Part shown: positions 1 through 64,000 of the stretch, piece after piece
Layout of the letters: each line of letters opens with the position of its first letter
Position numbering within the stretch: position 1 is the stretch's first letter
Source: Pseudomonadota bacterium
Lineage (GTDB): Bacteria; Pseudomonadota; Alphaproteobacteria; JACQOE01
Length of the DNA: 64,000 bases
Assembly: GCA_016202695.1 (NCBI GenBank)
Contig: JACQOE010000019.1
Coordinates: 1-64,000, forward strand
Reading direction: 5' to 3'
Program-made: the position numbers and the translations under genes
Notes under the pieces: model-generated
The model's input: only the letters and a program-made list of their open reading frames with translations
Database searches by the model: none
Told to the model about the DNA's origin: nothing

Positions 1-20
1 GCGATGCCCGCGTGCCGGGT

Positions 21-761
21 CTAGCGGACACCTTCCGGGGCGTCGGCGGAACGCCCGTCCCGATCGGCCAGCCGCCCGTCGCGCAGATGGAAGATGCGAT
101 CGAAGCGATCGAACACCTTTTCGTCGTGCGTGACGACGAGGATGGCGGCCTGCTGGTCGCCCGCCACCCTGCGCAGAAGGTCCATGACGATGCCCGCGCG
201 CGTGGAATCGAGTGCGGCGGTCGGCTCGTCGGCGAGGATGATGCGCGGCCGGTTGGCAAGCGCGCGGGCGATGGCGACGCGCTGAGCCTCGCCGCCGGAG
301 AGGCTGGCCGGGAACGAGTTCTTGCGATGCCCGACCTCGAGATAGTCGAGGAGATCGAGCGCCCGCCGCCGCGCCTCCGCCGGCGCGGCGCCCGCCAGGT
401 CGAGGACCACGGCGATGTTGTCGGTCGCATCGAGGAAGGGAAGGAGGTTGTGGAACTGGAAAATGAAGCCGATCTTCTCCAGCCGCAGGCGGCGCAGGTC
501 GCTGCGAATCCATCGGCTGTCGTAGACGAGTTGGCCGTCGAGTCGCATTTCCCCGGAGGAGGGCTCGACGATGCACGCGATCACGTTGAGCAGCGTGCTC
601 TTGCCCGAGCCGCTGGGGCCGAGAAGGCCGACCACCTCGCCCGCCTGCACCGAGAGACTGACCTCGCGCAAGGCGTCGACGCGCGCCTCGCCCTCGCCGA
701 AGTGCTTGGAGATGGCGCGGAGATCGACCAGAGGTCTCGCTTTGATCGCGGCGTCGGGCAT
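21..761 (-). CDS. ABC exporter ATPase (DevA/MacB/LolD class)
   Basis: Cytoplasmic ATPase of a DevBCA/MacAB-type export system. Visible motifs are Walker A GPSGSGKST (residues 48-56), Q-loop FQFHN (about 100), signature LSGGE (153-157) and Walker B IILADE (173-178) followed by PTAALD. The length of 246 aa is normal for this class. It is the last gene of tetR-HlyD-permease-ATPase and starts one base after the permease stop (TGAcATG), so the two are co-translated. Family knowledge: these ATPases drive mechanotransmission rather than classic transport. The substrate cannot be read from the sequence. Confidence 0.93.
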   Translation of the reverse strand: MPDAAIKARPLVDLRAISKHFGEGEARVDALREVSLSVQAGEVVGLLGPSGSGKSTLLNVIACIVEPSSGEMRLDGQLVYDSRWIRSDLRRLRLEKIGFIFQFHNLLPFLDATDNIAVVLDLAGAAPAEARRRALDLLDYLEVGHRKNSFPASLSGGEAQRVAIARALANRPRIILADEPTAALDSTRAGIVMDLLRRVAGDQQAAILVVTHDEKVFDRFDRIFHLRDGRLADRDGRSADAPEGVR

Positions 762-762
762 G

Positions 763-1896
763 TCAACCGCCGAGCGCTTGCGCCGGCTCCACCTTCAGCG
801 CAAGCCGCACGCCGAGGGCGCTTGCGACGAGGCAGACAAGCACGACGACGAACGCGAGGACGAGGCCATCCTCCGGCTGGAGGATGACCCGGCGCGGGAA
901 GAAATCCTTGACGCCGCTGATCAGGAGCGCGCCGAAGCCGAACCCGGCAAGTCCCATCGCGAGAGCCTGTTGGACGATCAGCCCCACGATCGTGCGGTCG
1001 GGGGCGCCGATCAATTTGAGGGTCGCGATCTCGCGCAGCTTGTCCATGGTCATCGTGTAGATGATGAGGGCAATGATCACCGTGGAGACCACGAGCAGGA
1101 TCGTGGTGAAGAGCCCGATCTGTTTGCGCGCCTTCTCCACCACCGACTGCAACAGCACAGCCTCCTGCTCCGCCTGGGTCATCGCCGCAAGGTGCTTCCA
1201 CCGCCTAGCGGCCGCCGACACCGCCTCGGCCGGGACGTGGGGAGAGACCCGGGCGAGGACCGCATTGACCGTGTCGATCCCGCCGGCCGGAGCGCCGCGC
1301 GCGGCCTCGCGCCGGGCGGCGCTCGGCGCCAGCTCGAATTGCAGCTCCTGGGCGTCGCGGAGTGTCACATAGGCGACGGGGTCGCCGCCCGAGGCCACCT
1401 GATCGCGGGTAACCCCGACCACGACAAAGGTATCGCGGCCGAGCCGGATACGCTCCCCGAGCGGGAGGCCGGCGCGGGCGTCGGCGATCATCTCGAACCG
1501 GGCGCGGGCGATGAGGCGCCCCTCCGCGACCGTCTGCGGGCCGCCCGGCCGGCCGAGTTCGTACCCGACGACGTAGAGCCGAAGTTTTTGCTCCCGATGG
1601 CGCGCCTCGATCGTCTGGTAGGTCACCGACCCTGCCGAGGCGACGCCGGAGAGGCTGGCGATCGCCTCGCGCGTATCTCCGGGGATGCGAGAGGACTCCG
1701 CGAACGGCCCCCGGGTGCCGGATTCGACGACCCAGATGTCCACTCCCGGGGTGCGGACGAGCGCCAGGGCGTCGTCGACGAGCCCGCGGTAGATCCCGAT
1801 CATCGACAGCACGACGCCGAGCAGGAGGCTGAGGCCAAAGCAGGTGAGAAGAAACCGGCCGAGATTGTGTCGGACGTCGCGGTAGGCGAGATTCAT
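763..1896 (-). CDS. FtsX/DevC-like ABC permease
   Basis: Inner-membrane permease of the export system, 377 aa. One N-terminal membrane segment (about residues 16-37) is followed by a large periplasmic domain and three C-terminal segments (about 265-375), which is the MacB/FtsX/DevC topology. The start MNLAYRDV was chosen because its ATG overlaps the TGA of the upstream adaptor gene (ATGA); longer in-frame starts would run deep into that gene. Together with the HlyD-like adaptor and the ATPase it resembles DevBCA, the cyanobacterial glycolipid exporter, and macrolide or peptide exporters. No outer-membrane TolC partner is in view. Confidence 0.9.
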   Translation of the reverse strand: MNLAYRDVRHNLGRFLLTCFGLSLLLGVVLSMIGIYRGLVDDALALVRTPGVDIWVVESGTRGPFAESSRIPGDTREAIASLSGVASAGSVTYQTIEARHREQKLRLYVVGYELGRPGGPQTVAEGRLIARARFEMIADARAGLPLGERIRLGRDTFVVVGVTRDQVASGGDPVAYVTLRDAQELQFELAPSAARREAARGAPAGGIDTVNAVLARVSPHVPAEAVSAAARRWKHLAAMTQAEQEAVLLQSVVEKARKQIGLFTTILLVVSTVIIALIIYTMTMDKLREIATLKLIGAPDRTIVGLIVQQALAMGLAGFGFGALLISGVKDFFPRRVILQPEDGLVLAFVVVLVCLVASALGVRLALKVEPAQALGG

Positions 1897-3053
1897 CTCG
1901 CGTCCTCCGCCGCGAGGCGCACCGAACGGCCTTCGCGCAGGCCGGGGCGGAGCGTGCCGACGACGCGGCTTTCGGCCGCAAGGCCGGCCACGATCTCGAG
2001 CCGTCCGTCGAGGGTGCGCTGGCCGAAGCGGACCTGGCGCCGGGCCAGGCGGCCGTCCTCGACGGTCCAGATCGTTCCGCCGGAGCCATCGAACCCGTCC
2101 ACCGCCGTCTGCGGCACCAGGATCGCCCGCTCGATCGTGGCCGTGGTGATCACAGCCTCCATCTGCTCGCCGAGATAGACCGTCTCCGGGCATCGCGTGC
2201 AGCGGATGTAGACGCGGCGCTCCTCGCTGACCCGATCGCTCTCCAGGCCGATCCGCGCGATCGTCCCGGAGAAGGTCTCGCGCGGCAGCGAGCGGAGCCG
2301 GACCTCGGCCGGTTGGCCCACCCGGAGCCCGCCGGCCGACGCCTCGTCGATGTAGACCAGGCCCCAGACGGTTCGCGGATCGACCAGCTTGAACAGCCGC
2401 TCTCCCGGGACGAGCACCGCCCCCAACTCCTTGTGGCGCTGGATGACGACTGCATCGTAAGGGGCCTTGAGCGTGTAGTGATCGAGGAGGACGCTCTCGA
2501 GGCGATGCTGGGCCTCGGCGTCGGCGACCGCCGCCTGGGCGACGCGGACCTCGCTCTCGGTCACGGCGACATCGGCGGCGGCGGCGGCGGCCTCGGTCTC
2601 GGCCTCCTCGGCCGACTGGATCGAGACCGTGCCCTGCTTCACCAGCTCCTGCCGGCGGCGGCTGACCTGATGCTTCTGGGCCACGAGCGCGCGCGCCTTC
2701 TCGACCGCCGCCCGTGCCCGTTCGAGATTCGCCCGCGCCTGCTGGAGCACGGCCCCGGCCTTGGCGACGCGAGCCTCCTGCGCGGCGGCGTCAAGGCGCG
2801 CGAGCACCGTGCCCTCGGTTGTGGAATCACCGTGGTCGGCGCGCAAATCGACCAGCGCGCCGCCGACCTCGAAGCCCACCTCGGAGACGATGTGGGCCTC
2901 GACCGTGCCCACCCCGAAGACTTGGATCGGCACTCCGGTCTCGGGACGCGCGATCGCGACCTCGATCGGCCGAACCGTTATGAACAGGTAGGCGGCGGCG
3001 CCCAGCGCCAGGATGCCGAGTGCGGCCGCCAACATGGCTGTGCGTCGTCTCAT
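1893..3053 (-). CDS. HlyD/DevB-type periplasmic adaptor
   Basis: Membrane-fusion protein, 386 aa, linking the inner-membrane permease to an outer-membrane duct. It has an N-terminal membrane anchor (about residues 5-25), a lipoyl half-motif, and a long Ala/Glu/Arg-rich coiled-coil hairpin (about 95-195), then a second lipoyl half and a beta-barrel. A CxxC (CTRC) lies in the barrel region, which is unusual for the family. The start MRRRTAML was chosen over an extension of more than 200 residues because that extension is the shifted frame of tetR. The stop overlaps the permease start by 4 bp. Confidence 0.9.
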   Translation of the reverse strand: MRRRTAMLAAALGILALGAAAYLFITVRPIEVAIARPETGVPIQVFGVGTVEAHIVSEVGFEVGGALVDLRADHGDSTTEGTVLARLDAAAQEARVAKAGAVLQQARANLERARAAVEKARALVAQKHQVSRRRQELVKQGTVSIQSAEEAETEAAAAAADVAVTESEVRVAQAAVADAEAQHRLESVLLDHYTLKAPYDAVVIQRHKELGAVLVPGERLFKLVDPRTVWGLVYIDEASAGGLRVGQPAEVRLRSLPRETFSGTIARIGLESDRVSEERRVYIRCTRCPETVYLGEQMEAVITTATIERAILVPQTAVDGFDGSGGTIWTVEDGRLARRQVRFGQRTLDGRLEIVAGLAAESRVVGTLRPGLREGRSVRLAAEDAR

Positions 3054-3064
3054 GGGAGGTCCCG

Positions 3065-3691
3065 CTACTTCGCTTCCCCGTTCCGCCGCGCCGGCGGCGC
3101 GGCAAGTAGGCCGAACAGCAGCACGCCGAGCATGCGCTCGCCCTCGCCGAGGAGGTCGAACTGCCGGTTGGTGAGCGTCCAGCGCACGGCCAAACCCTGC
3201 ACCAGGCCAACCACCGCATAGGCCGCCGTCCCGTCGTCGAGGTCCTTGCGGAAGACACCGGCGGTGCGGCCGGCGGCGATGGTCCCGGCGAGGAGTCGGT
3301 GGAAGTCGGCGAGAAGCGAGAGGAAGACCGCACGCAGGGCTTTGCTCTGCGCCGCGATTCCCCGCGAGAAAAGGATCGCCGGAAGGGCAGGAGTGGCGCG
3401 GATTTGTTCGAGCTGCGCCCGGAACAGGGCGGCCAGCCGCTCGTCCGGGGCATCGTGAGCGGCAAGCGCCGCCGCCCAGCGGCGTCGCAGGCCGTCGCCA
3501 ATCGCGGTAACCACGGCTTCCCAGATGTCCCGCTTTTTCGGGAAATGGCGGAAAACGCCGGGCTGGGTGAGCCCGACCTCCCGGGCGATGGCATCGGCGG
3601 TGAGCCGGTCGGGGCCGTATTTGTCCGCCAGCCGGATGGCGGCGGCGACAATCTCGCCGCGTCGCTCCTCGCCGGTCCTGCGTATCGCCAT
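3065..3691 (-). CDS. TetR/AcrR-family transcriptional regulator
   Basis: Probable repressor of the downstream export operon, 208 aa. The N-terminal TetR DNA-binding domain is clear: EIVAAAIRLADKYG, then the helix-turn-helix around DAIAREVGLTQPGVFRHFPKK (about residues 28-50). The C-terminal ligand domain is divergent, as usual. It is the first gene of the operon, 11 bp before the adaptor start, so it probably represses itself and the transporter. Inverted repeats sit 11-40 bp upstream of its start. The inducer is unknown. Confidence 0.92.
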   Translation of the reverse strand: MAIRRTGEERRGEIVAAAIRLADKYGPDRLTADAIAREVGLTQPGVFRHFPKKRDIWEAVVTAIGDGLRRRWAAALAAHDAPDERLAALFRAQLEQIRATPALPAILFSRGIAAQSKALRAVFLSLLADFHRLLAGTIAAGRTAGVFRKDLDDGTAAYAVVGLVQGLAVRWTLTNRQFDLLGEGERMLGVLLFGLLAAPPARRNGEAK

Positions 3692-3701
3692 GGCGCGGTC
3701 G

Positions 3702-3731
3702 CTTACCGTTAGTAAGTAGATACAAACTAAC
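3702..3731. promoter_or_regulatory. Candidate TetR operator
   Basis: Two overlapping inverted repeats lie just upstream of tetR. CTTAC-N5-GTAAG is at 3702-3716, and GTTAGT (3708-3713) pairs with ACTAAC (3726-3731). The AT-rich position directly before the start codon is typical for TetR autoregulation. The assignment is inferred from position and symmetry only. Confidence 0.5.
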
Positions 3732-4029
3732 TAGGGCCGAGGGGCGACGGTTTCAAGGCCTCCAGGATGGCGAGTTGGTCCGGCTTGCGGATTCCCCATG
3801 CTCTGCTCTGGCCGTCCTCGATGCCGTGAAGCTCGACCAATTTTCTCCGAAGCTCCTGACCGCGGCGAAGACGGTACCGAGTTTCAAGCCGCCGAATTTG
3901 CACGGCTAGTCGGCCTGAGAAACGCGTGCTCTTGGATATTCGATCGGATATGGGAGCGAGTCTGGAGCCGGATCGTGGCACCGAGATCGTCGGGATCTCG
4001 GTTGGGCGCGGCAAGGGCCTCCGGGCGGG
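3732..4029. other. Intergenic region, no convincing gene
   Basis: Between the TetR promoter and the end of the first DUF4387 gene. Short open frames occur on both strands (for example about 95 codons on the minus strand), but they are Arg/Ser/Pro-rich, lack recognisable domains and have no clear ribosome-binding site. It probably holds the 3' end of the long upstream operon and the tetR promoter. I saw no strong terminator hairpin. Confidence 0.4.
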
Positions 4030-4344
4030 TCAGTCGGGGATCCGGATCTCGAACAACGGTGGATACTGCTGTGAGCCGAAAACATCCCGCTCTCCCGGGC
4101 TTCCGCTCGGAACCTTGCGCCGGATCGTGAACTTGATCGCGCGGGCCGGCTCGAACACCACGAAATCGGTGATGTCGGCGGGGGGGACACGGAACATGTC
4201 CGCCACACGCGCCGGGGTGATGACGGCGCTGTCGCGCACCCGCACGAAGGCGTCGCGGTCGCGAAAGATGATGTCGAAGGTGATCAGGTCGACGCCCGCG
4301 TTCTTGCTGCGGATCGTCGAGGCAAGATCCTTGAGCGTCGTCAT
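4030..4344 (-). CDS. DUF4387 protein, copy 1
   Basis: Small soluble protein, 104 aa, of the DUF4387 family, which commonly accompanies AtuA/DUF1446 proteins. The biochemical role is unknown; in AtuA-type pairs it behaves like a second subunit. The conserved block LASTIRSKNAGVDLITFDI (residues 5-23), the middle block ITDFVVFEPARAIKFTIRR and the end VFGSQQYPPLFEI are shared with copy 2 at 5750-6058. The start MTTLKDLA was chosen because its ATG overlaps the TGA of the AtuA-like gene (ATGA), which indicates coupled translation and a 1:1 complex. Confidence 0.85.
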   Translation of the reverse strand: MTTLKDLASTIRSKNAGVDLITFDIIFRDRDAFVRVRDSAVITPARVADMFRVPPADITDFVVFEPARAIKFTIRRKVPSGSPGERDVFGSQQYPPLFEIRIPD

Positions 4345-5753
4345 CGGGCGATCCCCCAAGCGGCGCCGTCGGCGATCCGATGGTGCCGGGTCCTGACCAG
4401 GTCGCCCGGGCCGGAAACCATCACGACATGATTTAGGGTCCACTCGTAGCCCGGCTCGCCGATCAGAATCTCGTCCGACATCATGGCCGCCGCGCCCGCC
4501 GTTCCCTTGAGTGCGGGCAGGCGGGCATAGAACAAATTGCGCGAACCCAGGGCGCAGGCCTCGAACGCCACCTGCGGGTCGCGTGAGACCGATTCGACCA
4601 CCACGCACAGCTCCTGGGGCGCGGCCACCGGACGGGGCTCCATCGGGCCCATGATCCCGTCGCGGCCGTAAAGGTGATAATGGAGCCGGTAGCTGTTGCC
4701 GTCCGGGCCGAATCGCTCGGCCACCTTGTCCCTTGCCCAAGCCACCGCCTGGTCGATCAGGCGAATGGTATCGGGATCGCGGATGCCGACGATCGCGATC
4801 CGGCGGTGCCCGACAAAGCCGGCGCCCTCGATCTTCATCCGGTAAGTCGGCGAGGTGACGAAACGGGCGCCCCGCACCCGCGTGGTCTTGTCGTCCACCT
4901 GCTCGTACACGCAGTCGGTCATGTCAACGCAGCCGCCGGCGACGTGTTCGAAATAGGGATTCGGCCGCTCGTACATGGCGTGACTCGCAACCGAGAGCGG
5001 CGTGCAGCGCTGGTCGGGATGCATGGCGCGGACATAGACCGCGCCCTCGTCGATCCATCCCATGACCGACTCTTTGGCCATGTAAGGCTCGGCGCAAAAC
5101 GACGCGCATTCCATCAGTTTTCCGAGGAAATACGAGTTCGCCGGGTCATGGCCGGCGTGCAGAAGCGGGGCCGCGAAGATGGCGCAATCGCTGCTGCGTC
5201 CGGCGATGATCACGTCCGCGCCGGCGGCGAGCGCTTGCCGCATGGGCTCGGCGTCCATGACGGCGACGGCCCGATCCGTCCGCTCGAGAATGGAAAGTCC
5301 TGCATCCGGACGGCCGCAGAGCCCCTCGATCCGCTCGCGGCGGAGAAGCCGACGCTTGAGCTCCTCGACGGGAACCTCCGAGTAGATCGCCGCCAGCCGA
5401 AAGGGCGGCAGACGGTGCTCCTTTGCGATATCCCGGACCAGCGCCACGAACTGGTCGACTCCGCGATCAGTTCCGGTGTCCGACGCGGAGCCGACGATCA
5501 TGGGAATTCCCAGCCTGCGCGACTGCAGCAGCATGACTTCGAGATCGTGGCGCTGCCAGGCTTCGAGGCTGACATGCTCGTCGGCGCCGAGCGGCCGCGG
5601 ACCCATGTCGCAGCTTCCGGCATCGGCCGCGATCGCATCGGGGCCGTAGCCACACGCCAGGAGAAAACTTCCCTTCTCCAGCGGCGTGAAGCTGAGGTGC
5701 CCGGTCGGGCACAGAACCCTGAACGGCTTCATGGCCCTGCGCCCGCCCTTCAT
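4341..5753 (-). CDS. AtuA-like DUF1446 protein, copy 1
   Basis: Acyclic-terpene-utilisation AtuA family (DUF1446) protein, about 470 aa, cytoplasmic, reaction unknown. Landmarks shared with copy 2 are PTGHLSFTPLEKGSF near the N-terminus, VGSASDTGTDRGVDQ, DVIIAGRSSDCAIFAAP, SVASHAMYERPNP, and GTAGAAAMMSDE near the C-terminus. Start 5753 overlaps the TGA of the upstream DUF4387 gene (ATGA); an internal ATG at 5732 (MKPFRV) matches the start of copy 2 and is a fair alternative. Known family members lie in atu terpene-degradation clusters, but no AtuC/AtuF carboxylase is here, so the terpene link should not be assumed. Confidence 0.88.
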   Translation of the reverse strand: MKGGRRAMKPFRVLCPTGHLSFTPLEKGSFLLACGYGPDAIAADAGSCDMGPRPLGADEHVSLEAWQRHDLEVMLLQSRRLGIPMIVGSASDTGTDRGVDQFVALVRDIAKEHRLPPFRLAAIYSEVPVEELKRRLLRRERIEGLCGRPDAGLSILERTDRAVAVMDAEPMRQALAAGADVIIAGRSSDCAIFAAPLLHAGHDPANSYFLGKLMECASFCAEPYMAKESVMGWIDEGAVYVRAMHPDQRCTPLSVASHAMYERPNPYFEHVAGGCVDMTDCVYEQVDDKTTRVRGARFVTSPTYRMKIEGAGFVGHRRIAIVGIRDPDTIRLIDQAVAWARDKVAERFGPDGNSYRLHYHLYGRDGIMGPMEPRPVAAPQELCVVVESVSRDPQVAFEACALGSRNLFYARLPALKGTAGAAAMMSDEILIGEPGYEWTLNHVVMVSGPGDLVRTRHHRIADGAAWGIAR

Positions 5754-6058
5754 GGAATCTCCACATCGAATAGTGGGGCATATTGCTGGGAGCCGAACAT
5801 GTCGGTTTCTCCCTTGCAGCCGCTGGGCCTCAGCCTGCGGATGGTGAACTTGATCGCCTGGGCCGGCTCGAAGACGACGAAGTCGGTGACCCGAGCCTCC
5901 TCGATGCCGAACAGGCGGGCCACGCTGGCACGGTTCAGGACGCCGCTGTCGCGCACCCGCTCGAAGTTGTGCCGTTCACGGCAGATGATATCGAAGGTGA
6001 TGTGGTCCACTCCGGCGTTCTTGCTGCGAATGGTGGATGCGAGTTCGACAAGCTTCAT
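5750..6058 (-). CDS. DUF4387 protein, copy 2
   Basis: Paralogue of the protein at 4030-4344, 102 aa. It shares LASTIRSKNAGVD-ITFDI, TDFVVFEPA-AIKFTIRR and the C-terminal FGSQQYAPLF. It lies 22 bp after AtuA-like copy 2 and 4 bp into copy 1, so the gene order is AtuA2-DUF4387-AtuA1-DUF4387. The divergence between copies is large enough to suggest separate substrates or a hetero-oligomer rather than a recent duplication. Function unknown. Confidence 0.85.
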   Translation of the reverse strand: MKLVELASTIRSKNAGVDHITFDIICRERHNFERVRDSGVLNRASVARLFGIEEARVTDFVVFEPAQAIKFTIRRLRPSGCKGETDMFGSQQYAPLFDVEIP

Positions 6059-6080
6059 GGTCGGGGCTCCGAGGCTGCGA

Positions 6081-7448
6081 TCAGGCGTGGATCGTCTCGA
6101 ATCGGGTCGAGAAGAACTCGCTTTGATCCTTGGCCTTGATGATGTGGTTAAGGGTCCATTCGTAGGCCGGCCGGGCGTGCAGCACCTCGTCGGACATGAT
6201 GGCTGCGGTGCCCGCCGTGCCCTTCACGTCCGGCAACCGGGCATAGAAGAGGTTCTTGGCGGCGATATGGCAGATGACCTCGGCCCGCGCCGCGTCGTCG
6301 CACGTGACCTCGACGACGATGCCGACCTCCAGCGGGCTCTTGGCCGGGGTCGGCTCCATCTCCCCCATGACGGCGCCGCGGCCGTAGTCGTGGTAGAAGA
6401 CGTCGTAGGTTCCGCCAACGGGCCCAAAGCGCTCGGCCAGCTTGCCCTTGGTCCAGTCGATCGCGCGGTCGAGGTTGGCGATGGTGTAGGGATCGCGGAT
6501 ACCGAGGATGAAGAGCGCCCGCTCGGCCACCTTGCCGGCGCCTTCCAGCTTGATCCAGGTTTCCGCGTCGGCCACGAACGTCTGCCCGGTCACGCGGGTG
6601 GTCTTCTCATCCACCTGCTCGTAGCGGCAGCGGGACATGTCGAGAAATCCGCCGGGCACGTATTCGCGAAACGGATTTAGGCGCTCATACATGGCGTGGC
6701 TCGCAACCGAGGCCGGCGTGCAGCGCTGAGCCGGATGCATGGCCGTCAGAAAGACCCCCTCCGAATCGACCCGGCCGAGGATGGTCTCCTTGCCCATGAA
6801 GGGCTCGCCGCAGAAGGAGGCGCATTCCATCGCCTTGCCGCAGAAATAGGCGTCGGCTTCGCCGCCGCCCGCGTTCAGGATCGGGGCGGCAAAGATCGCG
6901 CAGTCGCCGCTGCGGCCGGCGATGATCACATCGGCGCCGTCCCGCAAGACCGCCCGGATCGGCTCGACACCCATGACGGCAACGACCCGGTCGGTGCGCT
7001 TGAGCAGCGCGAGATCGGCTGTGGGCCGACCGTTAAGACCCGCGATGGTCTCGCCGGCCTGGACGCGGTGGATGAGATCGGAAACCGGCACCTCGGAGTA
7101 GACCGCCGCGAGCTTGAAGGGCGCCAGCTTGTGCTGGGCAGCGATCTCCTTGATCAAACGCACGTACTGGTCCACGCCGCGGTTGGTTCCGGTGTCGGAG
7201 GCGGACCCGATGATCATCGGGATGCCAAGTTTCCGGGCCGCCACGAGCATGGCTTCCAGGTCATGGCGCTGCCAGACCTCGCTAGACGCCGGCCTGTCCG
7301 CGCCCAGCGGATAGGGGCCGATATCGGCACTGCCTGAATCGGCGATGATGTAATCGGGTCTCTGGGCGCATCCCCTTTCGAAGCTGCCCTTTTCGAGAGG
7401 CGTGGTCCCGAGATGACCGGTGGGGGTAATGATCCGTATCGGCTTCAT
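6081..7448 (-). CDS. AtuA-like DUF1446 protein, copy 2
   Basis: 455-aa DUF1446/AtuA family protein, paralogue of the one at 4341-5753. It starts MKPIRIITPTGHLGTTPLEKGSF and keeps VGSASDTGTNRGVDQY, DVIIAGRSGDCAIFAAP, SVASHAMYERLNP and GTAGTAAIMSDE. It is the first gene of the four-gene AtuA/DUF4387 block and follows the C45 hydrolase gene on the same strand after about 140 bp, so read-through from the peptide-transporter operon is plausible. The reaction is unknown. Acyclic terpene metabolism is the family's name, not a demonstrated role for this branch. Confidence 0.88.
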   Translation of the reverse strand: MKPIRIITPTGHLGTTPLEKGSFERGCAQRPDYIIADSGSADIGPYPLGADRPASSEVWQRHDLEAMLVAARKLGIPMIIGSASDTGTNRGVDQYVRLIKEIAAQHKLAPFKLAAVYSEVPVSDLIHRVQAGETIAGLNGRPTADLALLKRTDRVVAVMGVEPIRAVLRDGADVIIAGRSGDCAIFAAPILNAGGGEADAYFCGKAMECASFCGEPFMGKETILGRVDSEGVFLTAMHPAQRCTPASVASHAMYERLNPFREYVPGGFLDMSRCRYEQVDEKTTRVTGQTFVADAETWIKLEGAGKVAERALFILGIRDPYTIANLDRAIDWTKGKLAERFGPVGGTYDVFYHDYGRGAVMGEMEPTPAKSPLEVGIVVEVTCDDAARAEVICHIAAKNLFYARLPDVKGTAGTAAIMSDEVLHARPAYEWTLNHIIKAKDQSEFFSTRFETIHA

Positions 7449-7586
7449 GGTTTCCCTATCCGCTTGGATGACTGAGATACGTCGGAATGATGGAGGCGGC
7501 TCGTTCCGCTTCCCCCGCGAGCGGCGGAGGGGCTTGATCGGCTGCGATTGCCGGCGGCGCGCCGGGCCGGGAGGCGCGAACGGCGG

Positions 7587-8675
7587 TCACGACACCCCCC
7601 CGCTCCGCCGGTCGTTACCGAAGTCGAAGCGCGCGAGCGGGGCCGAACACGGCGGGCCGTCGCTGAACAGCAGGTACCGCTCGACCGGGTTGTAGATCGC
7701 GAGCGAGATCGTCGAGCTGCCCGACGGCTCGCCATGCCGGCAGAGCGCCGGACCGGGCGATCCATGCCCGGCGAGCAAGGCGGCCAGGCCCCGGGGATCG
7801 AAGCCGTCGAGAATCCGAGGCAAGCAACGACGCACCAGCGTCAGACGCTGGCGGGAGTTCCGGCCTCCTTCGCTCTCCCTGCTTTCCCGGTTGGCGGACC
7901 GCAGTTGCGGCGTGACGAAGTGATTGGTCCGCGCGACCCAGGCGCGGCTCTTGCGCTCCTTGCCGAGGCAACGGTGGCCCAGCTCGACCGCCGCCACCGA
8001 GCCGTGGGCATCGGCCATGACCAGCGTCCCGCCGCCCAGATGCGCAGTGCGGGAGATCATCGTCAGACCCTGATCCACGGTGCGGCACCGGGACAGCAAT
8101 GTCTCCATGAGGAAATAGCGCAGAAGCCCGGTGCCGTGGTCGGCGGTCGCCACCTGCGTGTCGGCGAGCGCGAAGCCGCTTGCGTTGATGCCGCTAGAGG
8201 CGCAGGGGCTGCTACCCAGGCTGGACACGCCGAGAATCGGACCGCACGACCAGGCGGGATCGGACAGCCGAAATACCCGTTGCAATGGCAGGGTCTTGAT
8301 CGGAACGTCCCGGTTCTTGGCGAGGAGGACGGCGTCGCGCGTCGCCGCGGCGATGGCGGTACAGCCGTCGTCGGGCCTGGAGCCGGAGATCTCCTGCATC
8401 GCCGCCGCGTGCATCGACGCGAATACGGTCTCGGCCGCGAGATGGAAGCCGTCGGCGATCCCCCGGGTTTCGGCGATCGCGTGCGGATGCAGGGCGGCGG
8501 CATGATCCCATTGGGCGGCGAGGAACTCCTGTCCGGTCCGCGAGCGCCAGGCGCGGCCTGCGCGGCGAAGGCGGCCGTCGATCCAGCCCCTGGTCCGAAG
8601 GCGGGCGTGCGGCGGACACTCGCCCTGCTGCCGGCCGCGGTCATAGGGAGAGCCGACGAGCGTGACTTCGATCAC
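7587..8675 (-). CDS. C45/penicillin-acyltransferase-like Ntn hydrolase
   Basis: 362-aa protein of the peptidase C45/acyl-CoA:6-aminopenicillanate acyltransferase-like family, which hydrolyses or transfers amide-linked acyl groups with an N-terminal cysteine nucleophile. The likely nucleophile is Cys105 in DDGCTA, followed by AKNRD (120-124), a usual signature of the family; autoproteolysis before the Cys would release the N-terminal segment. The start is the GTG at 8675, whose GTGA overlaps the TGA of the upstream ABC ATPase. There is no signal peptide, so it acts in the cytoplasm, probably on an imported acylated amino acid, peptide or beta-lactam-like amide. Some linker regions are Arg/Ser-rich. 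Confidence 0.8.
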   Translation of the reverse strand: MIEVTLVGSPYDRGRQQGECPPHARLRTRGWIDGRLRRAGRAWRSRTGQEFLAAQWDHAAALHPHAIAETRGIADGFHLAAETVFASMHAAAMQEISGSRPDDGCTAIAAATRDAVLLAKNRDVPIKTLPLQRVFRLSDPAWSCGPILGVSSLGSSPCASSGINASGFALADTQVATADHGTGLLRYFLMETLLSRCRTVDQGLTMISRTAHLGGGTLVMADAHGSVAAVELGHRCLGKERKSRAWVARTNHFVTPQLRSANRESRESEGGRNSRQRLTLVRRCLPRILDGFDPRGLAALLAGHGSPGPALCRHGEPSGSSTISLAIYNPVERYLLFSDGPPCSAPLARFDFGNDRRSGGVS

Positions 8676-9690
8676 GACGCCTCTCCTGCCGGCCGCTGGC
8701 CGCTGTACAGATGGCAGGCGACGGAATGTCCCGCCGAAAGCTCGCCGAGCGGCGGGGCCGCGACGCGACAATGCGCCATGACGTGCGGGCATCGGGTGTG
8801 AAAGCGGCAGCCGGACGGCGGATCTAGCGGCGACGGCAGGTCTCCGCTGAGCAGGGTCCGCCTCCGCCCCGAGGCCGCGTCGAGCCGGGGAACGGCGGCG
8901 AGCAGACTTTGGGTGTAGGGGTGCCTGGGGTCTACGAGCATGGCCCGGGCTGGCCCGATCTCCACGACCTCGCCAAGGTACATCACCGCCACCCGGTCGC
9001 TGACGTAGCCAACCACGGAAAGATTGTGGCTGATGAAGAGGAACGTAAGCTTGAGGTCGCGGCCCAGCTCCTGCAGCAGGTGCAGGATTTGAGCCTGGAT
9101 CGACACATCCAGGGCCGAGACCGCTTCGTCGCAGATCACGAACTCCGGCTTCAGGATCAGGGCCCGGGCAACGCCGATCCGCTGCCGCTGGCCGCCCGAG
9201 AACTGATGGGGAAAGCGGTTGAGATGCGCGGCCTTCAAACCCACCCGTTCGAGCATGTCGGCCACCCGGTCCCGGGTCGCCTTGCGGGCCAGTTTCTCGT
9301 GGACCCGCAGGGGCAGGCTGACGATCTGTTCGACCGTCTTGCGCGGATTGAGCGAGGCGTAGGGATCCTGGAAAATAATCTGCATCCGGCGGCGCAGTTC
9401 CCGCATGCGTGGGGGCCCCGCCTCGGTGATGTCCTCGCCGTCGAAGATAATGCGTCCCCGGCTCGGCTCCTGGAGGCGAAGAAGGACGCGGGCGAGGGTG
9501 CTCTTGCCGCAGCCGCTTTCGCCGATGAGACCCAGGGTCGTGCCCCGATCGACGGTCAAGTTGACGTTGTTCAGGGCCTGGATCAGATGACGGCCGCGGA
9601 CCAGGAGTCGACCGAACAGCCCCTTGCGGGTGTCGAAGGTCTTACCGAGGGAACGGGTTTCCACCAGCGGCGGGCGGACATCGACGGCCG

Positions 9691-9694
<4 letters not shown>
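8672..9694 (-). CDS. Oligopeptide ABC importer ATPase (DppF/OppF-like)
   Basis: Second ATPase of the dipeptide/oligopeptide-type importer, 340 aa. Walker [10 protein letters not shown] (58-66), [10 protein letters not shown] (109-118), signature [10 protein letters not shown] (165-174) and [11 protein letters not shown] are intact. The C-terminal oligopeptide-transporter extension carries the usual cysteines ([15 protein letters not shown]). The ATG at 9694 overlaps the stop of the DppD-like gene (ATGA). The final TGA overlaps the GTG start of the C45 hydrolase, tying hydrolase production to the importer. Confidence 0.94.
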
Positions 9695-10682
<988 letters not shown>

Positions 10683-10683
<1 letters not shown>

Positions 10684-11579
10684 CAGCGCAGTCTCGGGTC
10701 GAAGGCGTCGCGCAGTCCCTGGCTCGCGACGTTGATGCTGACGACAAGCAGGAAGATGGCGATGCCGGGAAAGGTGCTGACCCACCACGCCTCCAGTAGA
10801 AAGGCGCGTCCATCCGAAACCATAGATCCCCACGACGCCAAAGGCGGCTGCACGCCGAGCCCGAGAAACGACAGGCTCGCCTCGAGGATGATGATCGTTG
10901 CCATGCGGGTGGTCGCGACAACGATCAGCGGCGAGAGGACGTTGGGCAGGATCTCCCGGGTCATGATATGCGCCTTAGAGGCGCCCACCGCGCGCGCCGC
11001 CTCGACGTACTCGAGCTCCCGGGCCGCCAGCGTCTCTCCGCGAATCACGCGGCAGGAGATCGTCCACTCCTTGTAGACCAATGCCAGAATGATGTTTTCG
11101 AGACCCGGCCCCATCATGCCCATGAGACCGATGGCGAAGATCAGGTAGGGGAAGCCGAGCAGGGTATCGACAATGCGCGAGATGACCGCGTCGACGATCC
11201 CGCCCAGGAAGCCCGCCGCGAGCCCGGCGAGGGTGCCAACGACGGTCGCGAGAAGGACCACGGCGACGCCGATGAAGATCGAGATCCGGGCGCCGTAAAT
11301 GATGCGCGACAGGAGGTCGCGGCCGAGTGCGTCGCAACCGAGCGGATACGACCACTCGCCGCCCTCCCTCCACACCGGCGGCTGCAACCGCCGCAGCAAG
11401 TCGGTATCGTAAGGATCGTGGGGCGTGACCAGAGGAGCAAAGACCGCCATCAAGATGAAAATGACGACCGTCACTGCCGAGACGACCGCAAAACGGTCCC
11501 GCCGGAACTTGCGCAGGTTGATGACCAGGATCGACTCCTGGCCAGCCTCATTCGCCGCGCCGAGTGCGGGGGTGCTCAC
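10683..11579 (-). CDS. Oligopeptide ABC importer permease (DppC-like)
   Basis: 298-aa inner-membrane permease with the DppC layout: an N-terminal membrane segment (about residues 30-52), a periplasmic loop containing PLGCDALGRDLLSR, and five further segments. The cytoplasmic EAA loop reads YVEAARAVGASKAHIMTREILPN and docks onto the ATPase. Its ATG overlaps the DppB-like stop by 4 bp. Substrate preference cannot be deduced from this subunit. Confidence 0.93.
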
Positions 11580-12583
11580 AACTTCACCCTCGGATTGAGG
11601 AGGGTGTAGAGCACATCGGCCAGGAAATTGACGCTGACGTAGATCACGGCGATGACCAGCACGCCGGCCTGAACCAGGGGGTAGTCGCGAGAGAAGATGC
11701 CCTCGACGATGACCCGGGCCAGGCCGGGCCAGCCGAAAACGGTCTCGACGATCGTGTTCCCGCCGAGTAGGTAACCGGTTTCCAGCGCCGCCACCGTGAC
11801 GGTCGGGATCAGCGCGTTCTTGAGGGCGTGGCGCATGAGCAGGCGGGCCCGGCCCAAACCCTTGGCTTCGGCGAACAGGATGTAATCCTGCTGCAGGACC
11901 TCGATCATGGAGGCGCGCGTCACCCGCATCAGCAGGGCCGCCATGGCGAGGCCGAGCGTGACGGCGGGCATGATGATGTGGTGAAGCGCGTCGAGGAAGG
12001 TGTCGACGCGGCCTTGAATCAGGCTGTCGAGCAGGATCATGCCCGTGATTCGGGGGACCTCGTGGGAGAAGTCGACCCGGCCCGAAACCGGCATCCAGCC
12101 CAAATGTACGGCGAAGAGGAGGATGAGCATGATGCCGAGCCAGAATCCCGGCATCGACACGCCGATCAGGGACGCGACGGTCGCTATTCGGTCGAGGATG
12201 GAGCCGCGCTTCACGGCGGCGAGGACGCCCAGCGGGATGGACAGCGCGAGCGCGATCAGCATAGAGACGATCGTGAGTTCCATGGTCGCGGGCAGGCGTT
12301 CGGCGATCACTTCGGCGACGGGGCGTCGGTGAAAGAAGCTGCGCCCGAAATTCCCGGTGAGCGCATTCCTTACGAATTTGACGAAGCGTTCATGGGGCGG
12401 AAGGTCGAGCCCCATCTCCCGGCGCAGGCTTTCCGCCTGCTCGGGCGTCGCCCGTTCGTTGCCGAGCATGATCTCGACCGGGTCTCCCGGCGTCAGCGTG
12501 ATCATCAGGAAGACGACCAGGCTGACGCCGAGGAGAACGGGTACGAGTTGCAGCAGGCGCTCGACGACAAATCCGAGGCGCAC
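11576..12583 (-). CDS. Oligopeptide ABC importer permease (DppB-like)
   Basis: 335-aa permease of the DppB/OppB family with six predicted membrane segments. Hallmarks are FLMITLTPGDPVEIMLG near the N-terminus, FGRSFFHRRPV in the first periplasmic loop, and ETVFGWPGLARVIVEGIFSRDYPLVQ near the end. It follows the binding-protein gene by 18 bp and overlaps the DppC-like gene. Together the two permeases form the translocation pore. Confidence 0.93.
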   Translation of the reverse strand: MRLGFVVERLLQLVPVLLGVSLVVFLMITLTPGDPVEIMLGNERATPEQAESLRREMGLDLPPHERFVKFVRNALTGNFGRSFFHRRPVAEVIAERLPATMELTIVSMLIALALSIPLGVLAAVKRGSILDRIATVASLIGVSMPGFWLGIMLILLFAVHLGWMPVSGRVDFSHEVPRITGMILLDSLIQGRVDTFLDALHHIIMPAVTLGLAMAALLMRVTRASMIEVLQQDYILFAEAKGLGRARLLMRHALKNALIPTVTVAALETGYLLGGNTIVETVFGWPGLARVIVEGIFSRDYPLVQAGVLVIAVIYVSVNFLADVLYTLLNPRVKL

Positions 12584-12601
12584 GGATTCCCCTGAGAGGC
12601 C

Positions 12602-14149
12602 TCAGTTCGCGAAATAGGCCCGGTGCAGGTTGATGCGGCTGTCGGAGCCGGGCTCCCAACCGCGCAGGCGGCTGCCGACGGCGTAGATGTCCTGGGGCAC
12701 CCACAGGAAGATCCATGGCGCCTCCTCGGCCACGATCTTCTCGGCCTCGTGGTACATGCCGGCGCGCTTCTCCACGTCCAGCTCCGTTTCCGCCGCATCG
12801 AGGAGGCGGTCGACGTTGGGGTTGGAATAACCGGACGAATTGCCGCGGTCCTTCGTCCTCAGGGTCGGCACGAAGATCCCCGTCGGATCGAGCGCACTGC
12901 TGCCCCACGACGTGAGGTACATGTCGCGTTCCTTCTTCTCGCCGCGCCAGATGGGGGTCAGCACGGCGCCCTCCCAGACCTGGACCTTGGTCCTGATGCC
13001 GACCTTGGTCAGCATCGAAGCGATGGCCTCGGCTTGGTCCTTGAACGCGCCCTCGGTATCGAGGACGACGTCGAGCCCGTTGGCATGGCCCGCCTGCGCG
13101 AGAAGGCTCTTCGCCTTTTCCGGATCAAACGCGTACTCCCGCAGGCCGGGCTTGTAGCCGAACGATTCCGGGCTGAGGACTCCGGCGACGGAGGTCGCGG
13201 CCCCGCCCAGGAGCTTGTCGATCAGCGTCTTCTTGTCGATGGCGTGGTTGGCGGCCTGGCGCACGCGCAGGTCGTTGAGGGGCGGGCGCGTCACGTTCAG
13301 CGCGATGAAGAAGGTCCGGGTTCCGTTGGCCTTGACGACCTTGGCCTTGCCGCTCCGATCGATCTGGCCGATCGTGTGAATCGGGACCTCATTGATGATG
13401 TCCACCTCGCCGGCCAGCAGGGCGGCAACCCGGGACGCGTTCTCGGGGATGATCTTGAAGATCACGCGGTCGGCTTTCGCCGCCCCCACCGGCGGGATCG
13501 CGGCGGCGCCACCGTAATAGTCCGCGAACCTCTCCATGATGATGCTGTCGCCGCGACGCCACTCGACAAGCTTGAAGGGGCCGGTGCCGTTGACCTGGGT
13601 GGCGAGCGCGTCGTGTCCCACCTTCTCGACGAATTTCTTGCTGACCACCTCCTGCACCGGCAGCATCCGCGGGAACACGGGCCAGGGGGCCTTCAATTTG
13701 AAGTGAACCGTGTAATCGTCAATGACGAGGACGTCCGCCAGCGGGCCCAAGAGGCTCTGGCGCGGACTGGTCTGTCCGCCCATCGCCTTCTCTTTGGTCA
13801 GGCGGTCGAACGTAAACTTGATGTCCGCGGCGGTCATCGGATCGCCGCTGTGGAATTTTACGTTGCGGCGCAGCTTCGCCTCGTAGGTGAGGGAATCGAT
13901 CTGACGGAACGACTCGGCGAGTTCGGGCACGGCCCGGCCGTCGGCCGTCTGCGTCATCACCCCATCGTACAGGTTGCGGATGATGGTCTCGGTTTCGCGC
14001 TTGCGGTGATTGGCGGGGTCGAGGGTGAGGGCATCTTGCGTGAACCCGACACGGAGTTCCGCCGCCTCGGCAGAACCCGCAGAGATCGTCGCTCCCAAAG
14101 GAAAGACCAAGACCGCCGAAACGGCGAGGAACCACGGTGTCTTTCTCAT
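12602..14149 (-). CDS. Periplasmic peptide-type substrate-binding protein (DppA/SBP_bac_5)
   Basis: 515-aa extracellular solute-binding protein family 5, first gene of the importer operon. A Sec signal peptide ends near AGSAEAAE. The mature protein has the typical TLDPANHRKRET region, FHSGDPMTAADIKFTFDRL, LNVTRPPLNDLRVRQAANHAID and the C-terminal RINLHRAYF. ATG 14149 is preferred over 14158 because GGGAG lies 9 bases upstream of it. The operon order SBP-B-C-D-F is canonical. Family 5 proteins bind di- and oligopeptides, glutathione, nickel complexes or opines, so the ligand is open. Confidence 0.93.
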   Translation of the reverse strand: MRKTPWFLAVSAVLVFPLGATISAGSAEAAELRVGFTQDALTLDPANHRKRETETIIRNLYDGVMTQTADGRAVPELAESFRQIDSLTYEAKLRRNVKFHSGDPMTAADIKFTFDRLTKEKAMGGQTSPRQSLLGPLADVLVIDDYTVHFKLKAPWPVFPRMLPVQEVVSKKFVEKVGHDALATQVNGTGPFKLVEWRRGDSIIMERFADYYGGAAAIPPVGAAKADRVIFKIIPENASRVAALLAGEVDIINEVPIHTIGQIDRSGKAKVVKANGTRTFFIALNVTRPPLNDLRVRQAANHAIDKKTLIDKLLGGAATSVAGVLSPESFGYKPGLREYAFDPEKAKSLLAQAGHANGLDVVLDTEGAFKDQAEAIASMLTKVGIRTKVQVWEGAVLTPIWRGEKKERDMYLTSWGSSALDPTGIFVPTLRTKDRGNSSGYSNPNVDRLLDAAETELDVEKRAGMYHEAEKIVAEEAPWIFLWVPQDIYAVGSRLRGWEPGSDSRINLHRAYFAN

Positions 14150-14440
14150 GGCTGTCATCTCCCGAGCAGCAAGCTCCAGCCGGACGCACGCCTTGGTCTT
14201 GGTTGTGGCGCCGGCCCGCAAGGACCACTCGCGTTCCAAACAAAGGAACGTTCGGTAACGAGTAACGATTTCAGGCCCAGCCAGAACGGTCAATATTTTT
14301 TTTGAAAATCAGAAAAAGAATCATACCTGATCATTTTTTTCTATCATTTCAATAATGAAACCTGATCCATATGGGGGCGCCATCCGGAGCGGATGTCGGC
14401 GAGGCTGGAAAAACAGGACGCAAGCAGGACCGCGCATCCA
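14150..14440. promoter_or_regulatory. AT-rich control region between lysR and the peptide-importer operon
   Basis: This stretch stands out as AT-rich in a GC-rich window (about 14290-14370). It holds a 14-bp palindrome, TTTCA-ATAA-TGAAA, at 14347-14360, and a minus-strand TTGACC (14288-14293) that could be a -35 for the binding-protein gene, although no good -10 follows. Since lysR lies just upstream on the same strand, the palindrome is a candidate LysR site controlling the importer. No gene is seen here. Confidence 0.4.
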
Positions 14441-15364
14441 TCACGAAGTTTCGCGGTCCTCCGCGTAGTAGAAATGGATGTCCTGCTTTTCCGCCACCAG
14501 GTCCTTGGCCATTCCGGCCACGATCTGGACCGCCGGCGAGAGCGTCACCATCGGGAAGGCGACCACGTATTCGAGCGCTGCCAGCGGCGTGGCGGTGGTG
14601 ACGATGCGCAACTTCCCTTCCGCCAGTTCGCGCGCCGCCGCCGAGGGCGTGGCTATGGCGATGCCCATCCCCTCGACCGCCAACTGGATCCGGGTGCTCA
14701 GACTCGAACACGCATGGTTATAGCGAAGCTGGGCGCCGCTCCGCTGGAACCATTCCACCGCGAGATCGTGCAGATGGCTTCCACGCGGACCGCTGATGAT
14801 CGGCCAGGATTCGAGATCTTGTGGCGATACCGGTGTTAACGGTATCCCGAGCGCCGGACTGGCCAAGAACGCCATGTTGACCTGTCCGATCACATCCGTG
14901 GTCATACGCGTGGTGCGAACGGGGCCCGCCAGAAACGCGACATCCAGCTCCCCCGCAAGCAGAAGGTCGCGCATGTGTTCGCTGGATTCGACCATGAACT
15001 CCAGTTCTATTCCCGGATGGGCCCGCGCCAGGTTGCGGATCAGCTTGGGAAGCCAGGTTCGGGCGGGAATACTGGTCACACCGAGCCGGACGCGGCCGGT
15101 GACGGAGTCCCGGTTTCCGAGGTGCCGATGAATCTCGGAGGCGAGCGAAACGATCTGTTCGGCGTAGGGGATCAGTTCCCTGCCCCTGGCGGTAAGCCGG
15201 GCGCTGCGTGAGGAACGGTCGAACAGCTCCACGCCGAGTTCGCGTTCCAGTTCGCGGATGCGGGCCGATACTGTCGGCTGGGCCATCTTCAGATGCCGGC
15301 TGGCAGCCCGGAAACTGCCCAGGCGGGCGATCCAGTAGAGCGTCTCGAACTGCTTGAAATTCAT
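14441..15364 (-). CDS. LysR-family transcriptional regulator
   Basis: 307-aa LysR-type regulator. The N-terminal winged HTH MNFKQFETLYWIARLGSFRA with AQPTVSARIRELERELGVELF (residues 1-48) is textbook. The C-terminal periplasmic-binding-like co-inducer domain begins near residue 90. It lies between TRAP transporter 1 (upstream) and the peptide importer (downstream), all on the minus strand, so it may control either. The AT-rich palindrome region after its stop, before the importer, makes the importer the better guess. The co-inducer is unknown. Confidence 0.93.
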   Translation of the reverse strand: MNFKQFETLYWIARLGSFRAASRHLKMAQPTVSARIRELERELGVELFDRSSRSARLTARGRELIPYAEQIVSLASEIHRHLGNRDSVTGRVRLGVTSIPARTWLPKLIRNLARAHPGIELEFMVESSEHMRDLLLAGELDVAFLAGPVRTTRMTTDVIGQVNMAFLASPALGIPLTPVSPQDLESWPIISGPRGSHLHDLAVEWFQRSGAQLRYNHACSSLSTRIQLAVEGMGIAIATPSAAARELAEGKLRIVTTATPLAALEYVVAFPMVTLSPAVQIVAGMAKDLVAEKQDIHFYYAEDRETS

Positions 15365-15477
15365 GGGCTTGGAACGTAACTGCGCGCGGCGACCCCTTGC
15401 CGCTTGATGGCCCTCTCGTTCGCCCGCCGGTCAGCCGATCTGTCGCCCGGCCCTGCCCGCGCCGTCGAGCCCTCTCG

Positions 15478-16779
15478 TCATCTGCCGAAGGTCACGTGGT
15501 TGGGGATGAAGAGGGCGAGATCGGGAAAGAAAGTCACGATCCCGGTCATCAGGATCATGATGAAAAAGAACGGCAGGACGCCGTAAAACACCTTGCTCAT
15601 CGGCTCGTTGCTCAGCGACTGGATGACGAACAGGTTGAAGCCGACCGGCGGCGTGACCTGCGCCATCTCGACGACCAGGACAAAGAAGACGCCAAACCAG
15701 ATCGGATCGAATCCCGCCTGGGTGATCAGCGGAAAGGTGATCGGGAGCGTCATGACCATCATCGAGGCGCCCTCGAGGATGCAGCCAAGCACGATGTAGA
15801 AGAGGAGCAAGAGGGCGACGAGGGCATAGGGCGAAAGCGCCAGGGAGGCGATTTGATTGGCGACGAAACGCGGAAGCCCGAGGTAAGCGAAGCCGACCGA
15901 GAGAAAACTCGCGGCGACGATGATGAGCCCGAGCATGCTCGAGGTTCGGACCGCGCCGAGGAAGGCGGTGCGGATGGTCGCGACACTCGCGCGCCCCTCG
16001 AAATAGGCGATGATCAGGGATCCGAGAATCCCCATCACGGCCGCCTCGGTGGGCGTTGCGATCCCGCCATACATCGAGCCGAGGACCACCGAGATTAGGA
16101 ACAGGAACGGCAGCAGGTGGGGCAGCGACGCAAAGCGTTCGCGCCACGTGTAAGGTTCGACCTCGCGGGGGACTATGTCCGGCGAGACGAGAGACGACAC
16201 CACCAGATAAGTGGAGAACAGGGCCGCCAGGATGATCCCGGGCACGAAACCGGCCAGGAACAGCTTCAGGATCGATTGCTCGGTCAGTACCCCGTAGACG
16301 ATCATGGGCAGGCTGGGCGGGATCAGGAAGCCGAGCGTGCCCGATCCGGCAAGCGATCCCATGACGACGGTTCGGTTGTATCCCCGCGCGCTCAGCTCCG
16401 TCAGGGTGATGCGGCCGACCGTGGCGGTGGTCGCCGCTGACGAACCGGATCCGGCCGCAAACAGCGTGCAGGCGATGACGTTCACGTGCAGGAGCCGGCC
16501 GGGAAGCCATGTCGTCCACGGAGCGATGGCCCGCAGGAGCGAGTCGGCGAGCCGGGCATGGAAGAGGATCTCGCCCATGAGGATGAAAAGCGGAAGCGCA
16601 AGGAGCTCGGGTGTCGTCGCCGTGTTCCAGGCGCTCTGGGCGATCAGTTTGTCGACGGGAAGGCTCTTGAAGAGCTCAAGGGCCGCGATCCCGACGGCGA
16701 ACAACGAGATGTTGATCCAGATTCCCGAGCCCAACGTGACGGCGAGGAGCGCGACGATTACGAAGCTGATCAGCGCCAT
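15478..16779 (-). CDS. dctM: TRAP transporter large permease, system 1
   Basis: 433-aa DctM-type protein with about 12 membrane segments, the ion-coupled translocation subunit of a TRAP importer. Family landmarks are LPLFILMGEILFHARLADSL, ACTLFAAGSGSSAATTATVG, LIPPSLPMIVYG and QVTPPVGFNLFVIQSL. It is the last gene of the P-Q-M operon, 9 bp after DctQ. Confidence 0.94.
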   Translation of the reverse strand: MALISFVIVALLAVTLGSGIWINISLFAVGIAALELFKSLPVDKLIAQSAWNTATTPELLALPLFILMGEILFHARLADSLLRAIAPWTTWLPGRLLHVNVIACTLFAAGSGSSAATTATVGRITLTELSARGYNRTVVMGSLAGSGTLGFLIPPSLPMIVYGVLTEQSILKLFLAGFVPGIILAALFSTYLVVSSLVSPDIVPREVEPYTWRERFASLPHLLPFLFLISVVLGSMYGGIATPTEAAVMGILGSLIIAYFEGRASVATIRTAFLGAVRTSSMLGLIIVAASFLSVGFAYLGLPRFVANQIASLALSPYALVALLLLFYIVLGCILEGASMMVMTLPITFPLITQAGFDPIWFGVFFVLVVEMAQVTPPVGFNLFVIQSLSNEPMSKVFYGVLPFFFIMILMTGIVTFFPDLALFIPNHVTFGR

Positions 16780-16788
16780 CGTCCCGCC

Positions 16789-17349
16789 CTAGATTTCGTC
16801 GACGCTCGGCGCCGGCTTCTGTGGATTCCGGCCCTGCGCCAGCCAGATCAGCCGAGCCACAAGCTGAAGGAAAAAGAGGCTCGCCCCGACGGCGATGAAC
16901 ATCTGCACGACCCCGAGGGGCGTCTCCGTCGCGGTCCAGGCGGTCGTTCCGCGCTCGAGCGACTGGAGGGCCTGCCGGAGCAGGGCCACGGCCAGGAAAG
17001 CGGTGACAACAACGCCCACCCCCGCGCACCAAGACTCGAGCCACCTTGCGGTCCTTGGCCCCACCACGTCGCGAAAGATGGAGACGCGCACGTGGCCGCC
17101 GGTCTGCAGCGTGTAGGCGGCGCCGTAGAAGAACACGCCGCCGCAAAGGTAGCTGCTGTATTCCCACGTGAACTGAAGCGAGAACCCGAATACCCCGCGG
17201 GTCGCGATCTCGGCAAGCATGATCGCGAACATGCCCCCGAGCATCGCGGCGGCCAGGAGTCCGCCCGCCACCGACAGACCGTCGATGAGCGACGCGATCC
17301 GACCCAGGGCCGCCGGGATGCCGGAGGCGGAATGCCCGTCGAGTCCCAC
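16789..17349 (-). CDS. dctQ: TRAP transporter small permease, system 1
   Basis: 186-aa DctQ-type membrane protein with four predicted segments and the family pattern FTWEYSSYLCGGVFFYGAAY then GGHVRVSIF. It bridges the binding protein and the large permease. It lies 16 bp after dctP and 9 bp before dctM on the same strand. Confidence 0.9.
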   Translation of the reverse strand: MGLDGHSASGIPAALGRIASLIDGLSVAGGLLAAAMLGGMFAIMLAEIATRGVFGFSLQFTWEYSSYLCGGVFFYGAAYTLQTGGHVRVSIFRDVVGPRTARWLESWCAGVGVVVTAFLAVALLRQALQSLERGTTAWTATETPLGVVQMFIAVGASLFFLQLVARLIWLAQGRNPQKPAPSVDEI

Positions 17350-17365
17350 CGGAGTCAGGCCCGGA

Positions 17366-18376
17366 TCACTTTCCCACCTTGGCCCTGTATTGGTTGATGA
17401 CCTCGCGGGCGGGGATGAACTTGCTCAGCGAGATGAAGTCCTCCCAGAGCGGCTGCGCCGCCTTCACCAGCTCGCTGTTGAGGGCCGCGCTCGGCTGCGA
17501 AACCTTCATCCCGCGGTCAGCCAGGATCTTGAGGTTCTTTTCGTCTTCCGCGACAGCGACCTTCCAGAACTCGGGTTCCGCTTCGCGGGCGGTTTTCTCG
17601 ATGGTCGTCCGCTCGCCGGCCGTGAGCTTGTTCCAGGCCTCGAGGTTGACCGTCACCACATTGATCGGCAGGGCCCAGTTAAAGCGGTTGAAATGGCCCA
17701 TGAACTCCCAGAACTTGCCGTCCACGCCGGAAGTGGAAGAGGTCGCCACCGCCTCGATCACCCCCGAGGCGAGGCCGGGCACCACCTCGGCCCAAGGCAT
17801 CTGAACCGCACTCGCCCCGAGGCGCTGATAGAGCTTGGTGGCGATAGGCACCCCGGTCCGGATCTTGACCCCGCTCAGGTCGGCGAGCGTGACCACCGGC
17901 TTCTTGGTGTAGGCCCCCTGGCCCGGCCACGGGACCATGTAGAGGATCTTCTGGTTGTACTTGGCCGCGATCTTGTCGAACGACGGCCGGGCGACCGAGA
18001 GCAGCACCTTGCCTTCGTCATAGGTGACGGCGAGGAAGGGGACCGTGAACAGGTTCACGAACGGATCCTCCCCCCCGGCGGTCTGCCAGTCGAATTCGGC
18101 GATCTTGACGACGCCGTCGCGGACCGCGACCAGGGTTTCCGGTCCCTTGATGCCCAGCGCCCCGCCCGAATGGATCGTGATGTCCACGGACCCGTTTGTC
18201 GCCTTTTTCACGCGCTCGACGAAGACCTTGGCGTTCTGGACATGGTAGTTGGTGTCGGGCCACACCAACGGCATGTCCCACTTCGCCGCCGCCAGCGCGG
18301 CCGAGCTCGACAGCAGGGCGGACAGGCCGGCAGCGGCGATGGCGCCTGTTGTGCGTAGACTAGGTCTGAACAACAT
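17366..18376 (-). CDS. dctP: TRAP transporter substrate-binding protein, system 1
   Basis: 336-aa DctP-type periplasmic binding protein with a Sec signal ending near SSAALAAA. The start at 18376 has a strong Shine-Dalgarno (AGGAGGGA) with good spacing, and the upstream extension is rejected. The domain includes ADLSGVKIRTGVPIATKLYQRLGA, whose arginine normally salt-bridges the ligand carboxylate, so an organic acid is the probable cargo. It is not closely similar to the two other TRAP binding proteins in the window. Confidence 0.92.
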   Translation of the reverse strand: MLFRPSLRTTGAIAAAGLSALLSSSAALAAAKWDMPLVWPDTNYHVQNAKVFVERVKKATNGSVDITIHSGGALGIKGPETLVAVRDGVVKIAEFDWQTAGGEDPFVNLFTVPFLAVTYDEGKVLLSVARPSFDKIAAKYNQKILYMVPWPGQGAYTKKPVVTLADLSGVKIRTGVPIATKLYQRLGASAVQMPWAEVVPGLASGVIEAVATSSTSGVDGKFWEFMGHFNRFNWALPINVVTVNLEAWNKLTAGERTTIEKTAREAEPEFWKVAVAEDEKNLKILADRGMKVSQPSAALNSELVKAAQPLWEDFISLSKFIPAREVINQYRAKVGK

Positions 18377-19051
18377 TTCGGTTCCCTCCTTATCCGACGA
18401 CGAGGCCAAGCTTGTCGCTTTACAGACGGGCACGTTTCGTCCCCGATCGATTCGCCCCTCTCTTGCAAATTTCGCATGGCCGGTACCCAACGATCTCGGC
18501 ACGCGAAAACCTGCGGCCACACGCCGGCCACGCGCTACGGACGACCCGGAATGGGGGCCAAAGGAATGGGCCTGTCTTCCACACGTGTCCCCCCTTTCCT
18601 CCCTTCGGCGTGTTTAAACGCCGTGCGGTCCGGCCGCGACGCGCACCGAGGGTTGGACGATCCGATTGAGCATGCCGTTGGATTGTCCCGGACAATGTCC
18701 ACCACTGTCAAGGCGGGACGGATCGGGCGCCGCCGGGCCTGTCTCGCGATCTCCATGTCGATCTCGGTCTTTGCGCCCCGGCGCGTGACCGGCGCGCGCT
18801 GTGTGCCCGGTTTCCGGCCCGCGTCGCCTTGACGCTGTCGGACCGCCATGCTAGCCCACGGATGAAGAGCGATCTCACGGAGTGGTCGAGCACCTGTCTC
18901 CATGGCAGCGGACGGTTTGGGGTGACGACGCCAACCGCCCGAGCTGTGGCTGGGTCCCTGGCGGTGCCAGGCAAGAAAAAGCGATCTCGGCGCTTTCGTC
19001 CCGGCGCGGGCGCCGGGTGCGGTGGTGTCGGTTCGCACGGGGTCGGGGGAA
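18377..19051. other. Divergent intergenic region (675 bp)
   Basis: Separates the minus-strand TRAP 1 operon from the plus-strand DapA-like gene. No supported gene is seen; open frames are Arg-rich without domains. It holds a perfect 15-bp palindrome at 18682-18696 (listed separately) and a shorter symmetrical element around GTTTAAAC at 18612-18619 with CGGC and GCCG flanks. Both fit a regulatory zone serving the divergent transcription units, although it is longer than such regions usually are. Confidence 0.5.
18682..18696. promoter_or_regulatory. Perfect palindrome, candidate GntR-type operator
   Basis: ATTGTCC-C-GGACAAT is a perfect 7-1-7 inverted repeat between the divergent TRAP 1 and dapA-like genes. 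FCD-type GntR regulators of carboxylate and sugar-acid genes bind sites of this general shape. No GntR gene lies in the window, so the regulator would be encoded elsewhere. Confidence 0.45.
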
Positions 19052-20005
19052 ATGTCCACTGCCAGGATCAGCGAGACGGAACGGGGCGTCTACGTCATCG
19101 CCGTGACTCCGTTCGCCGAAGACGGAAGCGTCGACTTCGGCGGGACCAGACAAATGGTCGATTTCTTCTGCGGGCTCGGCGTGCAGGGGATGACGATCCT
19201 GGGCGTGGCCGGCGAGGCGAGCAAGATGACCGAGGAGGAGTCGGAAGCGTTCGCCGCCTGCGTCATCCGGCACATGTCCGGTCGCCTGCCCGTGGTCGTC
19301 GGGGTCAGCAACCAATCCCTTGCCAGCCTGACCAGGCTCTCGCACAAGGCGATGGAATTGGGGGCGGCGGGAGTCATGATGCAGCCCCAGGGCGCGCTCA
19401 GGACCGATGACGACGTATACAACTACATGGAGATGGTGCTCGCGGCCCTGGGTCCGGGCGTTCCGGTCGTGTATCAGGATTACCCCCAGGTTTCGGGCGT
19501 GACCATGTCGCTTTCGACCTGGGAGCGGGTGATCCGGGCCTTCCCGCAGGTCGTGATGATGAAGCACGAGCAGGTGCCCGGACTGACGAAACTCTCGCGC
19601 ATTCGGGCGCTGGAGAAAGAGAAGGGGCTGCGGCGCATCAGCATCCTGGTCGGCAACAACGCCATCTATTTCCCGCAGGAGCTTCGCCGCGGCGCCGACG
19701 GCGCGATGACCGGCTTCGCCTTTCCCGACATGCTGGTCAAGGTCCTGGAGCGCTGGACCGCCGGCGACCGGCAGGCTGCCGAGGATCTTTTCGATGCCTA
19801 CCTGCCGGTCCTGCGCTACGAGTTGCAACCGGGCTTTGGTCTCTCTGTCCGCAAGGAGATACTGGTCAGGCGCGGCGCGATCCCGACGCCAAAGGTGCGT
19901 TATCCCGGGCCCAGGCTCAGTCCGGTCGATCACGCCGAGCTTGAGGCGCTGCTCGATCGCCTGAATGACAAGGTTGCGGCGCTCGAGAGCCGCGCGGCGG
20001 CGTGA
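19052..20005 (+). CDS. DapA-family aldolase/lyase (class I, Schiff base)
   Basis: 317-aa member of the dihydrodipicolinate synthase/N-acetylneuraminate lyase family. The Schiff-base lysine is Lys171 (QVVMMKHEQ), with the proton-relay tyrosine in VVYQDYP (Tyr141 or Tyr144) and the carboxylate-binding loop LGVAGEASKM (50-59) in place of the usual GTTGE. Start 19052 was chosen because GGGGGA precedes it. Given its position beside HyuA/HyuB rather than lysine genes, a catabolic role on a 2-keto acid is more likely than lysine synthesis. Members of this branch include hydroxyproline, keto-sugar and quinate-related lyases; the substrate is undetermined. Confidence 0.88.
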   Translation: MSTARISETERGVYVIAVTPFAEDGSVDFGGTRQMVDFFCGLGVQGMTILGVAGEASKMTEEESEAFAACVIRHMSGRLPVVVGVSNQSLASLTRLSHKAMELGAAGVMMQPQGALRTDDDVYNYMEMVLAALGPGVPVVYQDYPQVSGVTMSLSTWERVIRAFPQVVMMKHEQVPGLTKLSRIRALEKEKGLRRISILVGNNAIYFPQELRRGADGAMTGFAFPDMLVKVLERWTAGDRQAAEDLFDAYLPVLRYELQPGFGLSVRKEILVRRGAIPTPKVRYPGPRLSPVDHAELEALLDRLNDKVAALESRAAA

Positions 20006-20174
20006 CCGGACCGGCGGCGGGCCATCGTCGGGGCGAGGGGATCGCCGGTGCGCGGGGCGCTTGCCGCGGGCCGGGCGCGGGAATGGCCGTGGGCTCGCTG
20101 CCGCGCGCGGTTCCGGCGGGCGGTGACGCCCCGGACGAAGTCTCGTCCGGGGAGCAGGTTACTGAGGTGAGCGG

Positions 20175-22274
20175 TTGACCAAGATGAGCTTGGCTGGCAG
20201 GGGCACCGGGAAGGCCCGGATCGGGGTCGACATCGGCGGGACATTCACCGACGTCGCACTTGAGCGGGGAGGCGAGCGGTTCACGAGCAAGGTGCTGACG
20301 ACGAGCGCCGCTCCGGAAAAAGGAGTGCTGGAGTGCCTTCAACTGGTTCTGGAGCGCTCTCGTACGAAGGCCCGCGATGTCGGAATCGTCATTCACGGCA
20401 CGACGCTCGCCACCAATCTCCTGATCGAGCGTAAGGGGGCCAAGACCGCGCTCCTCACCACCGAGGGCTTTCGCGACACGATCGAGATGCGGACCGAGGG
20501 CCGCTACGAGCAGTACGACATCAACATCGACAATCCGGCTCCGCTCGTGCCGCGCCGCCTTCGGCTGCCGGTCGGCGAAAGGATGGGCGCGAGCGGAAAG
20601 GTGCTGCGGCCACTGCGGGACGAGGAGGTGGAGGCCCTCGTTCCGCGCCTGAGGGCCCACGGCGCCGAGAGCGTGGCGATCGGGTTTTTGCACAGCTATG
20701 TCAACCCCTCGCACGAGAGTCGCGCCCGCGCGATTCTCGCGCGACGGATGCCCGGCCTCGCCATCTCGCTGTCCTCGGAGGTCTCGCCCGAGATGCGCGA
20801 GTTCGAGCGCTTCTCCACCGCCTGCGCGAACGCCTATCTGCAGCCGGCCATGGAAGGCTATCTGCGCAATCTTGCGACCGGTCTCGAGAGGGCCGGGTTC
20901 GCATGCCCTCTCTTCCTTATGCATTCCGGCGGCGGCTTCATGACCGTCGAGACGGCGATCCGGTTTCCCGTGCGGCTGGTCGAGTCGGGCCCGGCAGGCG
21001 GCGCCATCTTCAGCAGTTTCATCGCCAGGCAGTACGGGTTATCCGAGGTCCTGTCCTTCGACATGGGCGGGACGACGGCGAAAATCTGCCTGATCGAAGG
21101 GGCCAAGCCGCAGACCACCCGAATCTTCGAGGCCGCGCGCGTCTATCGTTTCAAGAAAGGAAGCGGCCTTCCCCTTCGCATTCCGATGATCGAGATGGTG
21201 GAGATCGGCACCGGCGGCGGCTCCATAGCCACGCTCGATAGGATGGGGAAGATTAAGGTCGGTCCCGAGAGCGCGGGCTCGGAGCCGGGGCCGGCCTGCT
21301 ATGGGCGCGGCGGCGCGTCGCCGACGGTGACGGACGCCGACCTCGTCATGGGTCGGATCAATCCCAACGCCTTCTCCGGGGGTGCGATCCGGCTCGACGT
21401 CGGCAGGGCGACCGCGGCCATCGCCGACCATGTCGGCAGGCGGCTCGGGATGCCGCCGGAACTGGCGGCATTCGGAATCTCCGAGATGGCCGACGAGGAC
21501 ATGGCGAACGCCTCGCGCGTCCACGCGATCGAAAGCGGCAAGGACGTGACCGCCCGGACCCTCGTCGCCTTCGGCGGCGCGGCACCGCTGCACGCGACGC
21601 GGATCGCCCAGAAGATAGGCGTGCGCAGGATCATCGTCCCCACGAGCGCCGGCGTCGGCTCGGCGGTCGGCTTCCTCCGCGCGCCGGTGACGTACGAGAT
21701 CGTGCGGAGCAGCCATCAGCGGCTGAGCGCCTTCGACCCCGAACTCGTCAATCGCGTCCTCGCCGAGATGAGCCGGCAGGCGCGCGCGGTGGTCTTGCCG
21801 GCGGCCGACGGCCGGCCGATGGAGGAGCGGTGGTCGGCGTTCATGCGCTACGTGGGGCAGGGATACGAGATCGCGGTTCCGGTTCCGAAGCGCCCGCTGA
21901 CGGCCGGGGATGGGCGCCTGCTTCTCGAGGCGTTCGAGGAGGTCTACCGGAAGCATTACACCTGGTCGGTCCAAGGCCCCGATGTCGAGGTGCTGAGCTG
22001 GACGGTCCTGGTGAGCGTGCAGGTGGCCGAGGAGGCGCAGGCGCCGAGGCCCGGTGCGGAGCACCGGCCGGAGCCGAGCGGCCGGCGCGAGGTGTTCGAT
22101 CCGGATCAGGGCCGGTTCGTCCCCTTCGCGGTGTATCGCCGGGAGCGGCTCGCGGCAGGGGCCGTCATCGATGGTCCGGCACTGATCGAGGAGGACCAGA
22201 CGACGACCGTGGTTTCGCCGGGCTTCCAAGCGCGTATCGATGCCTTCGGCTCGATCGACTGCGTGCGACGGTAG
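20175..22274 (+). CDS. hyuA: HyuA-type hydantoinase/oxoprolinase subunit A, pair 1
   Basis: 699-aa ATP-dependent hydantoinase/5-oxoprolinase family A subunit, which activates the ring amide with ATP. The actin-like phosphate motifs are GVDIGGTFTDV (17-27) and DMGGTTAK (296-303); the third is GTGGGSIA, where the other complete copies have GAGGGSIA. GAGGTG sits five bases before the TTG at 20175, favouring TTG over the ATG at 20184. hyuB follows after 26 bp. Closest known activities are N-methylhydantoinase (ATP-hydrolysing), 5-oxoprolinase and acetone/acetophenone carboxylase. No carboxylase gamma subunit is present, which favours the hydrolase role. Confidence 0.9.
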   Translation: MTKMSLAGRGTGKARIGVDIGGTFTDVALERGGERFTSKVLTTSAAPEKGVLECLQLVLERSRTKARDVGIVIHGTTLATNLLIERKGAKTALLTTEGFRDTIEMRTEGRYEQYDINIDNPAPLVPRRLRLPVGERMGASGKVLRPLRDEEVEALVPRLRAHGAESVAIGFLHSYVNPSHESRARAILARRMPGLAISLSSEVSPEMREFERFSTACANAYLQPAMEGYLRNLATGLERAGFACPLFLMHSGGGFMTVETAIRFPVRLVESGPAGGAIFSSFIARQYGLSEVLSFDMGGTTAKICLIEGAKPQTTRIFEAARVYRFKKGSGLPLRIPMIEMVEIGTGGGSIATLDRMGKIKVGPESAGSEPGPACYGRGGASPTVTDADLVMGRINPNAFSGGAIRLDVGRATAAIADHVGRRLGMPPELAAFGISEMADEDMANASRVHAIESGKDVTARTLVAFGGAAPLHATRIAQKIGVRRIIVPTSAGVGSAVGFLRAPVTYEIVRSSHQRLSAFDPELVNRVLAEMSRQARAVVLPAADGRPMEERWSAFMRYVGQGYEIAVPVPKRPLTAGDGRLLLEAFEEVYRKHYTWSVQGPDVEVLSWTVLVSVQVAEEAQAPRPGAEHRPEPSGRREVFDPDQGRFVPFAVYRRERLAAGAVIDGPALIEEDQTTTVVSPGFQARIDAFGSIDCVRR

Positions 22275-22300
22275 GGTAGGGGGAACGGAGGTCCCGGACC

Positions 22301-24052
22301 ATGATTGGGCATGATGCGCTCTCTCAAATTCGCATGCAGGTGATGTGGAACCGCCTGATCTCGGTGGTCGAGGAACAGGCGCAGACGCTCATCCGCACCG
22401 CGTTTTGCACCGCCACCCGTGAGGGCGGCGATCTATCGGCCGGGGTCTTCGACCCTAAGGGCCGGATGCTCGCCCAGGCGGTCACCGGCACGCCCGGGCA
22501 CGTCAACTCCATGGCCAACGGGGTCAAGCACTTCCTCGCGAAGTACCCGATCGACTCGATGCGGGAGGGCGATCACTACATCACCAACGATCCCTGGATC
22601 GCGTCCGGACACCTTCACGACTTCATGATCGTCACGCCGTGCTTCCACCGCGGCCGGCCGGTGGCCCTGTTCTCGGCGATCGTCCACGTCGTCGACGTGG
22701 GGGGACGCGGCTACATCGCCACCTGCCGCCAAGTGTACGAGGAGGGGCTCCTGATCCCGATCGCGCCTTTGATAAGGGCCGGCCAGAGGAACGAAATCCT
22801 GCTCGATGTCATCCGCGAGAACGTCCGCGAGCCGACCCAGGTGATCGGCGATCTCTATGCGCTCGTGGCATGCACCAACGACGGCTGCAAGCGCCTCAAG
22901 GGGATGATGAACGAGCTCGATCTCGATAACCTCGACGAGCTGGGCGGCTACATCATCGACAGCTCGCGCGAGGCGACGCTCCGCGAAATCCGCAAGATTC
23001 GGAAGGGGACCTACCGCTACACCCTCAGGTCCGACGGGATGGACTTCGAGGTCGACATAGTGGGTGCCGTAACCGTGACCGACGACGGCATCCATGTCGA
23101 TTACACGGGCACGGGCCCGGTGAGCGACTACGGCATCAACGTGGTCATGAACTACACCGAGGCCTACACGCTTTACGGGGTGAGCTGCATCGTCGCTCCG
23201 GACATCCCGCAGAATGCGGGGTCGCTCGAGCCGATCCGGATCACTGCCCCCGCGGGCTGCATCCTCAACGCTCCGCGCCCGTGGCCCGTGGCCGCGCGGC
23301 ATGTGCTCGGCCACATGCTGCCGGACGTGGTCATGGGCTGTCTCGTGCAGGCGATACCGGACCGGGTGATCGGGGAATCGGGCATGACCTGGAACCCTCA
23401 CATCCGTGGCGGTCCTTCCGTGGTCGGTCGAGCGGCCGGCGACGTCGATGTGAGCGGCTTGCCGGAGTTCGACGTCTTCATGATCAACAGCGGCGGAATG
23501 GGCGCGCGGGCGACCAAGGACGGGCTCTCGGCCACCGCGTTTCCGAGCGGAGTCCGCACGACGCCCGCCGAGGCGACGGAGACGATCTCGCCCATCATCG
23601 TCTGGCGCAAGGAGTACCGGCCCGACTCCGGCGGCGCCGGCAGGAGTCGAGGCGGGGTCGGGCAGATCCTCGAGATCGGCGGCGCCGACAACTTTCCGTT
23701 CGTCGCTTCGGTGATGCTGGACAAGGTGCGCAACCCTCCGCTCGGCCGCAACGGCGGCAGGCAGGGGGCCGGCGGGCACGTGCTGCTCAGGTCCGGCGCC
23801 GAGCTCGCGCAAAAGGGCGTTCACAGGATCCCGCGCGGCGATCATCTCTACCTTGAGCTTCCGGGCGGGGGCGGCAATGGCGACCCGCTCGAGCGCGAGC
23901 CCGAGAAGGTGGTCGAGGACGTACTGGACGAACTCGTTTCCATCGCCACGGCGCGCCGGGAGTATGGGGTCGTCGTTCGCGAGGACGGGACCCTCGACAG
24001 CGAGGCGACCCGGCGGGCCCGGGCGGAGATTCGCGCGAGCGGTTCCGCCTGA
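22301..24052 (+). CDS. hyuB: HyuB-type hydantoinase/oxoprolinase subunit B, pair 1
   Basis: 583-aa B subunit that works with the A subunit to hydrolyse the activated amide. Family landmarks are NDPWIASGHLHDF, HVVDVGGRG, EEGLLIP, the DYTGTGP motif and the glycine-rich end LPGGGGNGDPLERE. The ATG at 22301 comes 26 bp after hyuA. The sequence at HVVDVGG differs from the HH/HS/HT-xDxGG of the other copies, so this pair may have its own substrate. Confidence 0.9.
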   Translation: MIGHDALSQIRMQVMWNRLISVVEEQAQTLIRTAFCTATREGGDLSAGVFDPKGRMLAQAVTGTPGHVNSMANGVKHFLAKYPIDSMREGDHYITNDPWIASGHLHDFMIVTPCFHRGRPVALFSAIVHVVDVGGRGYIATCRQVYEEGLLIPIAPLIRAGQRNEILLDVIRENVREPTQVIGDLYALVACTNDGCKRLKGMMNELDLDNLDELGGYIIDSSREATLREIRKIRKGTYRYTLRSDGMDFEVDIVGAVTVTDDGIHVDYTGTGPVSDYGINVVMNYTEAYTLYGVSCIVAPDIPQNAGSLEPIRITAPAGCILNAPRPWPVAARHVLGHMLPDVVMGCLVQAIPDRVIGESGMTWNPHIRGGPSVVGRAAGDVDVSGLPEFDVFMINSGGMGARATKDGLSATAFPSGVRTTPAEATETISPIIVWRKEYRPDSGGAGRSRGGVGQILEIGGADNFPFVASVMLDKVRNPPLGRNGGRQGAGGHVLLRSGAELAQKGVHRIPRGDHLYLELPGGGGNGDPLEREPEKVVEDVLDELVSIATARREYGVVVREDGTLDSEATRRARAEIRASGSA

Positions 24053-24142
24053 GGACGGCGCCGTCGCCACGCCGCAGGCATTTGGGCGGAAGCGGGTCAT
24101 GCCGCTGGCGCCGTGGGGGGGCTTGATCGGCGTGCCGCCCCC

Positions 24143-25078
24143 TCAGCGCCGATCCGTCTCGGCTGCCGGCTTGCGGCTGCCGGCCGCCTCCTTGAAACGC
24201 ACCAAGGCTACGCGCTTCTCATCGAGGAGCGACGCGAATGCGCCAGCGCGCAGGAAGGCGTACTCCGCCCGGCGCGGTTCGACGACCGGATCGGCGGCGG
24301 CGAGCGCCGCGTCCGGTATCGCCGGATGGCACATCACCAGCATGCCGTCGGTGGCGTCCGTGAGGAAGCGGGCCATCAGTGCCGCAAACTCCTCGCCCGG
24401 CGCGAAGGCGCGCACGCCCCGGAAGCCTGTATTCCCGGGGATGCCCGCCTTCCGGCCGAGTCGCGCGAAGCGCCGGCCGAGGAGTGCGACAATCCCCGCC
24501 CGCAGCGGCGCGACCCGCCGTCGGAGGAGGCCGCCCAGAGGCTCGACGCAATAGCGGAGCCACGTCCCGTGCCGCCGCAGCCTGCGCTCGTAGATCGCAA
24601 GGAGGGCGTCGCGAACAACCGGAAGCTGGTGAGCATGCTGGTGGCCATCGACGAAGATCGGCGCAAAGCCCATCTCCGCCTCGAAGCGATCGATCTGGCG
24701 CTCGATCTCGGCCTCGATCTCGCCGGAATCGAGCCTGCGGATGGCGGCGGCGAGGAGGAGCCGGCCGAGCGGCGGCAGCCGCCCCTCCGGCGCTAGGCGC
24801 GGCATCGCCCCTGTCGGCAGATGGTCGGTGAGCGTCAGGTGCAGGCCGATGTCCGAGCGACCGGCAAGCGCCCGCAGGGGCGCGGCCTCCGATGGCCAGA
24901 ATTTCGACGCCGTCATGCAGCCGGTTGCGGTGAGCCTGCCCGCGGAGATAAGCTCGCGCACAGCTTGCCCTATTCCGGGCGAAAGCCCGTAGTCGTCCGC
25001 ACAAAGAACAATGCGAACAAGCTTTGGCGGCGCGGGGCGAGATCGAGTGAAATTTTCTGTTGAGCAGGACCGATTCAT
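24143..25078 (-). CDS. YdjC/ChbG-family carbohydrate deacetylase (NaxD/HpnK-like)
   Basis: 311-aa metal-dependent deacetylase of the YdjC superfamily, which removes the N-acetyl group from amino sugars. Likely metal and catalytic residues are Asp28-Asp29 in LCADDYG, His80 in GLHLTLTD and the HxH pair in DGHQHAHQLP (146-150). It is divergent from a GT2 polyprenyl-phosphate glycosyltransferase by about 60 bp. NaxD of Francisella and Bordetella, a YdjC protein, deacetylates a lipid-linked amino sugar before an ArnT-like transferase moves it to lipid A, and the neighbours here match that set. ChbG-type or hopanoid-linked HpnK functions are alternatives. Confidence 0.85.
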   Translation of the reverse strand: MNRSCSTENFTRSRPAPPKLVRIVLCADDYGLSPGIGQAVRELISAGRLTATGCMTASKFWPSEAAPLRALAGRSDIGLHLTLTDHLPTGAMPRLAPEGRLPPLGRLLLAAAIRRLDSGEIEAEIERQIDRFEAEMGFAPIFVDGHQHAHQLPVVRDALLAIYERRLRRHGTWLRYCVEPLGGLLRRRVAPLRAGIVALLGRRFARLGRKAGIPGNTGFRGVRAFAPGEEFAALMARFLTDATDGMLVMCHPAIPDAALAAADPVVEPRRAEYAFLRAGAFASLLDEKRVALVRFKEAAGSRKPAAETDRR

Positions 25079-25138
25079 TGCCCTACGTCCGGCCGCCGTT
25101 GTATCGAAGCGGCGGCATCAACCTTAGCTGAGCCGGAG

Positions 25139-26131
25139 ATGCCGCCCAAGCTCTCAGTCGTCGTCCCCTTCTACAACGAGGGCAGCGGTGTCGATTCGCT
25201 CATGGAGCGGCTGGTTCCGGTGCTCGATCGTGCCGGCGAGCGCTGGGAGATTGTCTGCGTCAACGACGGCAGTGTCGACGACACCCTGCCGCGACTTGCG
25301 GCCTGGCATGCGAAAGAGCCCCGCATCAAGGCTCTCGACCTGTCGCGCAACTTCGGCAAGGAGGCGGCGCTCTCGGCCGGACTTCTCCACGCCGCCGGGA
25401 TGGCGGTGGTCCTCATCGACGGCGACCTGCAGCATCCGCCCGAGGTGATTCCCGAGTTGGTCGCCAAGTGGCGGGAAGGCTACGAGATGGTCTACGCCGT
25501 GCGCCGGACACGGCGCGACCAGGCGTGGAGCAATCGCATTGCCACGGGCGTCTACTACCGCATGTTCAGGCATTTTTCGGAAGTCACCCTGCCGAAGGAT
25601 GCCGGCGATTTCCGGCTCCTTGATCGCAAGGTAGTGGATGCGCTCAACCGAATGCCCGAGCGCAACCGATTCATGAAGGGCCTGTTCGCGTGGATGGGAT
25701 TTCGCCAGGCCGCCGTTCCCTTCGATGTCGGACCGCGGGACCAGGGCCGCAGCAAGTGGGGCTTCGTCCGCCTGATCCGGCTCGGTCTCGCCGGGCTGAC
25801 CGCCTTCTCCAACTTCCCGCTCCAAGTCTGGAGTTTGATCGGCGCGGCGATCTCCGCGATTGCCTTCGTCTACATCGTCTTCCGCCTCCTGCGCAGCCTC
25901 GTCCACGGCATCGATGTCCCCGGCTATGAGTCGATCATCATCTCCATCCTCTTTCTGGGAGGAATTCAGCTCCTCTCCCTCGGAATTATCGGCGATTATC
26001 TGGGCCGCGTGTTCAACGAGGTGAAGGGGCGTCCGCTGTTTATCGTCCGCGAGAGCTACGGGATCGACCTTCCGGGAACGACCCCGCTGGGGCCGAAGAC
26101 GCCGGGCGGCGCGGAGGACGCGACGCGATGA
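25139..26131 (+). CDS. GT2 polyprenyl-phosphate glycosyltransferase (ArnC/FlmF/GtrB-like)
   Basis: 330-aa membrane-anchored glycosyltransferase that puts a sugar on polyprenyl phosphate at the inner membrane. The N-terminal GT-A domain has VVVPFYNEG, VNDGSVDDT, the metal-binding DGDLQHPPE and DFRLLDRKV. Two C-terminal membrane segments (about 230-260 and 265-290) match the DPM1/ArnC/GtrB group. It overlaps the next gene by 4 bp (ATGA) and heads a four-gene run. Confidence 0.92.
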   Translation: MPPKLSVVVPFYNEGSGVDSLMERLVPVLDRAGERWEIVCVNDGSVDDTLPRLAAWHAKEPRIKALDLSRNFGKEAALSAGLLHAAGMAVVLIDGDLQHPPEVIPELVAKWREGYEMVYAVRRTRRDQAWSNRIATGVYYRMFRHFSEVTLPKDAGDFRLLDRKVVDALNRMPERNRFMKGLFAWMGFRQAAVPFDVGPRDQGRSKWGFVRLIRLGLAGLTAFSNFPLQVWSLIGAAISAIAFVYIVFRLLRSLVHGIDVPGYESIIISILFLGGIQLLSLGIIGDYLGRVFNEVKGRPLFIVRESYGIDLPGTTPLGPKTPGGAEDATR

Positions 26132-27807
26132 GCACGCTCGACGTTCGATCGACCTCCCGGCGGACGGTGCCGCGCTCCGTTCGGGCCGTCGGCTGGGACC
26201 AGCTTTCGATCGCCGCCCTGGCCATTCTCGTCGGCTTGGTCGTCCTCACATTCGGCGATTACGGCGTCAGCAACGACGAGGAGGTCCAGCATCGTTACGG
26301 CGCCAAGCTCATCGCGTTCTACCTGAGCGGCTTTCGCGACCGGTCCGCGCTGAGCTTCGAGAACCTCTACCTCTACGGCGGCCTGTTCGACATGGCCGCC
26401 AACGTCATTGAGCGGGCTCTGCCCGTGTTCGATCCCTACGATACCCGGCATCTCCTTTCCGGTCTCGTCGGCGTGGGCGGAATCGCGGCCGCGTGGCGAC
26501 TGGCGCGCCTTCTCGCCGGACCGCGCGCCGGATTTCTGGCCCTCGCCCTGCTTGCGCTCACCGCGCCTTGGTACGGCGCAATGTTCAACCACACGAAGGA
26601 TATTCCCTTCGCGGTGGCGATGGCGTGGCAGCTCCATTTTTCGTGCCGGTGCATGCGGGAGCTGCCCTGCCCGGGGGCGCGGACGCTGGCCGGCCTTGCG
26701 CTTGCCAGCGGCGCGGCGCTCGGGCTACGCGTCGGCGGGCTCTTGGGCTTCGTCTACCTCGGGGGGGCGTTGTCCGTATGGGCGGTGGCGACGGCGCGGA
26801 CCCGGGGTCTGGCGCAGGCGTTGGCCGACGCAAGGGGGTTGGCGTGGCGACTCGCCCTCGTCGCGACCGCGGCCTACGCCATGATGGCCTTCTTCTGGCC
26901 CTGGTCCGTCGAGGCCCCGCTCAATCCGATCCGCGCCCTCGTCGCCTTTACGCATTTCAAGTACGAGATCGACACGCTGTTCGCCGGGCAGGTGGTTAAG
27001 ATGTACGACGTGCCGGCGATCTACGCGCCGGTCTATTTCGCCATCCGGCTTCCCCTCGTCGTGCTCGCGGGCACGGTCCTTGCCGCTGGATTCGGCATCG
27101 TGCGCTTGGCCCGCCTGCGGACGACGGGCCTGGATTCCGGCCGCGAGCTGGCGCTCCTCCTCGTCGCGTTGGCCGCGGTCTTCCCGCTCGTCTATAGCGT
27201 CGTCGCGCGCCCCTACCTCTATTCCGGGCTGCGGCACTTCTACTTCGCGGTCCCACCTCTCGTCGTGCTGGCGGGGCTCGGTTTCGATCGTCTGATCGCG
27301 GGTGCCGCCGCCCGGCGGAAAACGCTCGCGGCCGGCGCGCTCGCGGGCCTCGGCGGGATCGGCTTCGCTCTCGCCGCCGAGATGGTGCAGCTCCACCCCC
27401 AACAGTATGTCTCCTATAACCTGCTCGTCGGCGGCCTCCCCGGCGCGGTCGGCCGATGGGCCACCGACTACTGGACCAATATCGCGCCCGAGGCGGTTGC
27501 CGGGATCGTCGAACTCGTCAAGGCGGAGCGGCGCGCCTCCGGTCAGGCGCGGCGGATCGTCCGGATCAGCATCTGCGGCGCGCGCAAGTCCATCGAACAG
27601 GTTCTGCCACCCGGCTTCGCCTACTCGGAGAAGTGGGACCAGTCCGACTTCTTCGTGTCCTCGACCCATATCGGCTGCGATCGGTCGTTCCCCGCGGCGC
27701 CGGTCGTCCACTCGGTGCGACGGCTTGGGGTGACACTCGGCGTCGTGCGGGATCTGCGCAAGATCAGGCGCGATCGCATCGAGGCCGCCAGATCGATCGG
27801 ACCCTGA
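26128..27807 (+). CDS. GT-C membrane glycosyltransferase (ArnT/FlmK/PMT-like)
   Basis: 559-aa polytopic protein with about 10-12 membrane segments. Just after the first segment lies an acidic motif, Asp50-Glu51-Glu52 (NDEEVQHRY), where GT-C enzymes hold the catalytic acid in the first periplasmic loop. Such enzymes take a sugar from a polyprenyl-phosphate donor to lipid A, a glycan or a protein. The donor would be made by the GT2 protein it overlaps. The C-terminal about 110 residues form a soluble domain with three Cys. I cannot tell lipid A from another acceptor. Confidence 0.82.
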   Translation: MSTLDVRSTSRRTVPRSVRAVGWDQLSIAALAILVGLVVLTFGDYGVSNDEEVQHRYGAKLIAFYLSGFRDRSALSFENLYLYGGLFDMAANVIERALPVFDPYDTRHLLSGLVGVGGIAAAWRLARLLAGPRAGFLALALLALTAPWYGAMFNHTKDIPFAVAMAWQLHFSCRCMRELPCPGARTLAGLALASGAALGLRVGGLLGFVYLGGALSVWAVATARTRGLAQALADARGLAWRLALVATAAYAMMAFFWPWSVEAPLNPIRALVAFTHFKYEIDTLFAGQVVKMYDVPAIYAPVYFAIRLPLVVLAGTVLAAGFGIVRLARLRTTGLDSGRELALLLVALAAVFPLVYSVVARPYLYSGLRHFYFAVPPLVVLAGLGFDRLIAGAAARRKTLAAGALAGLGGIGFALAAEMVQLHPQQYVSYNLLVGGLPGAVGRWATDYWTNIAPEAVAGIVELVKAERRASGQARRIVRISICGARKSIEQVLPPGFAYSEKWDQSDFFVSSTHIGCDRSFPAAPVVHSVRRLGVTLGVVRDLRKIRRDRIEAARSIGP

Positions 27808-28199
27808 TGGCGCGGCGCACGCTTCGCGACTTCATCCTGTTCGGATTGGTCGGGGTCGCCGCGGCGGCGTTCCACTACGGCACGCTCCTCGTCCTGTGCG
27901 AGGGCTTCGGCGCCAACCCGGTTCCCGCCTCCGCTCTCGGGTTCGTCGCCGGCGGCTGCGTGAGCTACCTCCTCAACTATCACGTCACCTTCGTGTCCCG
28001 GCGGCGGCACACGCTCGCCGCCAGCCTGTTCCTGTTGATCGCCCTGGTTGGCCTTGCCCTCAATGCCCTTCTCATGGCGATCCTCGTCGACGGGCTCGGC
28101 GTGCACTATCTCGCCGCTCAGGTCTTGACGACGGTGGTCATCCTCTTCTGGCACTTCCTCGCCAACCGGCGGTGGACGTTCGCCCCGCGACAGATCTGA
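27807..28199 (+). CDS. GtrA-family membrane protein
   Basis: 130-aa GtrA-like protein with four predicted membrane segments, thought to help flip polyprenyl-phosphate-linked sugars across the inner membrane. The family pattern is visible: FILFGLVGVAAAAFHYGTL, FVAGGCVSYLLNYHVTF and the C-terminal FLANRRWTF. The start overlaps the previous stop by one base (TGATG). A GtrA next to a GtrB/ArnC-like GT2 and a GT-C transferase completes a standard synthesis-flip-transfer set. Confidence 0.88.
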   Translation: MARRTLRDFILFGLVGVAAAAFHYGTLLVLCEGFGANPVPASALGFVAGGCVSYLLNYHVTFVSRRRHTLAASLFLLIALVGLALNALLMAILVDGLGVHYLAAQVLTTVVILFWHFLANRRWTFAPRQI

Positions 28200-28945
28200 T
28201 GAGGAGCTGGACGGAATTCTGGGCGGGGCCACACGGCATCTACGTCAACGAGCGCCATCTCCGCGTCCACTGCGCCCGCGTTGCCGTCGATCTCGCCTCG
28301 GTGCTCGGCTCCATGCCCGGTGGGCGGGTGCTTGACTTCGGCTGCGGCGACGCGCTCTCCGCCCCGGCGCTCTCCGCGGCGACCAAGGCCGAGATTCTGC
28401 TCTACGACGCCGTTCCCGCCGTGCGCGAGCGCGTTGCCGCCCGTTACCCGGATACGCCCGGGCTTACCGTGCTCGACGCCGCGGCCTGGGAACGCCTTCC
28501 CGCGGGAAGCCTCGATGCGATCGTCGTGGTTTCGGTCGTGCAGTACATGGCGGAGGCCGACCTCGCCGCGCTCCTGAGGCGGCTCGGCCTGCTCCTCAAA
28601 CCCGGCGGCGCGCTGATCGTCGGCGACGTGATCCCGCCCGACGCCGGCCTCGTCGCCGACCTCGCGGCGCTGCTCGTCCCGGCGGCGCGCCACGGGTTCT
28701 TCACCGCCGCCGTCATCAGTCTCGCCCGGCTGTTCTTCTCCGATTATCGTCGACTCCGCGCGCGCCTCGGACTTACCTGCTACTCGGCGGCGGATTTCGA
28801 GCGACTCGCCGCGAGCTGCGGCTTGATTGCCGAGCGACTCGCAAGCAACATCGGCTTTAACCAGAAGCGAATGAGTTTCCGCTGCCGCATCGGCCCTTCG
28901 CCGCGAATCGCAGCCGGCTTGGACGCGGGACTTGCCCGCGGGTGA
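28199..28945 (+). CDS. SAM-dependent methyltransferase (class I)
   Basis: 248-aa protein with the SAM-binding motif VLDFGCGDA (44-52) and the later VVVSVVQYM and LKPGGALIVGDV blocks typical of Methyltransf_11/25 proteins. It overlaps GtrA by one base (TGATG) and is the last gene of the glycan cassette, so it may methylate the transferred sugar or its lipid carrier. The substrate is inferred from the operon only. Confidence 0.82.
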   Translation: MRSWTEFWAGPHGIYVNERHLRVHCARVAVDLASVLGSMPGGRVLDFGCGDALSAPALSAATKAEILLYDAVPAVRERVAARYPDTPGLTVLDAAAWERLPAGSLDAIVVVSVVQYMAEADLAALLRRLGLLLKPGGALIVGDVIPPDAGLVADLAALLVPAARHGFFTAAVISLARLFFSDYRRLRARLGLTCYSAADFERLAASCGLIAERLASNIGFNQKRMSFRCRIGPSPRIAAGLDAGLARG

Positions 28946-29032
28946 GCCGCCTTCCGACGTTGGCCCTCCCGCGGCCGCAGGCCCGGATATCGCGCCCCTG
29001 GGCGGGCATCTGCGCCCGCGGCCGGATCCCCG

Positions 29033-30319
29033 CTACCGGTAGAACGCGCGCGGCAGGACGAGCGCGATCTCGGGGAACGCCAGCATCAGGCCGAGCATCA
29101 CCGCGATGGCGACCAGGAACGGCGCGATCCCGATGAATACATCGTTGAGCGACCCCTTCCCGCGAATGCCCTGGATGACGTAGCAGAGTACGCCGATCGG
29201 CGGGGTGAGCACCGCCATCTCGCAGAGGAGCACCACCAGGATGCCGAACCACACCGGATCGTAGCCGAGCCCGACGACCACCGGCGTCACCAGGGGGACG
29301 GTCAGCACCATCATCGACAGGGTTTCCATGAACATGCCCATGATCACGTAGATGCCGATGATGAACAGCATCGTCTCGATGGGCGTGAATCCGAGCGTGA
29401 CGATGAATCGGTTGACTTGATCGACGAGGCCGATCGACGCGAAGACGAAGTTGAGGTAGAGGGCGATGATGACCATCAGCAGAAGCATGGCCGAGGTGCG
29501 GATCGTCCCCTCCATGCCGGCCTTGAGCATCGGCCAGTCGAGACGGCGATTCCACGCCGCCAGTCCGAGCGCTGCGAGCACGCCGAGCGCGGCCGCCTCG
29601 GTCGGGGTGGCCCAGCCGGCATAGATCGAGCCGACGACGACGAGGAAGAGTAGGATCGGCGGGCCGAGGTCGGCGAGACTTGCGAACCGGCGAGCCCAAC
29701 TCGTCGTCACCGTCTCACCGTCCCACTCGGGCCTCAGCAGGCAGGCGGCGACAACCACGACCATGTAAAGCAGGGCGAGCATGATGCCGGGGATGATGCC
29801 GGCGAGGAAGAGCTGCGGAACCGAGGTGTCGGTGAGGTAGCCGAAGACGATCATATTGATCGAGGGCGGGATCAGGATGCCCAGCGTCCCGCCGGCGGCC
29901 AGGCTGCCGAGGAACAGGCGCGCGTTGTAGCCTCTGATCTCGATCTGCGGAATCGCGGTCGTGCCGATCGTCGCCGCCGTGGCGACGGTCGAGCCGGTGG
30001 TCGCGGCAAAGAGAGCGCAGGTGCCGATGTTGGCATGCATCAGCCCGCCCGGAAGCCACGACAGCCACTGGGCCATGGCCTCGTACATGCGATCGGCGAT
30101 GCCGGAGCGCAGGAGGAGCTCGCTCATCAGGATGAAGAGCGGGATGGCGATCAGGACGAAGTTGACGCTGTGCGACCAGAAAACTTCGCCGAACGCGATG
30201 TGGATCGGAAGGAGGCTGTAGGCGAGGTCGAGGACCAGGGCCAGCGCCCCGAGCACGACCGCGACGGGCAGCGACAGCACGATCAGGACGATCAGGACCA
30301 GCGTGGCGGTGGTCAGCAT
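29033..30319 (-). CDS. dctM: TRAP transporter large permease, system 2
   Basis: 428-aa DctM-type ion-coupled permease with about 12 membrane segments. Landmarks are IPLFILMSELLLRSGIADRM, CALFAATTGSTVATAATIG, ILIPPSINMIVFGYLTD and VLTPPIGVLCYVIQ. It is similar to system 3 (52459-53742) over its whole length, much more than to system 1. It ends the P-Q-M operon and converges on the methyltransferase gene across about 90 bp. Confidence 0.94.
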   Translation of the reverse strand: MLTTATLVLIVLIVLSLPVAVVLGALALVLDLAYSLLPIHIAFGEVFWSHSVNFVLIAIPLFILMSELLLRSGIADRMYEAMAQWLSWLPGGLMHANIGTCALFAATTGSTVATAATIGTTAIPQIEIRGYNARLFLGSLAAGGTLGILIPPSINMIVFGYLTDTSVPQLFLAGIIPGIMLALLYMVVVVAACLLRPEWDGETVTTSWARRFASLADLGPPILLFLVVVGSIYAGWATPTEAAALGVLAALGLAAWNRRLDWPMLKAGMEGTIRTSAMLLLMVIIALYLNFVFASIGLVDQVNRFIVTLGFTPIETMLFIIGIYVIMGMFMETLSMMVLTVPLVTPVVVGLGYDPVWFGILVVLLCEMAVLTPPIGVLCYVIQGIRGKGSLNDVFIGIAPFLVAIAVMLGLMLAFPEIALVLPRAFYR

Positions 30320-30337
30320 GCGCGGGCGTCCGCCGGC

Positions 30338-30922
30338 CTATCTGGCCGGCCGGCCGCGGGGCTTGTCGCCGGCCCCGGCCATTTCCTCGGACAGCGACGG
30401 GGCGCCGGCGAGCCGCTGGATGGTGGCGAGGTCGCGCCTGGTCAGCGCCGCCGCCACCCGGGCGAGAAGAACGAGAATGCAGAGCAGGAAGAAGACGAGG
30501 CCGAGCAACCAAAGAGACTGCGGGATGACCAGCGGAGTCCCGAGCGACGTGTTCGAGATCGCGTGCATCTCCAGTGTGCTTCCGAGGACCCCGACCGCGC
30601 GCAGGCAGAGGAGCCCGATGACGAGGGCGAAGGCGAGGAGAGAGACGAGGTCGAGAACGGCGCGCAGCCAGGGCGAAAACCGGACGTAGACGGCGTCGAC
30701 GCGGACGTGCGCGCGCTCGAAGAGGGCGTAGGCGTAGCCCCAGGCCATGCTGATGGCGAGGGCGTAGCTGGCCAGCTCGTCGGCCCCGCCGACCGAGACC
30801 TGGAAGATCTTGCGCGCGACCACCTCGACGCCGATCAGGCCGGCGGCGAGGATCAGGAGGCCGCAGCCGACGTAAACGCCGCCGCGGGCGACGGTCTCGG
30901 CAAGGGACTGAAGGCGCTCCAT
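30338..30922 (-). CDS. dctQ: TRAP transporter small permease, system 2
   Basis: 194-aa DctQ-type protein with four predicted membrane segments and the pattern GADELASYALAISMAWGYAY then ERAHVRVDAVY. It lies 18 bp before dctM and about 126 bp after dctP. The layout matches DctQ of system 3, supporting paralogy of the two systems. Confidence 0.9.
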   Translation of the reverse strand: MERLQSLAETVARGGVYVGCGLLILAAGLIGVEVVARKIFQVSVGGADELASYALAISMAWGYAYALFERAHVRVDAVYVRFSPWLRAVLDLVSLLAFALVIGLLCLRAVGVLGSTLEMHAISNTSLGTPLVIPQSLWLLGLVFFLLCILVLLARVAAALTRRDLATIQRLAGAPSLSEEMAGAGDKPRGRPAR

Positions 30923-31048
30923 GCGACGCTTCCTCGGGCGTTATCGCCGGGTCTGGCATCCCACCGGCGCGGGCCGAGGGTCGCCCGCGGCTCGCGCCGG
31001 GGGGGGCGGCGTGACGGCTACGGCCGCCCCCGGTACGGGCACCGCGGC

Positions 31049-32131
31049 CTATCCGGTCGGCGCCTTGAGCCCGAGCATCTTGCCGACCGTGTTGTTCCAG
31101 TCCTCGGCGCACGCCTTGCCGCAACGCTTAGCGAAGTTGGGCAGGACGTTCTGCTCGATGATGCGCAGCCGCTCCTTGTCGTCGGCCGCCGATACCGGGA
31201 CGAGCGTCAGGTTCGCCTTCGACATCGCGCGCGGTGCCGTCGCATTGACGTCGCATCGCGGATCGCCGACCGTGCACCAGATCCCGTGCTGCGTCGTCTC
31301 GTCCGCCTGCTTCCACGCCGTCGGCTCGGCAAACGTGTCGAGCGCCTTCTGGATCACGGCCCGCGCCTTGGGGTCGATCTTGTTCCAGGAGTTCGTGTTG
31401 GCCGCCGAGAGCATCGCGCTCCAGGAGACGATCATCGGGTAAAGGTGGGTTGTCACCTCGTGCCATTTGGCGAGGTTGCCGTTGGCGGACCCGGTGATGG
31501 CGCAGTCGATAACCTTGCGCTGGATCGCCGGGATGACCTCGCCGGCGCCCATCGTCACGGGAACGCCCCCGAAGGCCTGCACGAACTCGGCGAGGCTGGC
31601 GGTGAAGACCCGCACCTTCTTGCCCTTCATGCCGGCAAGCCCAGTGATCGGGATCGCGCACCAGAACATCTGACCGCTGGATGGCCAGGTGCTGAGGATC
31701 GTGACCCCGACCTTGCCGAAGACCCGGTCGAGGGTGGGCCGGTACGCCGCCGACACCTTCTTCAGGGTCGCCGCGTCCTGGATCAGGCCGGCGAGATCGT
31801 TTCCGTCGCCCTCGGGAATGTCGCCCGAGGCATAGCCACCCGAGAAGTCGAGGAAGTCGGCCACGCCCAGCTTCACCAGTCGGAAGACGTCGGTGCCTTG
31901 CAGCCCGAGGGTGGTGATGCTCACCAGGTCGGCGGTGATCCTGCCGCCCGACACCTGCGGCAGCTTCTCTTCCCACAGGGGCACGCTGATACTGGTCCAC
32001 GGTTGGGTGTTCATGTGGACGCCGATCGCCTTCACGTGCGTGCGCGGGATGTCCTGGGCGGACGCGGGGCTGACGGCGAGGGAGATGCCGATCACCGCTC
32101 CCCACAAGAATCTCTTCGCAGCGCGATGCAT
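31049..32131 (-). CDS. dctP: TRAP transporter substrate-binding protein, system 2 (cysteine-rich)
   Basis: 360-aa periplasmic TRAP binding protein. The start at 32131 has an excellent Shine-Dalgarno (AAGGAGGAAA), and the Sec signal ends near SPASAQD. The ligand-binding part includes KKVRVFTASLAEFVQAFGG and VIDCAITGSANGN. The C-terminal region carries HGIWCTVGDPRC and later CGKAC, a cysteine pattern also present in system 3's binding protein and absent from system 1's. Disulfides in the periplasm are the natural explanation. It is divergent from hyuA2, which suggests coordinated control. Confidence 0.92.
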   Translation of the reverse strand: MHRAAKRFLWGAVIGISLAVSPASAQDIPRTHVKAIGVHMNTQPWTSISVPLWEEKLPQVSGGRITADLVSITTLGLQGTDVFRLVKLGVADFLDFSGGYASGDIPEGDGNDLAGLIQDAATLKKVSAAYRPTLDRVFGKVGVTILSTWPSSGQMFWCAIPITGLAGMKGKKVRVFTASLAEFVQAFGGVPVTMGAGEVIPAIQRKVIDCAITGSANGNLAKWHEVTTHLYPMIVSWSAMLSAANTNSWNKIDPKARAVIQKALDTFAEPTAWKQADETTQHGIWCTVGDPRCDVNATAPRAMSKANLTLVPVSAADDKERLRIIEQNVLPNFAKRCGKACAEDWNNTVGKMLGLKAPTG

Positions 32132-32341
32132 AACTGTTTCCTCCTTGTCTCTCATCTTCGGCGGATGCCCGGCCGCACGGGCGTACAGCAAACACGACGT
32201 ATCCGCCGAGCGGCACGTCGGCAGCTTCCTTCCGCCTTGCTCGATTTGCAATCAGCAAAAATATCACACGACGCGACGCCGGGAAACGGGAATCCGGGAT
32301 CGCGGCGTCCTGCGGGGCGCAGGCGGCGCCGAACGACGCCC

Positions 32342-32370
32342 TTGGCGTGTCCTGCGCGCCTCGTTATAAT
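32342..32370 (+). promoter_or_regulatory. Predicted sigma70 promoter for hyuA2
   Basis: TTGGCG (32342-32347), a 17-bp spacer and a consensus TATAAT (32365-32370) point toward hyuA2, whose ATG lies at 32453. It is the best-looking promoter in the window. Its -10 lies inside the first copy of the tandem direct repeat. Confidence 0.55.
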
Positions 32371-32413
32371 TTCCGCGCACATCATCCTTGTTATAATTTC
32401 CGCGCGCATCATC
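32363..32413. repeat. Tandem 24-bp direct repeat upstream of hyuA2
   Basis: Copies at 32363-32386 and 32390-32413 are separated by three bases and differ at one position (a at 32379, g at 32406). Each starts GTTATAATTTCCGCGC and ends CATCATC. The 27-bp period puts a TATAAT in each copy. It could be a duplicated promoter element or a repeated operator. Confidence 0.8.
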
Positions 32414-32452
32414 GAAGACACAAGACAACGTCCGTTTGGTTCGGGGGAAACG

Positions 32453-34540
32453 ATGACCGCCTTTCGGCTGGGCGTCGATATCGGCGGCACGTTCACCGAC
32501 ATCGTGCTCGTCGGCGAGGACGGAACCCTCTACAGCAAGAAGGTCCTTTCGACTCCCGACGATTACAGCCGGGCCATCGAGGAGGGCGTTGCCGCGCTCC
32601 TCCGGGAGGAGGGCGTCGCCGCCTCCGCCATCGTCGAGTTCGCGCACGGCACCACGATCGCCACCAACGCGATCATCGAGCGCAAGGGCGTGACGGTGGC
32701 GCTTCTCACCACCAAGGGCTTCCGCGACGTGCTCGAGATCGGCCGGTTCCGCGCTCCGCGCCTCTACGACCTGAGCTTCCGCAAGCCCGAGCCGCTGGTC
32801 GAGCGGCGGCTCAGGTTCGAGGTGCCCGAGCGGGTGAGCGGTTCCGGCGAGATCCTGAAGCCGATCGACCTCGCCGCCCTCGACCGGATCGTCGAGCGGC
32901 TGGTCGCGCTCGGCGTCCGGACCGTGGCGATCTGCTTCGTCAACTCATACGTCAATCCCGCGAACGAGCTCGCGGCGTTGCGCCATCTGAGGGAGCGCCT
33001 GCCCGCCGTCTCGGTCTCGGCCTCGGTGGAGCTGGTACCCCAGATCCAGGAGTACGAGCGTACCTCCACGACGGTGGTGAACGCCTACATCCGGCCGGTA
33101 GTCGAGGGCTACGTCACCTCGCTCAGCCGGCGGATGAGCCGGATCGGGATCAAGGTCCCGCTCCTGATCATGCAGTCGAGCGGGGGCGTGCTTCCGGCCG
33201 CGCTCGCCGGCGCGAGCCCGGTTTACATCATCGAGTCGGGGCCGGCCGCGGGAGTCGTCGGCGCGCAGCGCATCGGCCAACGATTCGGCCTCGGCGACCT
33301 GATGGTGCTCGACATGGGCGGCACCACCGCCAAGGCCGCGCTCATCCAGGACGGCGAGTTCGGCGTCATGCCGGAGGCCGAGCTGGGAGGGACGGAGAAC
33401 GCCGGCCACCGCCTGATCCAAGGCGCCGGCTACGTGGTGCAGGTGCCCACCATCGACATCGCCGAGGTCGGCGCCGGCGGGGGCTCGATCGCAGAGATCG
33501 ACACCGGCGGCGGAGTCAAGGTCGGCCCGCGCAGCGCCGGCGCCTCCCCGGGGCCGGTCTGCTACGACCTCGGCGGGGTGCAGCCGACGGTCACAGACGC
33601 CAACCTCCTGCTCGGCTATCTCAATCCGCGGGTGCTGGTCGGCGGCGACCTCCCGCTCGATTTCGGCAAGGCGGAGGCGGCGATTGCCGGCCTCGGTCGG
33701 AGCCTTGGCCAATCCACCACCGACACCGCCTACGGCATTCACCTGATCGCCAACGCGAACATGATGCGGGCGCTGCGCGCGGTCTCGTCCGAGCGTGGCC
33801 GCGATCCTTCGCAGTTCACGCTGGTCGCGATCGGCGGCAACGGCGGCGTCCACGCCGCCGCCCTCGCCGAGACTCTCGGCATCGGGCGCGTGATCGTGCC
33901 CCCTGTCGCCGGCCTCTTCAGCGCCCTCGGCCTCCTCTTCGCCGACGTCGAACATCAGTTGATCCGGGCGTTCTACCGGGCGATGCGGGCGACGACCGCC
34001 GAGGCCCTCAACGAGGCATTGGCGCCGATGGTGGAGGAGGCGCACGCGCTCTTGAAGTCCGAGGGATTCGCGAGGCCCGGGCAGCGGCGGATCGAGGTCT
34101 ACGCCAACCTCAGGTACGCCGGCCAGACCTGGACGCTGACCGTGCCCTTCGTCCGCTTCCCGGCCGATGATCAGGCGATGACCGCGCTCGCCGAGGGGTT
34201 CCATCGGACCCACGACCAGAACTACGGCTACCGCTCGGATCACGAGCCGATCCAGTTCGTCGCCCTCAAGGTGCTCGGGCGCGGGGTGGCGGACCGGCCG
34301 CGGCTGCCGGAGCGGGTGCGCGAGGCGACCCGGCGCGAGGCGGAAAGATCGGGGCGCAAGGCGTATTTCGGTCCCGGGCACGGATGGCTGGCGACGCCGG
34401 TCCTGCCGCGCCCGGGCCTCGACGAGACGGCGCGGCCGGGCCCCCTGATCGTCGAGGAGTACGACTGCACCACCGTCGTCCGGCCGGGATGGCGGGCGCG
34501 GCGCGACAGTTGGAACAACATCGTCATCGAGCGAGGCTGA
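32453..34540 (+). CDS. hyuA: HyuA-type hydantoinase/oxoprolinase subunit A, pair 2
   Basis: 695-aa A subunit of the ATP-dependent hydantoinase/5-oxoprolinase family. GVDIGGTFTD (7-16) and DMGGTTAK (287-294) form the phosphate-binding loops, and GAGGGSIA follows near residue 341. The start at 32453 is preceded by GGGGGAAA at good spacing; a much longer open frame upstream is antisense to TRAP 2 and is rejected. hyuB2 follows after 53 bp. Divergent from the TRAP 2 binding protein, so the imported solute is probably the enzyme's substrate or precursor. Confidence 0.92.
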   Translation: MTAFRLGVDIGGTFTDIVLVGEDGTLYSKKVLSTPDDYSRAIEEGVAALLREEGVAASAIVEFAHGTTIATNAIIERKGVTVALLTTKGFRDVLEIGRFRAPRLYDLSFRKPEPLVERRLRFEVPERVSGSGEILKPIDLAALDRIVERLVALGVRTVAICFVNSYVNPANELAALRHLRERLPAVSVSASVELVPQIQEYERTSTTVVNAYIRPVVEGYVTSLSRRMSRIGIKVPLLIMQSSGGVLPAALAGASPVYIIESGPAAGVVGAQRIGQRFGLGDLMVLDMGGTTAKAALIQDGEFGVMPEAELGGTENAGHRLIQGAGYVVQVPTIDIAEVGAGGGSIAEIDTGGGVKVGPRSAGASPGPVCYDLGGVQPTVTDANLLLGYLNPRVLVGGDLPLDFGKAEAAIAGLGRSLGQSTTDTAYGIHLIANANMMRALRAVSSERGRDPSQFTLVAIGGNGGVHAAALAETLGIGRVIVPPVAGLFSALGLLFADVEHQLIRAFYRAMRATTAEALNEALAPMVEEAHALLKSEGFARPGQRRIEVYANLRYAGQTWTLTVPFVRFPADDQAMTALAEGFHRTHDQNYGYRSDHEPIQFVALKVLGRGVADRPRLPERVREATRREAERSGRKAYFGPGHGWLATPVLPRPGLDETARPGPLIVEEYDCTTVVRPGWRARRDSWNNIVIERG

Positions 34541-34593
34541 GGGTGCGCCGCCCGGCATCGGCCGGGCCCGCGCGGCCAGCGGGAGGATGGGGC

Positions 34594-36357
34594 GTGGAGA
34601 TCGATCCATTCAGGCGGGCACTGATCAAGAACGCGCTCGTGACCATCGCCGACAACATGGTGGTCACCGTGATCCGCACCTCGCGCTCGGCGGTGGTTAA
34701 GGTGAGCCTCGACTTCTCGACCTCGATCTGCGACGGGGCCGGTCAGATGGTCGCCCAGGGGCTGGCGATCCCGCTGCATCTCGGTGCGACCATGCCGGCG
34801 CTCAAGGGCTGCCTCGACCATTTCGGCGACGACATCCACGAGGGCGACATCGTCGCCCAGAACGACCCCTACTCGGGGGGAAGCCACCTCAACGACATCT
34901 TCATGTTCAAGCCGGTCTACAAGGACGGCGAGCGGGTGGCGTTTCTGAGCATCATCCTCCACCACACCGACATGGGCGGGAGGGTGCCGGGCGGCAACGC
35001 CACCGACTCGACCGAGATCTTCCAGGAGGGGCTGCGCATCCCGCCGACCAAGTTCTACGAGCGGGGCAAGCCCAACTCGACGATCTTCCGCCTGATCGAA
35101 CACAACGTCCGCGTGCCCGACCTCGTGCTCGGCGATGTGCGCGCCCAGATCGCCGCACTCAACATCGGCGAGCGCGAGATGCACAAGCTCCTAGGCGAGT
35201 ACGACCTCGCCGAGTTTAAGGCCTACATGGCCGACCTCATCGACTACTCGGAGCGTATGACCCGGGCCGGGATCGCCGCCCTTCCCGACGGCGAGGCCGA
35301 GTTCACCGACTACCTTGACGACAACGGCGCCGGCGGCGAGCCGGTGACGATCCACGTCAAGATCACGGTCCGCGGCGAGGAAATGCTGGTCGACTACACC
35401 GGCACCTCGCCCCAGACCACGGGCGCGCTGAACCCCAACCTGTGGTTCACCACCTCGTGCACCTACGCCGCGATCCGCACGCTGCTCGATCCCGACGTCC
35501 CCAACAACGCCGGCTTTTACAAGCCGATCCGGGTGGTGGCCCCGGAGGGCTGCTTCGTCAACCCGGTCTTCCCGGCGCCGCTCGGGGCGCGCGGCCTCGC
35601 CGGCCACCGGGTCTGCTCGACCGTGCTCGGCGCGCTCGCCCAGCTCAGGCCCGACCGGATGCAGGCCTGCCAGGGCGGCTCGGAGTTCGCCATCGTCTTC
35701 GCCGGCTACGACCCCGACCGCAAGCCGTTCCTGCTGCTCGAGTTTCACAACACCACCGGCCACGGCGGCGGCCCCGACCGCGACGGCCAGGACGCCGGAC
35801 CCTATTACCTCGCCAACCTGGCCAACACGCCGGTCGAATCGGTCGAGGCCGAGAATCCGGTGATGGTGGAGGAGTATGCGTTCCTGCCTGACACGGGCGG
35901 GCCGGGCAAGTACCGCGGCACGCTCGGGCTGGCGCGCCAGTACCGCCTGCTCGCCGAGCGGGCGACGGTGCAGCTCCGCTCCGACCGCCACCTGCACCGC
36001 TGCTGGGGGCTGTTCGGCGGCAAGTCCGGGGCGCCCGGGCGGAGCATCCTCAACCCCGGCAACGCCGCCCGCGATCTTCCCTCCAAGTTCCTCGGCACGA
36101 TGCGGCGGGGCGAGGTCTTCCGCGGCGAGATGCCGGGGGGCGGCGGCTACGGCGATCCGCTCGAGCGCGACGCCCGCGCGGTGCTGCACGACATCGTCCA
36201 GGAGAAGATGACGCTCCGCCACGCCCGTGACGAGTACGGCATCGTCGTCGAGCCGGCGACGCTCACGCTCGATCTGGCCGCGACCCGGAAACTGCGGGCC
36301 GAGCTTCGCCGCGGGCGGGGAGTGCCTGGGGGAGGGAGCGGTCCGACGGGCGGATGA
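34594..36357 (+). CDS. hyuB: HyuB-type hydantoinase/oxoprolinase subunit B, pair 2
   Basis: 587-aa B subunit. The start is the GTG at 34594, preceded by GGGAGG. Landmarks are NDPYSGGSHLNDIF, the HHTDMGGRVPGG block, FQEGLRIPP, VDYTGTSPQTTG and MPGGGGYGDPLERD. The HHTDMGG form is the classic one for HyuB and OPLAH-like proteins, in contrast to the other four copies. It ends 67 bp before the NMT1-like gene. Confidence 0.92.
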   Translation: MEIDPFRRALIKNALVTIADNMVVTVIRTSRSAVVKVSLDFSTSICDGAGQMVAQGLAIPLHLGATMPALKGCLDHFGDDIHEGDIVAQNDPYSGGSHLNDIFMFKPVYKDGERVAFLSIILHHTDMGGRVPGGNATDSTEIFQEGLRIPPTKFYERGKPNSTIFRLIEHNVRVPDLVLGDVRAQIAALNIGEREMHKLLGEYDLAEFKAYMADLIDYSERMTRAGIAALPDGEAEFTDYLDDNGAGGEPVTIHVKITVRGEEMLVDYTGTSPQTTGALNPNLWFTTSCTYAAIRTLLDPDVPNNAGFYKPIRVVAPEGCFVNPVFPAPLGARGLAGHRVCSTVLGALAQLRPDRMQACQGGSEFAIVFAGYDPDRKPFLLLEFHNTTGHGGGPDRDGQDAGPYYLANLANTPVESVEAENPVMVEEYAFLPDTGGPGKYRGTLGLARQYRLLAERATVQLRSDRHLHRCWGLFGGKSGAPGRSILNPGNAARDLPSKFLGTMRRGEVFRGEMPGGGGYGDPLERDARAVLHDIVQEKMTLRHARDEYGIVVEPATLTLDLAATRKLRAELRRGRGVPGGGSGPTGG

Positions 36358-36424
36358 CGCGGGCGCCGCCGGTAAACGCCGTTGTCGCGGCCGGGCCGTA
36401 TGGGCAATTGGAGGAACGGGACCG

Positions 36425-37351
36425 ATGGCCAAGGATCTGCTCAAAGTGCTCGCCGCCACGTCGGGGGTGTACTATTACCCGGCCTATGTGGCCCATGACC
36501 TCGGCTGCTTCGCCGACGAGGGCCTGGAGGTGGCGCTGGAGGCCCCCGGGCACGGGCCCTGGGGCGCGCGGGCGCTCCTCGCTGGTGCGGCCGACATCGC
36601 TCTCGGCGGCATGTGGCGCCCGCTGATGTACCGCGGGCGGATCGCCGACTTCAGCGTCTTTGCCCAGCTCTGCGCCCGTTGCCCGGCCTTTATCCTGGGC
36701 CGACGGCCGATGCCGGACTTCGCCTGGTCCGACCTCGTTGGCAAGAGGGTCATCGTGCCCGACGGCGCGCCCACGCCGCTCCTGGCGATCCTCGGCATCC
36801 TCAGGCGGCGGGGGGTGGACCCGAAAACGGTGAATTTCATCCAGGACTTCCTCGCCGAGGAAGCGCGCGAGCTGTTCCTCAACGGCCTCGGCGACTTCTG
36901 CGTGGCCTTTCCGCCCGTCGCCGAGGCGCTGGTCGAGCGCGGCGCCGGGCACGTCGTCGCCGACCTCGCCGGGGCGGCCGGCCGGCTGCCGTGGAGCGTG
37001 TATTTTGCGACCCCCGCCTTCCTCGATCGGCCCGGCAATCCGGCGGGCCGCTTCACCCGGGCGATCCTGAGGGCGCTCCGCTGGACGCTCGGCCACGAGG
37101 CCGGGGAAGTGCCGGCGACGCTGGCGCGCCACTTCCCCGGCAGTCGTCCCGATCTCGCCGCAGCCGCGGTGCGCGCCTGCCGCGCGCGGGGCGTGTGGGT
37201 CGACGGCGTGCACGTCGCCAAGCCGGACCTCGACCTCTGGCAGGAAATGATCATCGAGGGGCACCTGATGGATCGACCGGTCCCCCATGGTGACATCTTC
37301 GATCCGCGCCCCGCCGACTGGGCGGCCGCGAGCCTTGGTGCGGGAGAATAG
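36425..37351 (+). CDS. NMT1/THI5-like solute-binding protein without signal peptide
   Basis: 308-aa protein of the ABC substrate-binding (NMT1/ThiY/SsuA-like) fold. It starts MAKDLLKVLAATSGVYYYPA and shows the fold's YVAHDLGCFADEGLEVAL, LLAGAADIALGG and VGKRVIVPDG blocks. There is no signal peptide or lipobox, and no ABC permease or ATPase next to it. It may be a cytoplasmic enzyme or sensor using this fold, as eukaryotic THI5/NMT1 does, or it may be mis-started. It is the third gene after hyuA2-hyuB2. GGAGGAACGGG precedes the start. Confidence 0.75.
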   Translation: MAKDLLKVLAATSGVYYYPAYVAHDLGCFADEGLEVALEAPGHGPWGARALLAGAADIALGGMWRPLMYRGRIADFSVFAQLCARCPAFILGRRPMPDFAWSDLVGKRVIVPDGAPTPLLAILGILRRRGVDPKTVNFIQDFLAEEARELFLNGLGDFCVAFPPVAEALVERGAGHVVADLAGAAGRLPWSVYFATPAFLDRPGNPAGRFTRAILRALRWTLGHEAGEVPATLARHFPGSRPDLAAAAVRACRARGVWVDGVHVAKPDLDLWQEMIIEGHLMDRPVPHGDIFDPRPADWAAASLGAGE

Positions 37352-37559
37352 GCAAGAGCCCCAGCCAGGATCGAGATGTTTGACCGGGGCCCATCCCTGT
37401 TAACGGGCGGCGCAAGGAGGCGGGTCCGGGGAAGCGTCGGCACGATTCGAGCGGAGATGAGCAAACCGTGACCGCTACGTCCGTTCCGAAATCGGGGGTC
37501 GCATCGCCGCTCCCGCTGGAGCGCGACGCCGGCGCCGGTTTGATCCGCTCCCCGATTAT

Positions 37560-37599
37560 CGGCTCGTCGAGGCACCGACGAGCCGGCGCAGGCGCCGGC
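37560..37599. terminator. Strong overlapping hairpins between convergent genes
   Basis: CGGCTCGTCG (37560-37569) pairs perfectly with CGACGAGCCG (37576-37585) around a six-base loop. GCCGGCGC (37582-37589) then pairs with GCGCCGGC (37592-37599) around two bases. The two stems share bases and are mutually exclusive. They lie between convergent transcription units and have no U-tract, so they are candidates for a bidirectional terminator or an mRNA-end stabiliser. Confidence 0.5.
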
Positions 37600-37631
37600 C
37601 GATGGAGCCCCCAAGCCGGCCGGCGCCGCGG

Positions 37632-38018
37632 TCAGTCGTCTTGTGTCGCGGCGAGCGGGGGGCGCGAGCCGATCCGCTCGGATGCCTCCATGAGAAGATC
37701 GCACAGGACCTTGCGGCCGGGGAGAGGCTGGATGTCCAGCGCCTCGCCGGTGACGCGCACCCGGCAGGCGAGGCGCGTATCGCCGTTCACGCGCAGCGCG
37801 CATGCCCCGCAGTTGCCGAGCTTGCAGAAGTGGGCGGCGAACGAGAAGGTGCTGTCGAACTGTCGGCGGATCGCGTAGAGGAGGTGGAGCACGGTGCTGT
37901 CGCGCTCGATTGCGACCTCGAAGCGCTCAGCCCGCGGGCTCCGTTCCCCGGGCCGCCGGCGGGATACCGTCACCGCCACGGTGAGCAGCTCATAGGGCTT
38001 CGGCCGCGGGGCACTCAT
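37632..38018 (-). CDS. Small 2Fe-2S protein (SdhB/FrdB N-domain only)
   Basis: 128-aa ferredoxin-like protein equal to the N-terminal 2Fe-2S domain of succinate dehydrogenase/fumarate reductase iron-sulfur subunits. Cluster ligands are Cys65, Cys70, Cys73 and Cys85 (C-x4-C-x2-C-x11-C). The second SdhB domain, with its 3Fe-4S and 4Fe-4S clusters, is missing, as are any membrane anchor genes. Its ATG overlaps the stop of the flavoprotein C-terminal part by 4 bp, so it is the electron partner of that flavoprotein and works in the cytoplasm. Confidence 0.85.
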   Translation of the reverse strand: MSAPRPKPYELLTVAVTVSRRRPGERSPRAERFEVAIERDSTVLHLLYAIRRQFDSTFSFAAHFCKLGNCGACALRVNGDTRLACRVRVTGEALDIQPLPGRKVLCDLLMEASERIGSRPPLAATQDD

Positions 38019-38407
38019 GGCGTCCCTCCCGGAATCTCGCGAACGATCCTGGTGCCCGCGTCCTCGCGTTCGAGGAGCAGGCGGGCCCGCCACCGCCCGT
38101 CGTCCCTCGCCGGGTGGTCGAGGCGGTTGTGGGCGCCGCGGGTCTCCTCGCGGGCGAGCGCGGCGAGGCAGTGGAGCCGGCCGCAGGAGAGGATGTTGTC
38201 GAGCTCGAGCCGCTCGATCCACTCCCAGTTGCAGATCGGCTCGGCCGAAGCCAAGCGGACGCGAGGCAGCCGTTCGCGCTCGATTTCCTGGAGGGCGGCG
38301 AGGGCGCGCCCGAGCGACTCCCGATCCTTCAGGATTCCGGCCTCGCGCTGCATCAGCCGCTGGACCGCGGCGCGGATCGCCCCGGGGCGCTCGGCACCAG
38401 CCGCGGC
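38015..38407 (-). pseudogene. C-terminal domain of the flavoprotein, beyond an in-frame TAG
   Basis: In the same frame as the upstream flavoprotein gene, directly after its TAG (38410-38408), an open frame of 130 codons encodes the C-terminal helical domain of SdhA/FrdA-type flavoproteins. The best landmark is REETRGAHNRLD-PARDD, which matches the RxESRGAHxRxD-xxxxxDD block of fumarate reductases. An internal ATG at 38353 could restart translation, giving a 112-aa fragment. The stop overlaps the 2Fe-2S gene by 4 bp, so operon coupling is preserved. It may be a nonsense mutation, a read-through site, a split gene or a sequence error. Confidence 0.7.
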
Positions 38408-39700
38408 CTAGCCGGCGCGGAGCGCCTCGATCCGTCGTGCCGCCGCCCGCAGGCTTCCGGGATCGATCGGCTTCGCCGTCGCCGTCGCCGCATCTTGCGC
38501 CGCCGACCGGCCGGCCTCGGCGCCAAAGACGACGGTCTCGGGCAACGCCGTCCCGGTAAGGCGGTTCGCGCCGTGCACCCCGCCCGCGGTCTCGCCGGCG
38601 GCGAACAGGCCGGCGACGCTCGTCCGGCAGGCCTCGTCGATCCAGACGCCTCCCATCATGTAGTGGGGGGCCGGCGCCACCTCCTGGGGCTCGCGGCAGG
38701 GGTCGATGCCGAGGTCGGCGAAGTAGCTCTCGACGAACTTGCTTCGCACCACATCCGCCGGCAGCCCGGTCGCGTCGAGGAACATGCCGCCGCGGGGCGT
38801 GGCGCCACCACCGCGTGCCTCGAGGGCCATGACGCGGGAGAGCGTGTCGCGGGTCGCGCGATTCACCGGGATGGTCTCGTAGCGGGCGAAGAACTCCTCG
38901 CCGCGGGCGTTTACCAGCTTCGCCCCCTGGTCGAGCAGCCGTCCGGTGGGGAAGTGCACGCCCCGCGCCCCCGGCGGGGCGACGAACACCGTCGGATAGC
39001 TCTGGAAGAACTCCATGTCCACGAGCCGCGCCCCGCAGCGATAGGCGAGCGCGACGCCGTCGCCGGTGAGCTCGGTCGGATTGGTCTGCAGCTCGTAGAT
39101 CTCCATCGCCCCCCCGGTGGCGAGCACCACCGCCCGGGTCGGGACGGCGAAGATCGTTCCCGAGCGGATGTCGACGCCGACGAGGCCCGCGACCGCTCCG
39201 TCGGTGACCAGCACGTCGGCCGCGAAGACGTGCTCCCACACCGGGATGTCGAGCGCGGCGACGGCGCGCCCCAAGGTCGCCATCATCGCCTTGCCGGTCT
39301 TGAGATCGACGTGAATCGCCCGCGGGAAGGCGTGTCCGGCGAAGCTCGCCAGCGCGAACCGGCCGTCCGCCTCCTCGTCCCAGGGCATGCCCATGGCCTT
39401 GAGTTCGAGCGCCTCGCCGCCGGCGCGCTCGGCGAGGAGGCGGGCAAGCCCCGGCTGGCTCATCCCGGCCCCGCCGGCGACGATGTCCTCGGCGAAGCGC
39501 TCGGCCGAATCCGAAGGCCCGAAGTATCCGAAGTGGGCGCAGTAGGAGAAGTTGGCGGATTCGGTTGCCCCGGAATGGAGCGCCATGCCCTTGGTGACGA
39601 CCGCGACGCGCGCGCCTCGGCGCTTGGCTTCGATCGCAGCTCGCAGGCCGGCGCCGCCGCTGCCGACCACGACGACGTCGAAACGCTTGTCCAGGATCAT
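38408..39700 (-). CDS. FAD-dependent fumarate-reductase-like flavoprotein (ends at in-frame TAG)
   Basis: 430-aa FAD-binding and capping domains of a fumarate reductase/aspartate oxidase family protein. The FAD site is VVVVGSGGAGLRAAIEA (9-25), with HSGATES (42-48) after it and GVHGANRL (374-381) near the end. Compared with E. coli FrdA, Arg284, His346 and Arg380 align with catalytic or binding residues, but the QYHPT histidine is a tyrosine (FQSYPT, Tyr235), so the substrate is probably not plain fumarate. The start overlaps the TctA stop (ATGA). The protein ends before the C-terminal domain because of the in-frame TAG. Confidence 0.85.
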   Translation of the reverse strand: MILDKRFDVVVVGSGGAGLRAAIEAKRRGARVAVVTKGMALHSGATESANFSYCAHFGYFGPSDSAERFAEDIVAGGAGMSQPGLARLLAERAGGEALELKAMGMPWDEEADGRFALASFAGHAFPRAIHVDLKTGKAMMATLGRAVAALDIPVWEHVFAADVLVTDGAVAGLVGVDIRSGTIFAVPTRAVVLATGGAMEIYELQTNPTELTGDGVALAYRCGARLVDMEFFQSYPTVFVAPPGARGVHFPTGRLLDQGAKLVNARGEEFFARYETIPVNRATRDTLSRVMALEARGGGATPRGGMFLDATGLPADVVRSKFVESYFADLGIDPCREPQEVAPAPHYMMGGVWIDEACRTSVAGLFAAGETAGGVHGANRLTGTALPETVVFGAEAGRSAAQDAATATAKPIDPGSLRAAARRIEALRAG

Positions 39701-41232
39701 TCGCTCGTGGTTGCCCCCGGAATTGCCGCCGATCCCCGCTGGCGCGCGTAGAGGAAGCTGCCGACGATCGAGGCCGCCGTCAGAACGAGGAAGAAAAGCG
39801 AGATCGGACGGGTGATGAAGGTAAGGAAGCTCCCCTGCGACAGGAGCAGCGCTTGGCGCGCCGAGTTCTCCAGCAGCGGCCCAAGAATGAAGCCGATCAC
39901 GACCGTGACCGGAGCGAACCCGCCCTTGCGCAGCACCGCGCCGCCGACTCCGGCGATGATCATCACGTAGACGTCGAACACGCTGTTGCCCAGGGCGAAG
40001 GTGCCGGCGACGCAGAGGATGAACACCACCGGCATCATGTGCGCGAGGCGGATGCGGGAGACTAGGTTGGAGGCGCGGATGAAGACCAGCCCCACCGGCC
40101 AATGGATCAGGTTGGTGATCATCATGCCGGCGTAAAGCGCGAACACGGTCACCCGGTGCTGCTCGAAGAGGAGGGGGCCGGGGGCGAGCCCCTGGATCAT
40201 CAAGGCCCCGAGCAGCACCGCGGCGACCACGTCGCCGGGGATGCCGAGGGCGAGGAGCGGGATCAGGTTGGCGCCGTTGACCGCGCTCGCCGCCGCCTCC
40301 GGCGCGGCGACCCCCTCGATGCTGCCTCGTCCGAACGCCTCTGGATTGGGCGAGAAGCGGCGGGCCTCTCCGTAGCCGACGAAGGCGGCGACGCTCTGGC
40401 CGATCCCGGGAAGGGCTCCGACGACGGTTCCGATTAGGGCCCCGATCGCGGTCGCGCGAGCGAACCGCGGAACCTCGTCGCGGGTGATGCGGCTGTCGTC
40501 GGGGTGCCGCGGCGGCGGCACCGTCGCCACCCGTCCCTGATCGGCATCGCGGGAGGCGAGCAGCTTCTCGGCGTGAAGGAATATCTCGGACAGCGCGAGC
40601 AGTCCGATCATCAGCGGGATCATGGCGATCCCGTCGCCGAGCTCGATCACGCCGAAAGTCAGGCGCGAGACGCCCGTGATCATGTCCATGCCGACGACGC
40701 CGAGCAGCACCCCGAGGGCCGCCCCCATGACCCCTTTGATCACCGCCCCGGTCGAGACCGCCCCCACCACGGTCAGCGCGAACACCATTAGCGAGGCATA
40801 TTCGGCCGGCCCGAACTTGAGCGCGACCCGGGCGAGCAACCCGGCCGAGAAGATCAGGACGATGTCGCTGAAGGTGTCGCCGATGAGGCCGGCGTAGAGG
40901 TTTGCCTTGAGCGCCTTGCCGCTCCGCCCCTGGAGCGCGAGCTGATGGCCGTCGAGGCAGGTGGCCGCCGCCGCCGGCGTGCCCGGGGTGTTGATGAGGA
41001 TGGCTGGGATGTTGCAGCCGAAGCTCGATCCCTTGCTGATCGCCATTAGCATGGGGATCGCCACCCATGGCGGCAGGTAATAGCTCAGCGGCAAAAGAAG
41101 CGCGATCCCGACGATGCCGGTGAGCCCGGGGATCGCGCCGAGGAGCGATCCGAAGCTGTATCCGAGGGTGATCCAAAGGACCGCCTGCCAGGTAAGCACC
41201 AGCGCCACGGCCTGGGCGATGTCGTGGATCAT
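39697..41232 (-). CDS. tctA: Tripartite tricarboxylate transporter large permease, system 1
   Basis: 511-aa TctA with about 11-12 membrane segments. Signature blocks are GAIPGLTGIVGIALLLPLSYY, NTPGTPAAAATCLDGHQLA, GIGQSVAAFVGYGEA and GVAAPEAAASAVNGANLIPLL. The start at 41232 excludes an Arg/Pro-rich extension that reads through tctB. Its stop overlaps the flavoprotein start by 4 bp, an unusual link between this transporter class and a redox enzyme. Confidence 0.93.
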   Translation of the reverse strand: MIHDIAQAVALVLTWQAVLWITLGYSFGSLLGAIPGLTGIVGIALLLPLSYYLPPWVAIPMLMAISKGSSFGCNIPAILINTPGTPAAAATCLDGHQLALQGRSGKALKANLYAGLIGDTFSDIVLIFSAGLLARVALKFGPAEYASLMVFALTVVGAVSTGAVIKGVMGAALGVLLGVVGMDMITGVSRLTFGVIELGDGIAMIPLMIGLLALSEIFLHAEKLLASRDADQGRVATVPPPRHPDDSRITRDEVPRFARATAIGALIGTVVGALPGIGQSVAAFVGYGEARRFSPNPEAFGRGSIEGVAAPEAAASAVNGANLIPLLALGIPGDVVAAVLLGALMIQGLAPGPLLFEQHRVTVFALYAGMMITNLIHWPVGLVFIRASNLVSRIRLAHMMPVVFILCVAGTFALGNSVFDVYVMIIAGVGGAVLRKGGFAPVTVVIGFILGPLLENSARQALLLSQGSFLTFITRPISLFFLVLTAASIVGSFLYARQRGSAAIPGATTSE

Positions 41233-41278
41233 TCCCGACCCCGCGGCCGGCGGCGTTGCGCCCGCATGCGCCCGCGCT

Positions 41279-41734
41279 TCATCCCAGGACTCCGGCCGGA
41301 AGCGGAACGCCCAGGAGCCGCACGAACACGGCATAGGTCGCCACCGCGGTGACGACGGCAATGGCGGCGCCGAACAGGGGGCGCCGCTCGCCGAATACGA
41401 ACAGCATCGCCGCCAGCGACAGGGCGCTGGCAACGATGAAGCCCGCCGGCACCAGTAACAGCCCGTAGAGCCCGGCGATGGCGGGGGTGACCAGGAATCG
41501 CGCGCCGACGCGCCGGTCGAGGCGCGGTTGCAGCCGCAGCCACTCGACCGCGAACAGCGCCAGCGCGAGCAGCCCGATCAGCGCCGCGATCGCCTTCGGA
41601 AAGGCGCCGGGAGACTGCGTGGCGTAGGATGGCTCCTCGATCCCGGCCGGGATCAGCACGAAATAGGTGAGGGCGGCTCCCAGGAGCCAAATCAGGGCCC
41701 AAAGGAGCGCACCCGTGCGCGGGGCGGGAGGCAT
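41279..41734 (-). CDS. tctB: Tripartite tricarboxylate transporter small permease, system 1
   Basis: 151-aa TctB-like membrane protein with four predicted membrane segments. A short loop after the first segment contains YATQSPGAFPKAIA, the usual G-x-x-P-R/K pattern. It lies between tctC and tctA in the standard order. Sequence conservation in this family is low, so the assignment rests mainly on size, topology and neighbours. Confidence 0.85.
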   Translation of the reverse strand: MPPAPRTGALLWALIWLLGAALTYFVLIPAGIEEPSYATQSPGAFPKAIAALIGLLALALFAVEWLRLQPRLDRRVGARFLVTPAIAGLYGLLLVPAGFIVASALSLAAMLFVFGERRPLFGAAIAVVTAVATYAVFVRLLGVPLPAGVLG

Positions 41735-41803
41735 CGGCGACGTCGGCGCGGGGCGCTCCGCCTCGCGGCCGTGCCCGGGCCGGAGGCGGGGCGATCCCCT
41801 TGC

Positions 41804-42790
41804 CTACTTCTTCGTATACAGGCCGATCCCGAGAGTCTTCACGATCGCTCCAAACTCGTCGTAGCTCTTGTCGAGGACTGTCTTGGCGGTCGCCGAGTCG
41901 TGATAGATCGTCAGCATCGCAAGCTTTTCCATCACGTCCTTGAACTCGGGGTCCTGCATCGCCTTGGTGAACGCCTGCTCGAGGGTCTTCACCACGGCGG
42001 GGTTCATGCCGGGCGGGCCGGCGATCCCGAGCCAGGAGTTGAGGTCCCAGTCGTAGCCGAGCTCGCGGATGTTCTTGAGGTCGGGAAATTCCTTCACCTT
42101 CGCGTCCTGCAGGAGCGTAAGGAGCCGGACCTCGCCGCTCCGCACATGCGGCAGGATCTCGCCCGACACCACCGCCGTTCCCAGGTGGCCGCCGAGCAAC
42201 GCCGCCACCGCGGGCGCCCCGCCGCCGAAGGGAACGAAGGTGGCCTCGGCCTTGTTCTCGGCCATCAGCCGGGCCATGCCGAGGTGCGAGCTGGCGCCGA
42301 TGGCGGAGATGCCGGCGGTGAGCACCTTGGGATTCGCCTTGGCATACTCGACCAAGTCCTTGAGCGACTTCCACGGGGCGGCGGCGCGGACGGCGATGAA
42401 CGTCGTATAGGCGCCGTAGTTCATGATCGGCGTGAAATCCTTCTTCGCGTCGAACGGCATTTCACGCATGTGCGGACCGATCGCCGCGACGATGGCGTTG
42501 AACGTGGCCAGCGTGTAGCCGTCGGGCGCGGCCTTAGCCAGCTCGGCGAGTGCGGCGGCGCCGCCCGCGCCGGGCTTGTTGACGATGACCATGGGCTGGC
42601 CGAGATCCTTCGCGGCGACCTTGCCGATGGCGCGCGCGGTGAGATCGGTTGCCCCTCCGGCAGTGAACGGGACGAGGAAGGTGATCGGCTTCTCGGGGTA
42701 GGCGGCGGTCCCCGTCCCGGGGAAGGCGACCGCGCCGAGCGCGCCGAAAGCCGCCAGCGCGGCTCGGCTCCATCTAGGGAGAGAGCGCAT
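41804..42790 (-). CDS. tctC: Tripartite tricarboxylate transporter binding protein, system 1
   Basis: 328-aa TctC/Bug-family periplasmic binding protein. The Sec signal ends near GTGTAAYP; the ligand loops are YPEKPITFLVPFTAGGATDL and KAAPDGYTLAT. The start at 42790 has GGGAGGA nine bases upstream. Bug proteins bind a wide range of carboxylates and amides. A good promoter lies about 70-95 bp upstream, with a palindrome over its -35. Confidence 0.92.
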   Translation of the reverse strand: MRSLPRWSRAALAAFGALGAVAFPGTGTAAYPEKPITFLVPFTAGGATDLTARAIGKVAAKDLGQPMVIVNKPGAGGAAALAELAKAAPDGYTLATFNAIVAAIGPHMREMPFDAKKDFTPIMNYGAYTTFIAVRAAAPWKSLKDLVEYAKANPKVLTAGISAIGASSHLGMARLMAENKAEATFVPFGGGAPAVAALLGGHLGTAVVSGEILPHVRSGEVRLLTLLQDAKVKEFPDLKNIRELGYDWDLNSWLGIAGPPGMNPAVVKTLEQAFTKAMQDPEFKDVMEKLAMLTIYHDSATAKTVLDKSYDEFGAIVKTLGIGLYTKK

Positions 42791-42857
42791 TAGAATCCTC
42801 CCAGGTTTTGTATGGAAGAGGCCGTCGAAACCGGCGCCTCCGGGCAACAAAGGCCGT

Positions 42858-42885
42858 ACTATAGGCGGAGGCCGGCAGCGGTCAA
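42858..42885 (-). promoter_or_regulatory. Predicted sigma70 promoter for tctC
   Basis: On the minus strand, TTGACC (42885-42880), a 16-bp spacer and TATAGT (42863-42858) precede tctC, whose start is at 42790. The -35 lies inside the inverted repeat at 42881-42896. Confidence 0.55.
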
Positions 42886-42896
42886 ATCACTTTGAC
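42881..42896. promoter_or_regulatory. Palindrome over the tctC -35, candidate operator
   Basis: GTCAAA-TCAC-TTTGAC is a perfect 6-4-6 inverted repeat between the divergent tctC and ThDP-enzyme genes. It overlaps the tctC -35, so a bound protein would block polymerase. No regulator gene is adjacent. Confidence 0.5.
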
Positions 42897-42965
42897 GGTT
42901 TCGCTTCCGCCGGCCGGAGTTCGGCGCGCTGGCGGCCGGCAAGGCGAGGCCGACAGGAGGTGGTC

Positions 42966-44693
42966 ATGGGGCGATCGAAGACCGGCGATAACGTCACCCG
43001 CCGGCTGGGCGGCGGCGAGGTCCTTGCCGAGATGCTGAGGGCGCACGGCGCCGGGCCGATGTTCGGGATGGGAGGGTTCCAGCTCCTTCCCTTCTACGAG
43101 GCGATCCGCGCGCTTGGCCTCGAACACAACCTGATCAACGACGAGCGCGCCGGCATCTTCGCGGCCGACGCCTACGCCCGCGTGACCGGCCGGCCGGGCA
43201 TCTGCGATGCCACGCTGGGGCCGGGCGCGACGAACCTGGTCAGCGGCCTCGCCGAGTCCCTCAACGCCGGCATCCCGCTGGTGGTTCTGGTCGGAGACAC
43301 CCACCGCGGGCACTCGTGGAAGAACATGACGCAGGAGTGCCGGCAGCTCGAAGCGCTCCGCCCGCTGGCCAAGGAAGTGATCCGAATCGAGATCGGCACG
43401 CGCATCCCCGAGCACGTTCGCCGGGCCTTTGCGCTCGCCACCAGCGGGCGGCCGGGTCCGGTCGTCCTCGACGTGCCCGAGGACGTCTGCCACGGCACGT
43501 TCGAGTTTGCGGCCGATGCGCTGTGGGCGGATCCGGAGACTCTCTCGGTACCGGCGCGCCGGACGAGGCCGGCGGGCGACGACCTCGTGCGCACGGCGCG
43601 ACTGCTGGCCGAGGCCAGGAAACCGGTCCTCCTGGTCGGGGGAGGGCTTCATCTGTCGGGGGCCTACGAGGCGCTCGGAGCGGCCGCCGAAAACCTCGCC
43701 ATCCCGGTCGCGCACACCATGAGCGGGAAGGGGGCGCTCGCCTGCGTCCACCCGCTGTCGGTCGGGCTCTTCGGGCGCTACTCGCGGATCGCGAACGACC
43801 TCATCGCCGAAAGCGACTGCCTGTTCGCGGTCGGTTGCAAGCTGGGAGAGATCGCCACCCGGCGCTTTCAGATCATCCCCGAAGGGGTGCCGCTGATCCA
43901 TCTCGACGTTCTCGCCGAGGAGATCGGCCGCCACCAGCGGGTGGCGGTCGCGCTCTGGGCCGACGCACGGGCCGGGCTCGAGGATCTCGTCGGCGAGCTG
44001 CGGCCGAAGGCCCGCGCCCTCCGCGAGAGGCGCGCGCCCTACCTCGCCGATATCGCCCGTCGCAAGGCCGCTTGGCGCGCGGATGCGGAGGCGCGGCTGA
44101 CCTCGGCCGAGCGGCCGATCGGGATGGCGCGCCTCTGTCACGAGTTGACGAAAGCCTTGCCGGACGAGGCCGTTCTCGTCGCCGATGGCGGCTTCGCCGG
44201 GCACTGGACCAGCCTGCTTTACGACACCAAGCGGGCGGGGCGGACCTATATCGCCAACCGGGGGATGGCCTCCATCGGCTACGGCCTCCCGGGGGCCATC
44301 GGCGCCCGGGCGGCGGCGCGGGAGAGGCCGGTGGTGGCGATCTGCGGCGACGGCGGTCTCAACATGTCGCTCGGCGATCTCGAGACCGCGCTCCGGATGC
44401 GGCTCGGCTTCGCCCTGGTGGTGGTGAACAACGCCGCCTCCGGCTACGTCAAGGCGCTGCAGCACGGCCTGTACGGGGGCCGGTATCAGTCGAGCGACCT
44501 GGTCGAGATGGACTATGCCCGGATCGCCGAGTCCTTCGGCTGCCGCGGCATTCGGGTGACCGACCCGGACCGGCTCGGCGAGGCGCTGCGGGCGGGGATG
44601 GCCGAGTCGTGCCGCCCGGGCGTGATCGATGTGGTGGTCACCCGTGACCCGGGCCGCATGCTGCCGGCCATAGACGCCCGCACGCGCGCCTGA
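42966..44693 (+). CDS. Thiamine-diphosphate enzyme (acetolactate-synthase-like)
   Basis: 575-aa member of the acetolactate synthase/benzoylformate decarboxylase superfamily: pyrimidine-binding domain (about 10-180), central domain (about 195-330) and PP domain (about 370-550). The activating glutamate is Glu60 (INDERAG). The cofactor motif runs from GDG (461-463) to NN (488-489). AGGAGG precedes the ATG. No small regulatory subunit is present, arguing against branched-chain amino-acid synthesis. Placed beside a TTT importer and hyuA3, it is probably a 2-keto-acid decarboxylase or aldehyde-transferring lyase in a catabolic route. Confidence 0.87.
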   Translation: MGRSKTGDNVTRRLGGGEVLAEMLRAHGAGPMFGMGGFQLLPFYEAIRALGLEHNLINDERAGIFAADAYARVTGRPGICDATLGPGATNLVSGLAESLNAGIPLVVLVGDTHRGHSWKNMTQECRQLEALRPLAKEVIRIEIGTRIPEHVRRAFALATSGRPGPVVLDVPEDVCHGTFEFAADALWADPETLSVPARRTRPAGDDLVRTARLLAEARKPVLLVGGGLHLSGAYEALGAAAENLAIPVAHTMSGKGALACVHPLSVGLFGRYSRIANDLIAESDCLFAVGCKLGEIATRRFQIIPEGVPLIHLDVLAEEIGRHQRVAVALWADARAGLEDLVGELRPKARALRERRAPYLADIARRKAAWRADAEARLTSAERPIGMARLCHELTKALPDEAVLVADGGFAGHWTSLLYDTKRAGRTYIANRGMASIGYGLPGAIGARAAARERPVVAICGDGGLNMSLGDLETALRMRLGFALVVVNNAASGYVKALQHGLYGGRYQSSDLVEMDYARIAESFGCRGIRVTDPDRLGEALRAGMAESCRPGVIDVVVTRDPGRMLPAIDARTRA

Positions 44694-44739
44694 GTCGCCT
44701 CCCGGCCGCCGGCCCGCGGAGAGGGGGCGTCGATGCGTC

Positions 44740-44768
44740 TTGATCCGGCGCGTCCTGGCTCATACTAT
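44740..44768 (+). promoter_or_regulatory. Predicted sigma70 promoter for the hyuA3 transcript
   Basis: TTGATC (44740-44745), a 17-bp spacer and TACTAT (44763-44768) precede hyuA3. It lies about 50 bp after the ThDP gene's stop, so the long plus-strand run beginning with hyuA3 may have its own promoter. Confidence 0.5.
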
Positions 44769-44908
44769 CCCGCCGACCTCTCGCCGATTTCAGCGAAAAT
44801 GAGCGCGCGGATGGATCGGGAGCCGCACCCCGGAGGAGCGAGGTGTTATGCCCTCGCGGCCCGCCTCCCCGTCGCCGTGCCCGGCGGCGGCTTCGACCGG
44901 GCGCCCGA

Positions 44909-47017
44909 ATGACCAGGCCGACCCACCGCATCGCCATCGACGTCGGCGGCACGTTCACCGACATCGTGATGCTGGACGAACGCAGCGCGACCGTGGAGTT
45001 CGCGAAGATCCTCAGCACTCCGTCGGATCCCTCGCGGGGCTCACTCGTCGGGGCCCGCCGGATCCTGGCCCGCGCGGCGGTCGCGGCGGCGGTGGGCGAG
45101 GTCGTCCATGCCACCACCGTCGCCACCAACGCCGTCCTCGAGGGGAAAGGTGCGGTGACCGGGCTGATCACCACGCGGGGGTTCCGGGACACGCTCGAAA
45201 TCCGGCGCGAGAACCGTTACGACATCTACGATCTCGGCCTCAAGGTGCCGCCGCCGCTCGTGCCCCGACGGCGGCGCGCGGAGGTGAGCGAGCGCGTCAC
45301 GTTCGAGGGCGAGGTCTTGGTTCCGCTCGCCGAGGCCGAGGTGCGCGAGAGGCTCGCTCATCTGGTCAAGGAGCACGGGATCGAGGCGCTGGCGATCTGC
45401 CTCCTCCACGGCTGCGCCAACCCGGTCCACGAGCGCCGCATCGCCGAGATCGCGGTCGAGATGTTTCCCGCGCTCGCAGTCAGTGTGTCGAACGAGGTCG
45501 CGGGCGAGATTCGCGAGTTCGAGCGGACCTCGACCACGGTCGTCGACGCCTACGTCAAGCCGATGGTGCGGCGCTATGTGCGGCGGCTCGCCGACGGCCT
45601 CGCCGACCTCGGGCTCCCCAACCGACCCTCGATCATGCTGTCGCACGGCGGCGTCGGGCCGGCGTGCGAGGTGGCCGAGTCGTTCCCGGTGCGGATGATC
45701 GAATCGGGGCCCGCGGCGGGGGCGATCGCGGCGGCCTACTTCGCCCGGCGGACGCTCGCCGAGGCGAACGCGATCGCCTTTGACATGGGCGGGACGACGG
45801 CAAAAATCTCGGTGATCCGCAACGGCGCCCCGGCGGTAACCACGGAGTACGAGGTCGGCCATGTCCACCGCTTCAAGCGGGGCAGCGGCCATCCGTTGCA
45901 GGTCACCGCCGTCGAGCTTCTTGAGATCGGCGCCGGCGGCGGCAGCATCGCCCACATCAACGAGCTCGGTCTTCTCAACGTCGGGCCGCGGTCGGCCGGC
46001 GCCGATCCCGGGCCTGCCTGCTACGGACTCGGCGGCAGCCAGCCGACCGTCACCGACTCCGATCTCGTCCTCGGCTATCTCAACCCCGACTACTTCGTGG
46101 GCGGAGACATGCGGCTCGATCCGGGGGCGAGCCGGGCGGCGATCGAGACGGTCCTCGGGGCCCGCCTCGGTCGCTCGGTGGAGGAGGTCGCCTGGGGCAT
46201 TCACGACGTGGTCAACGAGAAGATGGCGGCCGCGACCCGCGCCCATGCCGCCGAGAAGGGGATCGACCTCCGCCGCTTCAGCCTCATCGCCTTCGGCGGG
46301 GCCGGGCCCGTGCATGCCTATGCCATGGCGCGCAAGCTCGGTCTCGCGCGGGTGGTCTGCCCCTACGGGGCGGGCGTCGCCTCGGCCGTCGGCTGCCTGG
46401 TGGCGACCCCGGCGGTCGAGATGGTACGCACCTGCGTCGGCCGCCTCGACGAGATCGACTGGACTGCCGTGACCGCGGCCTTCGCCGCCATGCGCGACGG
46501 CGGCCGCCGGGTCCTGGCCGGACTCCTCGGCGCCGCCGAGCGGCCCCGCGTGCGGGCGGCGATGGACATCCGCTGCGTCGGCCAGGGTTACTCCTTGACC
46601 ACCCCGCTGCCCGAGGGCGAGGCGATCGGCGCCGGGAGCGCGGCCGCCGCGGTCGCCCGCTTCCGGTTCCGCTATGAGGAGGTCTACGGGCATAGCCCCC
46701 CCGAGGTGCCGCTCGAGGTCGTGAGCCTGAGGGCGCGGGTCGAGTCGGCGCGCCCGGAGGTCAACCTCACCCTCGGGCCGGGCCGGGCGGGCGGCGGCCC
46801 GCTGCGGGCGGCGCGGAAGGATGTTCGGCGCCTCTACTTCGAGGTCACGAGCGGGTTCACCGACACCGCGGTGTACGACCGCTACCGGCTTCCCGCGGAC
46901 AGGCGGATCGACGGCCCGGCGGTGATTGAGGAGCGCGAGACCAGCGTCGTGGTCGGCCCCGATGCCCGCTTCCACCTCGACGCCGAGGCCAACATGATCA
47001 TCGAGTTGCAAACCTGA
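44909..47017 (+). CDS. hyuA: HyuA-type hydantoinase/oxoprolinase subunit A, pair 3
   Basis: 702-aa A subunit. IDVGGTFTDIVM near the N-terminus, DMGGTTAK (292-299) and GAGGGSIA are intact. ATG 44909 opens at the conserved domain but has no Shine-Dalgarno; a GTG at 44843 follows GGAGGAG and would add a 22-residue Arg/Pro-rich leader in the same frame. hyuB3 follows after 24 bp. The neighbouring YcsI-like gene suggests a 5-oxoproline or related lactam substrate for this pair. Confidence 0.9.
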   Translation: MTRPTHRIAIDVGGTFTDIVMLDERSATVEFAKILSTPSDPSRGSLVGARRILARAAVAAAVGEVVHATTVATNAVLEGKGAVTGLITTRGFRDTLEIRRENRYDIYDLGLKVPPPLVPRRRRAEVSERVTFEGEVLVPLAEAEVRERLAHLVKEHGIEALAICLLHGCANPVHERRIAEIAVEMFPALAVSVSNEVAGEIREFERTSTTVVDAYVKPMVRRYVRRLADGLADLGLPNRPSIMLSHGGVGPACEVAESFPVRMIESGPAAGAIAAAYFARRTLAEANAIAFDMGGTTAKISVIRNGAPAVTTEYEVGHVHRFKRGSGHPLQVTAVELLEIGAGGGSIAHINELGLLNVGPRSAGADPGPACYGLGGSQPTVTDSDLVLGYLNPDYFVGGDMRLDPGASRAAIETVLGARLGRSVEEVAWGIHDVVNEKMAAATRAHAAEKGIDLRRFSLIAFGGAGPVHAYAMARKLGLARVVCPYGAGVASAVGCLVATPAVEMVRTCVGRLDEIDWTAVTAAFAAMRDGGRRVLAGLLGAAERPRVRAAMDIRCVGQGYSLTTPLPEGEAIGAGSAAAAVARFRFRYEEVYGHSPPEVPLEVVSLRARVESARPEVNLTLGPGRAGGGPLRAARKDVRRLYFEVTSGFTDTAVYDRYRLPADRRIDGPAVIEERETSVVVGPDARFHLDAEANMIIELQT

Positions 47018-47041
47018 CCGAGGTCTCCGTGGTGCCGAGCC

Positions 47042-48655
47042 ATGTCAGCGACCGCTCCCCCGGCCATTGATCCGATCACGCTCGAGGTCCTGTGGACGCG
47101 GCTGATCTCGGTCGTCGACGAGGCCGCGCTCACCCTCCACCGCACCTCGTTCTCGACCGTGGTGCGCGAATCGCACGACTACACCTGCATGCTGCTGGAT
47201 GGTGCCGGCCGGGCGGTGGCGCAGGCGACGCGGAGCGTCCCCTCGTTCACCGGCACGCTTCCCATCTCGGTCAAGGCGTTCCTCGACAAGTATCCGGCGG
47301 AGTCGCTTCGCCCGGGCGACGCCATCATCAGCAACGACCCCTGGATCGGCACCGGCCATCTGCCCGATCTCACCGCGGCGATGCCGATCTTCGCCGCCGG
47401 GCGCCTGGTCGGCTTCGCCGGCGCGATCGCCCATATGCCGGACATCGGCGGCCGGCGCCGGGCGCCCGACAACCGGGACATTTACGAGGAAGGGCTTCAG
47501 GTTCCGATCCTCAAGCTCTATGAGGCGGGCCGTCCGAACGAGACCCTGTTCGAGGTGATCCGCCGCAACGTGCGCGTACCCGACGAGGTCGAGGGCGACA
47601 TCCACGCGATGATCGGCTCCTGCCACAAGATGAGGCTCGGCCTCGTCGATCTCCTCGCCGACTACGGGCTTTCGGGACTCGAGGCCGTGGCCGAGGCCAT
47701 CATCGACCGCACCGAGCGGGCGATGCGCCGCGCCATCGCGGCGATCCCCAACGGCACCTACACGGTCGACACTCCCATCGACTCCTTTGATACCAAGGCC
47801 CCGCTCCTGATCCGCTGCTCGGTCGTCGTCGGCGACGACGGGCTGGTTGTCGATTTCTCCGGAAGCTCGCCCCAGAATCCGACCCCGCTCAACTCGGTCA
47901 TGGGCTACACGATGGCCTACTCCATGTACGCGCTCAAATGCGTGCTCCTTCCCCAGGTCCCAAACAACGAAGGCATCACCCGGCCGATCCGCATCACCGC
48001 CCCCGAGGGCTGCTTCCTCAACGCCGCCTATCCGGCGGCGGTGGAGGCGCGAGCCACGGTGGGCCACTATTGCACCAGCGCGGTCTACAACAGCCTCGCG
48101 GTCGCGATCCCCGAGCGTATTCCGGCCGAGAGCGGAATCCCGCTGCACGGGTTTGCCATCCGCGGCCGCCACGACGGCCGGGCCTACGCCGGCATCTTCT
48201 TCGTCAACGGCGGACTCGGGGCGCGTCCCGACGACGACGGGGTTTCGACCACCAGCTTTCCGACCAACGTCTCGAACACGCCGGTCGAGATTCTCGAGCG
48301 GTCCTTTCCCCTGCGGTTCCACGACAAGAGCCTTATCCCCGGCTCGGCGGGACGCGGACTGTTCCGGGGCGGGCTCGGCCAGCGCGTGACCATGGAGGTC
48401 GTGAGTTCCGAGCCCATGACCCTGGTGATCCTCTCGCAACGGCTGAACTTCCCGCCCCGCGGCCGGCAGGGCGGCGCCGACGGCAGCCGCGAGCGCGTGC
48501 TGCTCAACGGCGAGCCGGTCGAGGGTGGGCGCCCGTTCAGCGTGGTGAACGGCGACGTGTTTACCCTCGAGCTTCCGGGTGGCGGGGGATTCGGCCCCGG
48601 GTCCGAGCGCGACCCGGCGCGGAAGGAAAGCGACGTGCGCGACGCCCTGGCCTGA
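47042..48655 (+). CDS. hyuB: HyuB-type hydantoinase/oxoprolinase subunit B, pair 3
   Basis: 537-aa B subunit, shorter than the copies in pairs 1 and 2. Landmarks are NDPWIGTGHLPDL, AHMPDIGGRRRAP, YEEGLQVPI, VDFSGSSPQNPTP and LPGGGGFGPGSERD. The C-terminus is trimmed just after the glycine-rich block. It lies 24 bp after hyuA3 and about 125 bp before the DUF1445 gene, all on the plus strand. Confidence 0.91.
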   Translation: MSATAPPAIDPITLEVLWTRLISVVDEAALTLHRTSFSTVVRESHDYTCMLLDGAGRAVAQATRSVPSFTGTLPISVKAFLDKYPAESLRPGDAIISNDPWIGTGHLPDLTAAMPIFAAGRLVGFAGAIAHMPDIGGRRRAPDNRDIYEEGLQVPILKLYEAGRPNETLFEVIRRNVRVPDEVEGDIHAMIGSCHKMRLGLVDLLADYGLSGLEAVAEAIIDRTERAMRRAIAAIPNGTYTVDTPIDSFDTKAPLLIRCSVVVGDDGLVVDFSGSSPQNPTPLNSVMGYTMAYSMYALKCVLLPQVPNNEGITRPIRITAPEGCFLNAAYPAAVEARATVGHYCTSAVYNSLAVAIPERIPAESGIPLHGFAIRGRHDGRAYAGIFFVNGGLGARPDDDGVSTTSFPTNVSNTPVEILERSFPLRFHDKSLIPGSAGRGLFRGGLGQRVTMEVVSSEPMTLVILSQRLNFPPRGRQGGADGSRERVLLNGEPVEGGRPFSVVNGDVFTLELPGGGGFGPGSERDPARKESDVRDALA

Positions 48656-48781
48656 CACCAGCGGGCGGCACGATCCGACCGTCCCCGGCGTCTTCGCTGT
48701 TCCGGCGGCGCGCGCCGTTGTGGTATGGTCCGCCCCTGGAGGGGGAGGCTCGTCTTGATCCTCGCAGGAAAGGCGAGCCGC

Positions 48782-49648
48782 ATGTCCAAGGTGACGGCCG
48801 TCCCGAGGGGGACGGCTGAGACGGGTTGCGTGGCCGGCGAACTCACGCGGGCCGACCTCAAATACGCGAGCGCGCGGGAGGTCCGCGAGGCGATCCGGTC
48901 GGGGCGCTGGACCGGGGTCACGCACGGGCTCGCCTTCGGCCACGTCCACGCCAACCTAGCGATCGTGCCCGCGGCGCACGCCTTCGACTTCATGCGCTTC
49001 TGCTTCCGCAATCCCAAGCCTTGCCCGCTCCTCGATGTGACCGACGCCGGCGATCCCGAGCCCGGGAACGTGGCCCCGGGCGGCGACGTGCGGACCGACC
49101 TCTCGCTCTATCGGGTCTACCGCCAGGGGAGGCTCGTGGGCACGGTGCCGAACATCGTCAATCTCTGGCGCGACGACCACGTCGCCTTCCTCCTCGGCTG
49201 CAGCCTCTCCTTCGACCAAGCGCTCATCGACGCCGGAGTGCCGCTCCGCCATCTCCAGAGCGAGCGGGGGCGGATCTCGGTGTATACCTCAAACATCCCC
49301 TGCCGCGCCGCGGGCGTGTTCCACGGGCCGATGGTGGTGAGCATGCGGCCGATCAAGAAGGTCCACGTGGTGCGGGTGATCGAGGTAACCTCGCGCTATC
49401 CGGTGGCCCACGGCGCCCCGGTGCACGTCGGCGACCCGGCGGCGATCGGCATCGCCGACCTCTCCAGGGTCGAGTGGGGCGAGTACAACCAGCCGGCCGA
49501 CGACGAGGTGCCGGTGTTCTGGGCCTGCGGGGTGACACCCCAGGCGATCGCCTTGGCCTCGGGCATCGACATGATCACCCACTCCTCGGGCCACATGTTC
49601 TTGACCGACCTCAGGCTCAGCCAGAGTCAGCACACCTTGATCGTCTGA
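48782..49648 (+). CDS. YcsI/DUF1445 family protein (putative hydro-lyase / D-glutamate cyclase-related)
   Basis: 288-aa DUF1445 protein. Strong family blocks are RNPKPCPLLDVTDAGDPEP (75-93), VAFLLGCSLSFDQAL, GPMVVSMRPI, VHVGDPAAIGIADL and FWACGVTPQA. In Bacillus subtilis the relative YcsI sits in the operon with pxpABC (ycsF, kipI, kipA), the bacterial 5-oxoprolinase, and a DUF1445 domain forms part of mitochondrial D-glutamate cyclase, which makes 5-oxo-D-proline. Here it follows hyuA3-hyuB3, the other oxoprolinase type. I infer a shared role in 5-oxoproline or D-glutamate-type metabolites; the exact reaction is unproven. Confidence 0.88.
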   Translation: MSKVTAVPRGTAETGCVAGELTRADLKYASAREVREAIRSGRWTGVTHGLAFGHVHANLAIVPAAHAFDFMRFCFRNPKPCPLLDVTDAGDPEPGNVAPGGDVRTDLSLYRVYRQGRLVGTVPNIVNLWRDDHVAFLLGCSLSFDQALIDAGVPLRHLQSERGRISVYTSNIPCRAAGVFHGPMVVSMRPIKKVHVVRVIEVTSRYPVAHGAPVHVGDPAAIGIADLSRVEWGEYNQPADDEVPVFWACGVTPQAIALASGIDMITHSSGHMFLTDLRLSQSQHTLIV

Positions 49649-49739
49649 AACCGACTAGGCGTAGGCGCGCCCCGTGGCCACCCCCGCGGCAGCGGCGTCC
49701 CGCCGGCCCGCGACAATCAACGAGGGAAGACGGACCGTG

Positions 49740-50528
49740 ATGAACGAAATCAAGAATCTCGCCCGCGAGCGGCTGGCCCAGGGAAAGATCATCCTCGGCT
49801 TCAACGCCCGGCACTCGCGCACCACCGAGATCGGCGCAATCATGCGCGACTGCGGCTTCCACTGGCTGTTCGTCGACGACGAGCATACGCCGTCGGGCCC
49901 GGATCGGGTTTACGACACCTGCCTCGCGGCGCTGCGCGCCGGGGTCACTCCCTTCATCCGGGTGAGCCACCTGGACGCGGCCCAGATCAGCCGCCAGCTC
50001 TCGAACGGCGCGCTCGGCGTGATCGTGCCCCATGTCGAGACGCCCGCGCAGGCCGACGCCGCCGCCCGCTGGTCGCGCTATCCGCCCCTGGGCACGCTCT
50101 CGGTCCCCGGCGCCTTTCCGCACCTCGGATACAAGCCGGTTCCGTTTCAGGAGGCGACTGAGGCCCTGAACCGGGAAACCATGGTGGTGATCATGCTCGA
50201 GTCGGGCAAGGCGATCGAGAATGCCGAGGCGATCGCCGAGGTTCCGGGGGTGGACGTGCTCTTCATCGGCGCCAGCGACCTCTCCTACGACCTCGGGGTG
50301 CGGGCGCAGTACGGGCACCCGAAGGTCGCCGCCGCGGTCGAGCGGGTGTGCAAGGCGGCCCGGGCGCAGGGCAAGTTCTGCGGCATGGGTGGCCCCAAGG
50401 CGGCCGAGGACTGGAAGCGTTACATGCGGATGGGCATGCGCATGATCATGGCCGAGAACGATCTCTCCATGCTGGTCGCGCGCATGCGCGAGCGGGCCGA
50501 GTTCTTCACCGGCATCCCGCTGGAATAG
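49740..50528 (+). CDS. HpcH/HpaI-type class II aldolase, copy 1
   Basis: 262-aa pyruvate-type aldolase of the HpaI/HpcH family, which cleaves 2-keto-4-hydroxy acids with a divalent metal. Key residues are present: Glu48 and His49 in VDDEHT (44-50), the arginine in FIRVSH, IMLESG and FIGASDLSYDLG. The start follows GAGGGAAG at suitable distance, and a GTG one codon earlier is an alternative. It lies between the YcsI-like gene and TRAP 3, so it may cleave a product of the imported solute to pyruvate or a 2-keto acid. Confidence 0.9.
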   Translation: MNEIKNLARERLAQGKIILGFNARHSRTTEIGAIMRDCGFHWLFVDDEHTPSGPDRVYDTCLAALRAGVTPFIRVSHLDAAQISRQLSNGALGVIVPHVETPAQADAAARWSRYPPLGTLSVPGAFPHLGYKPVPFQEATEALNRETMVVIMLESGKAIENAEAIAEVPGVDVLFIGASDLSYDLGVRAQYGHPKVAAAVERVCKAARAQGKFCGMGGPKAAEDWKRYMRMGMRMIMAENDLSMLVARMRERAEFFTGIPLE

Positions 50529-50638
50529 CGCGACCCCGACCGATCATCTCATCTCGCTTGGCGTGACGGGTGCGTCGAGAAATAGGACCGATCGCCGACA
50601 AGGCCGGCGCGGCAGGCTCAAGCAGAGGAGGACCATTC

Positions 50639-51769
50639 ATGGGCAGGAAACTCACGGGCACCCTCGTCGGCGGCCTCCTCGGCCTGTGGCTCGCGGCCTT
50701 GCCCGCGGCGGCCGAGGATCTGCACGGGTTCAAGCAGATCGAGAAACTGCGCGCGATGGCGGCCGATCTCCCGCCGATGCATCTCCGCGTGCTTGGCTAT
50801 CCGAAGAATGCCTCGGCCTGGGTGACCCTGCAGCAACCGTTCTGGAACGACGTCGTGCCGGCGGCGAGCGGCGGTCGCATCACCGTGGCCCTGACCAGCA
50901 TGACCGAGCTGGGCCTGAAGGGGCCGGAGGTGTTCCGCTTGGTTAAGGCCGGAATCTCGGACGTCGTCGACCTGGTGGCGAATTACGCCGCCGGCGAGGT
51001 GCCGGAGATGGACGGCCTCGACCTCCCCGGGGTCGCGCCCGATCTCGACACCGCGGTCAAGGTGATCGACGCCTACGAGTCTGTTCTCGGCCGCATCCTG
51101 AGCTCCAAGATCGGGGTGCAGCCGCTCGGGTTTGGGCCATCGCTGGCGCAGGTCTTCTGGTGCAATGCGCCGATCAACCGCATCGAGGATCTCAAGGGCA
51201 AGAAGGTCCGCGGCTCCAGCGCCGCCATCGCCGACCTCGTGGACGGGCTGGGGGCGATCCCGGTGACCATGGCCTTCGACGAGGTCCCGGCCGCGCTCCA
51301 GCGCGGAGTGATCGACTGTGCGGTGACCGGCACGGTCTCGGGCAACATCGCCAAGCTGTTCGAGGTGACGACCCACCTCTATGCAGCGTCGGCCGGCTGG
51401 GCCCCGTGGTCGCGGGCGGCGAACAAGGCGGTGTGGAACCGACTGGACCCCAAGGTCCGTCAATGGCTCCAGTACGCTAGCGACCCGGTGTTCAAGCAGC
51501 GCGAGATCGAGGTCGCGGCCGAGGCGACCAATCAGGGCATCTGGTGTTCGACCGGCGACGGCCGCTGCACCTGGGGCGAGGCGCAGCGCGTGACCAAGGC
51601 CAAGATGAAGCTGGTGCCGGTCAGCGACCACGACCGCAAGGTCCTCGGCGAGGCGGTTGAGAAGGCCGTTCTTCCGCGCTACGCCAAGGCGTGCGGGGCC
51701 GAGTGCGCCAAGACCTGGAGCGAGACCGCGGGCAAGGCCGTGGGCCTGACCGCAAGAACCCCGAACTAG
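50639..51769 (+). CDS. dctP: TRAP transporter substrate-binding protein, system 3 (cysteine-rich)
   Basis: 376-aa periplasmic binding protein. The Sec signal ends near ALPAAAED, and GAGGAGG precedes the ATG. It is a paralogue of the system 2 protein: KKVRGSSAAIADLVDGLGAIPVT, VIDCAVTGTVSGN, then QGIWCSTGDGRC and CGAEC, preserving the cysteine spacing. It is the first gene of a P-Q-M operon, about 110 bp after the aldolase gene. Confidence 0.92.
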   Translation: MGRKLTGTLVGGLLGLWLAALPAAAEDLHGFKQIEKLRAMAADLPPMHLRVLGYPKNASAWVTLQQPFWNDVVPAASGGRITVALTSMTELGLKGPEVFRLVKAGISDVVDLVANYAAGEVPEMDGLDLPGVAPDLDTAVKVIDAYESVLGRILSSKIGVQPLGFGPSLAQVFWCNAPINRIEDLKGKKVRGSSAAIADLVDGLGAIPVTMAFDEVPAALQRGVIDCAVTGTVSGNIAKLFEVTTHLYAASAGWAPWSRAANKAVWNRLDPKVRQWLQYASDPVFKQREIEVAAEATNQGIWCSTGDGRCTWGEAQRVTKAKMKLVPVSDHDRKVLGEAVEKAVLPRYAKACGAECAKTWSETAGKAVGLTARTPN

Positions 51770-51844
51770 GCCCAGCGGCGGCGCGCCCGCCATCCGGCGG
51801 GCAGCGCCGCCGGCCGCGGGTCTGGCCGGGACGGATATTCGGGG

Positions 51845-52462
51845 ATGGCTCGCCTGCAGACGGTGGCGGAGTGGCTCGCGAGGTGGGGTGCGCGCGCCGG
51901 CGGCTACCTGATCGCCGCCACCGCCGTCCTGGTCACGGCGGACGTGGCGCTGCGCAAGCTGTTCAGCGTCACCTTCCGGGGGGCCGACGAGATCTCCGGC
52001 TATGCCTTCATCATCGGCACCACCTGGGCGCTCGCCTTCACCCTGTTCCGCAAGGGGCACATCCGCATCGACGTGGTTTACGCCCGCCTGCCCTGCGGCG
52101 CACAGGCCGCGCTCGACGTGCTGGCGCTCCTGGCGCTGATGGCCTACGTCGGTCCGCTCACCTATTTCGGGGTCGAGGTGCTGACCGAGACCCTCAGGGT
52201 CGGGGCGCAGGCCAACACGCCGCTGCGGACCGCCCTCTGGATGCCACAGGGCCTGTGGGTCGTCGGCTTGGTGTTCTTCTGCCTCTGCCTGCTTTTGGTC
52301 CTGGTGCGGGCGACCGTCGGGCTGGCGCGCCGGGACATCGGGCTCGTGCGTCGCATCGCCGGGGCGGCCGCGCATGTTGACGAGGTGGAAGCGGAAATCG
52401 GCGAGCCCGTCGCGCCGGCGGTCGGCCCGGGGCCGGAGCCCGGGGAGGGCGGGCCGCGATGA
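51845..52462 (+). CDS. dctQ: TRAP transporter small permease, system 3
   Basis: 205-aa DctQ-type protein, four predicted membrane segments, with GADEISGYAFIIGTTWALAF and RKGHIRIDVVY. The C-terminus carries a Pro/Gly/Glu-rich tail of about 25 residues. Its stop overlaps dctM by 4 bp (ATGA). Confidence 0.91.
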   Translation: MARLQTVAEWLARWGARAGGYLIAATAVLVTADVALRKLFSVTFRGADEISGYAFIIGTTWALAFTLFRKGHIRIDVVYARLPCGAQAALDVLALLALMAYVGPLTYFGVEVLTETLRVGAQANTPLRTALWMPQGLWVVGLVFFCLCLLLVLVRATVGLARRDIGLVRRIAGAAAHVDEVEAEIGEPVAPAVGPGPEPGEGGPR

Positions 52463-53742
52463 TGGCGACCGCCCTGATCGCGCTCGGCGTCTTCATAGCC
52501 TTCGCCTTGCCGGTGGCCGGCGTGCTCGGGCTTCTCGGCTTTGTCCTCGATCAGTTCACGCCCGTTCCCACCCACGTGGTGATCGGTGAGACGGCGTGGC
52601 AGCACGGCACCGGCTTCATCCTGGTGGCGGTTCCGCTGTTCATCCTCATGGGCGAGATGCTGCTGCTGTCGGGGGTTGCCGATCGCATGTACAACGCCGT
52701 GCTGCAATGGATCGCAAGGCTGCCCGGCGGGCTGATGCACGCCAACATCGCCTCCTGCGCGCTGTTCGCGGCGACCTCGGGATCGAGCGTCGCCACCGCC
52801 GCGACGGTCGGCACCGTGGCCATCCCGCAGATCGAGAAGTACGGCTACAACGAGCGGCTGTTCCTGGGCTCGTTGGCCGCCGGCGGGACGCTCGGCATCC
52901 TGATCCCGCCGTCGATCAACATGATCATCTACGGGGTGCTCACCGACACCTCCATTCCCCGGCTTTACCTCGCCGGGTTTTTCCCCGGCATCGTGCTCGC
53001 GTTTCTGTTCATGCTGATCGTCCTAGCCGCCTGCCTGCTCCGCCCCGGCTGGGGCGGGAAGCGAGTGGAGACGACCCGCGAGGCGCGGATCGCCGGGCTT
53101 CCCCACCTGCTGCCCCCGTTGGGCCTGTTTCTGGTCGTGGTCGGTTCGATCTACGTCGGCATCGCCACCCCGACCGAGGCGGCGGCGATCGGCGTGCTGA
53201 TCTCCTTTGGCCTCGCCGCCGGGCAGGGGCGCCTGACCCTGCCGGTGCTGCACCGGGCGCTCGAGGCCACCATGCGCACCACGTCGATGATCCTGCTGAT
53301 CATCGTCGCCGCCTATTTCCTCAATTTCAGCATCGCCTCCACCGGGCTGATCGACCGCGTCAATGTCTTCATCCTCGGGCTGGGCTGGACGCCCCTGCAA
53401 ACCATGATTGGCGTCATCGCCGTCTACCTGGTCCTGGGATGCATCATGGACGTGCTGGCGATGATGGTGCTGACGCTTCCCATCATCACCCCGGTGGTGG
53501 TGCATCTCGGCTACGACCCGGTCTGGTTCGGGATCATCATCATGCTGGTGTGCGAGGCGGCCCTCATCACGCCGCCGATCGGCATGAACTGCTACGTGAT
53601 CCAGGCCGTGCGCGGCCGGGGCCTGCTCGACGACGTGATGATCGGCATCGTCCCCTTCGTCGTCGCGATCATCATCATGTTCGCCATCCTCCTTGCCTTC
53701 CCGGACCTCGCCCTATGGCTGCCGACGCTGATGATGCGGTAG
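52459..53742 (+). CDS. dctM: TRAP transporter large permease, system 3
   Basis: 427-aa DctM-type permease with about 12 membrane segments. VPLFILMGEMLLLSGVADRM, CALFAATSGSSVATAATVG, ILIPPSINMIIYGVLTD and LITPPIGMNCYVIQ are shared almost word for word with system 2, so systems 2 and 3 are paralogues. It overlaps dctQ, and an ATGATG makes the second Met an alternative start. Confidence 0.94.
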   Translation: MMATALIALGVFIAFALPVAGVLGLLGFVLDQFTPVPTHVVIGETAWQHGTGFILVAVPLFILMGEMLLLSGVADRMYNAVLQWIARLPGGLMHANIASCALFAATSGSSVATAATVGTVAIPQIEKYGYNERLFLGSLAAGGTLGILIPPSINMIIYGVLTDTSIPRLYLAGFFPGIVLAFLFMLIVLAACLLRPGWGGKRVETTREARIAGLPHLLPPLGLFLVVVGSIYVGIATPTEAAAIGVLISFGLAAGQGRLTLPVLHRALEATMRTTSMILLIIVAAYFLNFSIASTGLIDRVNVFILGLGWTPLQTMIGVIAVYLVLGCIMDVLAMMVLTLPIITPVVVHLGYDPVWFGIIIMLVCEAALITPPIGMNCYVIQAVRGRGLLDDVMIGIVPFVVAIIIMFAILLAFPDLALWLPTLMMR

Positions 53743-53812
53743 ACCGGCGGCGACCGACCGGGCGGGCGGCGGCGGGCATCCGCCTTGACGGCTCTCCTCA
53801 AGGAGCGAAAAG

Positions 53813-54826
53813 ATGACCGGTACAAAGACATCGACCTTAGTGCCGTGGAAGGACACGAAGCTCATGAAAGAACTCAGGGATTTCAGATTCTTGGCACTCG
53901 TCGCGGGAGTGGCGGGAATGGCGTTTCCGCTGTCCGCGGCCGACTATCCGAGCAAGCCGATCACGATGATCGTCCCTTATGCGGCCGGGGGATCGGGCGA
54001 CCTGACGACGCGCCTGACCGCCGACCTGCTCAAGGACATCCTCAAGGTCAACGTCCAAGTCGAGAACGTCACCGGCGGCGGGGCGACCATCGGCATCTCC
54101 CAGGTGGCGCGCTCGAAGCCGGACGGCTACACACTGGCCCTGGTAACCACCAGCCCGATCACCGTCAGCCCGCTTGTCTCCAAGGTGCCATACGATCCGC
54201 TCAAGGACCTCACGTACGTTGCCCGCGTGATCGTGCTGCCGCATCCCTTCATCGTCCGCAGCAACAGCGCCTTCAAGTCGCTGGCCGACGTGTTCGATTA
54301 CGCGCGCAAGAACCCGGGCAAGTTCCGCTGGTCGGCGGCGGCGGCCCGGGGCGGCCCGCACCTCTCGACCGAGATGATGTTCAAGACGGAGGGCGTGGGC
54401 ACGACCTACGTGCCGTTCTCGGGCGGCACCGAGGCCGTGGCGGCGCTGCTCGGCGGCCAGATCGACGCCGCGGTGGTGACCGACTTCGCCGGCCCCCTGG
54501 CCGCCGGCGAGGTCCGGGTGCTGGCCGAGAGCGGGCCGGTTCGGATCGCCTCGCTGCCCGAGGTCAGGACGTACAAGGAGCTCGGATATCCGCTGTCGCC
54601 CTCGATCTTCCTTGGCTTCGCGGGGCCGGCCGGGCTGCCGCCCGAGGTGGTCAAGACGCTCGATGGGGCGATCGCGAAGGCGCTCGAGCACAAGCGGTTC
54701 GTCGAGCTGGCGGAGCGGCTGAAGATGGCCCGGGCCTTCGCCGGCGGCACGGAATTCGCGGCGCTCGTCAAAGCCGACATTGCCGGGATGAAGGACGCGC
54801 TCGACAAGCTCGGCCTCGGCAAATAG
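53813..54826 (+). CDS. tctC: Tripartite tricarboxylate transporter binding protein, system 2
   Basis: 337-aa TctC/Bug-family binding protein. AAGGAGCG precedes the ATG at 53813; an internal ATG (MKELRDF, 53864) would give a more usual signal peptide ending at PLSAAD. The mature domain shows YPSKPITMIVPYAAGGSGDL and RSKPDGYTLAL. It lies 70 bp after TRAP 3 on the same strand, so two secondary importers of different families appear back to back. Confidence 0.91.
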   Translation: MTGTKTSTLVPWKDTKLMKELRDFRFLALVAGVAGMAFPLSAADYPSKPITMIVPYAAGGSGDLTTRLTADLLKDILKVNVQVENVTGGGATIGISQVARSKPDGYTLALVTTSPITVSPLVSKVPYDPLKDLTYVARVIVLPHPFIVRSNSAFKSLADVFDYARKNPGKFRWSAAAARGGPHLSTEMMFKTEGVGTTYVPFSGGTEAVAALLGGQIDAAVVTDFAGPLAAGEVRVLAESGPVRIASLPEVRTYKELGYPLSPSIFLGFAGPAGLPPEVVKTLDGAIAKALEHKRFVELAERLKMARAFAGGTEFAALVKADIAGMKDALDKLGLGK

Positions 54827-54999
54827 ATGCCGTCGCTGGCCCCCCAAGGCGCCGCCGTACCCCGGCCGCGACCGGGCCGGAACCTTGCCGGCCGTAGCGA
54901 GGGAGGGACGCAATAGACCGGCTCGACAGGGAGCTTCGGCTCTGTCTCCCCATCCGCGCCTCGCGCGCCCGCGCCGCGGCCTGGGCGGCGATCCTCCTT

Positions 55000-55461
55000 G
55001 TGGGTTGCGTGCTCTTCCTCGCCTGGGGGGCCGCGGCGTGGATCGAGGCCGGATACGACAGGAGCCCCGGCGCGGTCTCGCCGCGGTTCGTGCCCGCCTT
55101 CTCGGTGGGATTGCTGGGGCTCCTGCTCCTTTGGCGCATCCTCGTGATGCTGTTGCCCATCGCCGCCGCCGGTCAGGACAAGGAGCCCGAGGCGCCCGCT
55201 CCACCCACCCTCCGGGGCGTGGCGGCGGCGGCGGCGACGCTGGTCTACGCGACGCTGCTCTCGCCGCTGATCGGCTTCTATGCCGCAAGCATCGTGTTCT
55301 TCTTCGTCGTCTGCATGAGCGCCGGCGAGCGTCGTCCACTTGTCCTGGCGGGCGGGGTCGCGGTCCTGCTCGGCGCCTGCTACCTGTTGTTTGAGCAGTT
55401 GATGCAGGTCCGGCTGCCGCACGGGGCCCTATGGCCCTGGCTCGGTCTGGTCGAGTCCTAG
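55000..55461 (+). CDS. tctB: Tripartite tricarboxylate transporter small permease, system 2
   Basis: TctB-like membrane protein, four predicted segments, with the SPGAVSPRFVPA loop after the first. A GTG at 55000 gives 153 aa but cuts into the first membrane helix. The open frame continues upstream to a TAG at 54895, and a clear Shine-Dalgarno (GGGAGGGA, 54901-54908) precedes an ATA at 54913; starting there gives a full first helix and a basic leader. No ATG, GTG or TTG lies between. The true start is therefore uncertain and may be a mutated or non-standard codon. Confidence 0.78.
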   Translation: MGCVLFLAWGAAAWIEAGYDRSPGAVSPRFVPAFSVGLLGLLLLWRILVMLLPIAAAGQDKEPEAPAPPTLRGVAAAAATLVYATLLSPLIGFYAASIVFFFVVCMSAGERRPLVLAGGVAVLLGACYLLFEQLMQVRLPHGALWPWLGLVES

Positions 55462-55483
55462 CGGCGGGGCATACGAGCTCGGG

Positions 55484-57016
55484 ATGGACACGATCGTCGA
55501 CGGCATCGGGCTTGCGCTCTCCTGGCAGGCCCTGCTAGCCATCGTCGCGGGGCTGGCCGCCGGGCAGGTCCTCGGCGCGATCCCCGGGCTCACCGCCAGC
55601 ATGGCTGTCGCGATCCTGATCCCGTACACCTATTACTTCTCGCCCTGGGTTGGCATTCCGATGCTGATCGCCATGTTCAAGGGGGCACTGTTCGGGGGCA
55701 GCATCTCGGCGGTGCTGCTGCGCACTCCGGGAACGCCGGCGGCGGCGGCGACGGTCGCCGACGGCCATGCCCTGGCGATGCAGGGGAAGGGCGGCAAGGC
55801 CCTGAATATGGCCCTCTACGCCTCGGTCTTCGGCGACACCTTCAGCGACATCTGCCTGATCTTCGCCGCCGGGGCGCTGGCCCTTATCGCGGTGCGCTTC
55901 GGCCCGCCCGAGTATGCCCTGCTGATCATCTTCTCGCTCCTCACCCTGGGTTCGCTCTCCGGGCGTGAGGTGTGGAAGGGGCTGGCGAGCGCGCTCGTCG
56001 GGCTGCTGCTGGCGACCGTCGGGTTCGATCCGATGGAAGGGACCGAGCGCCTCACGTTCGGCTTTCTTTCCCTGCTGGACGGCTTCCAGCTGATTCCGGT
56101 TCTGATCGGCCTGCTCGCGGTATCGGAGATCTTGATACAGCTCGAGAAGCCCGCGGCCGAGTTGGCGCTCAAGGCCCTCGTCCCCTCGGGCCGGCCGGAG
56201 GACTCGCGCGTCTCCTGGGCGGAGTTCCGCTCGCAGATGCCGGTGCTGGTCAAGTCGTCGATTCTCGGAACCCTGATCGGCGCGATGCCGGGGCTGGGGG
56301 CGACGGTGGCCGCGTTCCTCGCCTATAACGAGGCCCAGCGCGCCTCCCCGCACCCGGAGAGGTTTGGCACCGGCGTGCTCGAGGGCGTCTCCGCCCCGGA
56401 GTCGGCGAACAACGCGGTCTCGGGCGCAAATCTCATCCCGCTCCTCGCCTTCGGCATCCCCGGCGATGTGGCCGCCGCCCTCATCCTCGGGGCGTTCATG
56501 ATCCAGGGGATCACACCGGGGCCGCTGGTCTTCCGCGAGAATCCGGTCGAGATCTACGCGATCTTCGCCAGCCTGATCATCGCCAACCTGTTGAACCTGG
56601 TGATCGGGAAGGGCCTGATTTACACCGCGGTCGGAGCGCTGAAGATTCCCAAGCGGCTCCTCTTCCCGGCCGTCCTCGTCCTCGCCGTGGCGGGCTCGTA
56701 CGCGATCCGGGGGTCGAGCTTCGACGTCGTGGTGGTCGTCGGCTTCGGCATCCTCGGCTATGTCCTCACCAAGCTCAACGTGCCGCTCGTCCCGCTCATC
56801 ATCGGCTTCATCCTGGGGCCGATCCTTGAGGTGGCGCTCCGCCGGACACTGATCCTCGTCTCCCCTGAGGACAACTGGCTGATGTACTTCGCCAGCCGCC
56901 CGATCTTCCTGGTGCTGTTCGTCGTCCTTGCCGTCCTCGGCGGCCTGCTGCTGCGCCGGCGAAGCGAAATGATCGGGATCGAAAGGCATCCCGAAGTCGA
57001 GCGACCCTCCGAATGA
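55484..57016 (+). CDS. tctA: Tripartite tricarboxylate transporter large permease, system 2
   Basis: 510-aa TctA, 11-12 predicted membrane segments. Blocks are GAIPGLTASMAVAILIPYTYYF, RTPGTPAAAATVADGHALA, GLGATVAAFLAYNEAQ and GVSAPESANNAVSGANLIPLL. It follows tctB by 22 bp. Its stop overlaps an ATG in the hyuB4 frame, so transporter and enzyme genes are linked in one transcript. Confidence 0.93.
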   Translation: MDTIVDGIGLALSWQALLAIVAGLAAGQVLGAIPGLTASMAVAILIPYTYYFSPWVGIPMLIAMFKGALFGGSISAVLLRTPGTPAAAATVADGHALAMQGKGGKALNMALYASVFGDTFSDICLIFAAGALALIAVRFGPPEYALLIIFSLLTLGSLSGREVWKGLASALVGLLLATVGFDPMEGTERLTFGFLSLLDGFQLIPVLIGLLAVSEILIQLEKPAAELALKALVPSGRPEDSRVSWAEFRSQMPVLVKSSILGTLIGAMPGLGATVAAFLAYNEAQRASPHPERFGTGVLEGVSAPESANNAVSGANLIPLLAFGIPGDVAAALILGAFMIQGITPGPLVFRENPVEIYAIFASLIIANLLNLVIGKGLIYTAVGALKIPKRLLFPAVLVLAVAGSYAIRGSSFDVVVVVGFGILGYVLTKLNVPLVPLIIGFILGPILEVALRRTLILVSPEDNWLMYFASRPIFLVLFVVLAVLGGLLLRRRSEMIGIERHPEVERPSE

Positions 57017-57030
57017 GAAAAGAGGGAAAG

Positions 57031-58677
57031 ATGAGCCGATCCGGGCTCGGTCCGGTCAGGCTGGGGATCGTCTGGCAGCGACTCAACGGGCTGATGGACG
57101 AGGTTGCCCAGGCCTTCGTTCGCACCTCGTTCTCGACCGTGATCCGCGAGAACTGGGATCTTGCCTGCGCGCTCCTCGATCCCAGAGGGCGCCAGGTCGT
57201 GCAGTCGAGCCGCAGCGTTCCGTCCTTCATCGGTACGATGTCGCGGACCCTGGAGGCGATGCTTGCGGCCTATCCCGCCGAGACCCTGAAGCCCGGCGAC
57301 GTGCTGATCACGAACGACCCGTGGGTGTCGAGCGGGCACCTGAACGACATCACCATGGCCAAGCCCATATATCGCGGCGACCGGCCGCTCGGATTCGTCG
57401 CCAGTACTTTCCACTCGGTCGACATCGGCGGCGCGCCCTCGCCGGGCGCGCGCGATACCTACGAGGAGGGACTGTGGATTCCGGTGCGCAGGATCGTGCG
57501 CGCGGGCGAGGAGAACGAGGACATCGTCGCCGTGATCCGGCAGAACCTGCGCCAGCCGCGCGAGACCCTGGGCGACATCCGCGCCCAGTTCGCGGCCTAT
57601 GATGTGGCCGAGCGGCGCCTCATGCGGATCCTCGACGAGGAGGGGGTCGATGACTTCGACGCCGTGGTCGAGGAGATACTGGAGCGCTCGGAACAAAGCC
57701 TACGACGCGCCATCGCCCGCGCTCCCGACGGCGAATACGCGGGCGAGATCGTCGCCGACGGGGTCGATCACCCGCTCGCGATCCGGGCCAGGGTGCGGAT
57801 CGCGGGCTCCGACATCGACATCGACTTCACCGGCACCTCGCCGCAGGTCGCGCGGCCGATCAACTCCGTCGTCAACTACACATTTTCCTGGTGCGCGTTC
57901 GCCATCAAGTGCCTGTTCGATCCCGACGTCCCCAACAACGAGGGGTCGTTCCGGCCGATCCGCATCCACGTTCCCGAGGGATCGCTGCTCAATCCGCGGC
58001 CGCCGGCGCCGGTGTGGGCGCGCCACCTCTCCGGGCACTACGTGCCGCCGGTCATCTTCCGCGCCCTGGCGCCGATCCTGCCGGAGCGGGCGATGGCGGA
58101 GTCCGCGTCGCCGATCTGGACCGTCTATTTCAAGGGTGCCCAGGCCGGGGGCGAACCGTTCGTGAAGATGTACTTCATGTCCGGCGGACTTGGGGCACGA
58201 TCGAGCCTCGATGGGCCGGATTGCCGGAGCTTCCCGAGCAACATCTCGAACTCGCCGGTGGAGGTGTTCGAGAACGCGGTCCCGGTCATGATCCACGAGA
58301 AGACCCTGATCGACGACTCCGGAGGTCCGGGCCGCACGCGCGGCGGGTTGGGGCAGCGGATCGAGTTCGAGTCCCTCTCCGAGGGGCCGATCGTGATGAC
58401 CATCCGGCACGAGCGGGTGAAGAACCCGCCGCAGGGACTGCTTGGGGGCTTGGCCGGCAGCCGCGGCGTCAACCGCCTGAACGGCAAGGACATCCCAGCG
58501 ATGACCCAGATGGCGCTCGGCAAGGGGGACCGGCTCGCCTTCGAAACCCCGGGCGGCGGCGGCATCGGCCCGCCGGCGGAGCGCCCGCGCGACCTGGTCA
58601 AGCGCGACATGGAACTCGGCTACGTCTCGCCCGAGGCGGCGAGGACCGTCTATGGCTGGGGCGATGCCGGCGACTGA
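57031..58677 (+). CDS. hyuB: HyuB-type hydantoinase/oxoprolinase subunit B, pair 4
   Basis: 548-aa B subunit; here hyuB precedes hyuA, the reverse of pairs 1-3. ATG 57031 was preferred because GAGGGAAAG precedes it and it aligns with copy 5; ATG 57013, overlapping the tctA stop, is an alternative. Landmarks are NDPWVSSGHLNDI, FHSVDIGGAPSPGARDTYEEGLWIP and TPGGGGIGPPAERP. It overlaps hyuA4 by 26 bp. Close to copy 5 in sequence, including RTSFSxVxRxNWDLAxxLLD. Confidence 0.91.
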   Translation: MSRSGLGPVRLGIVWQRLNGLMDEVAQAFVRTSFSTVIRENWDLACALLDPRGRQVVQSSRSVPSFIGTMSRTLEAMLAAYPAETLKPGDVLITNDPWVSSGHLNDITMAKPIYRGDRPLGFVASTFHSVDIGGAPSPGARDTYEEGLWIPVRRIVRAGEENEDIVAVIRQNLRQPRETLGDIRAQFAAYDVAERRLMRILDEEGVDDFDAVVEEILERSEQSLRRAIARAPDGEYAGEIVADGVDHPLAIRARVRIAGSDIDIDFTGTSPQVARPINSVVNYTFSWCAFAIKCLFDPDVPNNEGSFRPIRIHVPEGSLLNPRPPAPVWARHLSGHYVPPVIFRALAPILPERAMAESASPIWTVYFKGAQAGGEPFVKMYFMSGGLGARSSLDGPDCRSFPSNISNSPVEVFENAVPVMIHEKTLIDDSGGPGRTRGGLGQRIEFESLSEGPIVMTIRHERVKNPPQGLLGGLAGSRGVNRLNGKDIPAMTQMALGKGDRLAFETPGGGGIGPPAERPRDLVKRDMELGYVSPEAARTVYGWGDAGD

Positions 58678-60751
58678 GTACGTCATCGGCGTCGACGTCG
58701 GCGGCACGTTCACCGATTTCGTCGGTTGCAAACTCGGCCACGGCGCGATCTTCAACGGCAAGGTCCTGACCACGCCCGACGATCCCTCCGAGGCGGTGCT
58801 CTCGGGCCTGGCACGGATGCTGTCGGCCCACGGCATCGACCCGGCCGCCGTTCGCTACGTCATCCACGGCACCACCCTGGTGGCCAACGCGCTGATCGAG
58901 CGCAAGGGGGTGAAGACCGCGCTCATCACCAGCAAGGGTTTCCGCGACGTGCTCGAGATCGGGCGCGAGTACCGCTACGACACCTACGACCTGTTCATCG
59001 ACATGCCCCGCCCGCTGGTGCCCCGCAACCTCCGCTTCGAGGTCGACGAGCGGATGGACCGCGAGGGGCGTGTCGTCCGCCCGCTGGACCTCCACGCAGC
59101 GGAGCGACTCGCCCGCGAATTGGCGGCGAGTGACGTGCGGGCGGTAGCGGTCGCGTTCCTGCACGCCTACCGCTCCGCGGTCCACGAGCGGGAGATGCAG
59201 GACATCCTGGCCCGATTCGCGCCCCGTCTGACGGTCTCGTTGTCGAGCGAGGTCGTGCCCCAGATCGGAGAGTACGAGCGGAGCTCGACGACGGTCGCCA
59301 ACGCCTACGTGAAGCCGATCTTCGAGACCTATGTCGGCAGGCTGTCGGAGGGGCTGCGGCGGCTCGGCATCGGACGCGACCTCTACCTCGTCCTCTCCGA
59401 CGGCGGCACGGTTGATCGCAAGACGGCCGCCGCGCACCCGGTGCGCCTGGTCCACTCCGGACCGGCCGGAGGCGCCCAGGCGGCCGCCCTCTACGGGCGG
59501 CTGGGGGGCGCCGACAGGGTGCTGGCCTTCGACATGGGCGGCACGACCGCGAAAGCGTGCCTGATCGAGGAGGGGCGCCCGAACCGGACGACCGAGGTCG
59601 AGATCGCGCGGCTGGCCCGCTTCAAGCCGGGGAGCGGGATTCCGCTCCGCGTGCCGATCGTCAACATGATCGAGATCGGCGCTGGGGGCGGAAGCATCGC
59701 CCGGGTCAACAGCCTCGGCTTGGTGCAGGTCGGTCCCGACAGCTCGGGCGCGAAGCCCGGCCCGGCGTGCTATGCCCTGGGCGGGGTGGAGCCCACGGTG
59801 ACTGACGCCGACCTGGTCCTCGGCTACCTCGATGCCGGCAGTTTTCTCGGCGGGGAGATGGCCCTGGATGTCGCGGCGGCGCGTCGCGCGCTCCACGATC
59901 GGGTCGCGGCGCCGCTCGGGCTCTCGGTCGAGGAGGCCGCGCTCGGCGTGTTCCAGACGGTCAACGAGGGCATGGCGCAGGCGGCCGCGATCCATGCCCT
60001 CGAACAGGGCAAGAGGATCGTCGATTTCGCCCTGGTGGCGATCGGCGGCGCGGGCCCGGTCCACGCCTGGGCGCTGGCGCGGGCGCTGGGGATCGGCCGG
60101 CTCATCTCTCCGCTCGGCGCCGGCGTCGCCTCAGCCTTCGGCTTCCTCGCCGCCCCGACCGCGTTCGAGGCCACCCGCACCCGGCTCACCCCGCTTGCCG
60201 CGGTCGAGGCGAGCGGGACGCGAAGCCTCGTCGACGAGCTTGCGGGGCACGGGTTGGCGCTGCTCGAGAGGTCGGGAGAATCGCGCGCGCCGGCGCGGAT
60301 CGACGTCTTCGCCGCCATGCGCTACGTCGGCCAGGGGTACGAGGTCGAAACGCCGCTGCCGCGGGAGCTGGTCGAGAGCGGCGACCAGGATGGTCTGGCG
60401 CGGCGCTTCGAGGCGGCCTACCGGTTGCTGTTCGGCCGCACCGAGGTCGGGTTCCCGGTGGAGATCGTCTCCTGGCGGGTGATCGTCTCCGGCCCGGTGC
60501 CGGCGATCGTCCCGGCGATCCCGGAAGGGCTCGCCTTGGTCGGGAAGCCGGCCGGGAAGGGCGTCCGCGCGGTCTATTTCGCCGAGGCGGGGGGATTCGT
60601 CGACACCCCCGTCTTCAACCGATACGCGCTCGAGCCGGGCTTTAGCGCGGAGGGCCCGCTCGTCGTCGAGGAAAGGGAATCGACCCTGGTCGTCCCCCCG
60701 CAAAGCCGGCTGTCGATCGATGCCTCGCGCAACGCTATCGTCGCGCTTTAG
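58652..60751 (+). CDS. hyuA: HyuA-type hydantoinase/oxoprolinase subunit A, pair 4
   Basis: 699-aa A subunit. GVDVGGTFTDFV near the N-terminus, DMGGTTAK (294-301) and GAGGGSIARV are complete. ATG 58652 overlaps hyuB4; ATG 58664 (MPATEY) would shorten the protein by four residues. Its 3' end overlaps the convergent HpaI-like gene by 17 bp. It is closely similar to the partial copy 5, consistent with a tandem duplication of the hyuBA unit. Confidence 0.92.
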   Translation: MAGAMPATEYVIGVDVGGTFTDFVGCKLGHGAIFNGKVLTTPDDPSEAVLSGLARMLSAHGIDPAAVRYVIHGTTLVANALIERKGVKTALITSKGFRDVLEIGREYRYDTYDLFIDMPRPLVPRNLRFEVDERMDREGRVVRPLDLHAAERLARELAASDVRAVAVAFLHAYRSAVHEREMQDILARFAPRLTVSLSSEVVPQIGEYERSSTTVANAYVKPIFETYVGRLSEGLRRLGIGRDLYLVLSDGGTVDRKTAAAHPVRLVHSGPAGGAQAAALYGRLGGADRVLAFDMGGTTAKACLIEEGRPNRTTEVEIARLARFKPGSGIPLRVPIVNMIEIGAGGGSIARVNSLGLVQVGPDSSGAKPGPACYALGGVEPTVTDADLVLGYLDAGSFLGGEMALDVAAARRALHDRVAAPLGLSVEEAALGVFQTVNEGMAQAAAIHALEQGKRIVDFALVAIGGAGPVHAWALARALGIGRLISPLGAGVASAFGFLAAPTAFEATRTRLTPLAAVEASGTRSLVDELAGHGLALLERSGESRAPARIDVFAAMRYVGQGYEVETPLPRELVESGDQDGLARRFEAAYRLLFGRTEVGFPVEIVSWRVIVSGPVPAIVPAIPEGLALVGKPAGKGVRAVYFAEAGGFVDTPVFNRYALEPGFSAEGPLVVEERESTLVVPPQSRLSIDASRNAIVAL

Positions 60752-61472
60752 CGCGCGGCCGCCGCTGGCGGGGCGGGGCGGCGCCGATGCCGGCGCCGAC
60801 CCGGCAGGCAAAATCCTCGGCTCCGTAGGCGAGGAAGCCGTTGACGTGCTCGTAGAGGAACCGCACGCCCTTGCGGAGATACGCCTCGACGTCGCCTCGC
60901 TCGACCAGCATCCCGGCCACGCGACCGGCGGCGAGGATGTCGGCGATCGCGCCGTCGATCGCCGCCTGCACCTCCGGCCGGCGGTAGTCGCCGGCGTGGC
61001 CGAGGTCCTTGGCAAGGTCGACCGGGCCGATGAAAAACGCGTCGATGCCGTCGACGGCGAGGAGCGTATCGAGGTCGCCGAGGGCGGCCCGGGTTTCGAC
61101 CTGGACGACGATCACCTTCTCGGCATGCGAGCGGGGAAAGCAGTAGCGGACAGCGCCGACCACGCGTTGCGCCTCGTCGGCCGACTCGACGCGGGGGGCG
61201 ACGATACCGTCGACGCCCCGGAACATGACCCGCTCGATCACCCAGTCCTCGCGCGAGAAGATGCGCGCGATCGAGACCAGGCTGGCGAGCCGCGCCGCCC
61301 GGGCCATGTTCTCGACCGTCTCGAAGTCGGGGCTTCCCTGCTCGCAGTCGATGAACACGGCGTCGATGCCGAGCCCGCCCATGCGCTCGACCAGGCTCGG
61401 CGAGGGATGATCCGCGTTCACCACGATGACCGGCTGGTTTCGCCGAAGCTTCTCCTTGAAGGCCCGCGTCAT
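60735..61472 (-). CDS. HpcH/HpaI-family aldolase-like protein, copy 2
   Basis: 245-aa protein of the HpcH/HpaI fold. Metal and substrate positions are seen in IDCEQGSPD (41-49), VVQVETRAAL and FFIGPVDLAKDLG. Where E. coli HpaI has Glu44-His45, this protein has Glu44-Gln45, so the catalytic histidine is replaced. It sits on the minus strand between hyuB4A4 and hyuB5A5, converging with hyuA4 (17-bp overlap) and divergent from hyuB5 across about 118 bp. It may have altered chemistry, for example as a lyase or esterase of a related acid. Confidence 0.85.
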   Translation of the reverse strand: MTRAFKEKLRRNQPVIVVNADHPSPSLVERMGGLGIDAVFIDCEQGSPDFETVENMARAARLASLVSIARIFSREDWVIERVMFRGVDGIVAPRVESADEAQRVVGAVRYCFPRSHAEKVIVVQVETRAALGDLDTLLAVDGIDAFFIGPVDLAKDLGHAGDYRRPEVQAAIDGAIADILAAGRVAGMLVERGDVEAYLRKGVRFLYEHVNGFLAYGAEDFACRVGAGIGAAPPRQRRPRAKARR

Positions 61473-61590
61473 CTCTCGTCACCTCCGCGCGTCCGGCGGC
61501 CGGGGCCGCCCCGGCAGCGAGTCTCGTTCCGTCGGCGCCCGAAGGCAACCGCCGGGGCGGCGGCCGACGACCGGCCAGGATGAGGGGGTC

Positions 61591-63276
61591 ATGGCGACAC
61601 TCAATCCGATCCAGCTCGGGGTCATCTGGCAGCGGCTGAGCGGCCTCTTCGACGAGGTCGCGCAGACCTTCGTGCGCACCTCCTTCTCCTCCGTGGTGCG
61701 CGACAACTGGGACCTCGCGTTCGGCCTGCTCGACACCAGGGGCCGGCAGTTCATGCAGCCGCGGCGCAGCATCCCCTCGTTCATCGGCACCATGCCGCGC
61801 ACGCTGCGGGCGATGCTCTCGGTCTATCCGGTCGCCGCCCTGGCGCCGGGGGATGTCCTGATCTCGAACGACTCCTGGCACGGAACCGGGCATCTCAACG
61901 ACATCACGATGATGCACCCGGTCTTCCGCGAGGGCCGCCTGATCTGCTTCATCGGCAGCGTCTTCCACACCGTCGACATCGGCGGCGCGCCCTCGGTCAA
62001 TGCGCGCGACTGCTACGAGGAGGGGATCTGCATCCCCATCGCCAAGATCCTCGACGGCGGCCGGGAGAACCGGGTGGTCGTCGACCTGATCGCCGAGAAC
62101 GTGCGCGAGCCGGGTGAGACCCTGGGCGACATCCGGGCCCAGTTCGCGGCCTACGGGGTGGCGACGCGAAAGCTCTTCCAGCTCATGGACGAGGAGGGGC
62201 TGGCGACGCTCGACGACGTCGCCGAGGAGATCGTCAGCCGGACCGAGCGGAGCATGCGCGGGGTGATCGCGGCCCTGCCGGACGGCGAGTACGGCGACGA
62301 GGTGATGGTGGACGGCTTCGACGAGCCGCTGGTGGTCCGCTGCCGGCTCTGCGTGCGCGGCTCGAACATCGTCGTCGATTACGCCGGCACCTCGGCGCAG
62401 ATCGACCGGCCGATCAACTCGGTCCTCAACTACACCTACGCCTACAGCGCCTACGCGCTCAAATGCGCGCTCGATCCGAAATCGCCGACCAACGATGGGG
62501 TGTTCCAGCCGATCGGCGTGACCGCTCCCGAGGGCACGCTCCTCAACGCCCGGCGCCCGGCACCGGTGTGGGGCCGCCACCTCGCCGGCCACTACGTCCC
62601 GTTCGCGATCTACGGCGCGCTCGCCAAGGTGGCGCCGGAGAGGGTCATCGCCGACTGCGGCTCGCCCTTGTGGAACGTCTATTTCAAGGGCCGGGACGCG
62701 CGGACCGGCAGGCCGTTCGTGAAGATGTTCTTCATGAACGGCGGCCACGGCGCCCGGCCACACATGGACGGACCCGGCTGCCTGAGCTTTCCGAGCAACG
62801 TCTCGAACCAGCCGATCGAGAGGTTCGAGAACCAAGTCCCCCTGATCGTCACCGAGAAGGCCCTGGTTCCCGACAGCGCGGGCGCCGGCCGCTTCCGCGG
62901 CGGGCCGGCGCAAAGGATCTCGTTCAGGGTGGTTGGCGACAGCCCGGTCACCGTGACCTTCCGTCACGAGCGGGTAAAGTTTCCGCCGCGCGGTCTTCTC
63001 GGCGGCGAGCCAGGAAGCCCGGGGGTCGAGACGGTCAACGGCCGGCGCGTGCCGGCGAAGACGAGCGAGGTGCTCAACCCGGGCGACGTCGTCACCTTCC
63101 AGATGCCCGGAGGAGGCGGCATGCACCCGCCGAAGGAGCGCGACCGCGCCCTCATCGCCGCCGACCTTCGCGCCGGCCTGATCACGCCCGAATTCGCCTG
63201 GGCCCGCTACGGCTACGGCCCGGACCCGACGGACGCCGCGCCGGAGCGGACCGACTCCACGGCCGGACTTCGCTAG
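61591..63276 (+). CDS. hyuB: HyuB-type hydantoinase/oxoprolinase subunit B, pair 5
   Basis: 561-aa B subunit. ATG 61591 follows TGAGGGGG; the upstream extension is antisense to the HpaI-like gene and rejected. Landmarks are NDSWHGTGHLNDI (Ser replaces the usual Pro after ND), FHTVDIGGAPSVNARDCYEEG, DYAGTSAQIDRP and MPGGGGMHPPKERD. Very similar to copy 4. hyuA5 starts 13 bp after its stop. Confidence 0.91.
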   Translation: MATLNPIQLGVIWQRLSGLFDEVAQTFVRTSFSSVVRDNWDLAFGLLDTRGRQFMQPRRSIPSFIGTMPRTLRAMLSVYPVAALAPGDVLISNDSWHGTGHLNDITMMHPVFREGRLICFIGSVFHTVDIGGAPSVNARDCYEEGICIPIAKILDGGRENRVVVDLIAENVREPGETLGDIRAQFAAYGVATRKLFQLMDEEGLATLDDVAEEIVSRTERSMRGVIAALPDGEYGDEVMVDGFDEPLVVRCRLCVRGSNIVVDYAGTSAQIDRPINSVLNYTYAYSAYALKCALDPKSPTNDGVFQPIGVTAPEGTLLNARRPAPVWGRHLAGHYVPFAIYGALAKVAPERVIADCGSPLWNVYFKGRDARTGRPFVKMFFMNGGHGARPHMDGPGCLSFPSNVSNQPIERFENQVPLIVTEKALVPDSAGAGRFRGGPAQRISFRVVGDSPVTVTFRHERVKFPPRGLLGGEPGSPGVETVNGRRVPAKTSEVLNPGDVVTFQMPGGGGMHPPKERDRALIAADLRAGLITPEFAWARYGYGPDPTDAAPERTDSTAGLR

Positions 63277-63289
63277 GGACGTCGCGATC

Positions 63290-64000
63290 ATGGTGCAGCC
63301 GCACTATCGCATCGGTGTCGACATCGGCGGCACGTTCACCGACCTCGTGCTGATGGACGAGGGGTCGGGACGTCTGTTCAGCGAGAAGGTGCTGACGACG
63401 CCGGAGGATCCCTCCGAGGCGGTGCTGTCGGGGGTGGCGAGCCTGCTCGCCAAGGCGGGCGTGCGGGCCGGCGAGATCTCCAACGTGATCCATGGGACCA
63501 CGCTGGTCGCCAACGCCCTGATCGAGCGCAAGGGCGTGAAGACGGCGCTGGTCACCACCGCCGGATTCCGCGACGTGCTTGAGATCGGCCGCGAGCTTCG
63601 CTACGACACCTACGATCTCTTCATCGAGATGCCGCGGCCGCTGGTGCCGCGCGAGCTCCGCTTCGAGGTCGTCGAGCGGATCGGCCCCAAGGGCGAAGTT
63701 CTGGTGCCGCTCGACCAAGGCAGCGCCCGCGCGCTGGCCGAGCAGCTACGTGCCTCGGATGTCGAGGCGGTGGCCGTTGTCTTCCTGCACAGCTTTCGCA
63801 ACCCGGGCCACGAGACCGCGGTCAAGAGACTCTTCGCCGAGGCGGCGCCGCGGCTCACGGTCTGCGCCTCGAGCGAGGTGATGGCCGAGATCGACGAGTA
63901 CGAACGAACCTCGACGACCGTCGCCAATGCCTACGTGCATCCCATCTTCCGGCGCTACCTGGGCCGCTTGGTGGGGGCGTTGCGCGAGCTGGGGATCGCG
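63290..64000 (+). CDS. hyuA: HyuA-type hydantoinase/oxoprolinase subunit A, pair 5 (partial, runs off the window)
   Basis: The first 237 codons of a HyuA subunit, open to the right edge of the window. It starts MVQPHYRIGVDIGGTFTDLV and continues with IHGTTLVANALIERKGVKTAL, RDVLEIGRELRYDTYDLF and EYERTSTTVANAYVHP. These match copy 4 closely; the DMGGTTAK motif would lie beyond the edge. Together with hyuB5 it is the second hyuBA unit of the tandem pair. Confidence 0.9.
   Translation, partial: MVQPHYRIGVDIGGTFTDLVLMDEGSGRLFSEKVLTTPEDPSEAVLSGVASLLAKAGVRAGEISNVIHGTTLVANALIERKGVKTALVTTAGFRDVLEIGRELRYDTYDLFIEMPRPLVPRELRFEVVERIGPKGEVLVPLDQGSARALAEQLRASDVEAVAVVFLHSFRNPGHETAVKRLFAEAAPRLTVCASSEVMAEIDEYERTSTTVANAYVHPIFRRYLGRLVGALRELGIA

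Follow-up and report, generated by a model that had tools for sequence, protein, structure and literature searches.

Why does one bacterial contig carry five HyuA/HyuB gene pairs interleaved with solute importers, and what does such a density say about the genome around it? We analyzed a window of 64,000 nt (bases 1-64000 of contig C96, which is 125,476 bases long), in which an initial annotation had placed five pairs at 20175-64000, three ordered A-B and two B-A. The coordinates confirm the pairs, at 20184-64000, and their order, A-B, A-B, A-B, B-A and B-A; inside the window A genes are as numerous as B genes, and the Pfam scores lie far above cut-off, as PF05378 and PF01968 match A1-A4 (271-300 bits for PF01968) and PF02538 matches B1-B5 (452-572 bits). 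The window end cuts the fifth A gene (63290-64000, PF05378), which is whole on the same contig at 63290-65374 and passes for PF01968 too at full length. Pairwise identity among the pairs is 39-61% for A and 34-57% for B, indicating separate subfamilies side by side rather than fresh copies, and at 34-61% identity a recent tandem amplification of the window is ruled out.

All of the pair genes lie on the plus strand. Pair 1 comprises the ATP-binding subunit HyuA 1 (20184-22274; PF05378, PF01968 and PF19278; motifs DIGGTFTD, DMGGTTAK and GSEPGP), which groups in the tree with the A subunits of contigs C2, C26 and C77, and the metal subunit HyuB 1 of clade II (22334-24052, alternative start possible at 22301; PF02538 452 bits; metal tetrad kept). 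Pair 2 is divergent from TRAP importer 2, as the initial annotation had described: the importer occupies 29033-32095 on the minus strand (DctM 29033-30319, DctQ 30338-30922, DctP 31049-32095) and was recognized from PF03480, gene length and order, and clustering with other TRAP genes. HyuA 2 (32453-34540; PF01968 300 bits) and HyuB 2 of clade III (34594-36357; PF02538 572 bits) follow, with a plus-strand gene for an NMT1/THI5-like solute-binding-type protein (36425-37351; PF09084) on the 3′ side. Between pairs 2 and 3 lie a minus-strand TctA/TctB/TctC importer 1 (39697-42790; TctC PF03401), whose TctA is a paralogue of that at 55484-57016, and, 5′ of pair 3 on the plus strand, a thiamine-diphosphate enzyme of the acetolactate-synthase family (42960-44693), assigned from Pfam TPP domains and under the NCBIfam cut-offs.

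Pair 3 itself (HyuA 3, 44909-47017, PF01968 295 bits; HyuB 3, 47042-48655, PF02538 511 bits) is conserved as an AB pair in marine alphaproteobacterial metagenome-assembled genomes (MAGs) and in Stella at 66-73% identity, and those close relatives of B3 that carry names are chiefly Rhodospirillaceae and other alphaproteobacteria, on which ground the class is taken to be Alphaproteobacteria. It is followed on the same strand, again as first described, by a D-glutamate cyclase of the DUF1445/YcsI type (48725-49648; PF07286; NF003969 above cut-off), an HpcH/HpaI-type aldolase (49740-50528; PF03328) and TRAP importer 3 (DctP, DctQ and DctM, 50639-53742; PF03480; clusters k1, k5 and k0). Next comes a plus-strand TctC/TctB/TctA importer 2 (53840-57016; PF03401), which runs into pair 4 as had been proposed, with the ATG of B4 at 57013 and the stop of TctA at 57016 sharing a 4-nt ATGA overlap (57013-57016). 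HyuB 4 (57013-58677, alternative start 57031; PF02538 516 bits) overlaps HyuA 4 (58664-60751; PF01968 275 bits) by 14 nt, and a second HpcH/HpaI-type aldolase on the minus strand (60735-61472; PF03328) separates this pair from HyuB 5 (61591-63276; PF02538 477 bits) and HyuA 5.

These pairs had been taken for intact ATP-dependent amide/lactam hydrolases whose complete A subunits keep DMGGTTAK, and that motif is found in all five, A5 included. The ATP-site motifs are kept in all five A subunits of the window (and in most A subunits genome-wide) and the Asp-His-Asp-His metal tetrad in all five B subunits; the active-site residues of the pairs are intact. For pair 2, both subunits have as their top solved match 7hk5, an ATP-hydrolyzing N-methylhydantoinase, and next CapA and CapB of Pseudomonas jessenii (6yra). 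CapA/CapB is likewise made of two subunits carrying DxGGTxTD, D(M)GGT and GxxPGP motifs; Asp11 and Asp295 of its A subunit and the metal ligands Asp41, His99, Asp102 and His124 of its B subunit are required, and caprolactam hydrolysis needed ATP plus intact A (PMC8453981). The same tetrad is common to the window B subunits. In contrast, 7hk5 is a single fused chain whose fourth aligned metal position is Gln, whereas the window genes are separate and keep all four ligands.

None of these likenesses makes the window pairs caprolactamases proper, since they do not reach the NCBIfam CapAB equivalog cut-off of 1000 bits (NF050156/NF050157), with best scores of about 526 and 322 bits, both from pair 2. 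The columns of the hydrophobic CapB pocket with its vicinal Cys410-Cys411 are gaps in the window B subunits, and the pocket letters differ. The 5-oxoprolinases (OplA/OplB and the fused OPLAH type) share their domains with the A and B subunits here; the window pairs are split and fall outside the group of the fused gene on contig C93, and pair 3 adjoins a D-glutamate cyclase.

The pairs could instead be ATP-dependent carboxylases of the acetone/acetophenone type, since the superfamily is common to both and weaker matches to the Apc and Acx chains are found; the initial annotation had itself raised grouping with these carboxylases and the need for a gamma subunit encoded elsewhere. No closer kinship with the carboxylases is seen in the pairs tested. 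For pair 2, the solved hydrolases 7hk5 and 6yra score well above the acetophenone and acetone carboxylases, and for pairs 1-3 and for A4 the NCBIfam CapA/CapB models, though far under cut-off, score higher than those of Apc, while no window pair reaches an Apc equivalog cut-off. The acetone carboxylase gamma subunit (PF08882) was undetected in this genome, in an assembly that is 87% complete, yet it turns up in 20 of 289 class genomes searched in the same way. The acetone carboxylase AcxABC (5svb, 5m45), distantly homologous in A and B, requires that subunit. Acetophenone carboxylase (5l9w) also has uneven subunit numbers, but with two A-like chains to one B-like chain, the reverse of the genome-wide imbalance described below. 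Structure matches, NCBIfam scores and the absent gamma subunit thus rule against a carboxylase identity, which we regard as highly improbable. We infer that they belong to the ATP-dependent amide/lactam hydrolases of the HyuA/HyuB superfamily (5-oxoprolinase, N-methylhydantoinase, caprolactamase), with the chemistry of each pair read from its relatives and cyclic amides, imides and lactams as presumed substrates.

Gene contexts, read from the stretches around hyuA and hyuB matches, fit a role in breaking down amides and amino-acid-like compounds: around hyuB are amidases, M20 peptidases, amidohydrolases, an Asp/Glu/hydantoin racemase-family protein, aminotransferases, MmgE/PrpD and AtuA/DUF4387-like genes. 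AtuA-family genes and ∼100-aa DUF4387-like genes also occur, duplicated, on the minus strand of the window at 4030-7448, and such pairs recur by hyuB elsewhere in the genome (C53:3600-5338, C27 and C21:76980). A link between TRAP uptake and hyuB is supported. Among 32 DctP matches in the genome, 12 lie within 5 kb of hyuB, a zone covering 11.6% of the genome (binomial p=1.4e-4, an approximate value since the test treats neighboring genes as independent); for TctC, 2 of 8 lie within 5 kb, which is not significant. The suggestion of one importer per pair is not supported genome-wide, as the hyuB genes number more than 50 but have only about a dozen TRAP systems close by, and many of them have no adjoining importer.

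The idea of a specialized genome is supported. The density of the window turns out to be one local excerpt of an expansion that spans the genome. At 3.36 Mb in 100 contigs, the assembly is a fragmented MAG, 87% complete with 4.7% contamination. A PF02538 search gives 58 HyuB matches (44 of them near-complete, the other 14 truncated at contig ends), and a PF01968 search gives 25 HyuA matches, or 24 genes once C32 and C77 are joined. A one-to-one pairing across the genome is contradicted by these 58 and 25 matches, and this genome-wide excess of B over A is the main new element of the analysis. In a sample of 385 class genomes and 399 phylum genomes, none has more HyuB candidates. The next-highest has 40 B and 34 A matches, and the B:A ratio of 2.3 here (58/25) compares with 0.95-1.5 in twelve other HyuB-rich genomes (40/34, 31/28, 30/23, 22/15, 27/22, 22/21, 24/21, 23/24, 20/18, 19/20, 16/16 and 17/17). 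A literature search for HyuB paralogue expansion found none.

Such an excess could arise in assembly or binning, if strain variants or foreign contigs inflated the count. Several contigs end within hyuB and share exact overlaps (138 bp for C40-C94, 136 bp for C48-C16, 129 bp for C56-C18/C69), the stand-alone B genes of C18 and C69 share a common 5′ end on C56, and the contamination level would also allow for it. However, when exact overlaps are joined and every leftover complementary fragment pair is allowed as one gene, the HyuB number is still 51-55, thus at least 51; the closest near-complete B pair is 79% identical, with genes in distinct neighborhoods; members of all five clades I-V are found on just two long contigs, C96 (125 kb) and C21 (111 kb), taken together; and tetranucleotide correlation with C96 is ≥0.967. 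We therefore consider an artefact very unlikely as the cause of the B excess. Since the MAG is fragmented and incomplete, a few A genes may be absent from it. Contigs C16, C18, C34, C36, C40, C48, C51, C53, C56, C69, C92 and C94 end inside hyuB, and they look as if short identical stretches among copies, from conversion or recombination, had broken the assembly.

The surplus B genes occur both in operons and alone. The C99 operon reads A-B-B-B-B, as does that of C40 and C94 when joined across their overlap; C51 reads A-B-B-B, its third B truncated where the contig stops; C32/C77 reads A-B-(membrane protein)-B, with an A-B gap of 172 on C77; and C88 has a B-B tandem without A. Gaps in the C99, C40 and C51 operons are -4 to 41 nt, with one exception of 202. 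Other genomes show such layouts too: A-B-B-B is found in one of them (G366) and A-B-B in three (G080, G195 and G094). In addition, ∼14 contig-interior B genes have no adjoining A (C2:17101, 3.5 kb from a fused A-B gene; C5; C15:8103; C15:27066; C21:12246; C27; C46; C48/C16; C18; C69; two on C88; C96:108880; C98). The converse, a HyuA without adjoining HyuB, is seen at C15:40016-42280. A perfect 38-bp palindrome (C40:7038-7075) lies in the interval that separates the A-B-B-B-B operon of C40 from the gene upstream of it.

Trees place this excess within particular groups. The B groups of this genome (labeled G000 in the trees) are strongly supported (100 for each of II, III and IV), and B outnumbers A clade by clade, with 15 B vs 2 A (on C40 and C99) in clade I, 6 vs 4 in clade II, 7 vs 4 in clade III and 3 vs 1 in clade V. 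Stand-alone B genes nest beside the B genes of the arrays. A set of eight B genes around C40 holds together (support 90), its sister being single-A relatives from other families, and for the second B of the C40 array paralogues are found at 72% and 63% identity, while no sequence from the 384 other class genomes exceeds 50%. A single origin of all 15 clade I genes within this genome was rejected, since the clade split when the closest outside homologues were added: the four B genes of C99 then scatter, interleaving with those of two other families (G204 and G186), which makes that array partly old or transferred rather than all freshly duplicated. In this genome B has been duplicated repeatedly without its A, in operons and as stand-alone genes.

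Whether the extra copies work is a separate matter, and ordinary A-B pairs alone might be at work, with the extra B genes being transient by-products of amplification heading for loss. All near-complete B genes are open frames, and the D-H-D-H ligands are kept wherever readable, stand-alone copies included, except for H99Q in two B genes (C92:31748 and the stand-alone C96:108880-110421). Beside the first of these, a HyuA gene (C92:28607-31732) is broken by one in-frame TAG, and the two are probably a decaying pair. These lesions would fit copies on the way out, as would pairwise dN/dS values of up to 0.78; across the 30 closest pairs listed, the values span 0.32-0.78, all below 1, with dS unreliable owing to GC-rich codon use, which points to constraint, but loose, and is compatible with relaxed constraint as well. 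Sites mapped to the CapB pocket show no excess of variability over the other sites in any group (best p=0.09), which also fits this reading, and diversified substrate choice is accordingly offered only as a hypothesis. On the other hand, open frames, a tetrad kept in all but two copies, array spacing as tight as in a working operon and the recurrence of multi-B operons in other families make it unlikely that the surplus is merely transient.

We favor a different reading, in which one A subunit is shared by several exchangeable B subunits of its clade, because of the 2.3 B:A ratio, the multi-B operons, the B-only radiations and the kept metal ligands. By analogy with CapAB, the A subunit would spend ATP on activating the cyclic-amide carbonyl, after which the substrate, in its activated form, would move via a tunnel to the metal site of B, where the ring would be opened. 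With B copied repeatedly without A, inside A-B-B-B-B operons and as stand-alone genes, one A could partner several B subunits from its clade interchangeably, and the copies might widen the substrate range cheaply. Gene content, intact active-site residues, operon layout and B-only radiations are direct observations; the sharing of A, the chemistry of each pair and the substrates are inferences, and we put the chances of the shared-A reading at about even. The broader proposal that a few HyuA proteins act as common activators for a large exchangeable HyuB set, with the B fold as the substrate-range module, is more tentative and falls somewhat short of that. CapAB differs in having one A and one B in an (alpha-beta)2 tetramer, compared with many B per A here genome-wide.

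Alternatively, stand-alone HyuB proteins could be independent of ATP, working as metal-dependent amidohydrolases or taking substrates that another enzyme activates. The ∼14 interior B genes without A would suit this, as would their neighbors: no A-like or kinase family was found by Pfam among ten neighbors of A-less B genes, and racemase, aminotransferases, amidases, amidohydrolases, MmgE/PrpD and polysaccharide deacetylase-like proteins occur there. We nevertheless think it rather improbable, as stand-alone copies nest in trees with the B genes of A-B operons and the precedent of CapAB argues for a need for ATP and A. With 51-55 B genes against 24 A genes, this genome offers a natural test of subunit exchangeability and of which part sets substrate choice. 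To our knowledge, ATP-dependent lactam/hydantoin hydrolases are known solely as fixed partners or fused chains. The genome points to a lifestyle sustained by the hydrolysis of cyclic amides, which make up a part of organic nitrogen that is poorly understood, and its B set is a pool for hydrolysis of lactams such as the nylon monomer.

Two further observations concern related genes. Within the window, 3′ of an oligopeptide-type ABC importer, 7587-8675 encodes an AAT (acyl-CoA:6-aminopenicillanic-acid acyltransferase-family) protein, possibly another amide-handling enzyme. Elsewhere, fused A-B genes are found at C93:44044-47685 and C2:22420-26283; the former, a 1357-aa open frame, groups with single-chain genes of other families, while the latter belongs to the clade of the window's pair 1. 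Since the two fall in different groups, A-B fusion probably arose more than once.

Follow-up and report, generated by a model that had tools for sequence, protein, structure and literature searches.

In fumarate reductase of Escherichia coli, the flavoprotein subunit FrdA binds its substrate with H232, H355, and R390, and uses R287 as the proton donor (the active-site descriptions in PMC5773532 and PMC10238741). As for interrupted genes, the parts of Belinky et al. (2021, PMC7918605) that deal with in-frame stops describe them as widespread in bacterial genes and mostly of the age of polymorphisms. Genes with each of the three types of stop codon show purifying selection (the selection analysis in PMC7918605). 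Here we describe an alphaproteobacterial relative of FrdA whose gene contains one in-frame TAG, and we consider how this TAG might have arisen.

The operon and its flavoprotein

The source is a draft genome of 100 contigs that total 3.36 Mb, with a completeness of 87.15% and a contamination of 4.68%, and the window that we analysed is a 64,000-nucleotide stretch of one contig. The operon lies on the minus strand in the order tctC-tctB-tctA-flavoprotein-2Fe-2S. The first three genes encode a tripartite tricarboxylate transporter: the solute-binding protein TctC (longest open frame 41804..42850; PF03401, E = 6.4e-60), the small membrane subunit TctB (41279..41734; PF07331, E = 2.2e-17), and the large membrane subunit TctA (longest open frame 39697..41433; PF01970, E = 1.8e-129). 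The true start of tctA probably lies further inside its longest open frame. The last gene (37632..38018) encodes a 2Fe-2S protein of 128 amino acids whose sole Pfam match is Fer2_3 (PF13085, E = 4.3e-19), with no second iron-sulfur domain. Judging by the profile matches, the genes of the operon other than the flavoprotein gene are intact. No membrane-anchor gene was found among the five genes, and none of the literature matches listed concerned an operon that combines a tct transporter with an SdhA-like flavoprotein and a 2Fe-2S protein. Directly past the 2Fe-2S gene and convergent to the operon is a gene for an NMT1-like protein (36425-37351, plus strand; PF09084).

With X in place of the stop, the complete flavoprotein chain matches FAD_binding_2 and then Succ_DH_flav_C in one frame, both above the gathering score, which places it in the SdhA/FrdA superfamily. 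The predicted structure (mean pLDDT 77.6, pTM 0.86) agrees: its best Foldseek match is E. coli FrdA (1kf6; E = 1.3e-41, TM 0.84, 32% identity). For the fold, the earlier description of the protein as fumarate-reductase-like is right, but the FrdA/SdhA substrate site is altered in two features. H346 and R380 are the equivalents of H355 and R390 of FrdA and are kept. In contrast, H232 is replaced by Y235, and the RGEGG stretch, which holds the proton donor R287 in FrdA, is either missing or rearranged. (R254 could be a substitute for R287 in some alignments, but the alignments disagree.) Nor is the histidine for covalent attachment of FAD in FrdA in place in the window protein. Other SdhA-like flavoproteins, at our loci L003, L037, L039, L040, and L041, form a subgroup with the window protein in that they lack the HPTG and RGEGG active-site stretches.

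The profile scores also fall below the curated cut-offs for genuine succinate dehydrogenases and fumarate reductases (362.4 vs. 567.3 bits for TIGR01812, 313 vs. 727.35 for TIGR01816, and 292 vs. 932.7 for TIGR01176). The top-scoring NCBIfam model is TfrA of thiol:fumarate reductase (NF004900, residues 7-547), although the score of 390.9 bits is far below its curated cut-off of 718 bits. Similarly, the 2Fe-2S protein best matches the start of TfrB, but the match is limited to the 2Fe-2S part of TfrB. Unlike the E. coli enzyme, the window operon has neither membrane-anchor genes nor a second iron-sulfur domain. Because the partner has a single 2Fe-2S domain and the operon has no anchor genes, the description that suits the flavoprotein best is that of a soluble SdhA/FrdA relative. 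It probably acts on a carboxylate that is imported by the adjoining transporter. More broadly, because the transporter shares an operon with an SdhA-like flavoprotein with an altered substrate site and with a one-domain 2Fe-2S partner, the arrangement points to a soluble oxidoreductase that acts on an imported carboxylate and is not a standard fumarate reductase.

The in-frame TAG and the domain beyond it

The flavoprotein frame runs from 39700 to 38015 on the minus strand and contains one stop only, a TAG at 38410-38408. Codons 1-430 (38411..39700) encode the FAD-binding and capping domains (PF00890 FAD_binding_2, residues 8-386, E = 6.4e-70), TAG is codon 431 (38408..38410, minus strand) in the linker, and the frame past it (38015..38407, minus strand, 130 amino acids) encodes the C-terminal helical domain (PF02910 Succ_DH_flav_C, E = 6.8e-26) and contains REETRGAHNRLD. 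The frame ends with a TGA at 38017-38015. The earlier note had claimed that the TAG is in the same frame as an intact C-terminal domain and that the ATGA overlaps on both sides are preserved, and we found both to be so: the tctA stop overlaps the flavoprotein start at 39700-39697, and the flavoprotein stop overlaps the 2Fe-2S start at 38018-38015. On its own, openness over 130 codons is weak evidence: in a window of 68% G+C such as this one, 33% of random frames are equally open. What makes the downstream frame more than a chance opening is its match to the domain profile, together with the conserved columns.

In an alignment with 49 relatives, the TAG codon falls in an insertion column of the window protein, within a linker of variable length. 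Therefore, a codon that is clearly homologous to the TAG is found in none of the relatives. In the predicted structure, residue 431 is in a loop (429-438) between two helices (414-428 and 439-453).

We used the same 49 relatives to compare constraint on the two sides of the stop, counting columns with a conservation of 70% or more. The window protein is identical at 19 of 23 such columns in the C-terminal domain and at 98 of 137 in the FAD domain. The four C-terminal differences are all conservative (V456I, R458K, L503I, and S520T), and one of these, R458, is invariant in the relatives (49/49) and is K in the window protein. Mean identity in the C-terminal domain minus that in the FAD domain is −0.046, a value that ranks third from the top among 50 sequences; a domain that had long been untranslated would be expected at the opposite end of this ranking. 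G+C content at codon positions 1, 2, and 3 is similar on the two sides of the TAG (0.72, 0.53, and 0.91 before it and 0.78, 0.54, and 0.89 after it). At 0.215, codon usage after the TAG scores a little lower than the 5th percentile (0.243) for 59 gene stretches of the window, although the 2Fe-2S gene, which is unbroken, has an even lower score (0.192). We rejected an old pseudogene because there is a single stop and conservation after it is no worse than before it.

These data also bear on whether the 430-residue chain is a working, shortened enzyme for which the FAD and capping domains suffice and the rest is dispensable. FAD_binding_2 is complete ahead of the TAG, and the helical domain is missing from some soluble reductases. 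Also, soluble homologues of complex II are known, including yeast fumarate reductase and L-aspartate oxidase (examples given in PMC10238741). But constraint on the C-terminal domain, including an ESRGAHxRxD-like motif, is not relaxed, and all of the closest relatives keep the domain, so we consider a working short enzyme very unlikely.

Another proposal, from the earlier note, was a two-chain enzyme whose C-terminal domain is started separately at the ATG at 38353 (38351..38353, minus strand), which is the first in-frame ATG past the TAG. This ATG lies 54 bases beyond the stop and is followed by the rest of the domain. Its predicted Shine-Dalgarno duplex with the 16S tail, however, is weak (−2.9 kcal/mol, as compared to −8.6 for the flavoprotein start and −10.8 for the 2Fe-2S start), close to that of a typical interior ATG (median −2.7, n = 80), and 49% of the interior ATGs reach its value. 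Because some presumed starts in the window also score poorly (for example 0, −0.5, and −1.9), we regard the duplex test as supportive and not decisive. The ATG would also begin translation inside a helix, as M450 is within helix 439-453, and its column is M in 86% of the 49 aligned relatives. With no split relative found either, we judge this ATG not to be a start, and separate translation of the domain hardly seems credible. An evolved split gene was rejected on similar grounds (no ribosome-binding site, a start that is not at the domain boundary, and no split relatives).

Relatives and the decoding of TAG

Our first set of relatives was 57 genomes that share just the class with the source genome. 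Among the 67 strongest matches below the window's own match, 57 were full-length (3 paralogues from the source genome itself and 54 matches in 44 other genomes), and none of these 57 has an internal stop. Matches in eight other genomes, from a search of 384 other genomes of the class, are likewise unbroken. (Four weak and short matches, in G011, G025, G044, and G055, do have stops, all with E > 8e-6.) None of the relatives examined is split into two separate genes, the arrangement that the earlier note had set against its claim of an interruption. That note had also proposed aligning relatives to find a sense codon at the site of the TAG. The relatives are indeed unbroken, but as explained above they offer no clearly homologous codon there.

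The relatives are distant. We found no ortholog above about 39% identity in the 57 relatives, the 384 genomes of the class, 397 genomes of the phylum, the GTDB contigs, or plasmids, and no relative that is close enough for dN/dS or for dating the stop. In the GTDB contig collection, the best 80 of 89 relatives are at most 38% identical and are mostly from Nitrospira; by alignment, some of these contig relatives resemble L-aspartate oxidase. The two closest matches are loci from the same class, L169 of G377 and L170 of G299. In each, an intact SdhA/FrdA-family flavoprotein is directly followed by a one-domain 2Fe-2S protein of 103 amino acids. Both flavoproteins are unbroken and are 34-35% identical to the window protein, and the one in G377 has the same two Pfam domains (FAD_binding_2 and Succ_DH_flav_C). 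Unlike in the window, neither 13-kb stretch has a match to TctA, TctB, or TctC. These loci imply that a flavoprotein followed by such a 2Fe-2S gene, as in the window, is a genuine arrangement and that the flavoprotein is normally one chain. A possible second in-frame TAG, on contig C16 of the source genome, reads as the normal stop of a different flavoprotein gene; the sequence beyond it is unrelated.

Both RF1 (on contig C33) and RF2 (on C63) are present, judging from PF00472 matches and the sequences themselves; we take the tripeptide motif to tell which of the two is which. The earlier note had suggested looking for amber-suppressor tRNA genes, and no CUA anticodon is present among the 34 tRNA genes, a set that is incomplete (no tRNA for Lys, Trp, or Ile is listed). 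As several expected tRNAs are missing, the missing CUA tRNA is weak evidence. Among 130 other domain matches in the genome (58 HyuB, 64 ABC, and 8 TctC), none has an internal stop. As background, 1 of 114 hydantoinase B matches across the 57 other relatives has one, an in-frame TAG at G034:C5:15870-16526 that is a possible second case of this kind. We rejected reassignment of TAG or a suppressor genome because RF1 is present, no CUA tRNA was found in the incomplete set, and in-frame TAG does not recur in the 130 domain matches. Read-through as an organism-wide rule, which the earlier note had listed, is disfavoured by the same observations.

Local read-through of this one TAG, in which some of the enzyme is made full-length and stands in a functional ratio to the short form, would account for the constraint that persists on both sides of the stop. 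The inserted residue would occupy a loop that the predicted structure suggests is tolerant, and read-through has been proposed as widespread in bacteria (a proposal made in PMC7918605). Against this, both release factors are present, the 34 tRNA genes of the incomplete set include no CUA, the 130 other domain matches have no internal TAG, and the stop is common to no relative that we examined. We therefore think that read-through is very unlikely here. A stronger version, in which the TAG is a maintained switch between a short two-domain form and a low level of full enzyme by read-through, seems more doubtful still. If it were true, then the efficiency of RF1 would set both the ratio of the two forms and the coupling to the 2Fe-2S gene.

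Origin and meaning of the interruption

Of the four explanations that the earlier note had listed, two remain good, namely a base error and a nonsense mutation of recent date; the split enzyme and read-through are disfavoured. Our preferred explanation, which we hold with moderate confidence, is that an ordinary SdhA/FrdA-family gene, which codes for a single chain, very recently gained one nonsense codon in its linker. Given RF1, translation of the gene as sequenced would end after residue 430. The FAD-binding and capping domains would remain in the truncated product, which would lack the C-terminal domain. The 2Fe-2S gene, although it has a strong ribosome-binding site of its own, would no longer be coupled to the flavoprotein stop. 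The lesion would be too young for subsequent decay. We infer that the TAG codon is real and recent and that the activity of the flavoprotein has been lost or lowered.

As in-frame stops are already widespread in bacteria, going by the survey in PMC7918605, this TAG belongs to a known kind. Like the cases described there by Belinky et al. (2021), it is a lone nonsense codon with coding constraint on both sides. The difference is that those cases, as the paper presents them, rest on stops that are common to close relatives and on dN/dS (PMC7918605), whereas here a single genome carries the TAG.

The main competitor to a recent nonsense codon is an error in the consensus, or a base from a minority strain that was fixed by the assembly, so that the real gene is uninterrupted. 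We consider this possible but rather less probable. It would fit a single isolated codon in a gene and operon that are otherwise intact. It would also fit the state of the draft, with its 100 contigs, incompleteness, and contamination, and the assembly is tangled in places, as contig ends truncate at least 10 of the 58 matches to hydantoinase B. On the other hand, errors are not rampant, as none of the 130 domain matches discussed above has an internal stop, and the genes that we examined around the operon are open.

If the TAG is a nonsense lesion, then it is of minor import. It warns annotators against recording two genes here, and it is one more case among the young in-frame stops already known.

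A separate observation is that hydantoinase B (PF02538) is greatly expanded in this genome, with 58 matches in 3.36 Mb; the maximum among the 57 other genomes of the class is 17, although the E-value limits for those genomes differ from those for the source genome. Four of the matches are inside the window (34603-36159, 47069-48598, 57052-58575, and 61603-63123). The matches that are cut by a contig end are on C16, C22, C34, C36, C51, C53, C56, C69, C92, and C94. Because at least 10 of the 58 are cut in this way, the data suggest that the assembly breaks at similar hydantoinase B paralogues.
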